In this document: one piece after another, positions 1-42,082 of the stretch
How positions within the stretch are numbered: position 1 is the stretch's first letter
How the letters are laid out: every line of letters begins with the position of its first letter
Source of the DNA: Actinomycetota bacterium
GTDB taxonomy: Bacteria > Actinomycetota > CADDZG01 > WHSQ01
DNA: 42,082 nt
Assembly: GCA_009377815.1 (NCBI GenBank)
Contig: WHTI01000013.1
Location: 1 to 42,082, forward strand
Reading direction: 5' to 3'
Made by a program: the position numbers and the translations under genes
Notes under the pieces: model-generated
Told to the model about the DNA's origin: nothing
The model's database searches: none
The model's input: the letters and a program-made list of their open reading frames with translations, nothing else

Positions 1-1
1 G

Positions 2-1183
2 ATAGAACTCGTCGCGCCTGGGGACGACGTCCGGATCGTGCATATCCTCGACGTCGCAGAGCCTCGTGTCCGCATCTCAGATCCCGGGGTGGATTTCCCC
101 GGGATCGTCGGCCCGTTGCACCCCGTCGGGACCGGCGTCACCAATCGCATGGCTGGGGTGGCCATCACCGAGACGATCGAGCCGCTTCCCGGCGAGCCCA
201 CGTACTGGCGTGAGGCGATCCTCGACATGGGAGGATCCGGCGCGCAGTATTCGCCCTTCTCGAGGCTGAGGCACGTCGTCCTTTCCGTTAAGCCGTCGGC
301 GGATCAGTTCTCCAGCGACGAGGGGGACTCTTCGCTGCACAATGTGTTCGAGGGAAGTCCCGAGGTCATGAGATTCAAGAACGAGGTGCGCGCGGCCGGC
401 CTTCGAGCGGCCGTGTACCTGGCAGAAACGACCAAGGATCTCGCACCGGACTGGGTTGATACATATGAGCGTCCGGGGGGCAAGGCTGAAGGCCTGCCCA
501 AGATGGTCTACCTGTACCAGGTGCAGGGGCCCCGTTTCTACGGCGAGGTCCTTCCCAGGGCGGGCGCGATGACCGCGGCTGCGCATCTCCCGCTGTTCGT
601 CAATCCCGCCGAGGTGCTCGATGGGGCGCTGGTTTGCATGTCGTCCCTCGGCGGGTCCAGGCGCGAGGTCACCTATCTCATGCAGAACCATGCGGTGATC
701 AAAGAGATGTACCGAAGGCACGGGGAGGACATCGACTTCCGGGGCCTCCTACTGTGCTCTAACGGGGATGATCGAAGATCCAAGCAGACGATAGCCACCA
801 GCGCCGCCGGCGTTGCCCGGTACCTGGGTGCTGAGGGTGCCGTGCTTAATACCCTGGGCGCGGGTCACCCGGTCGTCGACGTGATGGTTGCGTGCAAGGA
901 GTTCGAAAGGCAAGGCATACATACCGTGCTCCTTCTCATGGAGATGTCGTCGACCCCAGGGGAGTCAGGATTCACGGACTTCGTTCCTGAGGCGAACGCG
1001 ATCGTGAGCAATGGCAACTTCGAGGAGAAGCTGGACCTTCCGGCAGTCTCCAAGGTGATCGGGGGAATCGAGATAATGATGGTCGGTGATCCCGCGGGCG
1101 GACCTCTCAATATCACGCTTGGGCATGTTTTGGGGGCGACGAGTTCGATCGGGATGGGCTCCCTTCGGGGAGCGGATGTGTGA
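2..1183 (+). CDS. Glycine/sarcosine/betaine reductase component B, GrdE/GrdG-like subunit (5' partial)
   Basis: The reading frame is open to the left edge. Upstream of the first GTG (position 38) it encodes IELVAPGDDVRI, which matches the family's conserved VELARPGESVRI segment, so the real start lies outside the window. Other family blocks are IxDMGGSGAQYSPFS, DGALV followed by TYLMQN and YRRHG, GHPVVDVMVACKEFERQG, IVSNGNF and a C-terminal GATSSIGMGSL. In Stickland clostridia GrdE is a proprotein cleaved at a cysteine to give a pyruvoyl group; with the selenoprotein GrdB/F it binds glycine, betaine or sarcosine for reductive cleavage. A cysteine (codon 635-637) sits in the segment where I recall the cleavage site, but the surroundings differ. 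The selenoprotein partner is probably just upstream. Family assignment is good; substrate is unknown. Confidence 0.82.
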   Translation: MELVAPGDDVRIVHILDVAEPRVRISDPGVDFPGIVGPLHPVGTGVTNRMAGVAITETIEPLPGEPTYWREAILDMGGSGAQYSPFSRLRHVVLSVKPSADQFSSDEGDSSLHNVFEGSPEVMRFKNEVRAAGLRAAVYLAETTKDLAPDWVDTYERPGGKAEGLPKMVYLYQVQGPRFYGEVLPRAGAMTAAAHLPLFVNPAEVLDGALVCMSSLGGSRREVTYLMQNHAVIKEMYRRHGEDIDFRGLLLCSNGDDRRSKQTIATSAAGVARYLGAEGAVLNTLGAGHPVVDVMVACKEFERQGIHTVLLLMEMSSTPGESGFTDFVPEANAIVSNGNFEEKLDLPAVSKVIGGIEIMMVGDPAGGPLNITLGHVLGATSSIGMGSLRGADV

Positions 1184-1299
1184 GCCCCTTCTCTCTTCAG
1201 AGCGGCGTCGGTTGAGGTCCTACTCAACCCCCGTTCAAGCTCTATTTCTGCCAGGAACGGTTGGTCGTTCAATGCTCCCGTGCCCTGGAAGGAGGATCG

Positions 1300-2289
1300 G
1301 TGGTAGTCGTCGATACACAAACCCATTGGTATCCGGATGAGCTCTGGGACGCGTATACGCGTGACGACTCCTATCCGCGTTGCCGACGGGTCGGGTCGGA
1401 GTATGAAGTCGAGATCCTGCCGGGCAGATGGTGGACCGTTCCCCGTAACTTTCGTGACCTGAGCCTCCAGTATGCGGACCTCAAGGAGCAGGGTGTCGAC
1501 AGTATGGTTTCCAGCTCGGCCTCATTCGGCGATGTGGACTACCTGAGTTTGGAGCACGCAGTGGAAGTGGCTCGTCGCTTGAACGAGCTACGTGCGGAGG
1601 CTGAGCGGGAGTACCCGGGTTTCATCGGGTTGGCCACGATCCCCTGGCAGGATCCGGACGCTGCCCTCGAGGTGTTGAACGAGGCGATCCTTCGGGTCGG
1701 ACTCAAGGGAGTCTTGATCCACTCGAACGTGGCCGGAGCCCCTTTGGACTCTGAGTATCTGCGGCCTGTTTACGAGCGGGTTGCAGAACTTGGGATCCCA
1801 ATGTTCGTCCATCCGGCGCGGAGCCTCGTCGAGGAACAGATGGCGGACTATGGCTTGGAGATCCTTGTCGGCTACATGTACGAGACCAGTACGGCGGTGC
1901 TAAGACTCGTCCTCGGTGGCGTGATGGCAGACTTTCCGGATCTCCGCGTGGTTCATCCGCACGCGGGGGCGTGTCTTCCGTACTTGGCAGGACGGATCGA
2001 TGGTTCCTATAGCAAGCCCTACGCGGTAGGCGAGGTCTGGGAGCGTCCACCGAGCGAATACATGAAAAGGACGTACACAGACACCATGTGCCAGGATCCT
2101 GCGACCCTGGCGTTCGCGCGGGAGTTCTACCCTTCTGACCATCTTCTTTTTGGAAGTGACTACCCCTATTTCTTGCCATCCGCCGCGATCGAGTTCGTCA
2201 ACGGGAACGTCCCGGGCGAAGAGCTGGATGGGATCCTGCAGCACAACGCGGAGCGCCTCTTGGGGCTCAGCATTCCCCCGGACGGCTAG
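1300..2289 (+). CDS. TIM-barrel amidohydrolase/decarboxylase (amidohydrolase_2, ACMSD-like)
   Basis: A 329-residue metal-dependent hydrolase or decarboxylase of the amidohydrolase_2 family, which includes aminocarboxymuconate-semialdehyde decarboxylase. The GTG at 1300 is chosen because GGAGG ends 4 nt before it and the protein then begins MVVVDTQTHWYP at the first barrel strand. Later metal or active-site blocks are present: FVHPARS, VVHPHAGACLPYLAGR and LFGSDYPYF (the conserved Asp). Oddly, the usual HxH on strand 1 reads Q7-T8-H9, so one metal ligand is replaced by Gln. It follows the GrdE-like gene by 116 nt and is probably co-transcribed with it. It ends convergently with a Mo-hydroxylase gene, overlapping it by 23 bp. 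Confidence 0.85.
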   Translation: MVVVDTQTHWYPDELWDAYTRDDSYPRCRRVGSEYEVEILPGRWWTVPRNFRDLSLQYADLKEQGVDSMVSSSASFGDVDYLSLEHAVEVARRLNELRAEAEREYPGFIGLATIPWQDPDAALEVLNEAILRVGLKGVLIHSNVAGAPLDSEYLRPVYERVAELGIPMFVHPARSLVEEQMADYGLEILVGYMYETSTAVLRLVLGGVMADFPDLRVVHPHAGACLPYLAGRIDGSYSKPYAVGEVWERPPSEYMKRTYTDTMCQDPATLAFAREFYPSDHLLFGSDYPYFLPSAAIEFVNGNVPGEELDGILQHNAERLLGLSIPPDG

Positions 2290-4543
2290 CGTTTGGTTGG
2301 CGGTGAGACTTCGTCAAGGACAGTACTCTTTCCGGGCTGAGAGGCAGCGTAGTAAGGGCCCGTCCCTGATCGCCCAACGCGTCAGCAACGGCATTTCCCA
2401 TCGCCGCCGCGACACCTATGATCCCCGCCTCACCCGCGCCTTTGACCCCAAGGGCATTGTTGGCTCCGTCCTCGAACGCGAATGCGTCGATGAACGGCAG
2501 CTCGGACAGGGTGGGCATCAGGTAGTCCATGAACGATGTCGCCAAGGGCTGTCCGTTTTCGTCGTAGGGGAGTTCTTCTAACAGGGCCCCACCGACTCCC
2601 TGAGCCGCCGCCCCCACGATCTGTCCCTCGACTATCGCTGGATTCACGGCCCGCCCTACATCGCAGCCGACCACGTAACGCAGAGCGACGACCTGCCCGG
2701 TGGAGCGGTCCACCCTCACCGTAGCGACGCCGATGCCGAAGCTGACGTCGATCCCTTCTCTGTCAAAACGTCCCAACCCTTCGAGCTCCATCTGCCCCAT
2801 GGATGTGGATTGGGCGCCGTTACGCTCAGTCACTTCGTCACCCGAAATGATGACTTCGCTTTCCGCCACACCGAAGAGCGCCGCCCCGCGCTCTCGGGCG
2901 TTCCGGCGAAGATCCTCAGCGGCAAGAGCAACTGCGTTCCCGGCAACTACTGTGGTGCGGCTGGCGAACGCTCCGAATCCCTCCGGGATCACATCTGTGT
3001 CGTGGTGGTTCACCGACACGCGATCCGGCTCGATGCCGATCGTCTCTGCGAAGATCTGGCCCAGCGTCGTCTTTACCCCCTGGCCGCTCGAAGCCACTCC
3101 CACGAGGATAGTGAAAAAGCCATCCGGCTCAGCGATGACCCTGGCTACTTCGTACGGACCGTAACCGCCTTCGTCCTGGTAGCACGCGATCCCGATGCCG
3201 TACAGATCTCCGCTCTCACCAGCTGGCTTCTTTCCGAGTCGATGTTGTGAATAGCGAGCTCGTTCAAGAACGCTCTGGAAGCGCCCCGGGGCGGCTCTTT
3301 GACCGGCCTCATCGATCAGGGGCATCGCCGAAGAGGCGCTGGGCTCGTAGCGATCCCTGGCTAGGCTACGTTCCCTTACGAGTGCCGGGTCCAGTCCTAA
3401 CTCTCGTGCGATCTCATCCACCATCCGCTCACGGGCAAACGTCGGCTCGACTTCTCCGGGCCCACGGTACGTGCCCATGGGGGTCTTGTTCGTGAGAACG
3501 GCATGACCCACGGCATGAACCGCTCTCCAAGAGTAAGGCCCCGCGAGATGCGCAACACTGAGCTCCGTCACCTTGATGCCGGTCGTGCGAACGTACGCCC
3601 CGATCGAAGAGAAGCTTTCGCTCCGCAGCGCAAGGAGCCTGCCTTCGGAGGTAGCGCCGACCTCGATGTCGAAGATGTGTTCGCGCGAGTGGTTGGTTGC
3701 GATGAAGTGTTCGGCTCGATCTTCGACCCATTTCACGGGGCGTGCCAGTTTGAGGGCGAGCCACGGAATCAGGAGATCCTCGGGATACATCTCTCCTCTG
3801 ACCCCGAAACTCCCTCCCACCTCGGTCTCGATGAGACGGATATGTGACTCCGGGACGCGGAGCAGTTCGGCCAGCGCTCTACGATTGAAATGCTTCACCT
3901 TGGTGGCGCCCCAGACGGTCACGTGGCCGTTGCTGTCGACCTCTGAGAGCAGACCCCTCGTTTCCATCGGGACCGCTGTGTGCCGGTGACTGCGGATCTG
4001 GCGACGGATAACGACATCGGCCGACCTGAGAACCTTCTCGATGTCCTCTCCCGACTCCGCCACGCGCTTACCAATGACGTTGGAGTCGAGGTTCGTATGG
4101 AGGGGCGGGGAGGATTGAGCCACTAACGGATCTAGGAGAGGTTTCATCTCCTCGATCTCCGCCCACACCTCATGGGCGGCGTCTTCTGCGATGTAGGGAT
4201 CGGTTGCCACGACGACCGCAACCGGTTCCCCGACGTAATTGACCCTTCCTCTGGCGAGAGGAGGTTGCAGGCACCACTCCGCCCACTCCGTCGAAGAGAT
4301 GCGAACGGGGATATTCGCATCAGCGATTCCGTTGAGATCTTGCGCCGAGAAGGCGCCGAGTACGCCCGTGACCTTCCGGGCCGCGGTCAGGTCGACATTC
4401 ATGAGATTGCCATGGGCAACTGGGCTTCTAACGATCCGTGCCCACACCTGTCCGTCTCGGTTGATATCCGCGATGAAACGACCTCGACCAGTCACAAGAG
4501 GGGCGTCTTCGCTACGCAGTGGGCCAGCACTGTCGGCCCGCAT
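2267..4543 (-). CDS. Molybdenum hydroxylase large (Mo-cofactor-binding) subunit, xanthine dehydrogenase family, copy A
   Basis: A 758-residue catalytic subunit of the xanthine dehydrogenase/CoxL family, which hydroxylates aromatic heterocycles or aldehydes using water as oxygen donor. The N-terminal domain starts SEDAPLVTGRGRF. The Mo-pterin domains contain GGSFGVRGEMYPEDL, the loop TYRGPGEVE and the C-terminal LGVKGAGEAG with the catalytic Glu. The active-site loop lacks the AYxCSFR signature of form I CO dehydrogenase, so it is not a CO oxidiser of that class. No small or medium subunit adjoins it; the nearest FAD subunit is at 5770. Its start codon is about 50 nt downstream of the AT-rich dyad at 4594. 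It resembles copies C and D more than copy B. Confidence 0.9.
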   Translation of the reverse strand: MRADSAGPLRSEDAPLVTGRGRFIADINRDGQVWARIVRSPVAHGNLMNVDLTAARKVTGVLGAFSAQDLNGIADANIPVRISSTEWAEWCLQPPLARGRVNYVGEPVAVVVATDPYIAEDAAHEVWAEIEEMKPLLDPLVAQSSPPLHTNLDSNVIGKRVAESGEDIEKVLRSADVVIRRQIRSHRHTAVPMETRGLLSEVDSNGHVTVWGATKVKHFNRRALAELLRVPESHIRLIETEVGGSFGVRGEMYPEDLLIPWLALKLARPVKWVEDRAEHFIATNHSREHIFDIEVGATSEGRLLALRSESFSSIGAYVRTTGIKVTELSVAHLAGPYSWRAVHAVGHAVLTNKTPMGTYRGPGEVEPTFARERMVDEIARELGLDPALVRERSLARDRYEPSASSAMPLIDEAGQRAAPGRFQSVLERARYSQHRLGKKPAGESGDLYGIGIACYQDEGGYGPYEVARVIAEPDGFFTILVGVASSGQGVKTTLGQIFAETIGIEPDRVSVNHHDTDVIPEGFGAFASRTTVVAGNAVALAAEDLRRNARERGAALFGVAESEVIISGDEVTERNGAQSTSMGQMELEGLGRFDREGIDVSFGIGVATVRVDRSTGQVVALRYVVGCDVGRAVNPAIVEGQIVGAAAQGVGGALLEELPYDENGQPLATSFMDYLMPTLSELPFIDAFAFEDGANNALGVKGAGEAGIIGVAAAMGNAVADALGDQGRALTTLPLSPERVLSLTKSHRQPNASRPGEC

Positions 4544-4593
4544 CTATGCGTCCCGGTGCGAGGGAGAACTCAGCCGAGAGGGCGGGAACATAT

Positions 4594-4606
4594 GGATATA
4601 TTATAG
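4594..4606. promoter_or_regulatory. Putative operator site a (NNATA-N3-TATAG dyad)
   Basis: GGATA-TAT-TATAG in an otherwise GC-rich 111-bp gap, 50-62 nt upstream of Mo-hydroxylase copy A. It matches eight other intergenic copies in the catabolic block. Its position is consistent with an operator overlapping the promoter -10 region. Confidence 0.55.
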
Positions 4607-4654
4607 GTTGCGCCAACGGCTCGGGCCTTTTCGATCGTGACGCTCGCTCCCCGG

Positions 4655-5578
4655 CTAGAGCGAAACGATGATCGTACCGACGACGATCGCCGATCCGGCT
4701 AGAACCGTGGAGAGATGCAGATCCTCCACCTTCTTGAGCAGGATCCTGGAGAAGAGGAACACGCCCAGGGGTTGGGCAGCCACCAAGGGACTGACCAGCG
4801 TCACATCTCCCTTGTCCAACGCGCTGAAGAGGCTGATCAGCGCGAGCCCTGAAAAGACGCCACTGATCAGGAGCCATCCAACGTCTGATCCCACGTGCAG
4901 CTCGCGTCTGATCGGTCTTATGAAGAGCGCCCCGAGCATCCAGAGCAGGACGGCTGTCGACATCCCTACCAATGCGCCGAACCTGGGATGCTCCAGGCGC
5001 GTAACTGCTTCCTTGATGACGAGGTCAGACGTCGCGTACATCCCCGCCGCCAGAAGTGGGAAGAACAGTCCCGGGCGAAAGAACCGCGCGCTGGGCGCGG
5101 CCTCTTCGACGGGTCCCTCAAGTGAACCAAGACTAAGGGAACGTGCGTCCTCCCTTGAGCGGGATAGCTCCCAGCCACCAGCGACGATGACCAGAAGGCC
5201 GAGACCACGCTGCAGCGAAGGAGCTTCCCCGAAGATCGCCATCGCACCGAGGAAGGCGAGTAGGGGTCGGGCGCCTTGAGTGATAGGAACCGCGATCGAA
5301 GGTCCAAGGCGGTGGATCCCGGTGGTGGCTGCCCATCTCGAGATGCCCGGGGCAGCGAGACCACCCAGCGCAAAAAGCACCACTCCATCGAGCCGTATCT
5401 CGTCGGGGGGGCTGAACACCACTGAGATCGAGATCACACCCAAGGCGACGGTCAGGCTGATCAGAACGCTGGAGACGATGCTCGTCTCCTTGATCCCACG
5501 TTTAACGGTCACCTGGCTGGCAGCGAAACAAGTCGCGGCCGAGAGCGCGAATAGCTGAGCAGCTACCGCGTCGGACAC
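4655..5578 (-). CDS. EamA/DMT-family transporter
   Basis: About 307 residues with ten predicted hydrophobic segments and the EamA duplication (two five-helix halves, the first beginning AAQLFALSAATCFAASQ). Such proteins export or exchange small metabolites. The frame is open upstream to 5731, but that extension is charged, unlike the family, and would overlap operator site b. The GTG at 5578, next to the first membrane helix and preceded by TAAGG, is therefore preferred. It is divergent from the FAD subunit gene. It could export an intermediate of the local pathway; that is inference from position only. The two in-window EamA proteins (here and at 32231) are not adjacent copies. Confidence 0.82.
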   Translation of the reverse strand: MSDAVAAQLFALSAATCFAASQVTVKRGIKETSIVSSVLISLTVALGVISISVVFSPPDEIRLDGVVLFALGGLAAPGISRWAATTGIHRLGPSIAVPITQGARPLLAFLGAMAIFGEAPSLQRGLGLLVIVAGGWELSRSREDARSLSLGSLEGPVEEAAPSARFFRPGLFFPLLAAGMYATSDLVIKEAVTRLEHPRFGALVGMSTAVLLWMLGALFIRPIRRELHVGSDVGWLLISGVFSGLALISLFSALDKGDVTLVSPLVAAQPLGVFLFSRILLKKVEDLHLSTVLAGSAIVVGTIIVSL

Positions 5579-5705
5579 TAGGCTGAGCGCCTTACGTTCA
5601 GCGCGGAGATGATGCTTCGCATCGGACCTATGTCGTTTGACATCCCCACACAGCCCCCTCGTTGACACTCTGTTCGAAGGCATCCTAAACTCATGCTCGT
5701 GCATT

Positions 5706-5718
5706 TTATAGATTCGCT
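5706..5718. promoter_or_regulatory. Putative operator site b (weak copy of the dyad)
   Basis: TTATA-GAT-TCGCT between the divergent EamA and FAD-subunit genes. The left half matches the shared motif; the right half is degenerate. It shares the flank GCATT and centre GAT with site c. It is the weakest of the nine. Confidence 0.35.
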
Positions 5719-5769
5719 GGTCCGATTTCACCGGCGAGGCCCTGCCGTCGTCGGGGAGATACCGGCAGG

Positions 5770-6630
5770 ATGAAGCCCGCCGCGTTCGAGTATCAAAGGG
5801 TCACCTCATCGGAGGAGGCGGTCGAGTGCCTGTCTGCATTTGGCGAGGACGCGAAGATCCTCGCCGGTGGGCAGAGCCTGGTACCGATGATGAACTTCCG
5901 TTTGGCGCGTCCCTCCGCCCTGATAGATATCAACGGGATCAGGGACCTCGACTACATCACTCCGACGACCCAAGGTTTGCGGATCGGGGCGCTTACCAGG
6001 CACGCATCGTTGGAACAGCCTATGAATCGTGATGGGCGGTGGAGTTTCTTGTCGCCCCTGGCGCACTTCATCGGCCACTACCCGATCAGAACTCGCGGGA
6101 CCTTCGGCGGAAGTGTGGTGCATTCCGACCCATCGGCGGAACTTCCCACCCTCTGCGTAGCTTTGGATGCCGACATCCAGGTCCGGGGTCCGGATGGCTC
6201 GAGGACCGTCCCCGCTCGGAGCTTCTTCAAAGGTCCTTTTCAGGTGAACATGGAACCCGAGGAGATGCTTTGTGAGGTCGAACTGGGTTCGCCACCCGTC
6301 GGTGCACGTGTTGTTGTTGAAGAGATCGCTCGTCGGGCTGGAGACTTCGCGATCGTCCTCGTCATCGCGGGGCTTCACATCGAGGAGGGTGTGTGTCGGT
6401 GGGCACGGATCGGTCTCGGAGGCGTAGCCGGGGTGCCAGTGAGGGCACTGGACGCGGAGGCTCTCTTGGTTGGCGCTCCCCTTACGGAGGAGGCTTTCAA
6501 GGAAGCGGCTGAAGCAGCGATCCGTGAATTAACGCCACCTGAAGACATCCACGCGTCAGCCGAGTACAGGAAGCACGTAACAGGTGTACTCGTGCGGCGC
6601 GCTCTGTCGCGCGCCAGCGAACAGGCTTGA
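5770..6630 (+). CDS. Molybdenum hydroxylase FAD-binding (medium, CoxM-like) subunit
   Basis: A 286-residue medium subunit that passes electrons from the 2Fe-2S subunit to FAD and the external acceptor. The FAD signatures are AGGQSLVPMM near residues 32-41 and RGTFGGSVVHSDPSAELP. The C-terminal CO-deh-flavoprotein domain has RRAGDFAIV and the IGLGGVAGVPVRA turn. It is full length for the family. It is the only FAD subunit in the window against four large subunits, so it probably serves several of them. It begins a unit with the CMD-like gene, 51 nt apart, downstream of the weak operator site b. Confidence 0.92.
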   Translation: MKPAAFEYQRVTSSEEAVECLSAFGEDAKILAGGQSLVPMMNFRLARPSALIDINGIRDLDYITPTTQGLRIGALTRHASLEQPMNRDGRWSFLSPLAHFIGHYPIRTRGTFGGSVVHSDPSAELPTLCVALDADIQVRGPDGSRTVPARSFFKGPFQVNMEPEEMLCEVELGSPPVGARVVVEEIARRAGDFAIVLVIAGLHIEEGVCRWARIGLGGVAGVPVRALDAEALLVGAPLTEEAFKEAAEAAIRELTPPEDIHASAEYRKHVTGVLVRRALSRASEQA

Positions 6631-6681
6631 GAGGAAGCACGGCGTCGGATCGGGCGGAGACCCGCTGGGGGCAAAGGCTCT

Positions 6682-7224
6682 ATGGCTAGGGTTCCGTGGG
6701 TCGACTCAGTGGATCTTCCGACTCCGGGCCCCGGATCTCGTCGCAAGAACAACATCAGTCGAGCGTTGTCGAATAGTCCCGGCGCAGCGAGGCAGAACAT
6801 GGAGACGGGCCTCTACATCCGCCATGGGAGTCGCCTGGATCCCCGCCTGCGAGAGCTCGCGATTCTGCAGGTTGGATACTTCGTTGGGAACCACTACCAA
6901 TTCGCTCATCACGTCGAGATAGCGATCTCCCTTGGTGTGCCCGAGCAAGACATCCGCGCTATCGCCGAAGAGACTGAAGGACGGAAGAGTCACCTTGAGC
7001 CGCTTGCCCGCTCCGCGCTGAGCGCTGCGCGCGAGATGACGAGTAGCGTTTCGCTATGTCAGGAGACGTTCGACGCCCTTCGCGCGGGTCTCGACAACGA
7101 GTGCCTCGTAGATCTCCTGTTCGCGATCGCGACCTACAACTCCATCGTTAGGATCCTCGCGTCCCTCGAAGTCGATCTGGAGGATGAGTACCGTCCTCTG
7201 CTAGACAGGTTTCCCCTGAGGTAG
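6682..7224 (+). CDS. Carboxymuconolactone decarboxylase (CMD/AhpD-like) family protein
   Basis: A 180-residue all-helical protein of the CMD/AhpD superfamily. The characteristic core is RLDPRLRELAILQVGYFVGNHYQFAHHVEIA, followed by GVPEQDI and a long C-terminal helix pair. The AhpD-type CxxC is absent (NHYQF at that place), so it is unlikely to be a peroxidase and closer to the decarboxylase/hydrolase branch. ATG at 6682 is preceded by AAAGG at 5-nt spacing. It follows the FAD subunit in the same direction. Exact reaction unknown. Confidence 0.8.
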   Translation: MARVPWVDSVDLPTPGPGSRRKNNISRALSNSPGAARQNMETGLYIRHGSRLDPRLRELAILQVGYFVGNHYQFAHHVEIAISLGVPEQDIRAIAEETEGRKSHLEPLARSALSAAREMTSSVSLCQETFDALRAGLDNECLVDLLFAIATYNSIVRILASLEVDLEDEYRPLLDRFPLR

Positions 7225-7275
7225 GTAAGCGCGCATGGATCACAGAGCCGGGTACTTGTGATGCTAGACTGCATT

Positions 7276-7288
7276 ATATAGATTAGAC
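7276..7288. promoter_or_regulatory. Putative operator site c, upstream of RidA-GntR
   Basis: ATATA-GAT-TAGAC, 65 nt before the RidA start. TTGTGA at 7256-7261 and TAGATT at 7279-7284, 17 nt apart, make a plausible sigma-70-type promoter that the dyad overlaps. If GntR binds here it regulates itself. Confidence 0.5.
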
Positions 7289-7353
7289 AACCATGCTACG
7301 GAGTATGAGCGCAGCTTTCCGCGGAAAGTCACCGATAGGAAGGGGGAGGACCG

Positions 7354-7770
7354 TTGGGGGGAGTGGAGCGAAGGAATTTCAATCCCAAGGGCCTCGCACC
7401 TCCGTTGGGCCCCTATGTCCATGCCGTACGTGTCTCGGGCGGAGACATGGTGTTCGTTTCGGGTTGTATCTCGACCGACGAGAACGGGCGGATCGTCGGA
7501 CCCGGGGACGTCGCCGCCCAGACCAGGCGCACGATGGAGAACCTTCGAGCTTGCCTGGCCGAGGCGGGAGCCGAAATGTCCGACGTCGTTAAGATCACGA
7601 ATTTCGTGTTGGACGCGCGCGACTATCCACAGATCGCGCCGGTAAGGGCAGAGTTCCTTACCGAACCCTTCCCGGCAAGCTCGATGGTCGAGGTGAAAGG
7701 GTTTATGTTTCCCGGATTGTTGATCGAGACCGAAGCCATAGCTGTGATCGGGGCGGGAGCGGGGGGATGA
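7354..7770 (+). CDS. RidA/YjgF/Rid-family protein
   Basis: A 138-residue Rid-family protein with the barrel-fold blocks GPYVHAVRV, GDMVFVSGCIS, QTRRTMENLRACLAEAG, VVKITNFVLD and IETEAIAV. The TTG start follows AGGGGGAGG by 4 nt; a GTG at 7363 is the alternative. RidA enzymes hydrolyse 2-aminoacrylate-type imines using an Arg in the PARS-C-V-E-V segment. Here that segment reads PASSMVEV, so the Arg is Ser (residue 110 from the TTG). This suggests a Rid subclass without classical imine deaminase activity. It overlaps the GntR gene by 4 bp (ATGA) and is therefore translationally coupled to it. Confidence 0.88.
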   Translation: MGGVERRNFNPKGLAPPLGPYVHAVRVSGGDMVFVSGCISTDENGRIVGPGDVAAQTRRTMENLRACLAEAGAEMSDVVKITNFVLDARDYPQIAPVRAEFLTEPFPASSMVEVKGFMFPGLLIETEAIAVIGAGAGG

Positions 7771-8444
7771 TGGCGGAAACCAGTGAGCATGGAGGGCCCC
7801 CAACCAGGGCCGATTGGGCCGAACAGATCCTCAGAGCCGACATACTCGCCGGGCGACTGAAACCCGGCGAGCGGATCAAGATCGGCGAACTGGTCGAGCG
7901 CTATCAGGGACTGAGCCCCACGCCATTGAGGGAGGCGCTGAGTCGCCTCGCCGGCAGCGGACTCGTTGAGTTTGTACCGCAAAGGGGAGTCCGTGTCGCA
8001 CAAGGCTCGAAGGCGGACCTTCTTGACGTGTACGAGATTCGGATCATGCTCGAAATGACTGCCCTCAAGCGATCGCTTCAGAAGGCCGACGAGGGATATG
8101 TCGCAGATGTGAAGAAGGCGATGGAGGACTTACGAGCGCTTTCCAATGTGGATGGAGACCCAGCCAGGATGGTTGCCTGGGAAGAAGCCCATCGGCGGTT
8201 CCATTCGGTCTTGTTGGAGCGGTGCGGTTCACCGTGGCTCTTGAAACTCACCACTCAGCTGTTCGAACACTCGACTCGCTATCGCAACCAATCTCTCGGA
8301 GTACGGGGGACGGAGGCAGACATCCTCCGCGAGCATTTGAACATCGCAGAGGCTGCGATCGCGGGGGATCGCAAGAAGGCGGTTGCCGCCCTTACCGACC
8401 ACCTGCGCTTGACGGTTGATGCTCTGGTCGAATCCCTGGAGTGA
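7767..8444 (+). CDS. GntR-family transcriptional regulator, FCD subfamily
   Basis: A 225-residue regulator with an N-terminal winged helix (about residues 12-75, with LKPGERI, LSPTPLREALSRLAGSGLVEF and RGVRVA) and a C-terminal FCD effector domain. Likely metal or ligand residues are EEAHRRFH, REHLNIAEA and the final TDHL. FCD regulators usually respond to small carboxylates and repress catabolic genes. It lies in the middle of the catabolic block, is coupled to RidA and follows operator site c. It is the only transcription factor in the window, so it is the obvious candidate to bind the nine dyads; direct binding is not shown. Confidence 0.93.
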   Translation: MMAETSEHGGPPTRADWAEQILRADILAGRLKPGERIKIGELVERYQGLSPTPLREALSRLAGSGLVEFVPQRGVRVAQGSKADLLDVYEIRIMLEMTALKRSLQKADEGYVADVKKAMEDLRALSNVDGDPARMVAWEEAHRRFHSVLLERCGSPWLLKLTTQLFEHSTRYRNQSLGVRGTEADILREHLNIAEAAIAGDRKKAVAALTDHLRLTVDALVESLE

Positions 8445-8453
8445 CTTGGACGA

Positions 8454-8939
8454 CTAGGCGTGTTGTGTTGTGGATGAGGAGCCGAGGGCTGACTGCACTG
8501 CCTTAAGGATGTTCAGGTAGCCCGTGCACCTGCAGAGGTTCGAGGACAGCAATTCACGCAATTCCTCCTCCGAGACACCCGGGCGATTTTCGTAGATCGA
8601 GGTGGCCAGCATCAGGAATCCAGGTGTGCAGAACCCACACTGCAGGGCGTGCTCATCGATGAATGCCTGTTGCATGGGGTGTAGTTCGGTTTCGGACGGC
8701 GCAAGGCTCTCTACCGTTCTGATCTCCCGATCGGCAGCTTGAACGGCAAACATCAGACAGGATCGAACGGGTTCGTCATCCATCAGGACCGTGCATGCAC
8801 CACAAACACCATGCTCGCAACCGAGGTTGGTCCCTGTGAGACCGCAGTCCTCTCGGATGGTGTCGGCGAGCGTCTTTCGTGGCTCTACCGCCACCGGGTA
8901 AGCGCGTCCGTTGATCTTCAGATCGATGCTCACTGTCAC
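8454..8939 (-). CDS. Molybdenum hydroxylase 2Fe-2S (small, CoxS-like) subunit
   Basis: A 161-residue electron-transfer subunit with two 2Fe-2S clusters. The plant-ferredoxin-type cluster uses [11 protein letters not shown] plus the Cys of RSCLMF. The helical-domain cluster uses CGFCTPG and CRCTGY. All eight cysteines are present. The frame is open further upstream, but GTG at 8939 follows AGGAGGAGGG at about 10 nt and gives the normal N-terminus ([11 protein letters not shown]). The longer frame would run through operator site d. It is divergent from large subunit copy B across 58 nt and is the only small subunit in the window. Confidence 0.93.
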
Positions 8940-8964
8940 TTTCGAGAAACCCTCCTCCTGGATG

Positions 8965-8977
8965 ATATAAATTATCA
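8965..8977. promoter_or_regulatory. Putative operator site d, between divergent small and large Mo subunits
   Basis: ATATA-AAT-TATCA lies 25 nt from the small-subunit start and 20 nt from the large-subunit copy B start. One site could control both divergent units. Confidence 0.5.
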
Positions 8978-8997
8978 TAAGTCTACGGAGGAGATTC

Positions 8998-11235
8998 TTG
9001 ACCACGATCGGCCTGCCCGTTGCTCGACTCGAGGATGAAGCCATCGTCCGAGGGCTTGCGATGTACACGGGGGATGCCGTCGAACCGGAACTGCTGGAAG
9101 TTGCTTTTGCCCGCAGTTGGGCCGCACATGCGTTGATCAAAGAGGTGGATGTCGCGACCGCTCGCTCCATCCCCGGGGTAGTGGGGGTGTGGTCGGCCAT
9201 GGATGCTCCTTTCCCCCCGACCCCGCCCACCCCGCCGAACGTTCCCCCGGAAGGGGTCGAATGGCCGACCCTGGCGCGGGACAAGGTGAGGTACTTCGGG
9301 GAACCGCTCGCGATCGTTGCAGCAACAGACCGCTATGTTGCGGAGGATGCGGTAGGGCTGATCGATCTGGATCTTGAGCCCTTGCCGTCCTCTCACGATC
9401 CAACTGAAGCTGCTGCTTCCGATGCGGGCCAGCTGTTCGACAATGGCTCGAACGTGATGCTCGAGGGTCGATTCGGGGAGGACATCGAGGATGCTTTCGA
9501 GCGGGCCGATGTGGTCCTCGAGGGGAGATTCCGGCATCCTCGTCTCGCGCACATGGCCCTGGAGGGCCGCTCCTTCCTCGCTATCCCCAGGGCCGATGGA
9601 TTGGAGGTCTTCTGCTCCCACCAGGCCCCACACCGGCTACGGATGAGTCTTGCGTTGGCCCTACAGATGCCCCAGGAGAAGTTGCGGGTCCGGGTTCCTC
9701 ATGTGGGAGGGGCGTTCGGAGGGAAGAGCCAGGTGTACCCGGAGTATGTAGCCATCGCCTTCCTGTCTCTTCAACTGGGACGACCGCTGCGGTGGGTGGA
9801 AGACAGAACAGAGAGCTTCGTTGCCTCCGCTCACGGTCGTGGCCAGAACCAGGTGATCCGGCTAGCCGCGGAACGAAGCGGAAGAATCGTTGCCCTCGAC
9901 GTGCATATCGACGGGGATGTCGGAGCGTATCCACACACGGGCGCACTGGTACCCCCTATCACCGCCCTGATGATGCCTGGGCCCTATCGGATCCCCAGGC
10001 TGTCGGTACGGTTCCGCTCCGTCCTGACTAATGCCGTGCCGACAGCTCCCTATAGGGGCGCCGGCCGGCCCGAAGCGACCCTTGCACTTGAGGTGATGAT
10101 CGATCGGCTTGCGTCTGAGATCGGTGCAGACCCAGCAGAGGTTCGCGCGTTGAACTTCATCGCTCCTTCGGAGTTCCCATACGAGACCGGAACCGGTGAG
10201 GTTTATGACAGCGGCGACTATCCGACCGCACTCAAGTTGGCCCTTGATGTCTCTGGCTATAGAGAATCGACGGTCGAACCACATGGGCACGAGATGTCGG
10301 GCTTCGGGATCGCTAGTTTTGTCGAGCGCGCCGGGGGACAGAGCAACTCGAGTGAGTTTGGAAGCGTGGAGGTCACGCCCGAAGGAAGGATCGTCGCTCG
10401 GTCAGGTGCAATGTCAACGGGACAGGGGCACGCCACCACCTTCGCTCAGATCGTCGGGTCGGTTTTCGATGTCAGTTTGGATCGCGTCGATGTCATCCAA
10501 GGTGACACGGATGAGGTCTTAGAGGGGGTCGGCACCTTTGCTAGTCGATCGGTGCAACTCGGAGGATCTGCGTTGCTCGTCGCCTCACAAGAGGTGTTGG
10601 ATCTCGCGTGTGACCGAGCCGCGACCTCGTTGGAGGTCCACCGTGCCGATCTTGAATATTCCGAAGGTCGATTCTCCGTTGTGGGGGCCTCCTCGCGCGT
10701 TGTCAGCATCTTCGAGCTAGCTGCGGAAAGCGACCTCCAGGTAGGCGAAGTCTTTGCCGCAAAGCTCACCTACCCCTATGGGACCTACGTCGCTTCTGTG
10801 ATTGTGGATCGAGACACGGGGGTGACGGAACTCCGAGGCATCACGGCGGCCGACGATTGTGGCACCATCGTCAACCCGCTTCTCGTTGAAGGTCAAACGG
10901 TGGGATCGGTAGCGCAGGGGCTCGGATCGGTGCTCTTGGAGAGGGTTGTCTACGATGATGCGGGACAACCTCTGGCAGCTTCGATGATGGATTACTTAGC
11001 GCCAACCCTCAGCGAGATCCCCACGATCCGACCGGCGACCATGGTTACGCCAAGTCCCAATAACCCTCTGGGCGCCAAAGGCGCAGGAGAAGCCGGGTGT
11101 ATCGGAACGCCGGCTGCAGTCGCGAACGCGGTGTTGGGGATCCTTCGGCGACATGGATGCACCATGGTCGATGTTGACCTGCCTTTCACTCCCGAGCGAG
11201 TCTGGAGGGCCCTGAGGGATGGGCAGGATTCGTGA
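8998..11235 (+). CDS. Molybdenum hydroxylase large subunit, copy B
   Basis: A 745-residue Mo-pterin-binding subunit, the most divergent of the four copies. It has VGGAFGGKSQVYPEY (copies A, C and D have FGVRGExYPED), the active-site loop PYRGAGRPEA, STGQGHATTFAQI, and C-terminal LGAKGAGEAG with the catalytic Glu. The loop is the form II type seen in heterocycle and aldehyde hydroxylases, not in CO dehydrogenase. The TTG start is preceded by GGAGGAG at short spacing. It pairs most naturally with the divergent 2Fe-2S gene. It overlaps the downstream amidase gene by 4 bp (GTGA), so ring hydroxylation and amide hydrolysis are in one operon. Confidence 0.92.
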   Translation: MTTIGLPVARLEDEAIVRGLAMYTGDAVEPELLEVAFARSWAAHALIKEVDVATARSIPGVVGVWSAMDAPFPPTPPTPPNVPPEGVEWPTLARDKVRYFGEPLAIVAATDRYVAEDAVGLIDLDLEPLPSSHDPTEAAASDAGQLFDNGSNVMLEGRFGEDIEDAFERADVVLEGRFRHPRLAHMALEGRSFLAIPRADGLEVFCSHQAPHRLRMSLALALQMPQEKLRVRVPHVGGAFGGKSQVYPEYVAIAFLSLQLGRPLRWVEDRTESFVASAHGRGQNQVIRLAAERSGRIVALDVHIDGDVGAYPHTGALVPPITALMMPGPYRIPRLSVRFRSVLTNAVPTAPYRGAGRPEATLALEVMIDRLASEIGADPAEVRALNFIAPSEFPYETGTGEVYDSGDYPTALKLALDVSGYRESTVEPHGHEMSGFGIASFVERAGGQSNSSEFGSVEVTPEGRIVARSGAMSTGQGHATTFAQIVGSVFDVSLDRVDVIQGDTDEVLEGVGTFASRSVQLGGSALLVASQEVLDLACDRAATSLEVHRADLEYSEGRFSVVGASSRVVSIFELAAESDLQVGEVFAAKLTYPYGTYVASVIVDRDTGVTELRGITAADDCGTIVNPLLVEGQTVGSVAQGLGSVLLERVVYDDAGQPLAASMMDYLAPTLSEIPTIRPATMVTPSPNNPLGAKGAGEAGCIGTPAAVANAVLGILRRHGCTMVDVDLPFTPERVWRALRDGQDS

Positions 11236-11852
11236 GGATGGGTGACGCCAGACGAAGTGCCCTGCTCGTGATCGATGTACAGAACGATTTCGTGCACGAG
11301 AAGGGGGTTGGCGCATCGATCGGTTACGCGGTGACGGAATGCCAGCGTCGAATGCCCAAGGTGATCGCTTCGATCGAAGCGGCTCGCAGGGCCGGCGTAC
11401 CGGTCATCTTCATCAGAACGGAGCATCGGTCATGGACCGACGACTATTCATGGAAGGCACGACTCGGTGGAGCGATCCATGACGGGAGGCTGTGTGCAGC
11501 CGGTGGCTGGGGATCGGACTTCTATGAGGTAGAACCTCACCCCGACGAGCCAGTCATAACGAAGCATAGGTATAGCGCTTTCATCGGGACGGACCTCGAG
11601 ATCGTCCTTCGAAGTCTGGAGGTATCCGACCTCACATTCGTGGGGTTCGCTGCCAATGTCTGCGTTGAGAGCACATTGAGACACGCCTACATGATCGGGT
11701 ATCGAGTGACGCTGTTGAGGGACGCGACCGCCCCTACCTTTTCTGCGGCTGAACTCGATGCCACGATCTGCAACGTACGTAACTTCTTCGGCGACGTCTC
11801 CACCGTTGAAGACTGGCTCTCTCTAAGAGATGTGAAGTCGACCGATGCCTGA
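11232..11852 (+). CDS. Isochorismatase-fold cysteine hydrolase (putative N-carbamoyl/amide hydrolase)
   Basis: A 206-residue cysteine hydrolase. The catalytic triad is visible: Asp15 in LLVIDVQNDF, Lys111 in VITKHRYSAF and Cys144 in AANVCVESTLRHA. The family includes N-carbamoylsarcosine amidase, biuret hydrolase, maleamate amidase and ureidoacrylate hydrolase. With hydantoinase genes nearby, hydrolysis of an N-carbamoyl product is the most economical guess, but the sequence alone does not fix the substrate. GTG at 11232 overlaps the preceding stop by 4 bp; an ATG two codons later is the alternative. It overlaps the M20 gene by 8 bp, so the three genes form a tight operon. Confidence 0.88.
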   Translation: MRMGDARRSALLVIDVQNDFVHEKGVGASIGYAVTECQRRMPKVIASIEAARRAGVPVIFIRTEHRSWTDDYSWKARLGGAIHDGRLCAAGGWGSDFYEVEPHPDEPVITKHRYSAFIGTDLEIVLRSLEVSDLTFVGFAANVCVESTLRHAYMIGYRVTLLRDATAPTFSAAELDATICNVRNFFGDVSTVEDWLSLRDVKSTDA

Positions 11853-13041
11853 TCCGAACGGTCGCGGGCAACTAGACGTGAATGGTCTGTTGTCGGAACT
11901 CTCCGAGCAGAGAGTCGTCGAACTCGCCTCATCATTGATCGAGATCCCCAGCATCAATCCACCGGGTGAATACGAGGAGGTAACGACACTGGTTGAGGGG
12001 ATCTTTCGGAGAATGGGACTTGAGGTAAGCACGACGGATTGCCATGAGGGCAGAACGAATATCGTCGGCTTCCTCAAAGGCTCGGGCGGGGGCGACTCCG
12101 TCTGTCTGGCTTCACACATGGATGTCGTGCCAACGGGCGATCCAGCTGCGTGGGATAGAGATCCATTCCGGCCTGTGGTGGAAGATGGGATCCTCTGGGG
12201 ACGAGGCTCGGCAGATTCCAAGGGGATGCTCGCCGGGATGATAGCGGCCGTCGAAGCCATCCAGGCGTCCCACGTGCAGTTGTCTGGCGATCTGTATCTC
12301 GTCGCTTACGTGGACGACGAGACCGCTGGACCCTGTGGGTTGAGAGATGTCTTCAAACACGGGCTGGCTCGAGCCGACCACGTGATCCTTGGTGAGGCGA
12401 CGGACCACATCGTCCAACACGTCTTCAAAGGGAGAATATGGGTTGTGATCGAAACGGAAGGGCTCGCTAGTCATGGTGCCTTCCCGGATAGGGGCGTGAA
12501 CGCGATCGACAAGGCCGTCGAGATCATGAAGGCGGTTCGTTCGATCCCCCTTGAGGAGCATCCTCTACTCGGTCCGGACACGGTCTCTATCGGAAAGATC
12601 GAAGGCGGTCATCAGGTTAACGTCGTCGCTGACAGATGCAGCGTCTGGTTCGATGTGAGATGGGGTCCCCCGCGAACCAGCAAGGAGATTCTGGGATCCA
12701 TCGCTGAAGCGGCTGCCGCTGTTGATCCGAGCTTTGATCAAGTCCGGTCCATGGTGGTGACGGAGGAGCGCGACCCACTCGTGTTCGATCCCGAGGAGGG
12801 ACTTTTCTCGGTCATGCGGGAAGCCGGAAAGGAGGTCTTGGGACGATCTCTGGAGATGGGCGGATGGTACTCGAGCGGCGAACTCTGGCCCCTACATAGC
12901 CAGGGGTCGATGAAGGTAGGCGCGGTTGTCGGACCCGGCCAGCCGTGGCAGGCGCATGCTTTCAATGAGCACATCCGTGTGGACGAACTCGTCAAGGGAG
13001 CGCAGGTGTATGCCGTGACGGCTGCCTCTCTGGCTCTATGA
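11845..13041 (+). CDS. M20-family metallohydrolase (ArgE/DapE/CPG2-type)
   Basis: A 398-residue di-zinc amidohydrolase of the kind that removes acyl or carbamoyl groups from amino acids. Metal-site blocks are LASHMDVVP (His91, Asp93), GRGSADSKGML (Asp124), VDDETAG (Glu159), LGEAT (Glu184) and the C-terminal FNEHIRVDEL. A dimerisation domain follows (GLASHGAFPDRGVNAI). In most M20 enzymes the third motif is DEE with the first Glu as general base; here it is Asp157-Asp158-Glu159. This may change the rate or reaction. It ends convergently with the ThDP gene, overlapping by 6 bp. Confidence 0.9.
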   Translation: MPDPNGRGQLDVNGLLSELSEQRVVELASSLIEIPSINPPGEYEEVTTLVEGIFRRMGLEVSTTDCHEGRTNIVGFLKGSGGGDSVCLASHMDVVPTGDPAAWDRDPFRPVVEDGILWGRGSADSKGMLAGMIAAVEAIQASHVQLSGDLYLVAYVDDETAGPCGLRDVFKHGLARADHVILGEATDHIVQHVFKGRIWVVIETEGLASHGAFPDRGVNAIDKAVEIMKAVRSIPLEEHPLLGPDTVSIGKIEGGHQVNVVADRCSVWFDVRWGPPRTSKEILGSIAEAAAAVDPSFDQVRSMVVTEERDPLVFDPEEGLFSVMREAGKEVLGRSLEMGGWYSSGELWPLHSQGSMKVGAVVGPGQPWQAHAFNEHIRVDELVKGAQVYAVTAASLAL

Positions 13042-14811
13042 GGTAGCTGCCGCGTTCCCCTTTCCAAGCGGGTGGTCACCGGTCACATGGGCAGGAAGCC
13101 AGACATCGAGGACGGCCGGCCTCCGGTCTGAAACCACAGCATCCCTAGCCTCGATCAACGCGGGCATCAATTCCGCCCTGCTGAGTACCTTCTTGCCGAA
13201 ACCACCGAGGGCAGAGGCTTCGGCCGAGTAGTCGGGGGGCGGGTCGAATGTTCCGCCGGTTAGATCAGCCCCCTTGGCTGAGTACCCTTCCGGGTAGTCC
13301 CTGACGAGCTTGACCGTGCCCGTCCTGTAGCCGCGGTTGTTGAAGACAACCGTAAGCACGGGCAGATCATGATGGAGCTGTGTCCACAAAAGGGAATCTG
13401 GCGACCCAAAGCTGTAGGAGCCGTCTCCGGTCATGCAGATCGCCGTGCGTGCCCTATCAGCCATAAGCGCACCTGCCGCAGCGGCTACTCCCCATCCCAG
13501 GCTCGAGCCTCCAGAGTCGAAGAGGGTCTGGGGTTGAGTACGAGGACAGTCTTCCGTGCGGGCTAGTTCCCACGTGAGGATGTCGTCTGGCTCCAGGATC
13601 TCACCGACGGCTTGACTGAGGGCCCGCTCGGTGATCGTGGTCGATGTGAGATCTCGTTGCAGGGCCTGCTCTTCCCCTTTCTGATGTGCGCGCATGTTGA
13701 TCTGGATCTCCATCCAGCGTTGTTCTGCGGAGTGCCTGTCGCGATCCTTGCGAAGCCGCAGGAGTTCTTCCTCGAGTTGAAGCAAGAACTCGCGAGGGTC
13801 GGCAGTAAGCCGCTCGTTGGCTCGGAACTCATAGATCGGAATCTCGAAGGCAGCAGGATCTGAGCCGACGGCTGCGACCCACGCTTGTGCGCCCGGTTCC
13901 TCCTGAGCGGGAATCCAAGGGATGTGATCTTCCAACACCATGACAACATCAGCTTCCCGAAGGCCCCACGATGCGAAGCGAGATGGATGGTCATCTGGAA
14001 TGTTCATTCGGTGACGGGAAGCTTTAACCGCGATAGCGAACGTCTCGCAGATCCGACCCAGCAACTCGACGGCGGTCGGGTCATTCCCGATCCGATCCGT
14101 GACGATCAGAGGGGCTTCCGCTCCAAGCAACTTCGTGGCGATCGCTGTGACTTGATCTTTGTTACCTCCGCCGAGGCGGGGGATCCCGAGATGATCTGCG
14201 GAGACGACGTCAAGATTGCCGGGGATCACGTGAGGGCCAACTTCGGCAGGAACAGCGAGATAAGCAGGTCCGCTGGGAGCGGTGAGGGCGACCTGCAGGG
14301 CCCGAGAGGTGATCAGGGTGGGATCGTCATACGGGGCAAGTTTGTGATCCCACTTCACGTACTGGCGAACGATGCTTCCCTGGTCCCAACGTTGTTGCTT
14401 CCAGAAAACCGGAACTTGACGGAGGTCTCTGGTGGTTGCGGGGTAGCCGGACATGATTAGGACCGGATAGCCCCCTCGGAGGGCATTGTGGAGTGCGCCT
14501 CCGTAGTGGAGCAATCCCAGATCGGCGTGTGCTGCCGTCATGGCCGGCCGGCCGGTGACCATAGTTTCACCCATCGCTGCGCTCAGAGCTACATGCTCGT
14601 GCATCATCGTGACGAGCGCGGGGGTGGGGGCTCCGGTTGCCGTGGCTTTGGCGTGGGCCTCTTGAAAGCAGGTCAACTCCGACCCGCTGACGAACCAGAG
14701 ATTCCGAGCTCCGCTCAGATAGGCGCCTGCCATTATCGCTTCGGCCACTTCCGCGTCGTCGAGGGACATCGAGATCGCCCTCCCCGACGTCTCCTTGGGG
14801 GTTTCATTCAT
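13036..14811 (-). CDS. Thiamine-diphosphate-dependent enzyme (acetolactate synthase/benzoylformate decarboxylase-like)
   Basis: A 591-residue protein with the three-domain ThDP layout. The N-terminal Pyr domain has the activating Glu72 in MMHEHVALSAAMGE, the middle domain follows TAPSGPAYLAVPAEVG, and the C-terminal PP domain has the cofactor motif GDGSYSF (about residue 462) ending in FNN. The family covers 2-oxoacid decarboxylases, carboligases and sulfoacetaldehyde acetyltransferase; I cannot choose among them. Its start overlaps the stop of Mo-hydroxylase copy C by 4 bp (ATGA), so it is translated with that subunit and probably acts on the oxo-acid produced in the pathway. Confidence 0.88.
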   Translation of the reverse strand: MNETPKETSGRAISMSLDDAEVAEAIMAGAYLSGARNLWFVSGSELTCFQEAHAKATATGAPTPALVTMMHEHVALSAAMGETMVTGRPAMTAAHADLGLLHYGGALHNALRGGYPVLIMSGYPATTRDLRQVPVFWKQQRWDQGSIVRQYVKWDHKLAPYDDPTLITSRALQVALTAPSGPAYLAVPAEVGPHVIPGNLDVVSADHLGIPRLGGGNKDQVTAIATKLLGAEAPLIVTDRIGNDPTAVELLGRICETFAIAVKASRHRMNIPDDHPSRFASWGLREADVVMVLEDHIPWIPAQEEPGAQAWVAAVGSDPAAFEIPIYEFRANERLTADPREFLLQLEEELLRLRKDRDRHSAEQRWMEIQINMRAHQKGEEQALQRDLTSTTITERALSQAVGEILEPDDILTWELARTEDCPRTQPQTLFDSGGSSLGWGVAAAAGALMADRARTAICMTGDGSYSFGSPDSLLWTQLHHDLPVLTVVFNNRGYRTGTVKLVRDYPEGYSAKGADLTGGTFDPPPDYSAEASALGGFGKKVLSRAELMPALIEARDAVVSDRRPAVLDVWLPAHVTGDHPLGKGNAAATS

Positions 14812-17144
14812 GGGGTGGTCTCCTTCCGGATCGGGGGCAGGGGTGAAGCCTCGAGCAACGACGAGGGATGGATGGGAAATGAGGTGACACGCTCGTGGTC
14901 GGATATGGCGTGAGCGATGGCTCCAGAGATCGCGGCTGGTATGCCGGTTATCCCACCCTCGCCCGCTCCCTTAGCGCCCAGCGGATTGTGGTCCGTGGGA
15001 TGGGACTCGTCGATGATCGTTTCGATCGGAGGTACCTCCGAGGCCGTCGGCATGAGGTAGTCCATCAGGGAGGTGACCAAGGGGTTTCCGTCCGGGTCGT
15101 ACAGAAGCTCCTCGAGTAGCGCGCCGCCGACGCCCTGCACGGCAGCACCGATGAACTGGCCTTCGACCAGCTTCGGATTGATCGCTTTTCCCACGTCGAA
15201 GCCCACTACCAGTCGCTCGATCCGGGGCACACCAGTCTCGGGATCGACAGATACCACTGCACCATGCGCACCGAAATCGTAGATAGGTGCGGTCACCTTG
15301 AAGTCCGCCTCCGCGTGCAACGTTCCGCCGGGTCCGGAGGCTTGTGCCACGGCGGCCAGATCCACACTTCTTCCGGAGGAATCATCAGAAAGGACGCCGT
15401 TTCGAACCGATATCCGGTCGGGATCGACCCCGAGCATCTCGGCCGCCGTGGAGCGGGCTTCATCGATCAGTTTCATCGCCGCCTCTCGAACTGCCGCTCC
15501 CGCCATCATGGTTGACCTGCTTCCGAAGCTGCCCACTCCGGCATCGGTCTCGGTCGTGTCCAGCAGAGCTACCGTTATCAGTTCGGGGGATACGTCGAAT
15601 ACATCTCCCGTGACCTGCGCCAACATCGTTCGTAGCCCTTGACCCACCGAGGAAGCACCCGAGCGAACCGTGATCGCACCTTCTGCTGTGGCGCTCACGG
15701 AACCTCTTTCGAAAGGCCCTGCTCCGGAGCGCTCAAAGAAGGTAGCTATCCCAAAGCCGACCTGTTCGCCTGTGCTCCTGCGCCTCTCTACATCGTCGAC
15801 GCCGAGCCGCCCAACCACCTTCTCAAAGAGTGAATGGAAGTCACCCTCATCCAGCACGATCGCAGGCACGGCATCGATCGTCTGCCTTGCATAGGGCATC
15901 TGGTCGGTGGAGATGAGATTCTTGCGCCGCAACTCGAGTGGATCTATGCCGACGCGTGCTGCGAGCATGTCCATGAGCCGCTCTCTCACGAAAGTGCATT
16001 CAACTCCGCCAGGCGCTCGGTAGGTTGCCGCGGGGGTCTTGTTAGTTATCACGCAATGGGCGATGCCTTCATAGTTCCTTATGTCGTATGGCCCCGGCAT
16101 CCACGTAACGGTGTTCTCTGGCACCCTCAGTCCGTTCGTACGGACGTAGGCCCCCAGATCGAGCCAGAACTCCGATCGCAATCCGAGCACATTGCCTTCC
16201 AGATCTCCCGCGATCGAGGCGACGTGGTTCTGCTCTCGAGAATGGTTCGTGGCGATGAAGTGTTCCCTGCGATCCTCGCCCCAGAGCACGGGACGGCGAA
16301 GCCTCAGGGCACACCACGCGGTGAGAAAGTCTTCGGGGTAGAACTCACCCCGCACTCCGAAGCCGCCACCGATCGATGTTTCTTTCATGATGATGCGCTG
16401 AGGATCTATCTGGAGCTGACGAGCTAGCTCTCGGCGGTTCCAATGCGGAACCTTCGTTGACCCATAAACGATCAGTGTCTGATCGTCAGAGACGTAGTCC
16501 ACGACGAGCCCCCGTGTCTCCATCGGGATGGCTGTGTGGCGGCCTATCCTCAGCCGGCATTCGATGACAACTGGAGCTTCCTGAAAGGCCCGCTCTGCGT
16601 TGCCGAACCTCGCATGGAAAGCCTGAACTTCGTTCCCCATCGGAAAGATCCGGCAAGGATCGGGCTCCACCGGATCGACCACTGGGGCAAGGGGATCGAT
16701 ATCGACGAACACCGTCTCGGCAGCGTCCTCGGCCGTGTAGCGGTCTGTAGCCAGGACGATAGCTACCGGCTCCCCTACGTATCGGACCCGACCGATCGCG
16801 AGTACTGGTTGCAGGTAGTGGTCTGCTCTCGGTGTCTCTGAAAGGCGGGGAGAGATGTGAGGGACTTGCCCAAGATCTCGCCGAACATCATCCGCGGTCC
16901 ACACCGCGACCACGCCCGGAATCGAGCGAGCGACATCCGTGTCGATCGTTGTGATCGCACCGTGAGCGACGGGGGATCGCACCACCATCATCACCACCGC
17001 GCCCTCCGGCCTGATATCTCCCGCGAACATCGCCGAGCCGCGAACGAGAGGTGGATCCTCTAATCGGGGGACGGATCTGCCGACGGCCGGCACGACACCT
17101 TGGCGAGGTGACGTTGAGGCTGGTGACGGGAGCGGGGAGGGCAT
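14808..17144 (-). CDS. Molybdenum hydroxylase large subunit, copy C
   Basis: A 778-residue Mo-pterin-binding subunit. Blocks are VPRLEDPPLVRGSAMFAG, GGGFGVRGEFYPEDF, TYRAPGGVECTF, SVGQGLRTMLAQV and LGAKGAGEGGITG with the catalytic Glu. It is closest to copy D, which lies immediately upstream in the same direction, so the two look like a tandem duplication that has diverged. No small or medium subunit is in its operon. ATG at 17144 has no Shine-Dalgarno sequence and is only 4 nt from operator site e. Either the mRNA is leaderless or translation begins a little further in, for example at a GTG before VVPAVGRSVPRL. Confidence 0.9.
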   Translation of the reverse strand: MPSPLPSPASTSPRQGVVPAVGRSVPRLEDPPLVRGSAMFAGDIRPEGAVVMMVVRSPVAHGAITTIDTDVARSIPGVVAVWTADDVRRDLGQVPHISPRLSETPRADHYLQPVLAIGRVRYVGEPVAIVLATDRYTAEDAAETVFVDIDPLAPVVDPVEPDPCRIFPMGNEVQAFHARFGNAERAFQEAPVVIECRLRIGRHTAIPMETRGLVVDYVSDDQTLIVYGSTKVPHWNRRELARQLQIDPQRIIMKETSIGGGFGVRGEFYPEDFLTAWCALRLRRPVLWGEDRREHFIATNHSREQNHVASIAGDLEGNVLGLRSEFWLDLGAYVRTNGLRVPENTVTWMPGPYDIRNYEGIAHCVITNKTPAATYRAPGGVECTFVRERLMDMLAARVGIDPLELRRKNLISTDQMPYARQTIDAVPAIVLDEGDFHSLFEKVVGRLGVDDVERRRSTGEQVGFGIATFFERSGAGPFERGSVSATAEGAITVRSGASSVGQGLRTMLAQVTGDVFDVSPELITVALLDTTETDAGVGSFGSRSTMMAGAAVREAAMKLIDEARSTAAEMLGVDPDRISVRNGVLSDDSSGRSVDLAAVAQASGPGGTLHAEADFKVTAPIYDFGAHGAVVSVDPETGVPRIERLVVGFDVGKAINPKLVEGQFIGAAVQGVGGALLEELLYDPDGNPLVTSLMDYLMPTASEVPPIETIIDESHPTDHNPLGAKGAGEGGITGIPAAISGAIAHAISDHERVTSFPIHPSSLLEASPLPPIRKETTP

Positions 17145-17148
17145 GTTG

Positions 17149-17161
17149 CTATATTCTATAG
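17149..17161. promoter_or_regulatory. Putative operator site e, before Mo subunit copy C and the ThDP gene
   Basis: CTATA-TTC-TATAG, a perfect 5-bp-arm dyad, in the 55-bp gap between copies C and D. Read on the minus strand, TAGAAT ends 10 nt from the ATG, as expected of a -10 element of a leaderless transcript. Confidence 0.58.
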
Positions 17162-17199
17162 AAGTTGCCCCCCGGCAGCGTGACCAGACGAGAGGGACG

Positions 17200-19524
17200 C
17201 TAACTGAGATTCTCCGCGGTCGATCCTTCTGAGAGCGCCCTCAAGACGTCCTCGGGTGTGATCGGGAGCGAGTCGATGGCTCCGGCGCGACCTATGGCCC
17301 GGTTGACCGCGTTCGCGATAGCAGCCGGCACGCCTGTGATCCCGCCCTCTCCGACGCCCCGTACGCCGAGGGGGTTGCTTCCGGAGGATCGATCTTCGAT
17401 CAGCAACGCTTGCATATCGGGAACCTCGTGAAGCGTGGGGATCAAGTAGTCCATGAACGATGTGGTCAATGGATTGCCTTCAACGTCGAACCTCAGTTGC
17501 TCGAGGAGAGCCCCCCCGATCCCTTGAACAGCACCACCGAGCATCTGACCTTCGACCAACATGGGATTGACGGCACGCCCCACATCGAACGCTAGGAGAA
17601 GCTTCTGTAGAGTGACCTCGCCGGTCTCATCGTCGACCACTACATCCGCAAAGTGGGCTCCAAAGTCGTAGGTCACAGAACTCGTTTCGAACGTCGCGTC
17701 GAATCTCATCGTGCTTCGGGAAGGATCCTCCTCGAGATAGATGCCGGCTATCGTCGAGAACTCGACCCGCTGGTCGCTCACGCCGGTTATCTCGATCCCT
17801 CCGTTCCTCGAAACAAGATCTTCGGGGGAGGCCTCCAGAAGTTCGGACGCGATCCTCTTTGCCTCGTTGATGAAGCGGAGGCTCGCTAGGTGGACGGCGC
17901 TTCCGGCAGCGATCGTGGATCTACTCCCGAAGCTGCCGATGCCCTGTGGCACGAGATCCGTATCGAGAAGCTCCACGGTTACATCGGAGGAGGGCACCTC
18001 GAGGCAGCCGGCCACGATCTGTGCAAGGACCGTCCGGATCCCCTGACCAACGGATGATCCTCCCGATCTGACGGAAACCTTCCCGTCGGGAGTCATGCCG
18101 ATCTCCCCCCACTCGAACGGACCCAGGGTAGAGCGTTCGAGGAATGCGCCGATTCCGGTTGCCGATCGTCCCGGCGCTCTGGATGTCGCCGCTTGTGAGT
18201 CGAATGCAGCATGAGCTCGGGTGAGGATGCCGGGATAGTCCGCCTCTTCCAAGAGGGCGGGTTTACCCGTGCCCTGGAGGATGCGTTGGTACGGCATCTC
18301 GCTGGGGCCGACGAGATTCAGTTTCCGTACCTCGAGCGGATCGGCGCCGATCCGCTCGGCGAACATCTCGATGAGGGTCTCGCGAACGAAGCAGGACTCG
18401 ACTCTCCCCGGGGCCCGGTAGGTTCCCGCCGGCGTCCTGTTGGTGACCACACAACGCGCGATGCCCTGGTAGTTAGGGATGTTGTAGGGCCCCGGCAGGA
18501 TCGAGACGGTTACTTCAGGAACCCGGAGACCGTTGGTTCTGACGTACGCTCCCAGATTCGCCCAAAACTCCGAGCGGAGTCCAAGGATGAGACCATCCTT
18601 GTTCCCCGCCAGAGAGGCGAAGTGGATCTGGTTGCGCGCGTGGTTCGTGGCGAGGAAGTGCTCTCTCCGGTCTTCGATCCAACTTACCGGTTGCCCAACA
18701 GTGTTAGCGGCCCACGCCACAAGAAAGTCTTCGGGGTAGAACTCACCTCGAACTCCGAAACCTCCACCAACCGCCGTTTCCAACATCCTGATCCTGTCCT
18801 CAGGTACACCCAGCAGACGAGCGAGGGTGGAGCGGTTCCAATGCGGGACCTTGGTCGCGCCGCAGATGGTCAGCGAGCCATCAATGCCCGGTATCGCAAC
18901 CAGACCCCTCGTTTCCATAGGCATGGCGGTGTGAGCGTTGATCGTGAGCTTCTTCTCCACGACGACATCGGCCGAGGCGAATGCTCCGTGCGTGTCGCCG
19001 TAGCTGCTGTCCATCGTCCTCACCAGATTGCCCGATGAGAACAGCGGATCAGCGTCGAGGGCCGCGACCGGATCGATGAGTGGAGACAGTGGCGCGATGT
19101 CGACGAAGATCTGCTCAAGAGCATCCTCAGCCGTGTATCGATCTCGCGCCACGACTATGGCGATCGGCTCTCCAACGTAACGAACCTTCTCGTGGGCCAG
19201 GACCGGTTGTAGCCATGGCTCGGACGCGTCATCACCTGAGAGGCGAGGTGGTATCAGTGGGACCGATCCGAGCTGAGTGATGAGATCTGCGGCCGTGAGC
19301 ACCGCCGCCACTCCCGGCAGAGCGCGGGCCGCATCCGCGTCGATGCTCCCGAGAGTGCCATGGGCCGAGTAGGAGCGCAGGACGGCCATCGAGAGCTGCC
19401 CAGGTTCGGCGAGGTCGCCCGCGAATCGCTCCCTCCCGCGGACCAGAGCCGGATCCTCGTGCCGCGGGATGGTTGCGCCGATGCCCCCGAACTCCTTCAA
19501 AGCTCCCCCTCTGGTCTCCTCCAT
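17200..19524 (-). CDS. Molybdenum hydroxylase large subunit, copy D
   Basis: A 774-residue Mo-pterin-binding subunit from ATG 19524. Blocks are IPRHEDPALVRGRERFAGDL, GGGFGVRGEFYPEDF, TYRAPGRVESCF, SVGQGIRTVLAQI and LGVRGVGEGGITG, where the catalytic Glu is kept although the usual GAGE is GVGE. The frame is open to 19599, but the extension would cross operator sites f and g and is not family-like. ATG 19524 lacks a clear ribosome site; a TTG 30 nt further in, preceded by GGGGGAG, is an alternative. It is divergent from the ABC importer. It is the likely tandem paralogue of copy C. Confidence 0.88.
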   Translation of the reverse strand: MEETRGGALKEFGGIGATIPRHEDPALVRGRERFAGDLAEPGQLSMAVLRSYSAHGTLGSIDADAARALPGVAAVLTAADLITQLGSVPLIPPRLSGDDASEPWLQPVLAHEKVRYVGEPIAIVVARDRYTAEDALEQIFVDIAPLSPLIDPVAALDADPLFSSGNLVRTMDSSYGDTHGAFASADVVVEKKLTINAHTAMPMETRGLVAIPGIDGSLTICGATKVPHWNRSTLARLLGVPEDRIRMLETAVGGGFGVRGEFYPEDFLVAWAANTVGQPVSWIEDRREHFLATNHARNQIHFASLAGNKDGLILGLRSEFWANLGAYVRTNGLRVPEVTVSILPGPYNIPNYQGIARCVVTNRTPAGTYRAPGRVESCFVRETLIEMFAERIGADPLEVRKLNLVGPSEMPYQRILQGTGKPALLEEADYPGILTRAHAAFDSQAATSRAPGRSATGIGAFLERSTLGPFEWGEIGMTPDGKVSVRSGGSSVGQGIRTVLAQIVAGCLEVPSSDVTVELLDTDLVPQGIGSFGSRSTIAAGSAVHLASLRFINEAKRIASELLEASPEDLVSRNGGIEITGVSDQRVEFSTIAGIYLEEDPSRSTMRFDATFETSSVTYDFGAHFADVVVDDETGEVTLQKLLLAFDVGRAVNPMLVEGQMLGGAVQGIGGALLEQLRFDVEGNPLTTSFMDYLIPTLHEVPDMQALLIEDRSSGSNPLGVRGVGEGGITGVPAAIANAVNRAIGRAGAIDSLPITPEDVLRALSEGSTAENLS

Positions 19525-19533
19525 CTGCTCTGG

Positions 19534-19546
19534 ATATAACGTATAT
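19534..19546. promoter_or_regulatory. Putative operator site f, before Mo subunit copy D
   Basis: ATATA-ACG-TATAT. With one more base each side the arms GATATA/TATATC (19533-19547) are perfectly palindromic, the best dyad of the set. It lies 9 nt from the ATG of copy D. Confidence 0.6.
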
Positions 19547-19595
19547 CTTCGATGAGAATGAAAGGAATTTGAGCTGGACTCTTGTGGAGGAAGGG

Positions 19596-19608
19596 CCATA
19601 GAATATAG
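19596..19608. promoter_or_regulatory. Putative operator site g, before the ABC importer
   Basis: CCATA-GAA-TATAG. On the minus strand it shares CTATATTCTAT with site e. It sits 50 bp from site f in the divergent promoter region between Mo subunit copy D and the importer operon. Confidence 0.52.
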
Positions 19609-19695
19609 ATTCCAGCGAAGGGGAGCAGAGACATCTTACCGGGGGGTGGGTTTTCGGAGATGGATGGCGCGACCGGAGCGGCGCAAAGGACAGAC

Positions 19696-20481
19696 ATGAG
19701 AAGGGAACCCGAAAGGGGCGTAGCCGGCGACGTGGTCGAGGTAAGGAACGTCTCCAAGCGATTCCGCAAGGGCGATCGTGAGTTCCTGGCCCTCGAAGGG
19801 GTCGATCTGAGGATCAGGGAGGGGGAGTTCGTCTCTCTCGTTGGCCCCAGTGGGTGCGGCAAGTCCACCCTGTTGCGGATGATCGGAGGACTTACCCCGA
19901 CCACCACGGGGCAGGTCAGCGTGGAGGGACATGTCGTCGATGAGACCCATCGGGACGTCGCTCTCATGTTCCAGGCGCCCACGCTGTTTCCCTGGCGAAC
20001 CGTGTTGGACAATGTCTTGTTGCCGCTTGAGATCGATCACAGGCCCACCAAGGATGATGTTGCCAAGGCAAGGGCGCTCGTCTCTCTTGTCGGTCTCGAC
20101 GAGTTCGTTGAACATCACCCGCGAGAGTTGTCGGGTGGGATGCAGCAGCGGGTCGCGCTCAGCCGCGTCCTGGTGAATGACCCCCGGATCATGCTTCTGG
20201 ATGAACCGTTCGGAGCGCTCGATGAGTTCACGCGTGAAGCTCTCAACGTCGAACTAGCGGACATCGTCGGGCGGGGGAAGCGAACCGTGGTGCTGGTGAC
20301 CCACAGCGTCCCCGAAGCGGTTTTCCTCGCCGACAGAGTCGTTGCGATGGGGACGAACCCCGGGAGGATCCTTGGTGAGATCCAGGTTCCTTTCCATCGG
20401 CCGCGGGAGGCATCTCTCGTCCGTAGCTCCGAATTTCAGGACCTTACGCTCGAGGTGCGGAAGCTGTTGGGGCTCGAATGA
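19696..20481 (+). CDS. ABC transporter ATP-binding protein (TauB/SsuB/NrtD type)
   Basis: About 261 residues with a complete ATPase core: Walker A GPSGCGKSTLLR, Q-loop MFQAPTLFPWR, signature LSGGMQQRVALSRVL, Walker B IMLLDEPFGALD and switch His in VLVTHSV. ATG 19696 is preferred because AAAGGA precedes it by 5 nt; an in-frame ATG at 19660 has a poor site. It energises import with the next two genes, overlapping the permease by 4 bp. The subfamily imports taurine, alkanesulfonates, nitrate or pyrimidine precursors. Here the catabolic setting suggests uptake of the block's growth substrate. Confidence 0.95.
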   Translation: MRREPERGVAGDVVEVRNVSKRFRKGDREFLALEGVDLRIREGEFVSLVGPSGCGKSTLLRMIGGLTPTTTGQVSVEGHVVDETHRDVALMFQAPTLFPWRTVLDNVLLPLEIDHRPTKDDVAKARALVSLVGLDEFVEHHPRELSGGMQQRVALSRVLVNDPRIMLLDEPFGALDEFTREALNVELADIVGRGKRTVVLVTHSVPEAVFLADRVVAMGTNPGRILGEIQVPFHRPREASLVRSSEFQDLTLEVRKLLGLE

Positions 20482-21353
20482 GCACTCAAACCGAACCGAT
20501 CCAGCCAACCGGCGTGGGCGACGACCTCATGGTGGTCGCGCGCATCCCGTTTCGGACCCGGGCGAGGATCTGGGTGCTCACCAGGTTCATACCCCCTATC
20601 TTCATGTTCATCTTCGCGATCGGGCTCTTGGAACTGATCTCGGTCACAGAGGTCCTCCCCGCAATCGTTACTCCATCCCCACTCACGGTGCTTGAAACGA
20701 TGGGTCGCCAGGCCACGACCAGCTTTCTGTGGGAGAACATGTGGGTGACGCTGCAGGAAGGACTCCTGGGCTTCTTGATCGGGTCGGCCATCGGCATCTC
20801 CCTCGGGGTTGGGGTTGGAGTGTCCACGTTCATCGCTCGAGCCGTCTATCCGTTCGTGGTGCTGATCCAATCGATGCCTCGCGTCGCGTTGGCCCCCGTC
20901 TTCGTTGCACTGCTCGGATTCGGCCAGTCCGCCAAGGTCTTGACGGCGGTCGCCATCTGCTTCTTCCCGCCGCTGATCAACACGATCGTGGGGTTGAGGA
21001 ATTTCGACTCCGATGCGCTCTTGCTGATGCGCTCGCTACGAGCATCCAGGTGGCAGGTCTTCCGAAAGCTTCTCTTGCCGGGCGCCTTGCCGATGATCTT
21101 CGGTGGCCTCAAGACGGCCATGACCTTCGCGATCTTGGGGGCGATCGTTGGGGAATTGACCGCCGCCACGGAAGGCATTGGGAGCCTGATCGACATAGCT
21201 GCCTTCCAACTCCGCATGGACGCGGTGTACGGCTACATCCTCTGGATGTCCATCGTCTCGCTCGGGATCTTCGGGTTCATGGATTGGGTCGACAAACGCG
21301 TTGTCTTTTGGAGGGACGACGCTCGCAAGACGAGGTTGACGGACCAGGAGTAG
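20478..21353 (+). CDS. ABC transporter permease (TauC/SsuC type)
   Basis: A 291-residue inner-membrane subunit with about six hydrophobic helices. The EAA-type coupling loop reads MRSLRASRWQVFRKLL followed by PGALPMIFGGLK. The ATG overlaps the ATPase stop (ATGA), so the two are translationally coupled. It is followed after 38 nt by the solute-binding protein. The order ATPase, permease, binding protein, all in one direction, indicates a single import operon under site g. Confidence 0.94.
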   Translation: MSTQTEPIQPTGVGDDLMVVARIPFRTRARIWVLTRFIPPIFMFIFAIGLLELISVTEVLPAIVTPSPLTVLETMGRQATTSFLWENMWVTLQEGLLGFLIGSAIGISLGVGVGVSTFIARAVYPFVVLIQSMPRVALAPVFVALLGFGQSAKVLTAVAICFFPPLINTIVGLRNFDSDALLLMRSLRASRWQVFRKLLLPGALPMIFGGLKTAMTFAILGAIVGELTAATEGIGSLIDIAAFQLRMDAVYGYILWMSIVSLGIFGFMDWVDKRVVFWRDDARKTRLTDQE

Positions 21354-21391
21354 GGACTTAGAGACCCCTACGGGGAAAGGGAGGGATCGCA

Positions 21392-22492
21392 ATGTCGTTA
21401 GGCATGCGGTTGGAGAAGCGGTTCGTGGTTCGGTTGGTAGCAGTGCTGGCTGTTTTGGCGCTGCTGGCGACTGCTTGTGGGGATGATGATGATGGCGGGA
21501 GTGGAGCAGAGCTTAGGAGCATAGAACTGGGACTCTCCGGTGGTTCGTTGGCGTTCTATGGTTTCTTCGCGGCGGACTCCCTCGGCTACTACGAGGACGA
21601 GGGATTGGATGTCAACATCACTCCTACCGAAGGTTCCTCGGACGCGGCGCAGCAGCTTGTGGCGGAGAACTTTGACATCGCTATGGGTGTTCCCGACGCC
21701 ATGCTCGCAGCCATGCAAACAGAGAACCTGTATCCGTTCTTCACATACTTCACGAGTGAGTTTCGTGACTGGGTCGTTCCGGTCGACAGTCCGATCCAGG
21801 CGATCGCGGATCTTGCGGGTCTGAGACAGGGTGTCTCTACTCTCCAAAGTGGCGAGGTGCCTCTTGTTCGATACCTCTTGAACGAGGAAGGGATCGATCC
21901 GCAAGAGGACATCGAGATCATCGAAGTAGGAGATGCTCCTCCTTCGATCCAAGCAGCTTTGGAGCAGGAGAGGATCGATAGCTTCGCCGGGTCGGCGTCT
22001 CATGTCATCGCCATCAACTCTGCCGGCTACGAAACGCGATCGATACTTCCTGAGACGTTCGCTTCAGGTTTGCCCGTCGAGGGTCTTCTTGCCCGGGAAC
22101 CGTTCAACGAAGATGACGAGCTGTTGGTTGGGATCGCGCGCGCCACGGCGAGAGGGATCCTATTCTGCCAGACGAGTATCGAGGCATGCATCGACGCCAT
22201 CGGGCAGGATCGCCCGGAACTCGTGGAGGACAGAGAGTTGGCGGTAACGACTCTCGAGAACTACTACACGTTCTCCACTCCTCCCGAGGAGAACGGCGAG
22301 CTGAATTTCAGCCCGACGACCACGGAGGGTTGGGAGCACTACCTCGGCGTGTATAGCTCGGGGGAGGACCCTGTGGTGACGGACCCGGGCGCCATTGACC
22401 TCCCCAATCTCGTTATCGAAGACCTCCGAGAGGCGATCAACGATTTCGATAGGGATGCGGTGATCGAGGAAGCCAACAACTTCGGGGGGTAG
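21392..22492 (+). CDS. ABC transporter substrate-binding lipoprotein (NMT1/THI5-like, SsuA/TauA family)
   Basis: A 366-residue lipoprotein with a signal peptide ending in the lipobox LLATAC (Cys29), followed by an acid linker GDDDDGGSG. The mature part has the SBP_bac/NMT1 pattern: IELGLSGGSLAFYGFFAADSLGYYEDEGLDV near the start, then DAAQQLVAENFDIAMGVPDAML, and a PVDSPIQAIADLAGLRQGVST block. It captures the substrate outside the membrane for the preceding ABC genes. Relatives bind hydroxymethylpyrimidine, riboflavin precursors or sulfonates; the ligand here is unknown. A strong terminator follows. Confidence 0.93.
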   Translation: MSLGMRLEKRFVVRLVAVLAVLALLATACGDDDDGGSGAELRSIELGLSGGSLAFYGFFAADSLGYYEDEGLDVNITPTEGSSDAAQQLVAENFDIAMGVPDAMLAAMQTENLYPFFTYFTSEFRDWVVPVDSPIQAIADLAGLRQGVSTLQSGEVPLVRYLLNEEGIDPQEDIEIIEVGDAPPSIQAALEQERIDSFAGSASHVIAINSAGYETRSILPETFASGLPVEGLLAREPFNEDDELLVGIARATARGILFCQTSIEACIDAIGQDRPELVEDRELAVTTLENYYTFSTPPEENGELNFSPTTTEGWEHYLGVYSSGEDPVVTDPGAIDLPNLVIEDLREAINDFDRDAVIEEANNFGG

Positions 22493-22506
22493 CGAACCGA
22501 TCACGG

Positions 22507-22550
22507 AAGCCCATCCCCGGATCTCAGCACTACCGGGGATGGGCTTTTCT
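22507..22550 (+). terminator. Strong intrinsic terminator after the ABC operon
   Basis: A perfect 14-bp stem (22507-22520 with 22533-22546), 12-nt loop, then TTCTT. It ends the importer transcript and isolates the Rieske operon. Confidence 0.9.
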
Positions 22551-22608
22551 TCAGTCCGGGATCCACCATTCGTTGTTCAACAGGAAGGGATCGAGGTGAG
22601 GAGACGGG

Positions 22609-22974
22609 ATGCAGGAACAACTAGTTGGCAGCGTCGATGACCTGAAGAGCGGGAACCGATTGATCGTCTCGATCAATGGGACCGAGGTGAGCGTTTTTCA
22701 GAGTTCTGGGCGTTACTTCGCATTCCAGAATCGCTGTCTCCACCAAGGTGGGCCCGTAGGTGAGGGCGCCTTGATGCCTAAAGTAACGGCGGTACTCGGC
22801 CGAGGTCGAGAAGTCCTCGAAGAGCGATTCGACGACAACATCGTTCATCTGGTGTGCCCGTGGCACGGGTGGGAGTATGAGCTTCCTAGCGGAGAATGCG
22901 TTGCGGACCGAAGGCTCCGGCTGCCATCGTTCGAGGTGCGCGTGAAGGAGGGCAAGGTCTATGTCGTCTCCTAA
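22609..22974 (+). CDS. Rieske [2Fe-2S] domain protein
   Basis: A 121-residue single-domain Rieske protein. The cluster ligands are Cys43 and His45 (CLH) and Cys83 and His86 (CPWH). The spacing of about 37 residues between the two ligand boxes is far longer than the usual 15-20, because of an insert around LMPKVTAVLGRGREVLEERFDD. The domain end WEYELPSGECVADRRLRLPSFEV is typical of ferredoxin subunits of ring-hydroxylating oxygenases, but no oxygenase alpha subunit is in the window. It probably donates electrons to, or works with, the amidohydrolase-like protein two genes on. It overlaps the next gene by 14 bp. Confidence 0.88.
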   Translation: MQEQLVGSVDDLKSGNRLIVSINGTEVSVFQSSGRYFAFQNRCLHQGGPVGEGALMPKVTAVLGRGREVLEERFDDNIVHLVCPWHGWEYELPSGECVADRRLRLPSFEVRVKEGKVYVVS

Positions 22975-23236
22975 GCTTCCGCAGTTGGACGGCCTGGCTG
23001 CACTCGAGCAGATCGATCCGGCAACTACCTTGGATCCGGAAGAGGTTCAGCGCCTCCTGGCGGTGGGCGTGAAGCTGTACGTGGCGATGCTCGAACAGGG
23101 CCACCGTATCCAACCTCTGCCACCAGACACCAACATCAACGCAACACAGGTCGTGGCCACGGTCTCTGCCTTGTTGGATCAGGTTGACATCGAAGTGTTC
23201 GAGCTCGGCATGTGGCAATCATGGGGAAGGGTGTGA
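22961..23236 (+). CDS. Small hypothetical protein between Rieske protein and amidohydrolase
   Basis: 91 residues that I do not recognise. It is soluble and mostly helical, with a central segment QRLLAVGVKLYVAMLEQGHRIQPLPPD and TQVVATVSALLDQVDIEVFELGMW. It has no metal motif, no signal peptide and no membrane segment. It overlaps the Rieske gene by 14 bp and ends one base before the amidohydrolase start, so it is part of a tight three-gene operon and is very likely a real protein, perhaps a partner or small subunit of its neighbours. Confidence 0.75.
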   Translation: MSSPKLPQLDGLAALEQIDPATTLDPEEVQRLLAVGVKLYVAMLEQGHRIQPLPPDTNINATQVVATVSALLDQVDIEVFELGMWQSWGRV

Positions 23237-23237
23237 C

Positions 23238-24455
23238 TTGAAAGTCGAGAGAGGCGGCATAGTGCGCACGGTAACGGGCCAGGGCGAGCCCGATACCCGA
23301 AAGATCCTTGCGAACGCAAGGGTCCAGGCGGTAGAACGGGGCTACTCGGAGTTCCCTATCGTTGATGTCGATGCTCACCACTACGAGAACGACTCGTGGG
23401 CAGAACTCACCGGTTACATCGATGATCCGATCGTTCGACAATTATCCGAGTCCTCGATCGCCAAGGGGAGCGGTCGCGGAACGACCCTTATCCCAAGCCA
23501 GGTAGGTAATCAGGATGTGGGCGGCAGGATCCAGCGCTACGGGCTACGTCAGGACGAGAAGGGTGACGAAGGTCGTCATCGCGATGTTTCGCTGATACGC
23601 CGGTCCATGGAGATGATGGGCATCGACTACACCATCGTTTTCCCTACCCCGATGCTCAATCTTGGATTGCATCCTCAGCCTGAGGTCGAGAAGGCGATCG
23701 CCAGAGGTTACGCGCGCTGGATGACCGAGAGGGTTCTCCCTGAGGACACCTCGATCAAGACCATGCTGTATCTGCCCTTTAACGACCCCGAAGCTGCTCT
23801 GAAGCTGGTGGAGGACTTCTCCTCGAAACCTGGCGTGGTCGGGTTCATGGTGACCAGTGTCAGGTACCGTCCGGTTCACGACAAGGCGTACATGCCCGTG
23901 TACGCGGCCCTGGAGGAACGGGGTCTCCCGTTGGCTTTCCACGGCGCGCACAACTGGTACGAAAGGGCAACCGAGCAACTCAACCGATTCATCTCGGCTC
24001 ATGCGCTCGGCTTCCCTCTCTACAACATGATCCATCTCATGAACCTCGTGATCAACGGGATCCCCGAGCGTTTCCCGAAGTTGAAGCTGATGTTCATGGA
24101 GGGCGGACTAGCGTGGGTTCCCTTCCTGATGCAGCGCTTGGATTCTGAGTACATGATGCGGACGTCCGAAGCGCCGTTGCTCACCAAGAAGCCGAGCGCA
24201 TACATGAGGGAGTTCTATTACTCCACTCAACCGATGGAGCGGCCCGACGATCTCTCCATCCTCGAGAAGACCTTTGAGCAGCTCGATGCTCGGAATCGGT
24301 TGGTTTTCTCTTCGGACTATCCGCACTGGGACTTCGATCTACCAGGCGTGATCTATGACCTCCCGTTCCTTGATGAGGACAGCAAGCGGCGGATCCTTGG
24401 CCGTAACGCCATGGAGCTGTTCAACCTCCCGGAGCCGAAAGAACTCCTCCCCTAG
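23238..24455 (+). CDS. TIM-barrel amidohydrolase family protein
   Basis: About 405 residues. The amidohydrolase_2 blocks are FPIVDVDAHHYEN (first strand), LAFHGAHNW, MFMEGGLAWVPFLMQRLD and VFSSDYPHWDFD with the conserved Asp. The first motif is the D-x-H type common in actinobacterial family members. A TTG at 23238 follows AAGGG and comes one base after the preceding stop; the frame is open to 23184 but that extension would overlap the small gene. It is not close to the amidohydrolase at 1300 in length or motif detail. The Rieske partner in the operon is unusual for this family. Confidence 0.86.
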   Translation: MKVERGGIVRTVTGQGEPDTRKILANARVQAVERGYSEFPIVDVDAHHYENDSWAELTGYIDDPIVRQLSESSIAKGSGRGTTLIPSQVGNQDVGGRIQRYGLRQDEKGDEGRHRDVSLIRRSMEMMGIDYTIVFPTPMLNLGLHPQPEVEKAIARGYARWMTERVLPEDTSIKTMLYLPFNDPEAALKLVEDFSSKPGVVGFMVTSVRYRPVHDKAYMPVYAALEERGLPLAFHGAHNWYERATEQLNRFISAHALGFPLYNMIHLMNLVINGIPERFPKLKLMFMEGGLAWVPFLMQRLDSEYMMRTSEAPLLTKKPSAYMREFYYSTQPMERPDDLSILEKTFEQLDARNRLVFSSDYPHWDFDLPGVIYDLPFLDEDSKRRILGRNAMELFNLPEPKELLP

Positions 24456-24486
24456 AGAAGAGACCTTGTCGTCGGAGAGGGATTTT

Positions 24487-24499
24487 ATATAGACTATAG
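24487..24499. promoter_or_regulatory. Putative operator site h, before hyuAB
   Basis: ATATA-GAC-TATAG within an AT-rich run in a GC-rich gap, 73 nt upstream of the hydantoinase A start. A possible -35 (TTGTCG, 24466-24471) lies 18 nt before TAGACT, so the dyad overlaps the likely -10. Confidence 0.58.
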
Positions 24500-24504
24500 A
24501 TAGA

Positions 24505-24524
24505 GGAGGTGGGCAGCCACCTCC
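24505..24524 (+). other. 5' leader hairpin before hyuA
   Basis: GGAGGTG pairs perfectly with CACCTCC around a 6-nt loop, directly after operator site h. It would lie at the 5' end of the hyuAB mRNA, perhaps stabilising it. No riboswitch family is recognised. Confidence 0.4.
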
Positions 24525-24572
24525 GGGTTCGATCCCAACAAGCGCGGGGTCGTGTGAAGGGAGGGGGAAGTT

Positions 24573-26633
24573 ATGTCTCGCTACTTCATAGGCGTAGACA
24601 TCGGTGGCACCTTTACGGACATCGTCGCAGTAGAGAACGACACGGGTGAGATCATTGTGGGGAAGGTTCCTTCTTCGCCCCCCACCTTCGTCGAGGGGAT
24701 CCTAGATGGGCTCGACCGCCTTCCGTTCTCTCTTGATGAGGTGGAACTCTTCGTTCATGGCTCGACGATCGGGACGAACGCGATCATCGAGCGCCGGGGA
24801 GCGCCTACCGCGCTCCTGACGACATCAGGCTTCCGTGACGTACTTCTGTGCGCCCGTGCCACCCGGCCTGATGTCTACGATCTCAGATGGCGACCAGGAC
24901 CCTCACTCGCTCAACGGCGGAACATCTTCGAAGTAGATGAGCGCATGGATTACCTCGGCCGTGTAGTGACTGAATTGCGCGCCGAGGATGTGAGGACGGC
25001 AGCTCGAAAGATCAAGGCTCGCGGGATCGAAGCCGTGGCGATCTGTTTCTTAAACTCATTCGTAAATGCGGATCACGAGCAACTTGCGCGCGACATCTTG
25101 CGGGAAGAGTGCCCGGACATCCATATATCGATCTCCTATGAGGTTTTTCCAGAGATCAGAGAGTTCGAACGGACCAGCACTGCGGTTGTCAACGCGTACA
25201 TCGCTCCGGTAACAGAGAATTATCTCACCAGACTCTCCGCCGGCCTTACCGAGCGAGGGATGCAGTCCGATCTTCTAATCGTGCACTCGGGCGGTGGGAT
25301 CATGAGTGAGGATATGACGCGAAAGATCCCTGCGCGCACCTGTTACTCAGGACCGGCCGGCGGGGTCATGGGCGGAGCCTATGTTGGTTCGCTTGCGGGC
25401 TTGGCGAACGTGATCACGATGGACATGGGGGGAACGAGTTGCGATGTGGCACTTGTTGCCGACGGCGAGCCGCTGATCAAGCCGGGATTGCACATCGAGC
25501 ACAACATCCCTGTGAGTTTTCCGAGCATCGACATGCAGACGATCGGAGCCGGTGGGGGATCGATTGCCTGGATCGATCCCGGAGGCATCCTCAAGAGTGG
25601 CCCGGCCAGCGCCGGAGCGGTTCCAGGACCCGCCTGCTACTCGCGAGGTGGAGAACTCCCTACGACTACGGATGCCCACTGTGTCTTGGGCAGGCTGGGC
25701 GAGACGGGACTTCTTGGCGGCGAGCTGAAGCTTGACGCCGAGATGGCCCGCGCTGCCATCAAGACCCACATCGCAGATCCGTACGGTTGGAGTGTGGAGG
25801 TGGCTGCCAACGCCATCTTGAAGGTAGCGAACGCAAGCATGATCAACGCGATTCGTCTCGTGTCGGTTGAGCAAGGTTACGACCCCCGTGATTTTGCCCT
25901 CGTTTCGTTCGGGGGCGCCGGGGCTCTGCACGCCGGCGACCTGGCTTCCGAATTGGGAATCCCTACTGTGGTGTTCCCCCGATTCCCCGGACTTGCTTCG
26001 GCGTTCGGAATGCTGCACGTGGATCTGAAGCATGACCTGATCCGGCCACTCTTCATGCGCGAGAGTCAGATCAGTGCCGCTCAGATTAACGAGGTCTTGG
26101 CAGACCTGGAGAACGAGGCACTCACCCTTCTGGCTAGGGAAGGGATCGACAAGTCTGATGTGAGTCTCCAAAGACTCTTCGATCTGAAGTATTTCCCACA
26201 GAGTTCATATCTAACCCTCCCGGGGCCCGAGGGCGAGCTCACTGACGAAGACGTGCACGACCTGATCCGCCTGTACAACGAGACGCACGAGCGGGAGTTC
26301 GGATACTCAATGCCGCCGGACAAGGTTGAGGTCGAGATCGGGCATGTCCGCCTGACCGCAGAGGGTCCTATTGAGAAACCGCAACTTCGAGAGCGACCAC
26401 TTGAAGGAGCTAACGCGGTGCCGCGCAAGCGGCAGGTTTGGTTCGCGTCGGCCGGCGACTGGGTAGCGACGGATGTTTACGACCGAGAACGACTCGGTTC
26501 AGGAACCGAACTCCAGGGCCCAGCTGTGATCGAGCAGTTCGATAGCACATGCCTCATCCCACCGGGGGCCTCTGCGACGGTGGATCCGTACGAGAACCTA
26601 CTGGTTCGAGTTCCGTCAGGAGGTCAGTCATGA
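24573..26633 (+). CDS. hyuA: Hydantoinase/oxoprolinase family protein, subunit A (ATP-dependent)
   Basis: A 686-residue subunit of the hydantoinase A/N-methylhydantoinase/oxoprolinase family. These enzymes open five-membered cyclic amides or carboxylate ketones using ATP. Visible ATPase-fold blocks are GVDIGGTFTDIVA (residues 7-19), HGSTIGTNAIIERRGA, CYSGPAGGVMGG, MDMGGTSCDVALV (about 284) and GAGGGSIAWID. The full family length is present. ATG is preceded by GGAGGGGG. The gene overlaps hyuB by 4 bp, the usual two-subunit arrangement. Family members also include acetone and acetophenone carboxylases, so the hydantoin role is inferred from context. Confidence 0.93.
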   Translation: MSRYFIGVDIGGTFTDIVAVENDTGEIIVGKVPSSPPTFVEGILDGLDRLPFSLDEVELFVHGSTIGTNAIIERRGAPTALLTTSGFRDVLLCARATRPDVYDLRWRPGPSLAQRRNIFEVDERMDYLGRVVTELRAEDVRTAARKIKARGIEAVAICFLNSFVNADHEQLARDILREECPDIHISISYEVFPEIREFERTSTAVVNAYIAPVTENYLTRLSAGLTERGMQSDLLIVHSGGGIMSEDMTRKIPARTCYSGPAGGVMGGAYVGSLAGLANVITMDMGGTSCDVALVADGEPLIKPGLHIEHNIPVSFPSIDMQTIGAGGGSIAWIDPGGILKSGPASAGAVPGPACYSRGGELPTTTDAHCVLGRLGETGLLGGELKLDAEMARAAIKTHIADPYGWSVEVAANAILKVANASMINAIRLVSVEQGYDPRDFALVSFGGAGALHAGDLASELGIPTVVFPRFPGLASAFGMLHVDLKHDLIRPLFMRESQISAAQINEVLADLENEALTLLAREGIDKSDVSLQRLFDLKYFPQSSYLTLPGPEGELTDEDVHDLIRLYNETHEREFGYSMPPDKVEVEIGHVRLTAEGPIEKPQLRERPLEGANAVPRKRQVWFASAGDWVATDVYDRERLGSGTELQGPAVIEQFDSTCLIPPGASATVDPYENLLVRVPSGGQS

Positions 26634-28501
26634 CCAAGATCGAATCCCCGCGGCGCGTAGATCCCGTTACCTTTGAGGTGCTGCGCAGCGGGTTCCGAGC
26701 GATGTGCACGGAAGGAAGCGCTCTTCTCCGTCGAGTGGCCTATCACCCGACGATCACAGAGGGACAGGACTTCTCGGTAGCCCTCTTGACGGCGGATGGA
26801 CGAATGGTGGGGAACGGCCACCGCGACCAGACACCGCACTTTGGCTCTTTCGAGGCCACAGTGCTCGCGGTGATAGAAGACTTCCCCAACCTGTCTCCCG
26901 CTGATGCCATCATCTGCAACGATCCACACAGGCTTGGCACCCACACGCTGGACGTCCGCATCGTCCGCCCGGTGTTTCGTGGAGACGAACTGATGGCCTT
27001 TGCTGTCGCCCTGTGTCACTGGGCGGATTGTGGCGGCGTGATGCCGGGCACTTTCTACCCAGAGGCGACGGAGTGCTACTCGGAGGGGCTGCATATCCCT
27101 CCCCTGAAGATCTTTGAGAACGATGAGCTGGTTCAGCCCATCTGGAAGCTGCTCGAGCTGAACCTTCGAACGCCATGGGACAGGATTGGTGACTTGCTCG
27201 CTCAGTTGCAAGCGTGCAAGTTGGTCGAGAAGCGACTGAACGAGTACATGGACAAGTTCGGAGAAGAGACCATTCTGGATACTTTCGAAGAAACCATGGA
27301 TTACTCCGAACGCCTGTTCCGGCAGGAGGTTGCCCTCCTCCCGGACGGCACCTATGAGTTCGAGGACTACATCGACCACGACGAGGGCCAAGAGGGACAC
27401 CCAGCGGTTCGGGTCGTTCTGAAGATGACGATCGACGAGGACAACGTTACTTATGACTTCACCGAGACAGACAAGATTGTTGGTCCGGCTGGAGTTCCTT
27501 ACCCCGGGATGCAGTCGGCCTCTTACGACGGGACGCTACACATCTTTGCTCACCTCGCTCCGCTCAACCACGGCATCGTCCGGTCGATCGAGCTGAAGAC
27601 GACACCCGGGACGGCTACTCACGTCGTCCGACCTATTCCTACCGCCGGGTACTGCGCGGGCGCTTACGAGAAGATCGATGCATGCGTTATGGCATGCTGG
27701 GCGCAGGCTTTTCAAGCCAGTGACCTCAATCGCGTCTACGCGGGTACGGTCAACCTGCAGAACATCTGCCTGGGCGGGAAGCACCCCGAAACCGGTGTCG
27801 ACTACGTCTCCTATACGTGGGTCGAAGGCGGTCAGGGAGCTCTCGTCGGCGCCGACGGGCCCACGGGACTCATGTACCTCTTTATCTCGGGAGCCGGCAA
27901 CCAGCCGGTCGAGATCCACGAACGCTTCTACCCGTGGCGCTACACGGCTTGCGAAGTGAGGAAGGACACCGCCGGTGACGGGAAGTACCGCGGGGGCTGT
28001 GGGGTCTTCAGGAACTGGGAGGTTCTCGGCGACTCTCTCCTGACCGTCCACGGGGACAGGAGTGAGCACGGTCCTTACTCCCTTGATGGAGGCACGAACG
28101 GCGGTCCCAGCACGTTGATCCTCAATGCCGGGAAGGATGACGAACAGGATCTTGGCATGTACGCGAGCGGTATCAAGCTCGGATCCGGCGATCACATCAC
28201 GTTCGGCTCAAACGGCGGCGGGGGAATCGGAAACCCGTGGGAGCGCGACCAGGCTCTTGTCCTCGAAGACGTTCTCGATGACTTCATCTCGTTGGAGAAA
28301 GCCCGGGATGTGTACGGCGTTGTGATCGATGTCTTGGACGAGGACAGTCTCGACTATGTGATCGATGAGGCAGCATCCAAGACCAAGCGATCGGAGCTAG
28401 CCAAGGTGGGCGGCGATCGCTCCGTTGGATATGCCCCAGGGGAGGTTCATCCATACGGGGATCGAGTCGATACCTCTGCTTACGAGGCGTCGGCGAGTTG
28501 A
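26630..28501 (+). CDS. hyuB: Hydantoinase/oxoprolinase family protein, subunit B
   Basis: A 623-residue partner subunit. Typical blocks are VDPVTFEVLRSGFRAMCTEGSALLRRVAYHPTITEGQDFSVAL, IICNDPHRLGTHTLDVRIV, SYDGTLHIFAHLAPLNHGIVRSIE and the C-terminal GGNPWERD-like GGGIGNPWERD. ATG 26630 follows AGGAGG and overlaps the hyuA stop by 4 bp; the frame is open about 80 bp upstream within hyuA, which is ignored. With HyuA it forms the ATP-dependent ring-opening enzyme. The BKACE gene follows after 43 nt in the same direction. Confidence 0.93.
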   Translation: MTKIESPRRVDPVTFEVLRSGFRAMCTEGSALLRRVAYHPTITEGQDFSVALLTADGRMVGNGHRDQTPHFGSFEATVLAVIEDFPNLSPADAIICNDPHRLGTHTLDVRIVRPVFRGDELMAFAVALCHWADCGGVMPGTFYPEATECYSEGLHIPPLKIFENDELVQPIWKLLELNLRTPWDRIGDLLAQLQACKLVEKRLNEYMDKFGEETILDTFEETMDYSERLFRQEVALLPDGTYEFEDYIDHDEGQEGHPAVRVVLKMTIDEDNVTYDFTETDKIVGPAGVPYPGMQSASYDGTLHIFAHLAPLNHGIVRSIELKTTPGTATHVVRPIPTAGYCAGAYEKIDACVMACWAQAFQASDLNRVYAGTVNLQNICLGGKHPETGVDYVSYTWVEGGQGALVGADGPTGLMYLFISGAGNQPVEIHERFYPWRYTACEVRKDTAGDGKYRGGCGVFRNWEVLGDSLLTVHGDRSEHGPYSLDGGTNGGPSTLILNAGKDDEQDLGMYASGIKLGSGDHITFGSNGGGGIGNPWERDQALVLEDVLDDFISLEKARDVYGVVIDVLDEDSLDYVIDEAASKTKRSELAKVGGDRSVGYAPGEVHPYGDRVDTSAYEASAS

Positions 28502-28544
28502 GAGTCAGCACCCTGAAGATTTGGAGAGAAGACGGTGAGGCGAG

Positions 28545-29405
28545 GTGACGCGTCCCAAGGTGATCATTACATGTGCGCTCACTGGCGGAGTTCACGGGAA
28601 AGACGCCAATCCGAATCTTCCGGAGCAACCTGATGAGATCATCGAACAAGGAATTGCGGCGTGGAGGGCCGGGGCGGCGGTTCTTCACTGTCATGCACGG
28701 GATCCTAAAGGCGAGCCGACCACCGATCCTGCGATCTTCTCACGCATATATAAAGGCTTACTCGCGGAGACGGATGCCATTATCAACCTCACAACAGGTG
28801 GCGGACTTGGTCTTTCTATAGAGGAACGCATTAGATCGACCGAATTGGTTCCCGAGATTTGCACGCTCAATATGGGGTTGCTTGATTTCATACTCCGAGG
28901 AGAGGAGTTCTTCTTCTCGAATCATCGGTCGGAGATCACGTGGTTCGTTAAGACGATGCGAGAGAAGGGGATTAAACCCGAGCTCGAGTGCTACAACATC
29001 GCGATGATCGAAGAGTCCATAAGACTGATCGACAGTGGGTTGGTAGATCCTCCGTACTTGTTCAACCTGGTTCTGAACACACCCACACTGGGCGGGTTGA
29101 GCGGCACGCCTCTGAATGTCTTCGACATGGTTAAGCGATTGCCCGAGAACTCCGTCGTGAGCGTTTCGAGCATGGGAAACACGCAGCTCCCGATCACAAC
29201 GATCGGGATGGCCATGGGCCTACATGTACGAGTTGGGTTGGAGGACAACGTCCACTACGCAGCGAAGGAGCTTGCTGTGAGCAACGCTCAACTTGTGGAA
29301 CGAGCAGTGAGATTGGCCAAGGAGCTGCAGCTCGATCCAGCAACGCCGGACGAGACACGTGACTTCGTGGGTCTACCTCGGGACTCAGAGCGCCGTCTGT
29401 TTTAA
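28545..29405 (+). CDS. Beta-keto acid cleavage enzyme (BKACE, DUF849/Kce-like)
   Basis: A 286-residue TIM-barrel zinc enzyme. The family condenses a beta-keto acid with acetyl-CoA to give acetoacetate and a new CoA ester (3-keto-5-aminohexanoate cleavage being the model). Visible zinc ligands are His48 and His50 (VLHCHARDPKG) and Glu233 (VGLEDNVHY). The entry motif ANPNLPEQPDEI and the end VSNAQLVERAVRLAKEL are typical. The GTG start is preceded by GGTGAGG. It is the last gene of the hyuAB unit, suggesting it processes the carbon skeleton released by ring opening. The specific beta-keto acid is unknown. Confidence 0.9.
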   Translation: MTRPKVIITCALTGGVHGKDANPNLPEQPDEIIEQGIAAWRAGAAVLHCHARDPKGEPTTDPAIFSRIYKGLLAETDAIINLTTGGGLGLSIEERIRSTELVPEICTLNMGLLDFILRGEEFFFSNHRSEITWFVKTMREKGIKPELECYNIAMIEESIRLIDSGLVDPPYLFNLVLNTPTLGGLSGTPLNVFDMVKRLPENSVVSVSSMGNTQLPITTIGMAMGLHVRVGLEDNVHYAAKELAVSNAQLVERAVRLAKELQLDPATPDETRDFVGLPRDSERRLF

Positions 29406-29414
29406 AATGTCATA

Positions 29415-29441
29415 GTGGCCAACAATTCAGGTCCTGGCCAC
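29415..29441 (+). terminator. Weak hairpin terminator after BKACE gene
   Basis: GTGGCCA pairs with TGGCCAC around a 13-nt loop, 10 nt after the BKACE stop. There is no T-tract, so termination would be inefficient or Rho-dependent. Confidence 0.4.
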
Positions 29442-29715
29442 GCTAGTCCGCAAGCTCCGACACTTGTCGCGCGTTCGCATGGGACTGCCCAGGTTTGGTT
29501 GACTCCTGATCTGTGAGGATGGCCTCACGCAGACGGGCAGTCGATGCAGCGCAACCGGTTGCTCGAGGAGGGAAACGAGGTCCTTCCCGGCGGCGATCTA
29601 CCTCGGACAGGGGGTCAAGACAAAATGCTGTACCCGTGACCTTGCCGCTGACGGGACCCCGTCGTGGTGACCTGCCCAAGAATCATTCGTTTGACTTTTG
29701 TTTCGGTTGCGTTTT

Positions 29716-29728
29716 ATATACACTATAT
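29716..29728. promoter_or_regulatory. Putative operator site i, upstream of the structured region and tRNA-Sec
   Basis: ATATA-CAC-TATAT, flanked by TTGCG (29707-29711) and CGCAA (29732-29736). TTGACT at 29691-29696 is 18 nt before TATATA, giving a good sigma-70-type promoter reading right. No protein gene follows; tRNA-Sec begins 281 nt later. Confidence 0.55.
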
Positions 29729-29812
29729 GTACGCAAGTATGTCTCCTTATCTCAAGGTTGGTGGTGCGTCGCCCGGGACCCGACCCCAAGTCGTTCTCCC
29801 CCAGGGTTCTGC

Positions 29813-29965
29813 TCCGAGGTCGCCACGGTAGTTCCTCGATCCCCCAGAGGCGCATGAGCATCATGCGATCTAACCGTGGCGACCTCGGACGGCGGCGCTC
29901 CGCCTCGTCAGCGCCGGAAGTTAGGGTAAAGAAGTTCCAGAAGTGAGGAGAGTTGCTCTTTCTGG
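29813..29965 (+). ncRNA. Putative structured RNA or leader upstream of tRNA-Sec
   Basis: A perfect 17-bp stem (29813-29829 with 29873-29889) encloses a 43-nt loop that itself contains a 7-bp hairpin (29851-29857 with 29861-29867, loop GCA). It is followed by a 7-bp stem (29893-29899 with 29910-29916) and a 6-bp stem (29937-29942 with 29960-29965). It does not match the signal recognition particle, 6S, tmRNA or RNase P RNAs as I know them. It may be a processing element on a tRNA-Sec precursor, a small RNA, or the remnant of a palindromic mobile repeat. Confidence 0.4.
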
Positions 29966-30009
29966 GCGAGTGAGGGACCTTGTGCATGAAAGAAGGTCTC
30001 CGATCCAAG

Positions 30010-30101
30010 GGAGGCGAAAGGGGACTGGTGTCCCTCCCGGTCTTCAAAACCGGTGCGCCGGGCGATCCCCGGTGGGCGGGTTCGATTCCCGTCCGCTTCC
30101 G
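30010..30101 (+). tRNA. selC: tRNA-Sec (anticodon TCA)
   Basis: 92 nt with all bacterial tRNA-Sec features. The acceptor stem is 8 positions (GGAGGCGA with CCGCTTCC; one G-T and a terminal A-C mismatch). The D stem is 6 bp with a TGGT loop. The anticodon stem CCGGT/ACCGG carries loop CTTCAAA with TCA at 30044-30046. A long variable arm has CCGGG/CCCGG, the T arm is GCGGG-TTCGATT-CCCGT, and the discriminator is G at 30101. CCA is not encoded. It reads UGA as selenocysteine. It is convergent with selD one base away and downstream of operator site i. Confidence 0.95.
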
Positions 30102-30102
30102 C

Positions 30103-31140
30103 TCATTCAGGGATCACCCTGATACGTCCTTGGCCCTTTAACAGGCGCCCGATCACGGCACCGTCGATTCCCCGCTTCGTGAGCGCAGCCATCAGGCTGC
30201 TGGTTTTGGTTTGGTCGACTGCCATAAGGAGGCCCCCAGAGGTCTGCGCGTCGTAGAGCACCGCCATCTCATGCTGCGCGGTTCCACCTTCATCAACCAC
30301 TGGCGCTGTCGCCTCACGGTTTCTGACACTGCCTCCAGGCATCACGCCATGGTCGGCCAGATCCAAAGCCCCGGCCAGCACAGGAACGCCTTTGAAGTGC
30401 ACCTCTGCGTCCAGACGTCCATCCAACATCTGCACGAGGTGGCCGAGAAGACCGAACCCGGTTACATCTGTTGCAGCCTCCACACCGGTTTCCTTCATCG
30501 CCTCGGCCGCAGACTGATTGAGAGTCCCCATGACGGCTATCGCTTGCTCGACGAGTTCTGCAGGGGGTGATCCGTGTTTGATGCTATGCGTGATGATGCC
30601 CATCCCTAGCGGCTTCGTGAGCACAAGATCGTTTCCAGCGAAACCAGAAGTCTTGGTGAGGTACTCCTTGGGGTGGACCGTGCCGGTTACAGCTAGGCCA
30701 AACTTCGGTTCCGGGTCGTCGACGGAATGTCCCCCAATCACGGGAACCCCTGCTTCAATGCACGCGTCCTGACCCCCCTCGATGACCCTACCAAGAAGGG
30801 TGAATTCTAGATCGCGAGGCCATGCCACCAGATTGAGAGCAGTGATTGGGGTGCCGCCCATCGCGTAAACGTCAGATAAAGCGTTGACTGCGGCGATACG
30901 TCCCCACGAGTAGGGGTCATCCACGATCGGCGTGAAGAAGTCGACGGTCTGCACGAGCGCGACATCCTTCGTAACCTGGAACACACCGGCATCATCGGGG
31001 GCATCCAGTCCCACAAGAACCCGGTTGTCGTGATTCGTTGTGGGGAGGTATCGCAAGATCTCCGCCAGTTCAGCTATGCCCAGCTTGCAGGCGCAGCCGC
31101 CTCCGTGCGAAAAGGCCGTGAGTCTCACGCTGTCCAACAA
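30103..31140 (-). CDS. selD: Selenide, water dikinase (selenophosphate synthetase)
   Basis: A 345-residue enzyme that makes selenophosphate from selenide and ATP, needed for Sec-tRNA and for other selenium modifications. The N-terminal glycine-rich site reads FSHGGGCACK with Cys16 and Lys19, corresponding to E. coli Cys17 and Lys20; the Cys is not replaced by Sec here. AIRS-type blocks follow: VQTVDFFTPIVDDP, AVNALSDVYAMGG, VIGGHSVDDPEPKFGLAVTGTVHP and GFGLLGHLVQML. A TTG start at 31140 follows GGAGAGGAG. It is convergent with tRNA-Sec. selA and selB are not nearby. Confidence 0.95.
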   Translation of the reverse strand: MLDSVRLTAFSHGGGCACKLGIAELAEILRYLPTTNHDNRVLVGLDAPDDAGVFQVTKDVALVQTVDFFTPIVDDPYSWGRIAAVNALSDVYAMGGTPITALNLVAWPRDLEFTLLGRVIEGGQDACIEAGVPVIGGHSVDDPEPKFGLAVTGTVHPKEYLTKTSGFAGNDLVLTKPLGMGIITHSIKHGSPPAELVEQAIAVMGTLNQSAAEAMKETGVEAATDVTGFGLLGHLVQMLDGRLDAEVHFKGVPVLAGALDLADHGVMPGGSVRNREATAPVVDEGGTAQHEMAVLYDAQTSGGLLMAVDQTKTSSLMAALTKRGIDGAVIGRLLKGQGRIRVIPE

Positions 31141-31700
31141 AAGCCGAACTCCTCTCCTTGCCGATCCATCACCGAAGATCGATGGTTGGATCAGAGACCT
31201 ATTTGGCCGCTTGCCCTAGAGCATAAGGTTCGCCTCCCAGCGATCAGACCGAAGATCGTGCCTTAGAAGAAGTTATCGGGTCTGTAACCAGAGGAGAACC
31301 GGGCTGAGTCATGCGGGTGCAGCGGGCCATGCGTCTCGTATGGATCGGGCTGATGGGTTTGCTTGTCGGAGAGGATTCTTAGGCCTCGGAGCTCACTTCA
31401 GCCCCGGTCGGGTCGTGGTCCACCATCCCTTGAAGGGTCCGTGCTGACCCTTCGGTCTCGCGGTTGACTACCTGGCGCCTCGGCGCTCGTGCGGCGGGAA
31501 AAGCCGCCGAGCGAAAGAGCGCGACGTGTCAGACGCCGTCACCCTGAACGGATCGTCTCAGGCGTGCCCTCGATCGAGGCATAATGACCCACGGCCGCGC
31601 CGGCTCCTCCGTACCCTAGGCCGTTGGATCCGTACTGGGGATAGCCGTGTGACCGACCGGCATAGACAGCCGTTCGCCCGGCATCTCTTACCATCGCGGG
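31141..31700. other. 560-bp region without a supported gene
   Basis: Nothing with protein-family resemblance is seen. It contains an 8-bp hairpin (GAAGGGTC 31432-31439 with 31446-31453, 6-nt loop) and a longer hairpin of CGCTCG plus GCGGC arms (31484-31495 with 31503-31513, one bulged T, loop GGGAAAA). Neither has a T-tract. CATAAT at 31580-31585, just after the palindrome CCTCGATCGAGG, may be a promoter element for the acetyltransferase gene. Confidence 0.5.
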
Positions 31701-32234
31701 ATGGACGCACCGATCCTCGAGGGCGATGACATCCGGCTAATGCCGCTAGATCTTGACGTCCTCGACGAGATGCACGCGCTCGGGGCCGACCCCGACGTCC
31801 TCCGCTTCACCTACGTGTCGGCTCCCTTCACGCGCGACGATGCGACGGCGTGGATCCAGCGGTACATCGACGGTTGGGCGGAGGGAACGAGGGCCGGTTT
31901 CAGTATCCAGAGCACCGATGGTGAGTTCCTCGGGTTCATGGCCGTCATCTCGATCGAGAGCGACGCGCGCCAGGGCGAGATCGGATACATCGTTGCGCCG
32001 GAGGCACGCGGCAGGGGAGTCGCGTCGGCGGCTCTCAAGCTCATCACCGATTGGTCGCTCGGCGACCTCGGCCTCGAGCGCGTCGAGCTGCGCATGTCGA
32101 GCGAGAACACCGGGTCTGCCGGGGTTGCGAAGCGGAGCGGGTTCACCTTCGAGGGCACCCTGCGCTCGCTACATTTCAAAGAGGGGCGCCGTGGCGATAC
32201 CGCGGTGTACTCCCGGCTCCCGAGCGACGGATGA
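31701..32234 (+). CDS. GNAT-family N-acetyltransferase (RimJ/RimL-like)
   Basis: A 177-residue acetyltransferase. The opening IRLMPLDLDVLDEMHAL is typical of the RimJ/RimL/spermidine-acetyltransferase group. The acetyl-CoA P-loop lies in GYIVAPEARGRGVASAAL (residues 96-111), and the C-terminal strand has NTGSAGVAKRSGFTFEGTLR. It transfers an acetyl group to an amine, perhaps a protein N-terminus or antibiotic; substrate unknown. It overlaps the next gene by 4 bp (ATGA). It belongs to the higher-GC right part of the window, without the AT-rich operators. Confidence 0.9.
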   Translation: MDAPILEGDDIRLMPLDLDVLDEMHALGADPDVLRFTYVSAPFTRDDATAWIQRYIDGWAEGTRAGFSIQSTDGEFLGFMAVISIESDARQGEIGYIVAPEARGRGVASAALKLITDWSLGDLGLERVELRMSSENTGSAGVAKRSGFTFEGTLRSLHFKEGRRGDTAVYSRLPSDG

Positions 32235-33160
32235 GCTCACCGAACGCGGTCCGCAAGGGCACGCTCCTGGTCGCCTTCGGCTCATCGCTGTGGGCTACCG
32301 ATCTGATCTTCCGGCCGGAGCTGGCGGAAGCGCTCACTGCGGCCGAGGTCGTCTTCTGGGAGCACCTGATCCTGGCCTTGATCTGTCTCCCGATCCTGCT
32401 GAGGAGCGACCTACGACGGTTGACGCGCCGAGACTGGATCTCGGTCGCGCTCGTGGGGGCCGGTGCGTCGGTCGTGGCTACGGTGCTGTTCACCGAGGCG
32501 TTCTCATATGGGGAGCCGACCACAGTGGTGTTGCTTCAGAAGGTTCAACCGCTGGTGGTCATCGTGGGAGCGAGGATCATGCTCGGCGAACGTCTCAAGC
32601 CGAACTTCTGGTTGTACGCGATACCGGCGATCGTCGGGGCGTATCTCCTGTCGACCCCGGCCCCCTCCGAGGTCACGCTCGCGTCCTTCACGCCGGCGTT
32701 GCTGTCGATCGGCGCAGCCACCCTCTGGGGCCTCGGGACGGTGCTCGGCCGCGGGCTCCTGAACACGATCCCGTTCATGACCCAGACCGCGCTCCGCTTC
32801 GTGGTGGGATTTCCGATGGCGGCGATCATGCTCGGCGCCTTCGGACCGGAAGGCCGTCTCGTCGAGGCCAGGCTCAGCGATACTCCGATCCTCCTCGCCC
32901 TCGCCCTGGTCCCGGGCCTGATCGCGGTCTCGCTCTACTACCGGGGGCTCACGCAGACGCCGGCGTCGACCGCCACGCTCGCCGAGCTCGCCTTCCCGTT
33001 AAGTGCCGTCGTCCTCGGCCTCATCCTGTTCGACGACCCCCTCGTGGGATCGCAGTGGATCGGATTCGTGGTCCTCGGCCTCAGCATCACGGCCCTCGGC
33101 CTGGCGGGAAGCCGGACCCAACCGGTCCTGGTCCCAGAAGAGACGGCCACCCCCGCCTGA
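32231..33160 (+). CDS. EamA/DMT-family transporter
   Basis: 309 residues from ATG 32231 with ten hydrophobic segments and two EamA repeats (GTLLVAFGSSLWATDLIF and the second beginning AATLWGLGTVLGRGLL). The frame is open upstream to 32051 but that part overlaps the acetyltransferase. The ATGA overlap couples it to the acetyltransferase, which may modify the compound exported. Longer open frames on the other phases here are high-GC shadows. Confidence 0.9.
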   Translation: MSSPNAVRKGTLLVAFGSSLWATDLIFRPELAEALTAAEVVFWEHLILALICLPILLRSDLRRLTRRDWISVALVGAGASVVATVLFTEAFSYGEPTTVVLLQKVQPLVVIVGARIMLGERLKPNFWLYAIPAIVGAYLLSTPAPSEVTLASFTPALLSIGAATLWGLGTVLGRGLLNTIPFMTQTALRFVVGFPMAAIMLGAFGPEGRLVEARLSDTPILLALALVPGLIAVSLYYRGLTQTPASTATLAELAFPLSAVVLGLILFDDPLVGSQWIGFVVLGLSITALGLAGSRTQPVLVPEETATPA

Positions 33161-33241
33161 GCCTGGTTGGATTGCTAGGCGGGTATGCGGGTATCTAGAA
33201 CGGGCACAACCCGATGGGACGTCTACAGAAGGAGTTCTTCG

Positions 33242-33421
33242 ATGCTTAGATCCGGGCTCTTCATCCTCTATGTCGTGATCGGCTTGCTTGTGGCCAACGA
33301 TCACAACTACTTCAACAACCTCAACGACCTCGAAAGCATCATCTCGGCGATCCTCGCCGTATTCCTGTGGCCCCTCGTGGTGCTCGGCGTCAACCTCCGC
33401 ATCGGACGGATAACGAACTAA
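33242..33421 (+). CDS. Small membrane protein
   Basis: 59 residues with two hydrophobic helices (about 4-18, GLFILYVVIGLLVA, and 33-52, ISAILAVFLWPLVVLGVNL). ATG 33242 is preceded by AGAAGGAG at 7-nt spacing. No family name can be given. Hydrophobicity and the good ribosome site support a real gene. It lies between the EamA transporter and the zinc-ribbon peptide, all in the same direction. Confidence 0.68.
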   Translation: MLRSGLFILYVVIGLLVANDHNYFNNLNDLESIISAILAVFLWPLVVLGVNLRIGRITN

Positions 33422-33528
33422 CCCAACGGCTCGCTCTGCTTTCACTCCGCGGGATGCGGTGACATCATTCCTGTACCGGGTTCACAAGGGTGCCCCTCAT
33501 CATTCAGACATTCTGTGAGGAGGAATGG

Positions 33529-33696
33529 TTGAACGCCACCACCCAGGTCTTCTGTGCCACTTGCGGCAAGGATGTCAGCCCGGCTGCCGCTCAGGAACTG
33601 TTCTGTCCGGCGTGCTCGTCACCGCTGCTTCCGAGATTCATGGATCCCGAGCACGACGAGCTCAAGGTCCCGGCACCGGAGATCTACCTGGGTTGA
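33529..33696 (+). CDS. Small zinc-ribbon protein
   Basis: 55 residues with two CxxC knuckles (FCATCGKD and FCPACSSP) that would bind one zinc ion. The TTG at 33529 follows GAGGAGGA at 4-nt spacing; the frame is open to 33490 but without a better site. It ends 42 nt before the kinase-aminotransferase gene and may be co-transcribed. Function unknown; such ribbons often act as small regulators or protein-binding adaptors. Confidence 0.68.
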   Translation: MNATTQVFCATCGKDVSPAAAQELFCPACSSPLLPRFMDPEHDELKVPAPEIYLG

Positions 33697-33738
33697 CGGC
33701 CTCCGCCCGGCACGTCGTCCATAGAGGAAGATGTGCCG

Positions 33739-36096
33739 ATGCCCGATATCCCTTCCGTTCTCACGTCCGCGCCCCCCACGCTCCAGCCGGAGACCGCTGC
33801 CGATCTGGCGAGCCGGGTCTTCGGCATCGCGGGGACCTTGAGTCCTCTGGGGAGCGAGCGCGATCAGAACTTCATGGTCGAGGACGGTTCCGGTGATCGC
33901 TACCTCCTGAAGCTGTCCAACGCCGCCGAGGACGAGTCCGGCGTGACCTACGAGACCGATGCTCTGCTCCACATCCTGCGGACCGACCCCGGCCTGCCGG
34001 TAATGGAACCGGTGACAACGACTAACGGAACGTATTGGGCCAGCGTCGATACGCCGAGCGGGACAGGACATCTGATCAGGATGTTCACGTTCCTCGAGGG
34101 GACCCCGGCCGCCGCTCCCGACCTCGACCTCGAGGCGATCGCGGCGTTCGGGGCAACGCTGGCGCGGCTCGGTCGGTCGCTGCGCGGCTTCTTCCATCCC
34201 GCGGCCGGGCGGAAGCTGTTGTGGGACGAGAGGCATGCGAGCGACCTCCGGCCTCTGCTCGAACACATCACCGACGACGCCCAAGCGGCGCTCACAGGTG
34301 CCGCGCTGGACCGTTTCGATGCACGGGTCCTGCCGGTGGTGGGCTCGTTGCGAGCCCAGACTATCCACAACGACTTCTCGCTCGATAACACCTTGATGGG
34401 GCCCGATCGACGGGTCAGCGGCATCCTCGATTTCGGGGACCTGACCCACACCGCGTTGGTGTGTGATCTGTCGACGGCGATGTCCTCGGTCATGTTCGGG
34501 CGAGACGACCCTGGTGAGGCCGGTGAGGCGGTCGTCGCCGGCTATGCCTCGATCACCCCGGTCGAGGAACTCGAGCTGAGCCTCCTCCCGGACCTCCTCG
34601 CGGCGCGGCTCGTCGCTCTTATCGCGATCGCGGCCTGGAGAGTGAGATCTTTCCCCGAGAACCGCGAGTACATCATGGGCTCGGTCGCCGAGGCACACTC
34701 GCTGCTCGCCTGGCTCGACGGGGGAGGGTATGCGGACCTCGAGGATCGCCTCGGTGCCGGCTCGAGCGCGGCCCCGACCGCCGTTTCTACGGAGGAGTTG
34801 CGGGAGCGCCGTCGGGTGCTCGGCTCGGCGATGTCACCGCTGTCTTACCAGCGGCCTCTCCACCTAGTCCGAGGCGACGGACCGTGGCTGTACGACACCG
34901 ATGGTGTGAGATACCTCGACGCCTACAACAACGTCCCTGTCGTCGGCCACTGCCACCCTCTCGTATCCGATGCGATAGCGAGGCAGTCGCGCGCGCTGAA
35001 CACGAACCTCCGGTACCTGCATGAGAACTCGATCGAGCTGGCGGAACGTTTGTGCGGGACGCTTCCGGACGGACTGGATGTCTGCATGTTCGTCAATTCC
35101 GGAAGCGAGGCCAACGATCTCGCGTGGCAACTGGCGCGAGCGGTGACCGGACGTGCAGGTGGGATCGTGACCGAGTACGCGTATCACGGGATCACTACCG
35201 CGGTGTCGGATCTGTCGCCCGAACACTGGGCCCGCGGCTACACGCCCGATACGGTCGCGACGATCCCGGCCCCCGATGGTCACGCCGGGGTCCACCGCCG
35301 CGAGGATCCGAACTGGGCTGCAGCCTACGCGGCTCACCTGGACGATGCCGTGGAGCATCTCCGCGCCGGCGGACTCGAGCCGGCGGCGCTGTTCCTCGAC
35401 TCGGGCTTCACGAGTGACGGGATCCTCGTGCCGCCGGCCGAGTACGGGAGGGACGTGGTCGATCGGATCCACGCCACCGGCGGGCTGTTCGTTGCCGACG
35501 AGGTACAGACGGGATTCGGACGCCTCGGGGCTCACCTCTGGGGTTTCGAGCGCTTCGGAGTGACCCCGGACATCGTCACGCTCGGCAAGCCGATGGGTAA
35601 CGGCCACCCCGTGGCCGCGGTGCTGACCACGAGCGCGATCGTCGACCGCTTCGCCCAGACGATGGACTTCTTCAGCACCTTCGGAGGCAACCCGGTCGCC
35701 TGCGCCGCCGGACTAGCGGTGCTGGATGTGATCGAGAGCGAGGGCATCCAGGAGCGCGTGATGGGTACCGGCAACGCACTGATCGACGGGCTCCGAGTGC
35801 TCGCCGAGCGACACTCCTCGATCGGCGAGGTTCGGGGGCTGGGGCTGCTGATCGGGGTCGCCTTCACCTCGGATGACACTGGCCGCCCATCCGATGCCGC
35901 TCTCGCCGGTCGCGTGATGAACGGGATGCGCGAGCGGGGGATCCTGATCGGGACCACCGGGCCCGATGACAACGTCCTCAAGATCCGTCCGCCCCTCGTG
36001 ATCACCGAGGAACACGTCGACCTCCTGCTCACGACCCTCGATGAGGTCCTCCGGATATGCAACGAGCCCGGGGGTGAGACCCCGGGCTCGTCGTGA
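33739..36096 (+). CDS. Fusion of an APH-type small-molecule kinase and a class III aminotransferase
   Basis: About 785 residues. The N-terminal half is a choline/hydroxylysine-kinase-like phosphotransferase with the catalytic motif HNDFSLDNTL (His210, Asp212) and metal-binding ILDFGD. The C-terminal half (from about residue 355) is a PLP class III aminotransferase with VNSGSEANDLAWQLA, LFVADEVQTGFGRLG and the PLP Lys617 in LGKPMGNGHPVAAV. Similar two-domain proteins relate to hydroxylysine kinase and phosphohydroxylysine or phosphoethanolamine phospho-lyase, so phosphorylation followed by elimination is likely. ATG 33739 is chosen because GAGGAAG lies 8 nt upstream. Confidence 0.9.
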   Translation: MPDIPSVLTSAPPTLQPETAADLASRVFGIAGTLSPLGSERDQNFMVEDGSGDRYLLKLSNAAEDESGVTYETDALLHILRTDPGLPVMEPVTTTNGTYWASVDTPSGTGHLIRMFTFLEGTPAAAPDLDLEAIAAFGATLARLGRSLRGFFHPAAGRKLLWDERHASDLRPLLEHITDDAQAALTGAALDRFDARVLPVVGSLRAQTIHNDFSLDNTLMGPDRRVSGILDFGDLTHTALVCDLSTAMSSVMFGRDDPGEAGEAVVAGYASITPVEELELSLLPDLLAARLVALIAIAAWRVRSFPENREYIMGSVAEAHSLLAWLDGGGYADLEDRLGAGSSAAPTAVSTEELRERRRVLGSAMSPLSYQRPLHLVRGDGPWLYDTDGVRYLDAYNNVPVVGHCHPLVSDAIARQSRALNTNLRYLHENSIELAERLCGTLPDGLDVCMFVNSGSEANDLAWQLARAVTGRAGGIVTEYAYHGITTAVSDLSPEHWARGYTPDTVATIPAPDGHAGVHRREDPNWAAAYAAHLDDAVEHLRAGGLEPAALFLDSGFTSDGILVPPAEYGRDVVDRIHATGGLFVADEVQTGFGRLGAHLWGFERFGVTPDIVTLGKPMGNGHPVAAVLTTSAIVDRFAQTMDFFSTFGGNPVACAAGLAVLDVIESEGIQERVMGTGNALIDGLRVLAERHSSIGEVRGLGLLIGVAFTSDDTGRPSDAALAGRVMNGMRERGILIGTTGPDDNVLKIRPPLVITEEHVDLLLTTLDEVLRICNEPGGETPGSS
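36063..36090. terminator. Hairpin terminator at the end of the fusion gene
   Basis: CGAGCCCGGGG pairs with CCCCGGGCTCG (11 bp) around a 6-nt loop, inside the last codons of the fusion gene and facing the convergent serine protease gene. The GGGTTTTCTC that follows supplies a poor T-tract. It probably acts in both directions. Confidence 0.6.
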
Positions 36097-36112
36097 CGCT
36101 GGGTTTTCTCGG

Positions 36113-36943
36113 TTAGGGAAGCAGCCCGCCGAGTCCACCGACGAACGGCTCGGTGCCGAGCGCCAGCTGCACGCTGGGTCCGCCATGGCTGAGCATGTAG
36201 GACAGCTCCCGCCCGAGGTCTCCCACGCCGTTGGATGCCGGGAACGGAAGGATCGCAACCGTGCTGAGCGTCCCGAGGGCCGCACCGGTGGACGACAGGA
36301 ACGCCGAGCCGGAGTCACCCGGGATCCCCGGAGTGACGGTGTAGACATCGTGGGTCCAGCCACCCGCCGCGGCACCGAGGCTGTATCCGGTCTTGGGGCT
36401 GAGCTGGCTGAGGCCGAGCCTCAGGCTCGAGTTGCCGTAGGAGTACACCTGGTCGCCGAGAGCCGTGGTGGCGCCGACCGACACCGGTCCACCCCAGGCG
36501 GGGATCGAGGGATTGACCTTGTTGTAGTCGCCGGCAGCTAAGCGCACGAGAGCGAAGTCATTGTACTGGCACGTATTGGCATCGGTCTCACCGTTGGCCT
36601 GCATGGTCAACCACGAGGAGTACACCAAGGTGCCGGGCTGCGAGGCTCCGTCGACCTCGACCGGGGTCCCGAGGGGAAGGCTTCCCGCGTCGCAACCGTC
36701 GGTCTCTGTCGCTCCACCGGTGCCGGCGCAATGAGCAGCCTGGCCGATGAAGACGTCGTTCGATCCGTTGTAGAAGACGAAGTTCGAGGTGCACTGGGCG
36801 CCCGCGGTGAAGGTCATAACCCCGGGGTGGATGGCTGCCGTGGCCGCCGGGGCCCACGGGGGAACCGCCTGAGCCTGGGTAGGCATCGCCACCACGGCCA
36901 GGATGGCCACGATGGGAAGGATGGAGCGGAAGCGCTTGAGCAT
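36113..36943 (-). CDS. Secreted trypsin-like (S1 family) serine protease
   Basis: A 276-residue exported protein. A signal peptide of about 26 residues ends in AQA. The catalytic triad is visible: His71 in GQAAHCAG, Asp129 in YNDFALVRL and Ser211 in GIPGDSGSAF. Cysteines near His71 and at 51, 84 and 125 could form disulfides. It is divergent from the M6 metalloprotease across 164 bp. ATG 36943 is preceded by AGGAGGAACC. The substrate is unknown; role in extracellular protein degradation is inferred. Confidence 0.9.
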   Translation of the reverse strand: MLKRFRSILPIVAILAVVAMPTQAQAVPPWAPAATAAIHPGVMTFTAGAQCTSNFVFYNGSNDVFIGQAAHCAGTGGATETDGCDAGSLPLGTPVEVDGASQPGTLVYSSWLTMQANGETDANTCQYNDFALVRLAAGDYNKVNPSIPAWGGPVSVGATTALGDQVYSYGNSSLRLGLSQLSPKTGYSLGAAAGGWTHDVYTVTPGIPGDSGSAFLSSTGAALGTLSTVAILPFPASNGVGDLGRELSYMLSHGGPSVQLALGTEPFVGGLGGLLP

Positions 36944-37107
36944 GGTTCCTCCTGGATCGGATTCCCGGACATGGGAGTATTCGCCACCAAGTGACCCAAC
37001 CCCTGCTTTTGGTGTGAGAAGCGGAAAATCCCCTTCGCCGGAGGGAATCGGTTCCCGGCGGAGAACTCACCGCACGGAACCGCCCACATTCGTTCAAGGG
37101 GGAACAG

Positions 37108-40100
37108 ATGCGAACCAGGTCCGTACTCAGGCCCATCCTCGCCGTACTTCTCGTAGCAACCCTGCTGTCGCCGGCCGCCTCGGCCGGAAAGAAGCAGGTG
37201 GCCGCCCAGAAGAAGGCCGATAAGCCGATGGTGTGGGGAGACCTCTATCCCGCCTCGCCGGCCGACATCGTCGTGAAGCAGCCCGACGGTTCCACCTTCA
37301 AGGCAAGCCTCACCAACGCTGAGATCGGCGGGAGCCTCGAGCACCTGGGCTACACGGTTCGGAAGCGCCCCGACGGCTGGTGGGTCTACGCCACCGGTCG
37401 GGACGACAAGGGTCGCCTCACCGGTTCCGACGCACGCGTCGGCATCGATGCGCGCCCAGAGGGCATCAAGCCCGCGGTCGGACGGACCGAGAACATCTGG
37501 ACCCGTTCCACGGGGAGGGACATCCGCACCCAGATGTTCGAGCAGCTTCGGATCGCCGCCGCCAAGGCACAGGAACAGCAGGCCGCCGCGGCGCCGGGCG
37601 AACCGGTCGTCTTCCGCTTCCCGGTCTTGATGCTGGCGACCTGGTGGGACGAGGAGGCCGGCCAGACCTCTCCCCAGTTCCAGGAAGGCAACGACGCGGA
37701 GTTCTTCAGGAAGCTCCTCGACGGCTTCGGGGGTAACCCCCGCGGGACCCTCACCGAGTTCTACTTCGAGAACTCCTACGGCCAGTTCCTCGTGCAGGTC
37801 GATGTCTTCGGTCCTTACACGTCCGCTCGTTCGGCGGAGGACCGGTGCTACTACGGTGGCATCGAAGCTCCCGAAAGCGAGTTCGACGATCTCGACCCGA
37901 TCGACTCCGTTCTCGGGGTCGGAGGCGGGGGCGCGCTCGGGATGGCCGCTGAGGCCGTTCCTCAGGCGGACCCCGAGGTCGACTTCTCCCTTTACGACAA
38001 CAACGCCGACGGGGACGTCGACTTCACCGGTCTGATCCACTCCGGCCCCGACATGGCCGCGACCGGCGATCCTTGCCACACGTGGTCGCACGCGATCGAC
38101 GGCTCGCTTGGTACCCCGGCCGGCATCCCCACCAACGACGGGGCCCTCGTCAAGCGGGTCTTCACGATGCCCGAGATCGACCTCGAGATCGGTGTCGCTA
38201 CACACGAGATGGCGCACGCGCTGGGCGAGCCCGACTACTACAACCCCGGCTACATCTCGGCGGGAACGGGCGACTGGGACATCATGGCGGGAGGTTCCTG
38301 GTTCGGGAACCCGCCGGGTTCCAACCCGACGGGCTTCAACCCTGCCAGCAAGATCTTCCAGGGTTGGATCACGCCGACGATCGTCCACGGTGACGTGAAG
38401 AACCTCACGCTCAAGCCGCGCGAACTCATGCCTTCGGCGAACTACGCCGCCGATCAGCCCAACCCGAACATCATCCTCGTGCCGACGCAGTGGGCCAAGG
38501 TCGGTGAGACGGACCAGTACGAACACGAATGGACCGAAGAGGACGTCTACGGCCTCGCCCTCGATGGTGACAACGGTTATGTCGTCGAGGGGTATTTCGT
38601 CGAGAACTGGAGCCGCACGACGAACGGTCCCGCTGTCCACGAGGAGATGTCTCGCGGCCCGTACTTCGACCGGCAGGCACTCGCCTCGGGGTTGATGGTG
38701 TGGCACTTCGACTACGTCGCTCGTTCCAACGTCTACTACGGATCGAACAATGCAGGGAGCGACCCCAACCGGCCGCAGATGGACCCGATGGAGTGGGACT
38801 ACAACGACAACACCCAGGAACTCCAGCTCAATCTCACCCGCGGAGAGCCAACCGATGTCATGTGGGGGGCTGCGACCGGCATCACTTCGGGAACCCGGAA
38901 GCTTCCCCCTGGGCTGCCCGATGTCGATGGCGACCCGCAGGCGACGATCGAATTCAGCGGAGCCGTTCCTCCGGCCCAGACGAGTGACTTCAACTTCACG
39001 GTCGAGGACAACCCCGCCAACTACCAGATGGAGGTGACCATCGTTCCGCTCGGTGACTGTACCCTCGAGGTTCTGAGAGTCGTCGATGGGGAGGAGCAAA
39101 CGCTTGGCTCTACGGACTCCGGATTCATCGGGGATCCTGAGACCATCTACATCACGCAGCCCGAGCCGGGCGAGTACATCGCCAGGGTCGGGGACTTCGC
39201 CGGCTGCACTTCCTACGATGGAACCGTCGAGTTCTTCTCGCCGACCTCCGCCTTCCTGACCACCGGCGCGGCCGACACCTGGTCAAACTGGTCCCAGGAA
39301 CCGACCGGTTGGGCATTCACGAATGTGCGCGGGGCGTTCGACGAGCTCGATCACATCGCGGACGGCTCCACGAACGGCGCGATGACCCTCGACATCGTCA
39401 ACGTCGGGAACGGAGAGCGAGACGTTTCTCCCGGCTTCGTGACCCCGGTTGGGGCGATCTCGGCCACGAACACGAACCCGATGACGGTTCCGATCTTCAA
39501 CAATGGCGGGCAGAGCTCTACCGTGTTGGTCGAGGTCCACAAGCGATCGGCCAAGGGCAAGGTGATCGCCAAGGGGACGGTGCAGATCGGTGCCTACTCC
39601 CAGAAGGACCTCACCTTCGACTACACGCCCTCGATCGAGGGTCCTGCGGATCTCGTGGTCACGGTTGATCCGAAGAAGGTCCTGAACGAGGTGCTCGAGA
39701 ACAACAACAGTCAGAAGACGACGCTGTGGTCGGGTCCCGCTAACGCACGGGTGCTGATCGTCGATGACGACGCCTCGACCGACTCGGAGGCCATCTACGC
39801 CGGGGCCCTTGCGGCCCAGCGCATCCCGTACACGATCGTGCGGAACCACGCGACCGCGGCGATGATGAACCAGTACGACGCGGTCGTCTGGGAGTCCGGG
39901 CTCGAGAGATACCAGGGACAGCTCGACGCCAACGACCGTGCCGAGATCAAGTCCTATCTCGACGGCGGCGGCAACCTCATGTTCACGAGCCCCCGCGCCG
40001 CGGCAGCCCTGGGAGAGGAGCCGGCCCGCACCAACCCTGGTGCCACCGCGGATATGCCCCTGTTCCTAAGGGACTACTTCGGTGCTACCTATGAGGACAC

Positions 40101-40749
40101 CCTCCAAGTTGGCGGTGGCAAGGTCACCGGCCTTGGTGACATCTTCGGAACGAAGAACTTTTCCACCGACGTCTTCCCCGGCCGACCTTTGCAGGACGTG
40201 TTCTCCCTGGGGGCGTCGGAGATCGGCACATCCACGGCGGTGTCCTCGTGGGAGAAGGGCGGTGAGGGTGCGCTTATGGCCACCCGTGTCGAGGGTGACG
40301 ACTCTCACGGCGGCTTCAAGTCGATCTTCTTAGGAATGAACCTCCAGCAGATGAACAAGACCGACCACGCGATCATCGCGATCAAGAAGACGATGGACTA
40401 CTTCGGGGTCGAGAAGGGCGGGTATCAGCGAGCGGGGAAGACCCTGATCTTCCACCCGTCGGTGCGCAACCGCATCTCGGGGTCCGAGGTTCCGATCAAG
40501 GCGATCTCGATCGGCAAAGGCTTGAAGGAAGTCAGCAAGGTGCTCCTGTCGTACCGGGAGCACGGGACCGGCGCCTTCAAGACGGTGAAGATGAAGCGAG
40601 GAACCCGCCGGAACTCGTGGATCGGGTTCATCCCGGCGAACATGGTGACCCCGAGCGGCGTCGAGTACTACATCACGGCAGGTCCGACACGGGATCCCAA
40701 GCTCCGCAAGGTCGTGCACGTGATCGGAGTCGCCCTGCCGGAGATCTAA
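37108..40749 (+). CDS. Secreted M6-family (immune inhibitor A-like) metalloprotease
   Basis: A 1213-residue exported protein. A signal peptide runs to about residue 26 (ending SPAASA). The zinc motif HEMAHALGEPD has His366, Glu367, His370 and Asp376, as in M6 peptidases. Ca-binding-like acid loops flank it (DNNADGDVDF). Later parts include a CARDB-like Ig domain (around 800-890, NVGNGERDV to NEVLENNNSQ), a flavodoxin/GATase-like domain starting VLIVDDDASTDSEAIY, and a C-terminal beta domain. GGGGGAA precedes the ATG. A strong terminator follows. A long antisense open frame over the 5' half is a GC shadow. Confidence 0.9.
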   Translation: MRTRSVLRPILAVLLVATLLSPAASAGKKQVAAQKKADKPMVWGDLYPASPADIVVKQPDGSTFKASLTNAEIGGSLEHLGYTVRKRPDGWWVYATGRDDKGRLTGSDARVGIDARPEGIKPAVGRTENIWTRSTGRDIRTQMFEQLRIAAAKAQEQQAAAAPGEPVVFRFPVLMLATWWDEEAGQTSPQFQEGNDAEFFRKLLDGFGGNPRGTLTEFYFENSYGQFLVQVDVFGPYTSARSAEDRCYYGGIEAPESEFDDLDPIDSVLGVGGGGALGMAAEAVPQADPEVDFSLYDNNADGDVDFTGLIHSGPDMAATGDPCHTWSHAIDGSLGTPAGIPTNDGALVKRVFTMPEIDLEIGVATHEMAHALGEPDYYNPGYISAGTGDWDIMAGGSWFGNPPGSNPTGFNPASKIFQGWITPTIVHGDVKNLTLKPRELMPSANYAADQPNPNIILVPTQWAKVGETDQYEHEWTEEDVYGLALDGDNGYVVEGYFVENWSRTTNGPAVHEEMSRGPYFDRQALASGLMVWHFDYVARSNVYYGSNNAGSDPNRPQMDPMEWDYNDNTQELQLNLTRGEPTDVMWGAATGITSGTRKLPPGLPDVDGDPQATIEFSGAVPPAQTSDFNFTVEDNPANYQMEVTIVPLGDCTLEVLRVVDGEEQTLGSTDSGFIGDPETIYITQPEPGEYIARVGDFAGCTSYDGTVEFFSPTSAFLTTGAADTWSNWSQEPTGWAFTNVRGAFDELDHIADGSTNGAMTLDIVNVGNGERDVSPGFVTPVGAISATNTNPMTVPIFNNGGQSSTVLVEVHKRSAKGKVIAKGTVQIGAYSQKDLTFDYTPSIEGPADLVVTVDPKKVLNEVLENNNSQKTTLWSGPANARVLIVDDDASTDSEAIYAGALAAQRIPYTIVRNHATAAMMNQYDAVVWESGLERYQGQLDANDRAEIKSYLDGGGNLMFTSPRAAAALGEEPARTNPGATADMPLFLRDYFGATYEDTLQVGGGKVTGLGDIFGTKNFSTDVFPGRPLQDVFSLGASEIGTSTAVSSWEKGGEGALMATRVEGDDSHGGFKSIFLGMNLQQMNKTDHAIIAIKKTMDYFGVEKGGYQRAGKTLIFHPSVRNRISGSEVPIKAISIGKGLKEVSKVLLSYREHGTGAFKTVKMKRGTRRNSWIGFIPANMVTPSGVEYYITAGPTRDPKLRKVVHVIGVALPEI

Positions 40750-40773
40750 GGCCGGCAACGACCGCCCAACGCA

Positions 40774-40803
40774 AAGAGCCCGGACCGTATGGTCCGGGCT
40801 CTT
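40774..40803 (+). terminator. Intrinsic terminator after the M6 metalloprotease
   Basis: AAGAGCCCGGACC pairs perfectly with GGTCCGGGCTCTT (13 bp) around the loop GTAT, 24 nt after the stop. It may also serve the convergent small gene on the other strand. Confidence 0.85.
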
Positions 40804-40805
40804 CG

Positions 40806-40970
40806 TTACCGGCGTTCCTTGTCGGGATGGATACCGGGTGGTCCGCCGCGCGGTACAGAGCGTTTCTGCCGTCCTTCGGGGCGAACCTGATTCTCTTTCG
40901 CGTTCCCTCGGACGCCCATCTCCTTCGCGTACAGCCGGCTGATCTCTGCGGTCAGGTGACCGATGCTCAT
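40806..40970 (-). CDS. Small basic hypothetical protein
   Basis: 54 residues, rich in Arg, Lys and Pro in the second half, with a helical start MSIGHLTAEISRLYAKEM. ATG 40970 is preceded by AGGAGAGAAGCG, a good ribosome site; the frame is open 81 nt further without a better one. I recognise no family. It lies between the metalloprotease terminator and the E1-alpha gene on the same strand as the latter, separated by 113 nt. Confidence 0.55.
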   Translation of the reverse strand: MSIGHLTAEISRLYAKEMGVRGNAKENQVRPEGRQKRSVPRGGPPGIHPDKERR

Positions 40971-41083
40971 CGCTTCTCTCCTTCGATAGGGGTTGTGTCC
41001 TATCGACAGGATGAAGCGAGGCGAGTTGTTGGGGAGTCGCCCCGCCGACAACGACGCTGTCAGGTGGCCGACACGTTGGCGGT

Positions 41084-42082
41084 CTAGCGGAATCCTTCGA
41101 GGTCGTCCAGGCCTTCATCGAAGGAGTACGGACGACCGTTCCTGTAGACGTGCTCGAACATCGCCCCGGGACCCGGAGGGTCACCCTCCTCGAGTTCGAT
41201 CACGGCTTGTGCGATCTTGTCCTTCGCCTCTTGGATGACCGTTTCTTCCGTTTCGTCATCGAGAACACCGATGCGCTTGAGGAACGCCGCGGTCCGGCCG
41301 ACCGGCTCGAGCCGCTTCCACGCGTCGGTGACGGTTTCGTCGCGATAGCGCCCGGGGTCGTCGGCGGTGCCGTGGGGGGCCAGCCGGTAGCAGAACGCCT
41401 CGATCAGTGTCGGGCCCCCGCCGTTATGCGCCCGATCGAGAGCATCACGGGCGACCTTCCAGCATGCGATCGGATCGAAGCCGTCGACCCTGGCCGCTGG
41501 CATCGCGTACGCAGCGGCCTTCTCGGCGATGGTGTCCGTCGCGGTCTGACGTCCATACGGGGTCGAGATCGCCCACTGGTTGTTGGTGTTGAAGAACACG
41601 GTCGGGACCTTATGCACGGCGGCGAAGTTCATCGCCTCGTGGAAGTCACCCTCCGACGTCGCTCCCTCCCCGAACCAGACGAGGGACGTGACATCGTCAC
41701 CCCGGAGCTTCGCGCCCCAGGCAAGACCGACCGCGTGGGGCAGCTGGGTAGCGATAGCAACCACCATCGGAGCGACCCTGTAGTCGCGCGCGTTCCAGAA
41801 CCCATGCGTGCCGCCGTACCCGCGCCGGTACTTGTAGATCTTCGAAGGTGGAAGACCGCGGAGGATGCCGACCGCACTCTGTCGGTAGCTGGGGAAGAGC
41901 CAGTCTTTGGCGGTCGCGGCATGAACCGGCCCCGCCTGGATGCCCTCCTCACCCCAGAAGGGTGGGTAGGTCCCGATGCGGCCCTGGCGCTGCAAGGCGA
42001 CGGCCCGTTCGTCGAACGTCCTGAGGAGCACCGTGTTCCTGAAGATCTCGATCATGTCGTTCTCGCCGAGCCCCTCGGGCAC
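41084..42082 (-). CDS. Pyruvate/2-oxoacid dehydrogenase E1 component, alpha subunit (5' partial)
   Basis: 332 residues are visible; the frame is open at the right edge, so the N-terminus lies outside. The family blocks are RTFDERAVALQRQGRIGTYPPFWGEEGIQ, the ThDP region WFGEGATSEGDFHEAMNFAAV ending NTNNQWAIST, and the loop RLAPHGTADDPGRYRD. It decarboxylates a 2-oxoacid within the E1-E2-E3 complex; the beta subunit should follow downstream in most operons but is not in the window here. In the cofactor motif GDG is GEG, an Asp-to-Glu change. It belongs to core metabolism, unrelated to the left block. Confidence 0.92.
   Translation of the reverse strand: MPEGLGENDMIEIFRNTVLLRTFDERAVALQRQGRIGTYPPFWGEEGIQAGPVHAATAKDWLFPSYRQSAVGILRGLPPSKIYKYRRGYGGTHGFWNARDYRVAPMVVAIATQLPHAVGLAWGAKLRGDDVTSLVWFGEGATSEGDFHEAMNFAAVHKVPTVFFNTNNQWAISTPYGRQTATDTIAEKAAAYAMPAARVDGFDPIACWKVARDALDRAHNGGGPTLIEAFCYRLAPHGTADDPGRYRDETVTDAWKRLEPVGRTAAFLKRIGVLDDETEETVIQEAKDKIAQAVIELEEGDPPGPGAMFEHVYRNGRPYSFDEGLDDLEGFR

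What the first reader, a model, noticed from the sequence alone, without database searches (positions are those of the whole stretch)
4594..29728. Nine-copy AT-rich dyad defines an apparent catabolic regulon
NNATA-N3-TATAG occurs in intergenic DNA at 4594, 5706 (weak), 7276, 8965, 17149, 19534, 19596, 24487 and 29716. All nine keep ATA in the left half, and eight keep TA at the start of the right half. It precedes the start of nearly every transcription unit of the catabolic block that is visible: Mo subunit A, the FAD/EamA pair, RidA-GntR, the divergent Mo subunits, copies C and D, the ABC operon and hyuAB. None is seen right of 30 kb. The only regulator, a GntR/FCD protein, is itself preceded by a copy. 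The motif differs from the usual GTnnnAC-centred FCD operators I know. An alternative is that the copies are only -10 elements; the palindromy and fixed 3-nt centre argue for more.
Basis: partly seen in the sequence, partly recalled or inferred. Interest (0 to 1): 0.8.

Follow-up and report, generated by a model that had tools for sequence, protein, structure and literature searches.

The report
TATA-type operator of a catabolic regulon
A short AT-rich mirror-image DNA sign sits in front of most operons of a catabolic gene block and is rare in the rest of this bacterial genome, and related genomes suggest it is the docking site of an unusual branch of GntR/FCD repressors that lack the arginine such proteins normally use to read a G.

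Summary
Eight of the nine listed sites fit TATA-N3-TATA with at most one mismatch; 5706 is only a half-site, and 29716 precedes no recognised protein gene (next is tRNA-Sec). In the 3.6-Mb genome the exact 11-mer occurs at 9 places: 4 in this 42-kb contig, 5 on three others, before ABC-transporter, amidohydrolase and reductase genes or a second FCD-type GntR gene. A generic -10 element would not behave so: 23 same-class genomes hold 6 exact sites in about 62 Mb, and the same-genus genome, which lacks a close GntR homologue, holds none. A 47%-identical GntR from another class of the phylum has a perfect copy before its own operon; some relatives of the second GntR carry such sites too. Both regulators lack the recognition-helix Arg (FadR/Atu1419 Arg45) that reads G, which fits an operator whose half-sites lack G. 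Best reading: operator of an Arg-less FCD/GntR branch, near core promoters, probably repressive. Binding is unproven; the Arg-less/TATA link is a tendency found after the fact; the two resident regulators cannot be told apart; a double role as -10 box is not excluded. New variant of a known kind.

The parts
4594..4606 (-). operator copy before Mo-hydroxylase large subunit A (2267-4543, - strand), 51 bp before its ATG; 1 mismatch
5706..5718 (+). half-site only (TATAGATTCGC), between EamA (-) and the FAD subunit (+); not counted as a dyad
   Evidence: absent from the list with up to 1 mismatch
7276..7288 (+). operator copy before RidA-GntR (RidA ORF 7354-7770 overlaps GntR 7767-8444 by 4 nt); 1 mismatch
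7354..7770 (+). RidA-type protein (PF01042), first gene of the gntR unit
7767..8444 (+). GntR/FCD regulator, recognition helix S-P-T-P-L-R-E (no Arg at FadR position 45); candidate regulator
8454..8939 (-). 2Fe-2S subunit of a Mo hydroxylase (PF00111, PF01799); GTG 8939 is my guess for the start (longest ORF runs to 9284)
8965..8977 (.). operator copy (1 mismatch) between the divergent 2Fe-2S subunit (-) and Mo large subunit B (8998-11235, +; isochorismatase-like and M20 genes follow)
17149..17161 (-). operator copy (exact, CTATATTCTATAG) between Mo subunits C (14808-17144) and D (17200-19599), before C
19534..19546 (-). operator copy (exact) before Mo subunit D (if its start is about 19491; inside the longest ORF)
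19596..19608 (+). operator copy (1 mismatch) 52 bp before the ABC transporter operon (19660-22492, NMT1-type binding protein)
24487..24499 (+). operator copy (exact, TATAGACTATA) 74 bp before hyuA (24573); hyuB and BKACE follow
29716..29728 (+). operator copy (exact, TATACACTATA); no recognised protein gene adjacent; tRNA-Sec starts about 280 bp downstream

Best explanation
The dyad [AC]TATA-N3-TATA[GT] is the operator of an FCD-type GntR regulator, most likely a repressor. A dimer would sit on the 11-bp inverted repeat, one winged HTH per TATA half-site, near the core promoter (21-74 bp before the start codon at the seven window sites with a protein target, with trimmed starts for subunits C and D), and leave when a pathway metabolite binds the FCD domain, switching on transporters and catabolic enzymes together and its own RidA-gntR operon. 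The geometry (11 bp, 3-nt centre) is that of the FadR-subfamily operator TKGT-N3-ACMA, but the G is gone, and so is the recognition-helix Arg that reads it: Pro in the window's regulator, Ala in its orthologue and in the second regulator on C479. Shown here: the dyad, its concentration in this regulon, its recurrence in front of several related regulator genes, the Arg loss. Inferred: binding, repression, inducer, and which of the two resident regulators acts at which site.
For: Rare and clustered: 9 exact places in 3.6 Mb, 4 here, 2 on C207, 2 on C479, 1 on C121; neighbours include a branched-chain-type ABC operon, an amidohydrolase, an FCD GntR gene, an ABC binding protein beside hyuBA, and reductase component C. 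Class control: own genome 9 against 3 for the reversed pattern; 23 same-class genomes 6 against 20 (Fisher P 0.004); same-genus G001 has 0 exact sites and no homologue of this GntR at E<=1e-24 (its best is 1.8e-11, 26%). The 47% orthologue in G162, another class, has a perfect TATAATATATA 46 bp before its operon, one of 3 exact sites in 3.5 Mb. FCD survey of 82 regulator loci: up to 1 mismatch upstream in 5 of 10 S[AP]TP regulators (mean of 200 dinucleotide shuffles 0.26, largest 2) and 7 of 72 others (mean 0.59, largest 3); without the two loci that prompted the idea (G162, C479) it is 3 of 8. G030's only two exact sites (overlapping, 4.5 Mb) lie directly before an FCD gene with STTP. G003's single exact site lies 48 bp before an NMT1-type binding-protein gene, one of G005's two lies at the start of an amidohydrolase ORF, both on the contig of that genome's best homologue of this GntR. 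Arg45 logic: in Atu1419 Arg45 reads the essential G and G-to-A abolishes binding (PMC7797058, passages); FadR Arg45-G (PMC4494728, Table 1).
Against: No binding or expression data. Three of 15 R/K-type FCD loci also have a one-mismatch site upstream, so the Arg-less/TATA link is a tendency, not a rule, and it was noticed after the fact. Of 29 SVTP loci only 3 have TATA-N3-TATA within one mismatch, and 7 have a TATTTGATA- or TATTTCATA-like element instead or as well; over the 55 Arg-less xTP loci ATAT-N3-ATAT (15) outnumbers TATA-N3-TATA (9) at up to 1 mismatch. Two FCD regulators in this genome share the sign, so the window's GntR may not be the one that binds. The second regulator has Asp where FadR has Arg35, a residue that PMC4494728 links to a G/C pair. 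The reversed pattern is more common genome-wide at one mismatch (71 against 27). Of 15 hyuA-family genes compared, 14 lack a site (one of these had only 5 bp of upstream DNA), so no site-by-site conservation of the block could be shown. The remaining same-class exact sites (G005 C144, G011, G017, G023) and two of three in G162 have no explained target. Of the 17 more distant phylum genomes, seven have 7-129 exact sites, with the reversed control as high or higher in six of them, so the motif means nothing there (probably AT-rich genomes, not measured). Twelve FCD genes from plasmids gave 0 exact sites and 1 with one mismatch, but none was of the S[AP]TP type.
Confidence: 0.7

Rival explanations
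1. The copies are only -10 promoter elements that happen to look palindromic in a GC-rich genome.
For: Seven window sites lie 21-74 bp before start codons and contain TATAAT/TATAGA-like hexamers; a few have TTGAC-like sequence upstream; 3 of 13 sites have at least 4 of 6 matches to TTGACA at 16-18 nt spacing, against 7.9% of 5000 random window positions.
Against: Exact copies exist at only 9 places in 3.6 Mb, too few for a housekeeping element. Both halves and the 3-nt gap are kept: 14 of 14 own-genome sites keep ATA on the left and TA at the start of the right half (these sites were chosen for matching). The mean -35 score of 13 sites (2.69) is hardly above background (2.30, sd 0.86). Same-class genomes have few or none.
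Confidence: 0.1
2. The regulator of the sites is the second FCD protein (C479) or both FCD proteins together, not mainly the window's GntR (not exclusive of the best explanation).
For: C479 gntR has TATATCCTATA and TATATCCTACA in its own promoter; a 50% relative in G297 has AATAGACTATA just before its start codon, and a G545 protein 53% identical to that one has a perfect TATAGAATATA upstream. G162 is not among the 20 genomes listed for the C479 protein (E<=1e-22) and G297 not among the 12 listed for the window protein (E<=1e-24), so each type seems to use the sign on its own.
Against: The window's gntR lies inside the block and its operon has a copy; its 47% orthologue has a perfect copy.
Confidence: 0.45
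3. An unrelated regulator encoded elsewhere in the genome binds the dyad, and the FCD genes are merely members of its regulon.
For: No binding data; regulator genes can be targets of other regulators.
Against: The sign recurs before FCD genes in several distant genomes (G162, G297, G545, G030), which one unrelated regulator would not easily explain.
Confidence: 0.13
4. Chance: AT-rich spots between genes.
For: With one mismatch allowed, other spacings and half-sites also score in the window, and the reversed pattern is commoner genome-wide.
Against: Clustering in four contigs, class control.
Confidence: 0.03

Closest known systems
FadR-subfamily (FCD) operators with TKGT-N3-ACMA
   Same: 11-bp inverted repeat with a 3-nt centre, AT-rich flanks, found near regulator genes and regulated operons (PMC4494728, sections 5, 10 and 14 read)
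   Different: no G or C in either half-site; the regulator lacks the recognition-helix Arg that reads the G
BioR of alpha-proteobacteria (TTATMKATAA)
   Same: a GntR/FadR-subfamily regulator with an AT-rich inverted repeat without the GT/AC pair (motif quoted in PMC4494728); predicted autoregulatory site (PMC4554459, passages)
   Different: 2-nt centre and 10-bp span; biotin genes; its recognition helix was not examined here
Atu1419 and AlkR (VanR-group FCD repressors)
   Same: catabolic repressors whose palindromes overlap -10 boxes (PMC7797058 and PMC12042122, passages)
   Different: operators ATGTATACAT and ATTGTCAGACAAT contain the G; Atu1419 needs Arg45 and the G
HypR of Streptomyces coelicolor
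   Same: FCD repressor of catabolic genes, autorepressor, own site covers the -10 region (PMC6608401, passages)
   Different: motif CTNTGC(A/C)ATGTCAC, with GT and little symmetry
TM0439 of Thermotoga maritima (3sxy)
   Same: among the best solved relatives by sequence (3sxy E 1.2e-15, 3fms E 5.7e-16 with nearly the same sequence); also lacks Arg at this position (S-F-T-P-V-R-D) (that 3sxy is TM0439 is stated in PMC4494728)
   Different: operator not looked up here

Membership tests
FCD-type GntR regulator (the protein) | N-terminal GntR winged HTH plus C-terminal FCD domain | tested here: met
   PF00392 E 1e-14 and PF07729 E 1.6e-23, both above the curated cut-offs
FadR-subfamily operator (the DNA site) | inverted repeat with 3-nt (or 2-nt) centre | tested here: met
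   TATA pairs at offset 7; 4 exact dyads at spacing 3 in the window
FadR-subfamily operator (the DNA site) | GT...AC pair (TKGT/ACMA) | tested here: not met
   the eight half-site positions read T-A-T-A / T-A-T-A, with 0 to 2 exceptions per position, at 14 own-genome sites chosen for matching
FadR-subfamily operator (the DNA site) | recognition by Arg at HTH position 38 (FadR Arg45) | tested here: not met
   Pro in the window GntR, Ala in the G162 orthologue and C479 GntR
FadR-subfamily operator (the DNA site) | bound by the regulator | not testable with these tools
   needs gel shift or footprint
Sigma-70 -10 element | common at unrelated promoters of the genome | tested here: not met
   9 exact and 27 one-mismatch places in 3.6 Mb for the whole dyad; a lone hexamer was not counted
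Sigma-70 -10 element | -35 hexamer at 16-18 nt | tested here: inconclusive
   mean 2.69 of 6 against 2.30 background, 13 sites
BioR operator TTATMKATAA | 2-nt centre | tested here: not met
   exact TATA dyads at spacing 2: 0 in the window

The most novel reading that the evidence does not exclude
A branch of FCD/GntR repressors of this phylum has replaced the Arg-G readout by an Arg-less S-[A/P]-T-P recognition helix that reads pure TATA half-sites, and in this genome two such regulators, only 25-27% identical, share one operator code, wiring molybdenum hydroxylases, hydantoinase-type enzymes, transporters and a selenium-dependent glycine/sarcosine/betaine reductase (perhaps with its tRNA-Sec) into one regulon. 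The enzyme set could suit a creatinine or N-methylhydantoin to sarcosine route (inference from families only).
Probability: 0.33. Interest if true: 0.62.

Novelty: new variant of a known kind. Interest (0 to 1): 0.5.

Why it matters
FCD regulators are numerous and their operators are often guessed from the GT...AC rule; a recognisable sub-branch with a different, G-free code would let catabolic regulons be predicted that are now missed. It also gives a testable swap: put Arg at one position and ask whether the site preference moves towards a G-containing repeat. Locally it groups the catabolic operons of a bacterium known here only from a fragmented genome and suggests which genes act together.

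Tried and rejected
A genome-contig scan with the GntR protein found one 27% relative only. Orthologous catabolic blocks for footprinting were sought through hyuA in 26 genomes; matches in other genomes are 38-42% identical and those with upstream DNA lack sites. Plasmid-borne FCD genes (12 of 60 listed hits fetched, of 328 records) contained no S[AP]TP member, so they are only a weak negative control. The pure -10 reading was tested with a -35 search and by genome and class counts of the dyad and set aside. The idea that all Arg-less FCD proteins share TATA-N3-TATA was rejected: only 3 of 29 SVTP loci have it within one mismatch. Six of the seven one-mismatch places on contigs C82, C93, C102, C225, C257, C299 and C443 fall inside open frames by a crude ORF call and were dropped as probable chance; the seventh (C299) lies near a contig end. 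C207:19275 falls in an ORF without Pfam match and was not pursued. Before the FCD survey count I dropped loci repeated between searches (L070, L104, L105, L119, L126, L130, L132), those at contig ends (L026 with its repeat L089, L027, L057) and the distant L050. Literature: searches for GntR/FCD motifs, the motif with GntR, BioR, FCD operators with TATA and footprint, FCD with recognition helix and AT-rich and the enzyme set with GntR; five listed papers were opened (sections or passages) and what I saw of them does not describe this operator. The library holds open-licence papers only.
Full report
CHECK OF THE OBSERVATION. The common core is better written TATA-N3-TATA: exact at 17150, 19535, 24488 and 29717, one mismatch at 4595, 7277, 8966 and 19597. 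Site 5706 keeps one half only. Spacing was tested directly: in the window a TATA is followed by another at offset 7 four times and at offsets 10-60 never; exact dyads are 4 at spacing 3, 1 at spacing 1, 2 at spacing 5 and otherwise 0 at spacings 0-12, although counts with one mismatch do not single out spacing 3. With four 5' ends trimmed by me all nine sites are intergenic (6.3% of bases 1-31140 are); with the longest ORFs three of nine fall inside ORF 5' ends and a fourth overlaps one by 3 bases.

GENES. The block holds four Mo-hydroxylase large subunits, an FAD subunit, a 2Fe-2S subunit (- strand, facing large subunit B across site 8965, with GTG 8939 as probable start), RidA, GntR/FCD, an isochorismatase-like and an M20 hydrolase, a TPP enzyme, an ABC transporter with NMT1-type binding protein, a Rieske protein, an amidohydrolase, HyuA, HyuB and BKACE. 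Bases between the 11-mer and the start codon: 51 (subunit A), 66 (RidA ORF), 21 (subunit B), 56 (C, trimmed start; 5 with the longest ORF), 43 (D, trimmed), 52 (ABC), 74 (hyuA).

GENOME-WIDE. The window is contig C52 of a 3.6-Mb, 485-contig genome. The exact 11-mer occurs at 9 places: four here, C121:373, C207:9665 and 17135, C479:22701 and 32161; the reversed control occurs at 3. With one mismatch there are 27 places, 8 here and 5 in two clusters on C479; the reversed control has 71, so it is clustering, not abundance, that marks the motif. P(at least 8 of 27 in this contig) is 6e-10, uncorrected for the choice of window. C207:9665 lies 33 bp before the binding-protein gene of a branched-chain-type ABC operon, next to a RidA gene; C207:17135 lies in the 5' part of an ORF whose amidohydrolase domain starts at residue 177, so probably before the true start, and 163 bp before a divergent unknown gene; C479:22701 and 22800 lie in the promoter of a second FCD GntR gene, followed by MaoC-, acyl-CoA-dehydrogenase- and CoA-transferase-type genes, with an M29-type gene divergent; C479:32154-32178 is an overlapping array before an ABC binding protein beside hyuBA; C121:373 lies 342 bp before glycine/sarcosine/betaine reductase component C beta, and a one-mismatch copy, C121:3144, 38 bp before an ABC permease. 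So the regulon extends beyond the window.

RELATIVES. Among 23 same-class genomes (about 62 Mb) there are 6 exact sites against 20 for the reversed control; the own genome has 9 against 3 (Fisher P 0.004). Seven of the 17 more distant phylum genomes in that call have 7-129 sites with similar or higher controls (only G039, 13 against 9, has more sites than controls), so they say nothing. The same-genus genome G001 has none and lacks a close homologue of the window GntR. Of 396 genomes of the phylum 12 have a homologue at E<=1e-24, the own genome included; the best other is 47% identical, in G162, another class. A perfect TATAATATATA lies 46 bp before that gntR operon (with HMGL-like and cyclase-type genes), one of three exact sites in 3.5 Mb; the other two are unexplained. 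In G030 the only two exact sites, overlapping in a long palindrome, lie directly before an FCD gene; in G003 the only one lies 48 bp before an NMT1-type binding-protein gene and in G005 one of two at the start of an amidohydrolase ORF, each on the contig of that genome's best homologue of this GntR. The other same-class sites (G005 C144, G011, G017, G023) have no explained target.

REGULATOR SURVEY. For 82 FCD loci gathered by the searches, three of them from the own genome (L012, L031, L074), I scanned 250 bp upstream of the estimated start plus any unmatched N-terminal stretch. Regulators with S-[A/P]-T-P at the recognition helix: 5 of 10 have a site with up to one mismatch, shuffle mean 0.26, largest of 200 shuffles 2; the rest 7 of 72, shuffle mean 0.59, largest 3. 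The residue grouping was made after seeing the first cases; without the two that prompted it (G162, C479) the count is 3 of 8. The window GntR itself is a miss in that scan, because its site lies before RidA; two of the five misses (L076, L106) seem to lack a promoter of their own. Exact sites: G162, C479 GntR, and G545, an SVTP protein, whose TATAGAATATA is the reverse complement of window 17150. Of 29 SVTP loci 3 have the TATA dyad and 7 a TATTTGATA- or TATTTCATA-like element. Three of 15 R/K-type loci have a one-mismatch site.

WHY IT FITS FCD PROTEINS. FadR-subfamily operators are TKGT-N3-ACMA, the same 11-bp, 3-nt-gap geometry (PMC4494728, sections 5, 10, 14). The Arg at HTH position 38 (FadR Arg45) reads G; in Atu1419 changing that G to A abolishes binding (PMC7797058, passages). 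In the window GntR the aligned residue is Pro, in the G162 orthologue and the C479 GntR it is Ala, and the operator half-sites have no G. Against a perfect fit: the C479 protein has Asp at the FadR-Arg35 position, a residue linked to a G/C pair. The mapping onto FadR numbering uses the T-R-T-T-x-R-E pattern of Table 1 in PMC4494728 and the shared R-E; no structure-based alignment to FadR was made.

MECHANISM. The sites' distance to start codons is where known FCD repressors overlap -10 boxes (PMC7797058, PMC12042122, PMC6608401, passages). Repression relieved by a pathway metabolite is therefore most likely, with autoregulation of RidA-gntR. A -35-like hexamer is only marginally more frequent than background, so a double role as -10 box is neither shown nor excluded. 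Which of the two resident regulators acts where cannot be decided from sequence.

VERDICT. A real operator-like dyad and a real regulon signature; a new variant of a known kind (FCD/GntR operator), with an explanation in the recognition helix that can be tested at the bench.

Noticed in passing
window 38-1183 and 30010-31140; G000:C121:726-2201: Selenium theme: a glycine/sarcosine/betaine reductase component B-like protein at the contig start, tRNA-Sec and SelD in the window, and reductase component C beta on C121 behind a copy of the dyad. tRNA-Sec lies about 280 bp after dyad 29716.
   Followed up: partly
window 24573-28501, 11232-13041, 38-1183: HyuAB, an isochorismatase-family amidohydrolase, an M20 hydrolase and a sarcosine-reductase-like subunit together would suit a creatinine or N-methylhydantoin to sarcosine route (inference from families; hyuA scores best, below cut-off, against caprolactamase alpha).
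   Followed up: no
window 2267-4543, 8998-11235, 14808-17144, 17200-19599, 5770-6630, 8454-8939: Four molybdenum-hydroxylase large subunits but one FAD and one 2Fe-2S subunit among the 37 window ORFs scanned against Pfam (of 130 listed).
   Followed up: partly
G000:C479:22715-22790 (L036:2715-2790): Four tandem copies of a 14-bp CGATAACGACGTGA unit between the two dyads in the promoter of the second FCD gene (read by eye).
   Followed up: no
G000:C271:5185 and 6808; C82:23412; C93:240: A sister sign TATACTG-N-ATA recurs; on C271 one copy lies at the start of another FCD gene, this one with Arg (SRSP), and one is intergenic.
   Followed up: partly
L080, L095, L097, L100, L111, L125, L128 (upstream of FCD genes, other genomes): Seven of 29 SVTP-type FCD genes carry a TATTTGATA- or TATTTCATA-like element, sometimes repeated, a possible separate operator class.
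   Followed up: partly
window 29717-29727 and G000:C207:17135-17145: The two dyads share a longer identical stretch, CGTTTTATATACACTATA, though one precedes tRNA-Sec and the other catabolic genes.
   Followed up: no

Follow-up and report, generated by a model that had tools for sequence, protein, structure and literature searches.

The window analysed here is the whole of contig C52, 42,082 nucleotides in length, from a 3.6-Mb Actinomycetota genome that is split into 485 contigs. Judged by this fragmentation and by its quality figures, the assembly is a metagenome bin, with an estimated completeness of 96.6% and contamination of 2.57%. The window contains a large catabolic gene set, which begins with part of a Grd-type reductase and includes the hyuA-hyuB-BKACE operon. 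Behind this operon and on the same strand are a promoter-like sequence, a perfect TATA palindrome termed site i, a long inverted repeat, and a tRNA-Sec gene, here called selC2. A selenide,water dikinase gene, selD2, follows on the opposite strand. The features are listed in Table 1.

Table 1. Features of the window, with the catabolic genes, operator-like sites and selenocysteine genes in order of position
Feature	Position	Strand	Basis or remark
GrdG/E-type reductase subunit, C-terminal part	38..1183	+	NF040793, 155 bits; frame begins on C121 behind grdB
Operator-like site ATATATTATAGGT	4596..4608		Before molybdopterin dehydrogenase ORF on - strand
Operator-like site ATATAGATTAGAC	7276..7288		Upstream of GntR gene; 11.7-bit promoter-like sequence, -10 centred on site
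GntR/FCD-family regulator, CsiR-like, candidate reader of sites	7767..8444	+	PF00392, 54 bits; PF07729, 84 bits
Operator-like site ATATAAATTATCA	8965..8977		Before molybdopterin dehydrogenase ORF at 8998
Operator-like site CTATATTCTATAG	17149..17161		5 nt before molybdopterin dehydrogenase ORF on - strand
Second perfect palindrome	19534..19546		Between divergent dehydrogenase and ABC-transporter genes
Site with 2 mismatches	19598..19610		-10 of 12.1-bit promoter-like sequence 2 nt from site centre
Sister site ATATAGACTATAG	24487..24499		Precedes hyuA-hyuB-BKACE, next operon upstream of site i; promoter-like sequence scores 10.4, with its -10 centred on site
BKACE (beta-keto acid cleavage enzyme), final gene of operon preceding site i	28545..29405	+	PF05853, 302 bits
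Promoter-like TTGACT (29691-29696), 18-nt spacer, TATATA (29715-29720)	29691..29720	+	Direct reading
Site i, perfect ATATA-CAC-TATAT palindrome, ATATACACTATAT	29716..29728		Putative operator
Predicted 5' leader of selC2 precursor, about 283 nt	29727..30009	+	Predicted start about 29727
Perfect 17-bp inverted repeat, 43-nt structured loop (77 nt overall)	29813..29889	+	Arms 29813-29829 and 29873-29889
selC2, tRNA-Sec (UCA), no encoded CCA	30010..30100	+	Rfam; 30010-30102 by ARAGORN (TCA anticodon)
selD2, selenide,water dikinase, Cys form, tail-to-tail with selC2	30103..31140	-	TIGR00476, 373 bits

The TTGACT/TATATA pair has the highest sigma70-type score, 12.3 bits, in the 604 nt from 29406 to 30009 (P = 0.019 against a Markov null), the scores being those of our own generic matrix, which is not specific to this phylum. 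A stricter consensus scan misses this promoter because TATATA lacks the final T. The left half of site i is part of the -10 hexamer, as can be read directly from the sequence. Site i ends at 29728, and 281 nt later a tRNA-Sec gene begins in the same direction as the promoter; ARAGORN and Rfam RF01852 both place its start at 30010. Neither of the two open reading frames that overlap the gap matches a Pfam family, and a hidden protein gene between 29728 and 30010 was rejected on this basis. The initial annotation had described a good promoter overlapped by site i, with no protein gene after it and tRNA-Sec as the next gene, 281 nt on, and in these respects it is upheld, the promoter coordinates being exact.

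selC2 scores 77.4 bits against RF01852 (gathering score 47) and has a UCA anticodon and complete stems. It is 95% identical to the other selC of this genome, selC1 on contig C28, and 98% identical to the selC of two relatives (G002 and G009). Pairs that are flagged as non-standard are in the same columns as in selC1, and no stems are newly broken. C-to-T changes in selC2 were considered as a sign of decay, and this was dropped because those in the long arm are shared with the selC of G009. SelD2 is likewise intact, with no stops. It is 67% identical to SelD1, encoded on C129, and in a phylogenetic tree it is sister, with high support, to SelD1 together with the SelD of a genome of the same genus, G001. 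As a copy, selD2 thus appears to derive from the same genus or one close to it, and a distant import was rejected. selC2 and selD2 meet tail-to-tail, almost without intervening sequence, and therefore a transcript that continues past selC2 would be antisense to selD2, which has no site of its own. On the right flank of the selC2-selD2 region, a gene that encodes a fused phosphotransferase (APH) and class-III aminotransferase (33733-36096) is conserved in the family.

Secondary structure modelling of the segment between site i and the tRNA (29729-30009) gives -121.3 kcal/mol, with z = -3.7 relative to shuffled sequences. The main source of this structure is the inverted repeat, since nucleotides 29810-29892 alone fold with -49 kcal/mol (z = -6.7). 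The exact 17-bp arms are found nowhere else in the genome, and the hairpin was thus rejected as a dispersed repeat. It might serve as a transcription stop, might protect the precursor, or might be a scar. One alternative is that transcription from the site-i promoter yields a structured small RNA with its 3' end at the 29813-29889 hairpin, or that the hairpin is an attenuator, such that the tRNA is reached only under some condition. The strength of the hairpin, and its position in the sole stretch between promoter and tRNA, are in keeping with this; however, no T run is found behind it and the leader matches no Rfam family, and such a role is very unlikely.

Comparison with relatives provides information on where selC genes normally start. 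In 28 of 34 selC loci of relatives, a TAnnnT -10 motif is found 5-15 nt before the tRNA (nearly always 5-12 nt), compared with 6% for equally wide stretches further upstream. In most cases, therefore, transcription of these selC genes begins very close to the mature 5' end. There is no proximal TAnnnT before selC2, the closest likeness being GATCCA, and the best sigma70-type score between 29740 and 30009 is 5.2 bits, which is below the null median. A separate promoter close to 30010, the main alternative named in the initial annotation, was thus looked for and is not seen. With no proximal -10 and such low scores, the most plausible source of selC2 transcripts is site i or, alternatively, the hyuAB-BKACE operon by read-through, other sigma factors being possible. 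It should be pointed out that selC1 also has no proximal TAnnnT (it has GATAATAT about 83 nt upstream), and that the motif is absent in 6 of the 34 loci. Its absence before selC2 is therefore, by itself, no proof of dependence on site i.

Read-through would make selC2 the last gene of a hyuA-hyuB-BKACE transcript that starts at 24487, with site i adding to it. Regulation would be the same and the mechanism different. The genes are on the same strand, the stretch 29405-30010 has no gene, and the sister site at 24487 and site i have TTTTATATA[G/C]ACTATA in common. Nevertheless, the transcript could be terminated by a hairpin that follows immediately on the BKACE stop codon (29415-29441; -12.5 kcal/mol, with z = -1.5), and a full promoter match stands between BKACE and selC2. 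We consider read-through as the main source of selC2 transcripts to be improbable.

Site i is one of a clustered set. The motif ATATAN3TATAT with up to two mismatches occurs 10 times in the window as against 0.95 expected, a number reached in 0 of 100 shuffles. There are only two perfect copies in the 3.6-Mb genome, at 19534 and 29716, and both are in the window. If one mismatch is allowed, the genome has seven places, all of which are on C52, C121 and C207; together these contigs amount to 108 kb, which is 3% of the genome. With two mismatches, 50 places are counted across the genome and 49 in a backward control, and thus such matches outside the window mean little alone. The 18 nt around site i, CGTTTTATATACACTATA, are found unchanged at C207:17134, before a 2-hydroxyacid dehydrogenase gene, and C207 bears three sites in all. 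In sequence and position, site i fits a TATA-N3-TATA regulon: it resembles the set more than expected by chance, lies over a promoter-like sequence and stands upstream of its putative target. Four sites (7276, 19598, 24487 and 29716) each have a promoter-like sequence that scores 10.4-12.3 bits and whose -10 is no more than 4 nt from the site centre. This arrangement is, on sequence grounds, the layout of repressor sites.

The likeliest reader of the sites is the protein encoded at 7767-8444, in which the GntR DNA-binding and FCD domains both score above the cut-off. Catabolic repressors of the GntR/FCD type (CsiR-like) similarly have a short A+T-rich palindrome over the promoter and a regulator gene inside the cluster; the present case differs in that binding is putative and that a tRNA gene would be a target. 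To our knowledge, a tRNA gene is an unusual target for such a repressor. A second GntR/FCD gene is present on contig C479 (locus L052, 4701-5608), behind two TATA-N3-TATA-like sites (CTATATCCTATAC and ATATATCCTACAC). It may control a paralogous regulon whose operator is almost identical, and would then compete for the role of reader.

The Grd-type reductase that was noted among the catabolic genes is real, and its gene is at the left edge of the window. The first 66 bases of the window overlap exactly with the end of contig C121, and the reading frame joins across the two contigs to give 458 amino acids. C121 carries grdC (NF040746, 550 bits), trxA, grdA, an oligopeptide-type ABC transporter and grdB. 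GrdA (NF040748, PF04723) has an in-frame UGA in the sequence CFVU, and GrdB (PF07355) has one at codon 379 of a 468-codon frame. Simple folding of the sequences behind the UGA codons, in search of SECIS hairpins, shows a hairpin behind that of grdA with z = -1.05, and nothing notable behind that of grdB (z = +0.79). The Grd operon in this actinobacterial bin spans C121 726-10442 (locus L050) and window positions 1-1183, and has the ABC transporter genes between grdA and grdB.

The site at C121:372 has one mismatch. It precedes grdC by about 350 nt, and a better promoter-like sequence follows it. The centre of the site is TCC, as in the C479 set and unlike that of site i. Control of both grd and selC2 by one protein would therefore be plausible at most.

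The rest of the selenocysteine machinery is distributed over several contigs. selC1 is intact and has a sigma-factor gene as its neighbour, an arrangement seen in five other genomes of the family, and the only selA of the genome is on the same contig, C28. Behind selA, the ancestral selB is reduced to a frameshifted remnant (C28 1-480, locus L051) that consists of the first ~21 codons (MFVIGTVGHVDHGKSSLIEAL) and the last 65 residues in different frames, with the middle missing; G001 keeps selA and selB in order. The only intact selB is on C207, which is a site-bearing contig. A second apparent selB match, with two TAG codons, on C329 was rejected, as it is the EF-Tu gene of the str operon. Thus a full second set of Sec-decoding genes is not present in the genome, which has one selA (C28) and one intact selB (C207). 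The selD1 contig, C129, is collinear with G001. Within the family, only this genome has two selC genes and only this genome has GrdB. G001, a 92%-complete bin, has selD, selA and selB but no tRNA-Sec match; its selC has either been lost or is missing from the bin.

The initial annotation proposed that selenocysteine supply is co-regulated with catabolism. The site, the promoter and the UGA codons of GrdA and GrdB speak for this, but selC2 is not the sole tRNA-Sec gene. With selC1 present on C28, the proposal can at most hold for the accessory copy, which is paired with selD2, and not for selenocysteine supply as a whole.

A doubled set of Sec genes is also what a mixed bin would show. If C52, C121 and C207 came from a co-occurring relative with a single selC, there would be no duplication, and the estimated contamination of 2.57% is about the size of these three contigs. 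Against this, positions 33.7-40.7 kb of the window align collinearly with a G001 contig (77% identity), and the bin has no second copy of the stretch, although one would then be expected from a 96.6%-complete host genome. Contamination as the origin of C52 is accordingly judged less likely, and we give the mixed-bin explanation only a slight chance.

Perhaps site i is a real but orphan operator-promoter whose original gene is gone, and selC2-selD2 came to be placed behind it, to be transcribed from a promoter for another sigma factor or hardly at all. The long gap and the odd, unique 77-nt inverted repeat within it fit this explanation, as does the finding that the arrangement is not conserved. 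No TATA-N2-6-TATA sequence occurs within 400 nt of selC in any of the 34 loci of relatives, and the expectation that the same site would be found upstream of selC in relatives thus fails; nor was a second selC inside such a catabolic gene set found among the relatives examined. In addition, the presence of an intact selC1 may make selC2 dispensable, and selC1 also does without a proximal TAnnnT. However, the tRNA and SelD2 are both free of stops and newly broken stems, and no other promoter-like sequence above 5.5 bits exists between the site-i cluster and the tRNA. On balance, an orphan site is unlikely, though it deserves to be kept in mind.

The interpretation that we favour, with a probability of roughly one half, is that selC2 and selD2 are an accessory pair at one edge of a substrate-inducible catabolic island, and that selC2 is made as a long precursor; the control is read from the anatomy of the locus. 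Transcription would start from TTGACT/TATATA (29691-29720), and the precursor would carry ~283 nt of leader. The palindrome over the -10 would be occupied by a GntR/FCD-type repressor, most probably the 7767-8444 product or a paralogue, until a substrate or intermediate of the pathway releases it. RNase P would then trim the leader. Release of the operator and trimming of the precursor together would cause the selC2 tRNA, and possibly selenophosphate from SelD2, to rise as GrdA and GrdB, with one UGA each, are made. The basal selenocysteine supply would come from the conserved selC1 and selD1.

Several observations do not sit easily with an inducible selC2. No relative's selC has such a site, 283 nt is long for a tRNA leader, and the -49 kcal/mol hairpin could halt transcription before the tRNA is reached. 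selD2 has no site, and run-on transcripts from selC2 would be antisense to it. The grd site at C121:372, given its TCC centre, may answer to another GntR paralogue, e.g. that of C479. Lastly, the conserved selC1 is without a proximal TAnnnT as well.

A broader and more tentative idea, which we regard as possible but doubtful, is that supply is split into a basal part (selC1, selD1 and selA) and a substrate-induced part (selC2, selD2 and perhaps the only working selB), the latter under the same repressor as the catabolic genes that bear the selenoenzyme. If this is the case, the capacity to read UGA as selenocysteine would rise with one pathway, which amounts to substrate control of genetic-code capacity.

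As a rule, tRNA-Sec genes are regarded as a constant background. If selC2 is induced together with the Grd genes, the tRNA for a recoded codon would be an inducible part of a catabolic pathway. The system would also make it possible to test directly whether selenoprotein output is limited by tRNA-Sec or instead by selenium or SelB, and might help to explain why two selC genes are kept in some genomes. The glycine-reducing Eubacterium (Peptoclostridium) acidaminophilum has paired selD genes; it too is an organism with two selD genes and a Grd selenoenzyme. We know of no operator-controlled second selC in that species.

Other unusual arrangements of selenocysteine genes have been described. The classical clustering of Sec genes with a selenoprotein gene is that of selABC next to fdhA (PMC1794560). 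The present locus resembles it in that genes for Sec supply travel with a selenoenzyme, but here grd and selC2-selD2 are ~38 kb apart in one gene set with no selA, and what connects them is an operator of the same type, not a single operon. Genes for selC that are nested in or overlap selB have been proposed to be a homeostatic device (PMC8124441). There too the tRNA-Sec supply is tied to other genes through transcript arrangement; the tie is to selB, whereas here it would be to a catabolic regulon through a promoter site.

Two intact, non-identical selC genes with compensating changes were found in eight bacterial genomes in the Secmarker survey, together with four Clostridiales in which selC copies are adjacent, and Photobacterium profundum 3TCK, which has two complete operons (PMC5330540). 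The multiple genes were judged likely to be functional, their meaning being called unclear for the genomes with the most copies. The genome described here is similar in having two intact, non-identical selC genes. It differs in that the extra copies of the survey adjoin other sel genes, with no catabolic operator reported in the passages considered, whereas selC2 is behind such a site and has selD2 alone beside it.

Among 5.39 million open-access papers, four came up on selC transcription, expression or promoters, and in their titles and abstracts no substrate control was found. For a catabolic operator on a selC promoter, and for paired selD genes, nothing directly comparable was found in the open-access literature, although absence there is no proof. 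Extra selC copies are thus already known, and a catabolic operator on selC appears to be new.

Other genomes of the class and phylum also have two full tRNA-Sec genes, i.e. G017 (C101 and C108), G016 (C30 and C55) and G046 (C96). Neither selD nor a TATA palindrome is found in the surroundings of these paired genes. The terminal ~60 bases of tRNA-Sec recur at a distance of some 2-4.5 kb from a complete gene, or occur by themselves, in several relatives; examples are L169 (G009:C137, 3044-3104), L170 (G010:C269, near 2650-2720) and short selC matches in G012, G014, G016 and G021. In sequence, these partial repeats resemble the attachment-site scars left by elements that integrate in selC.
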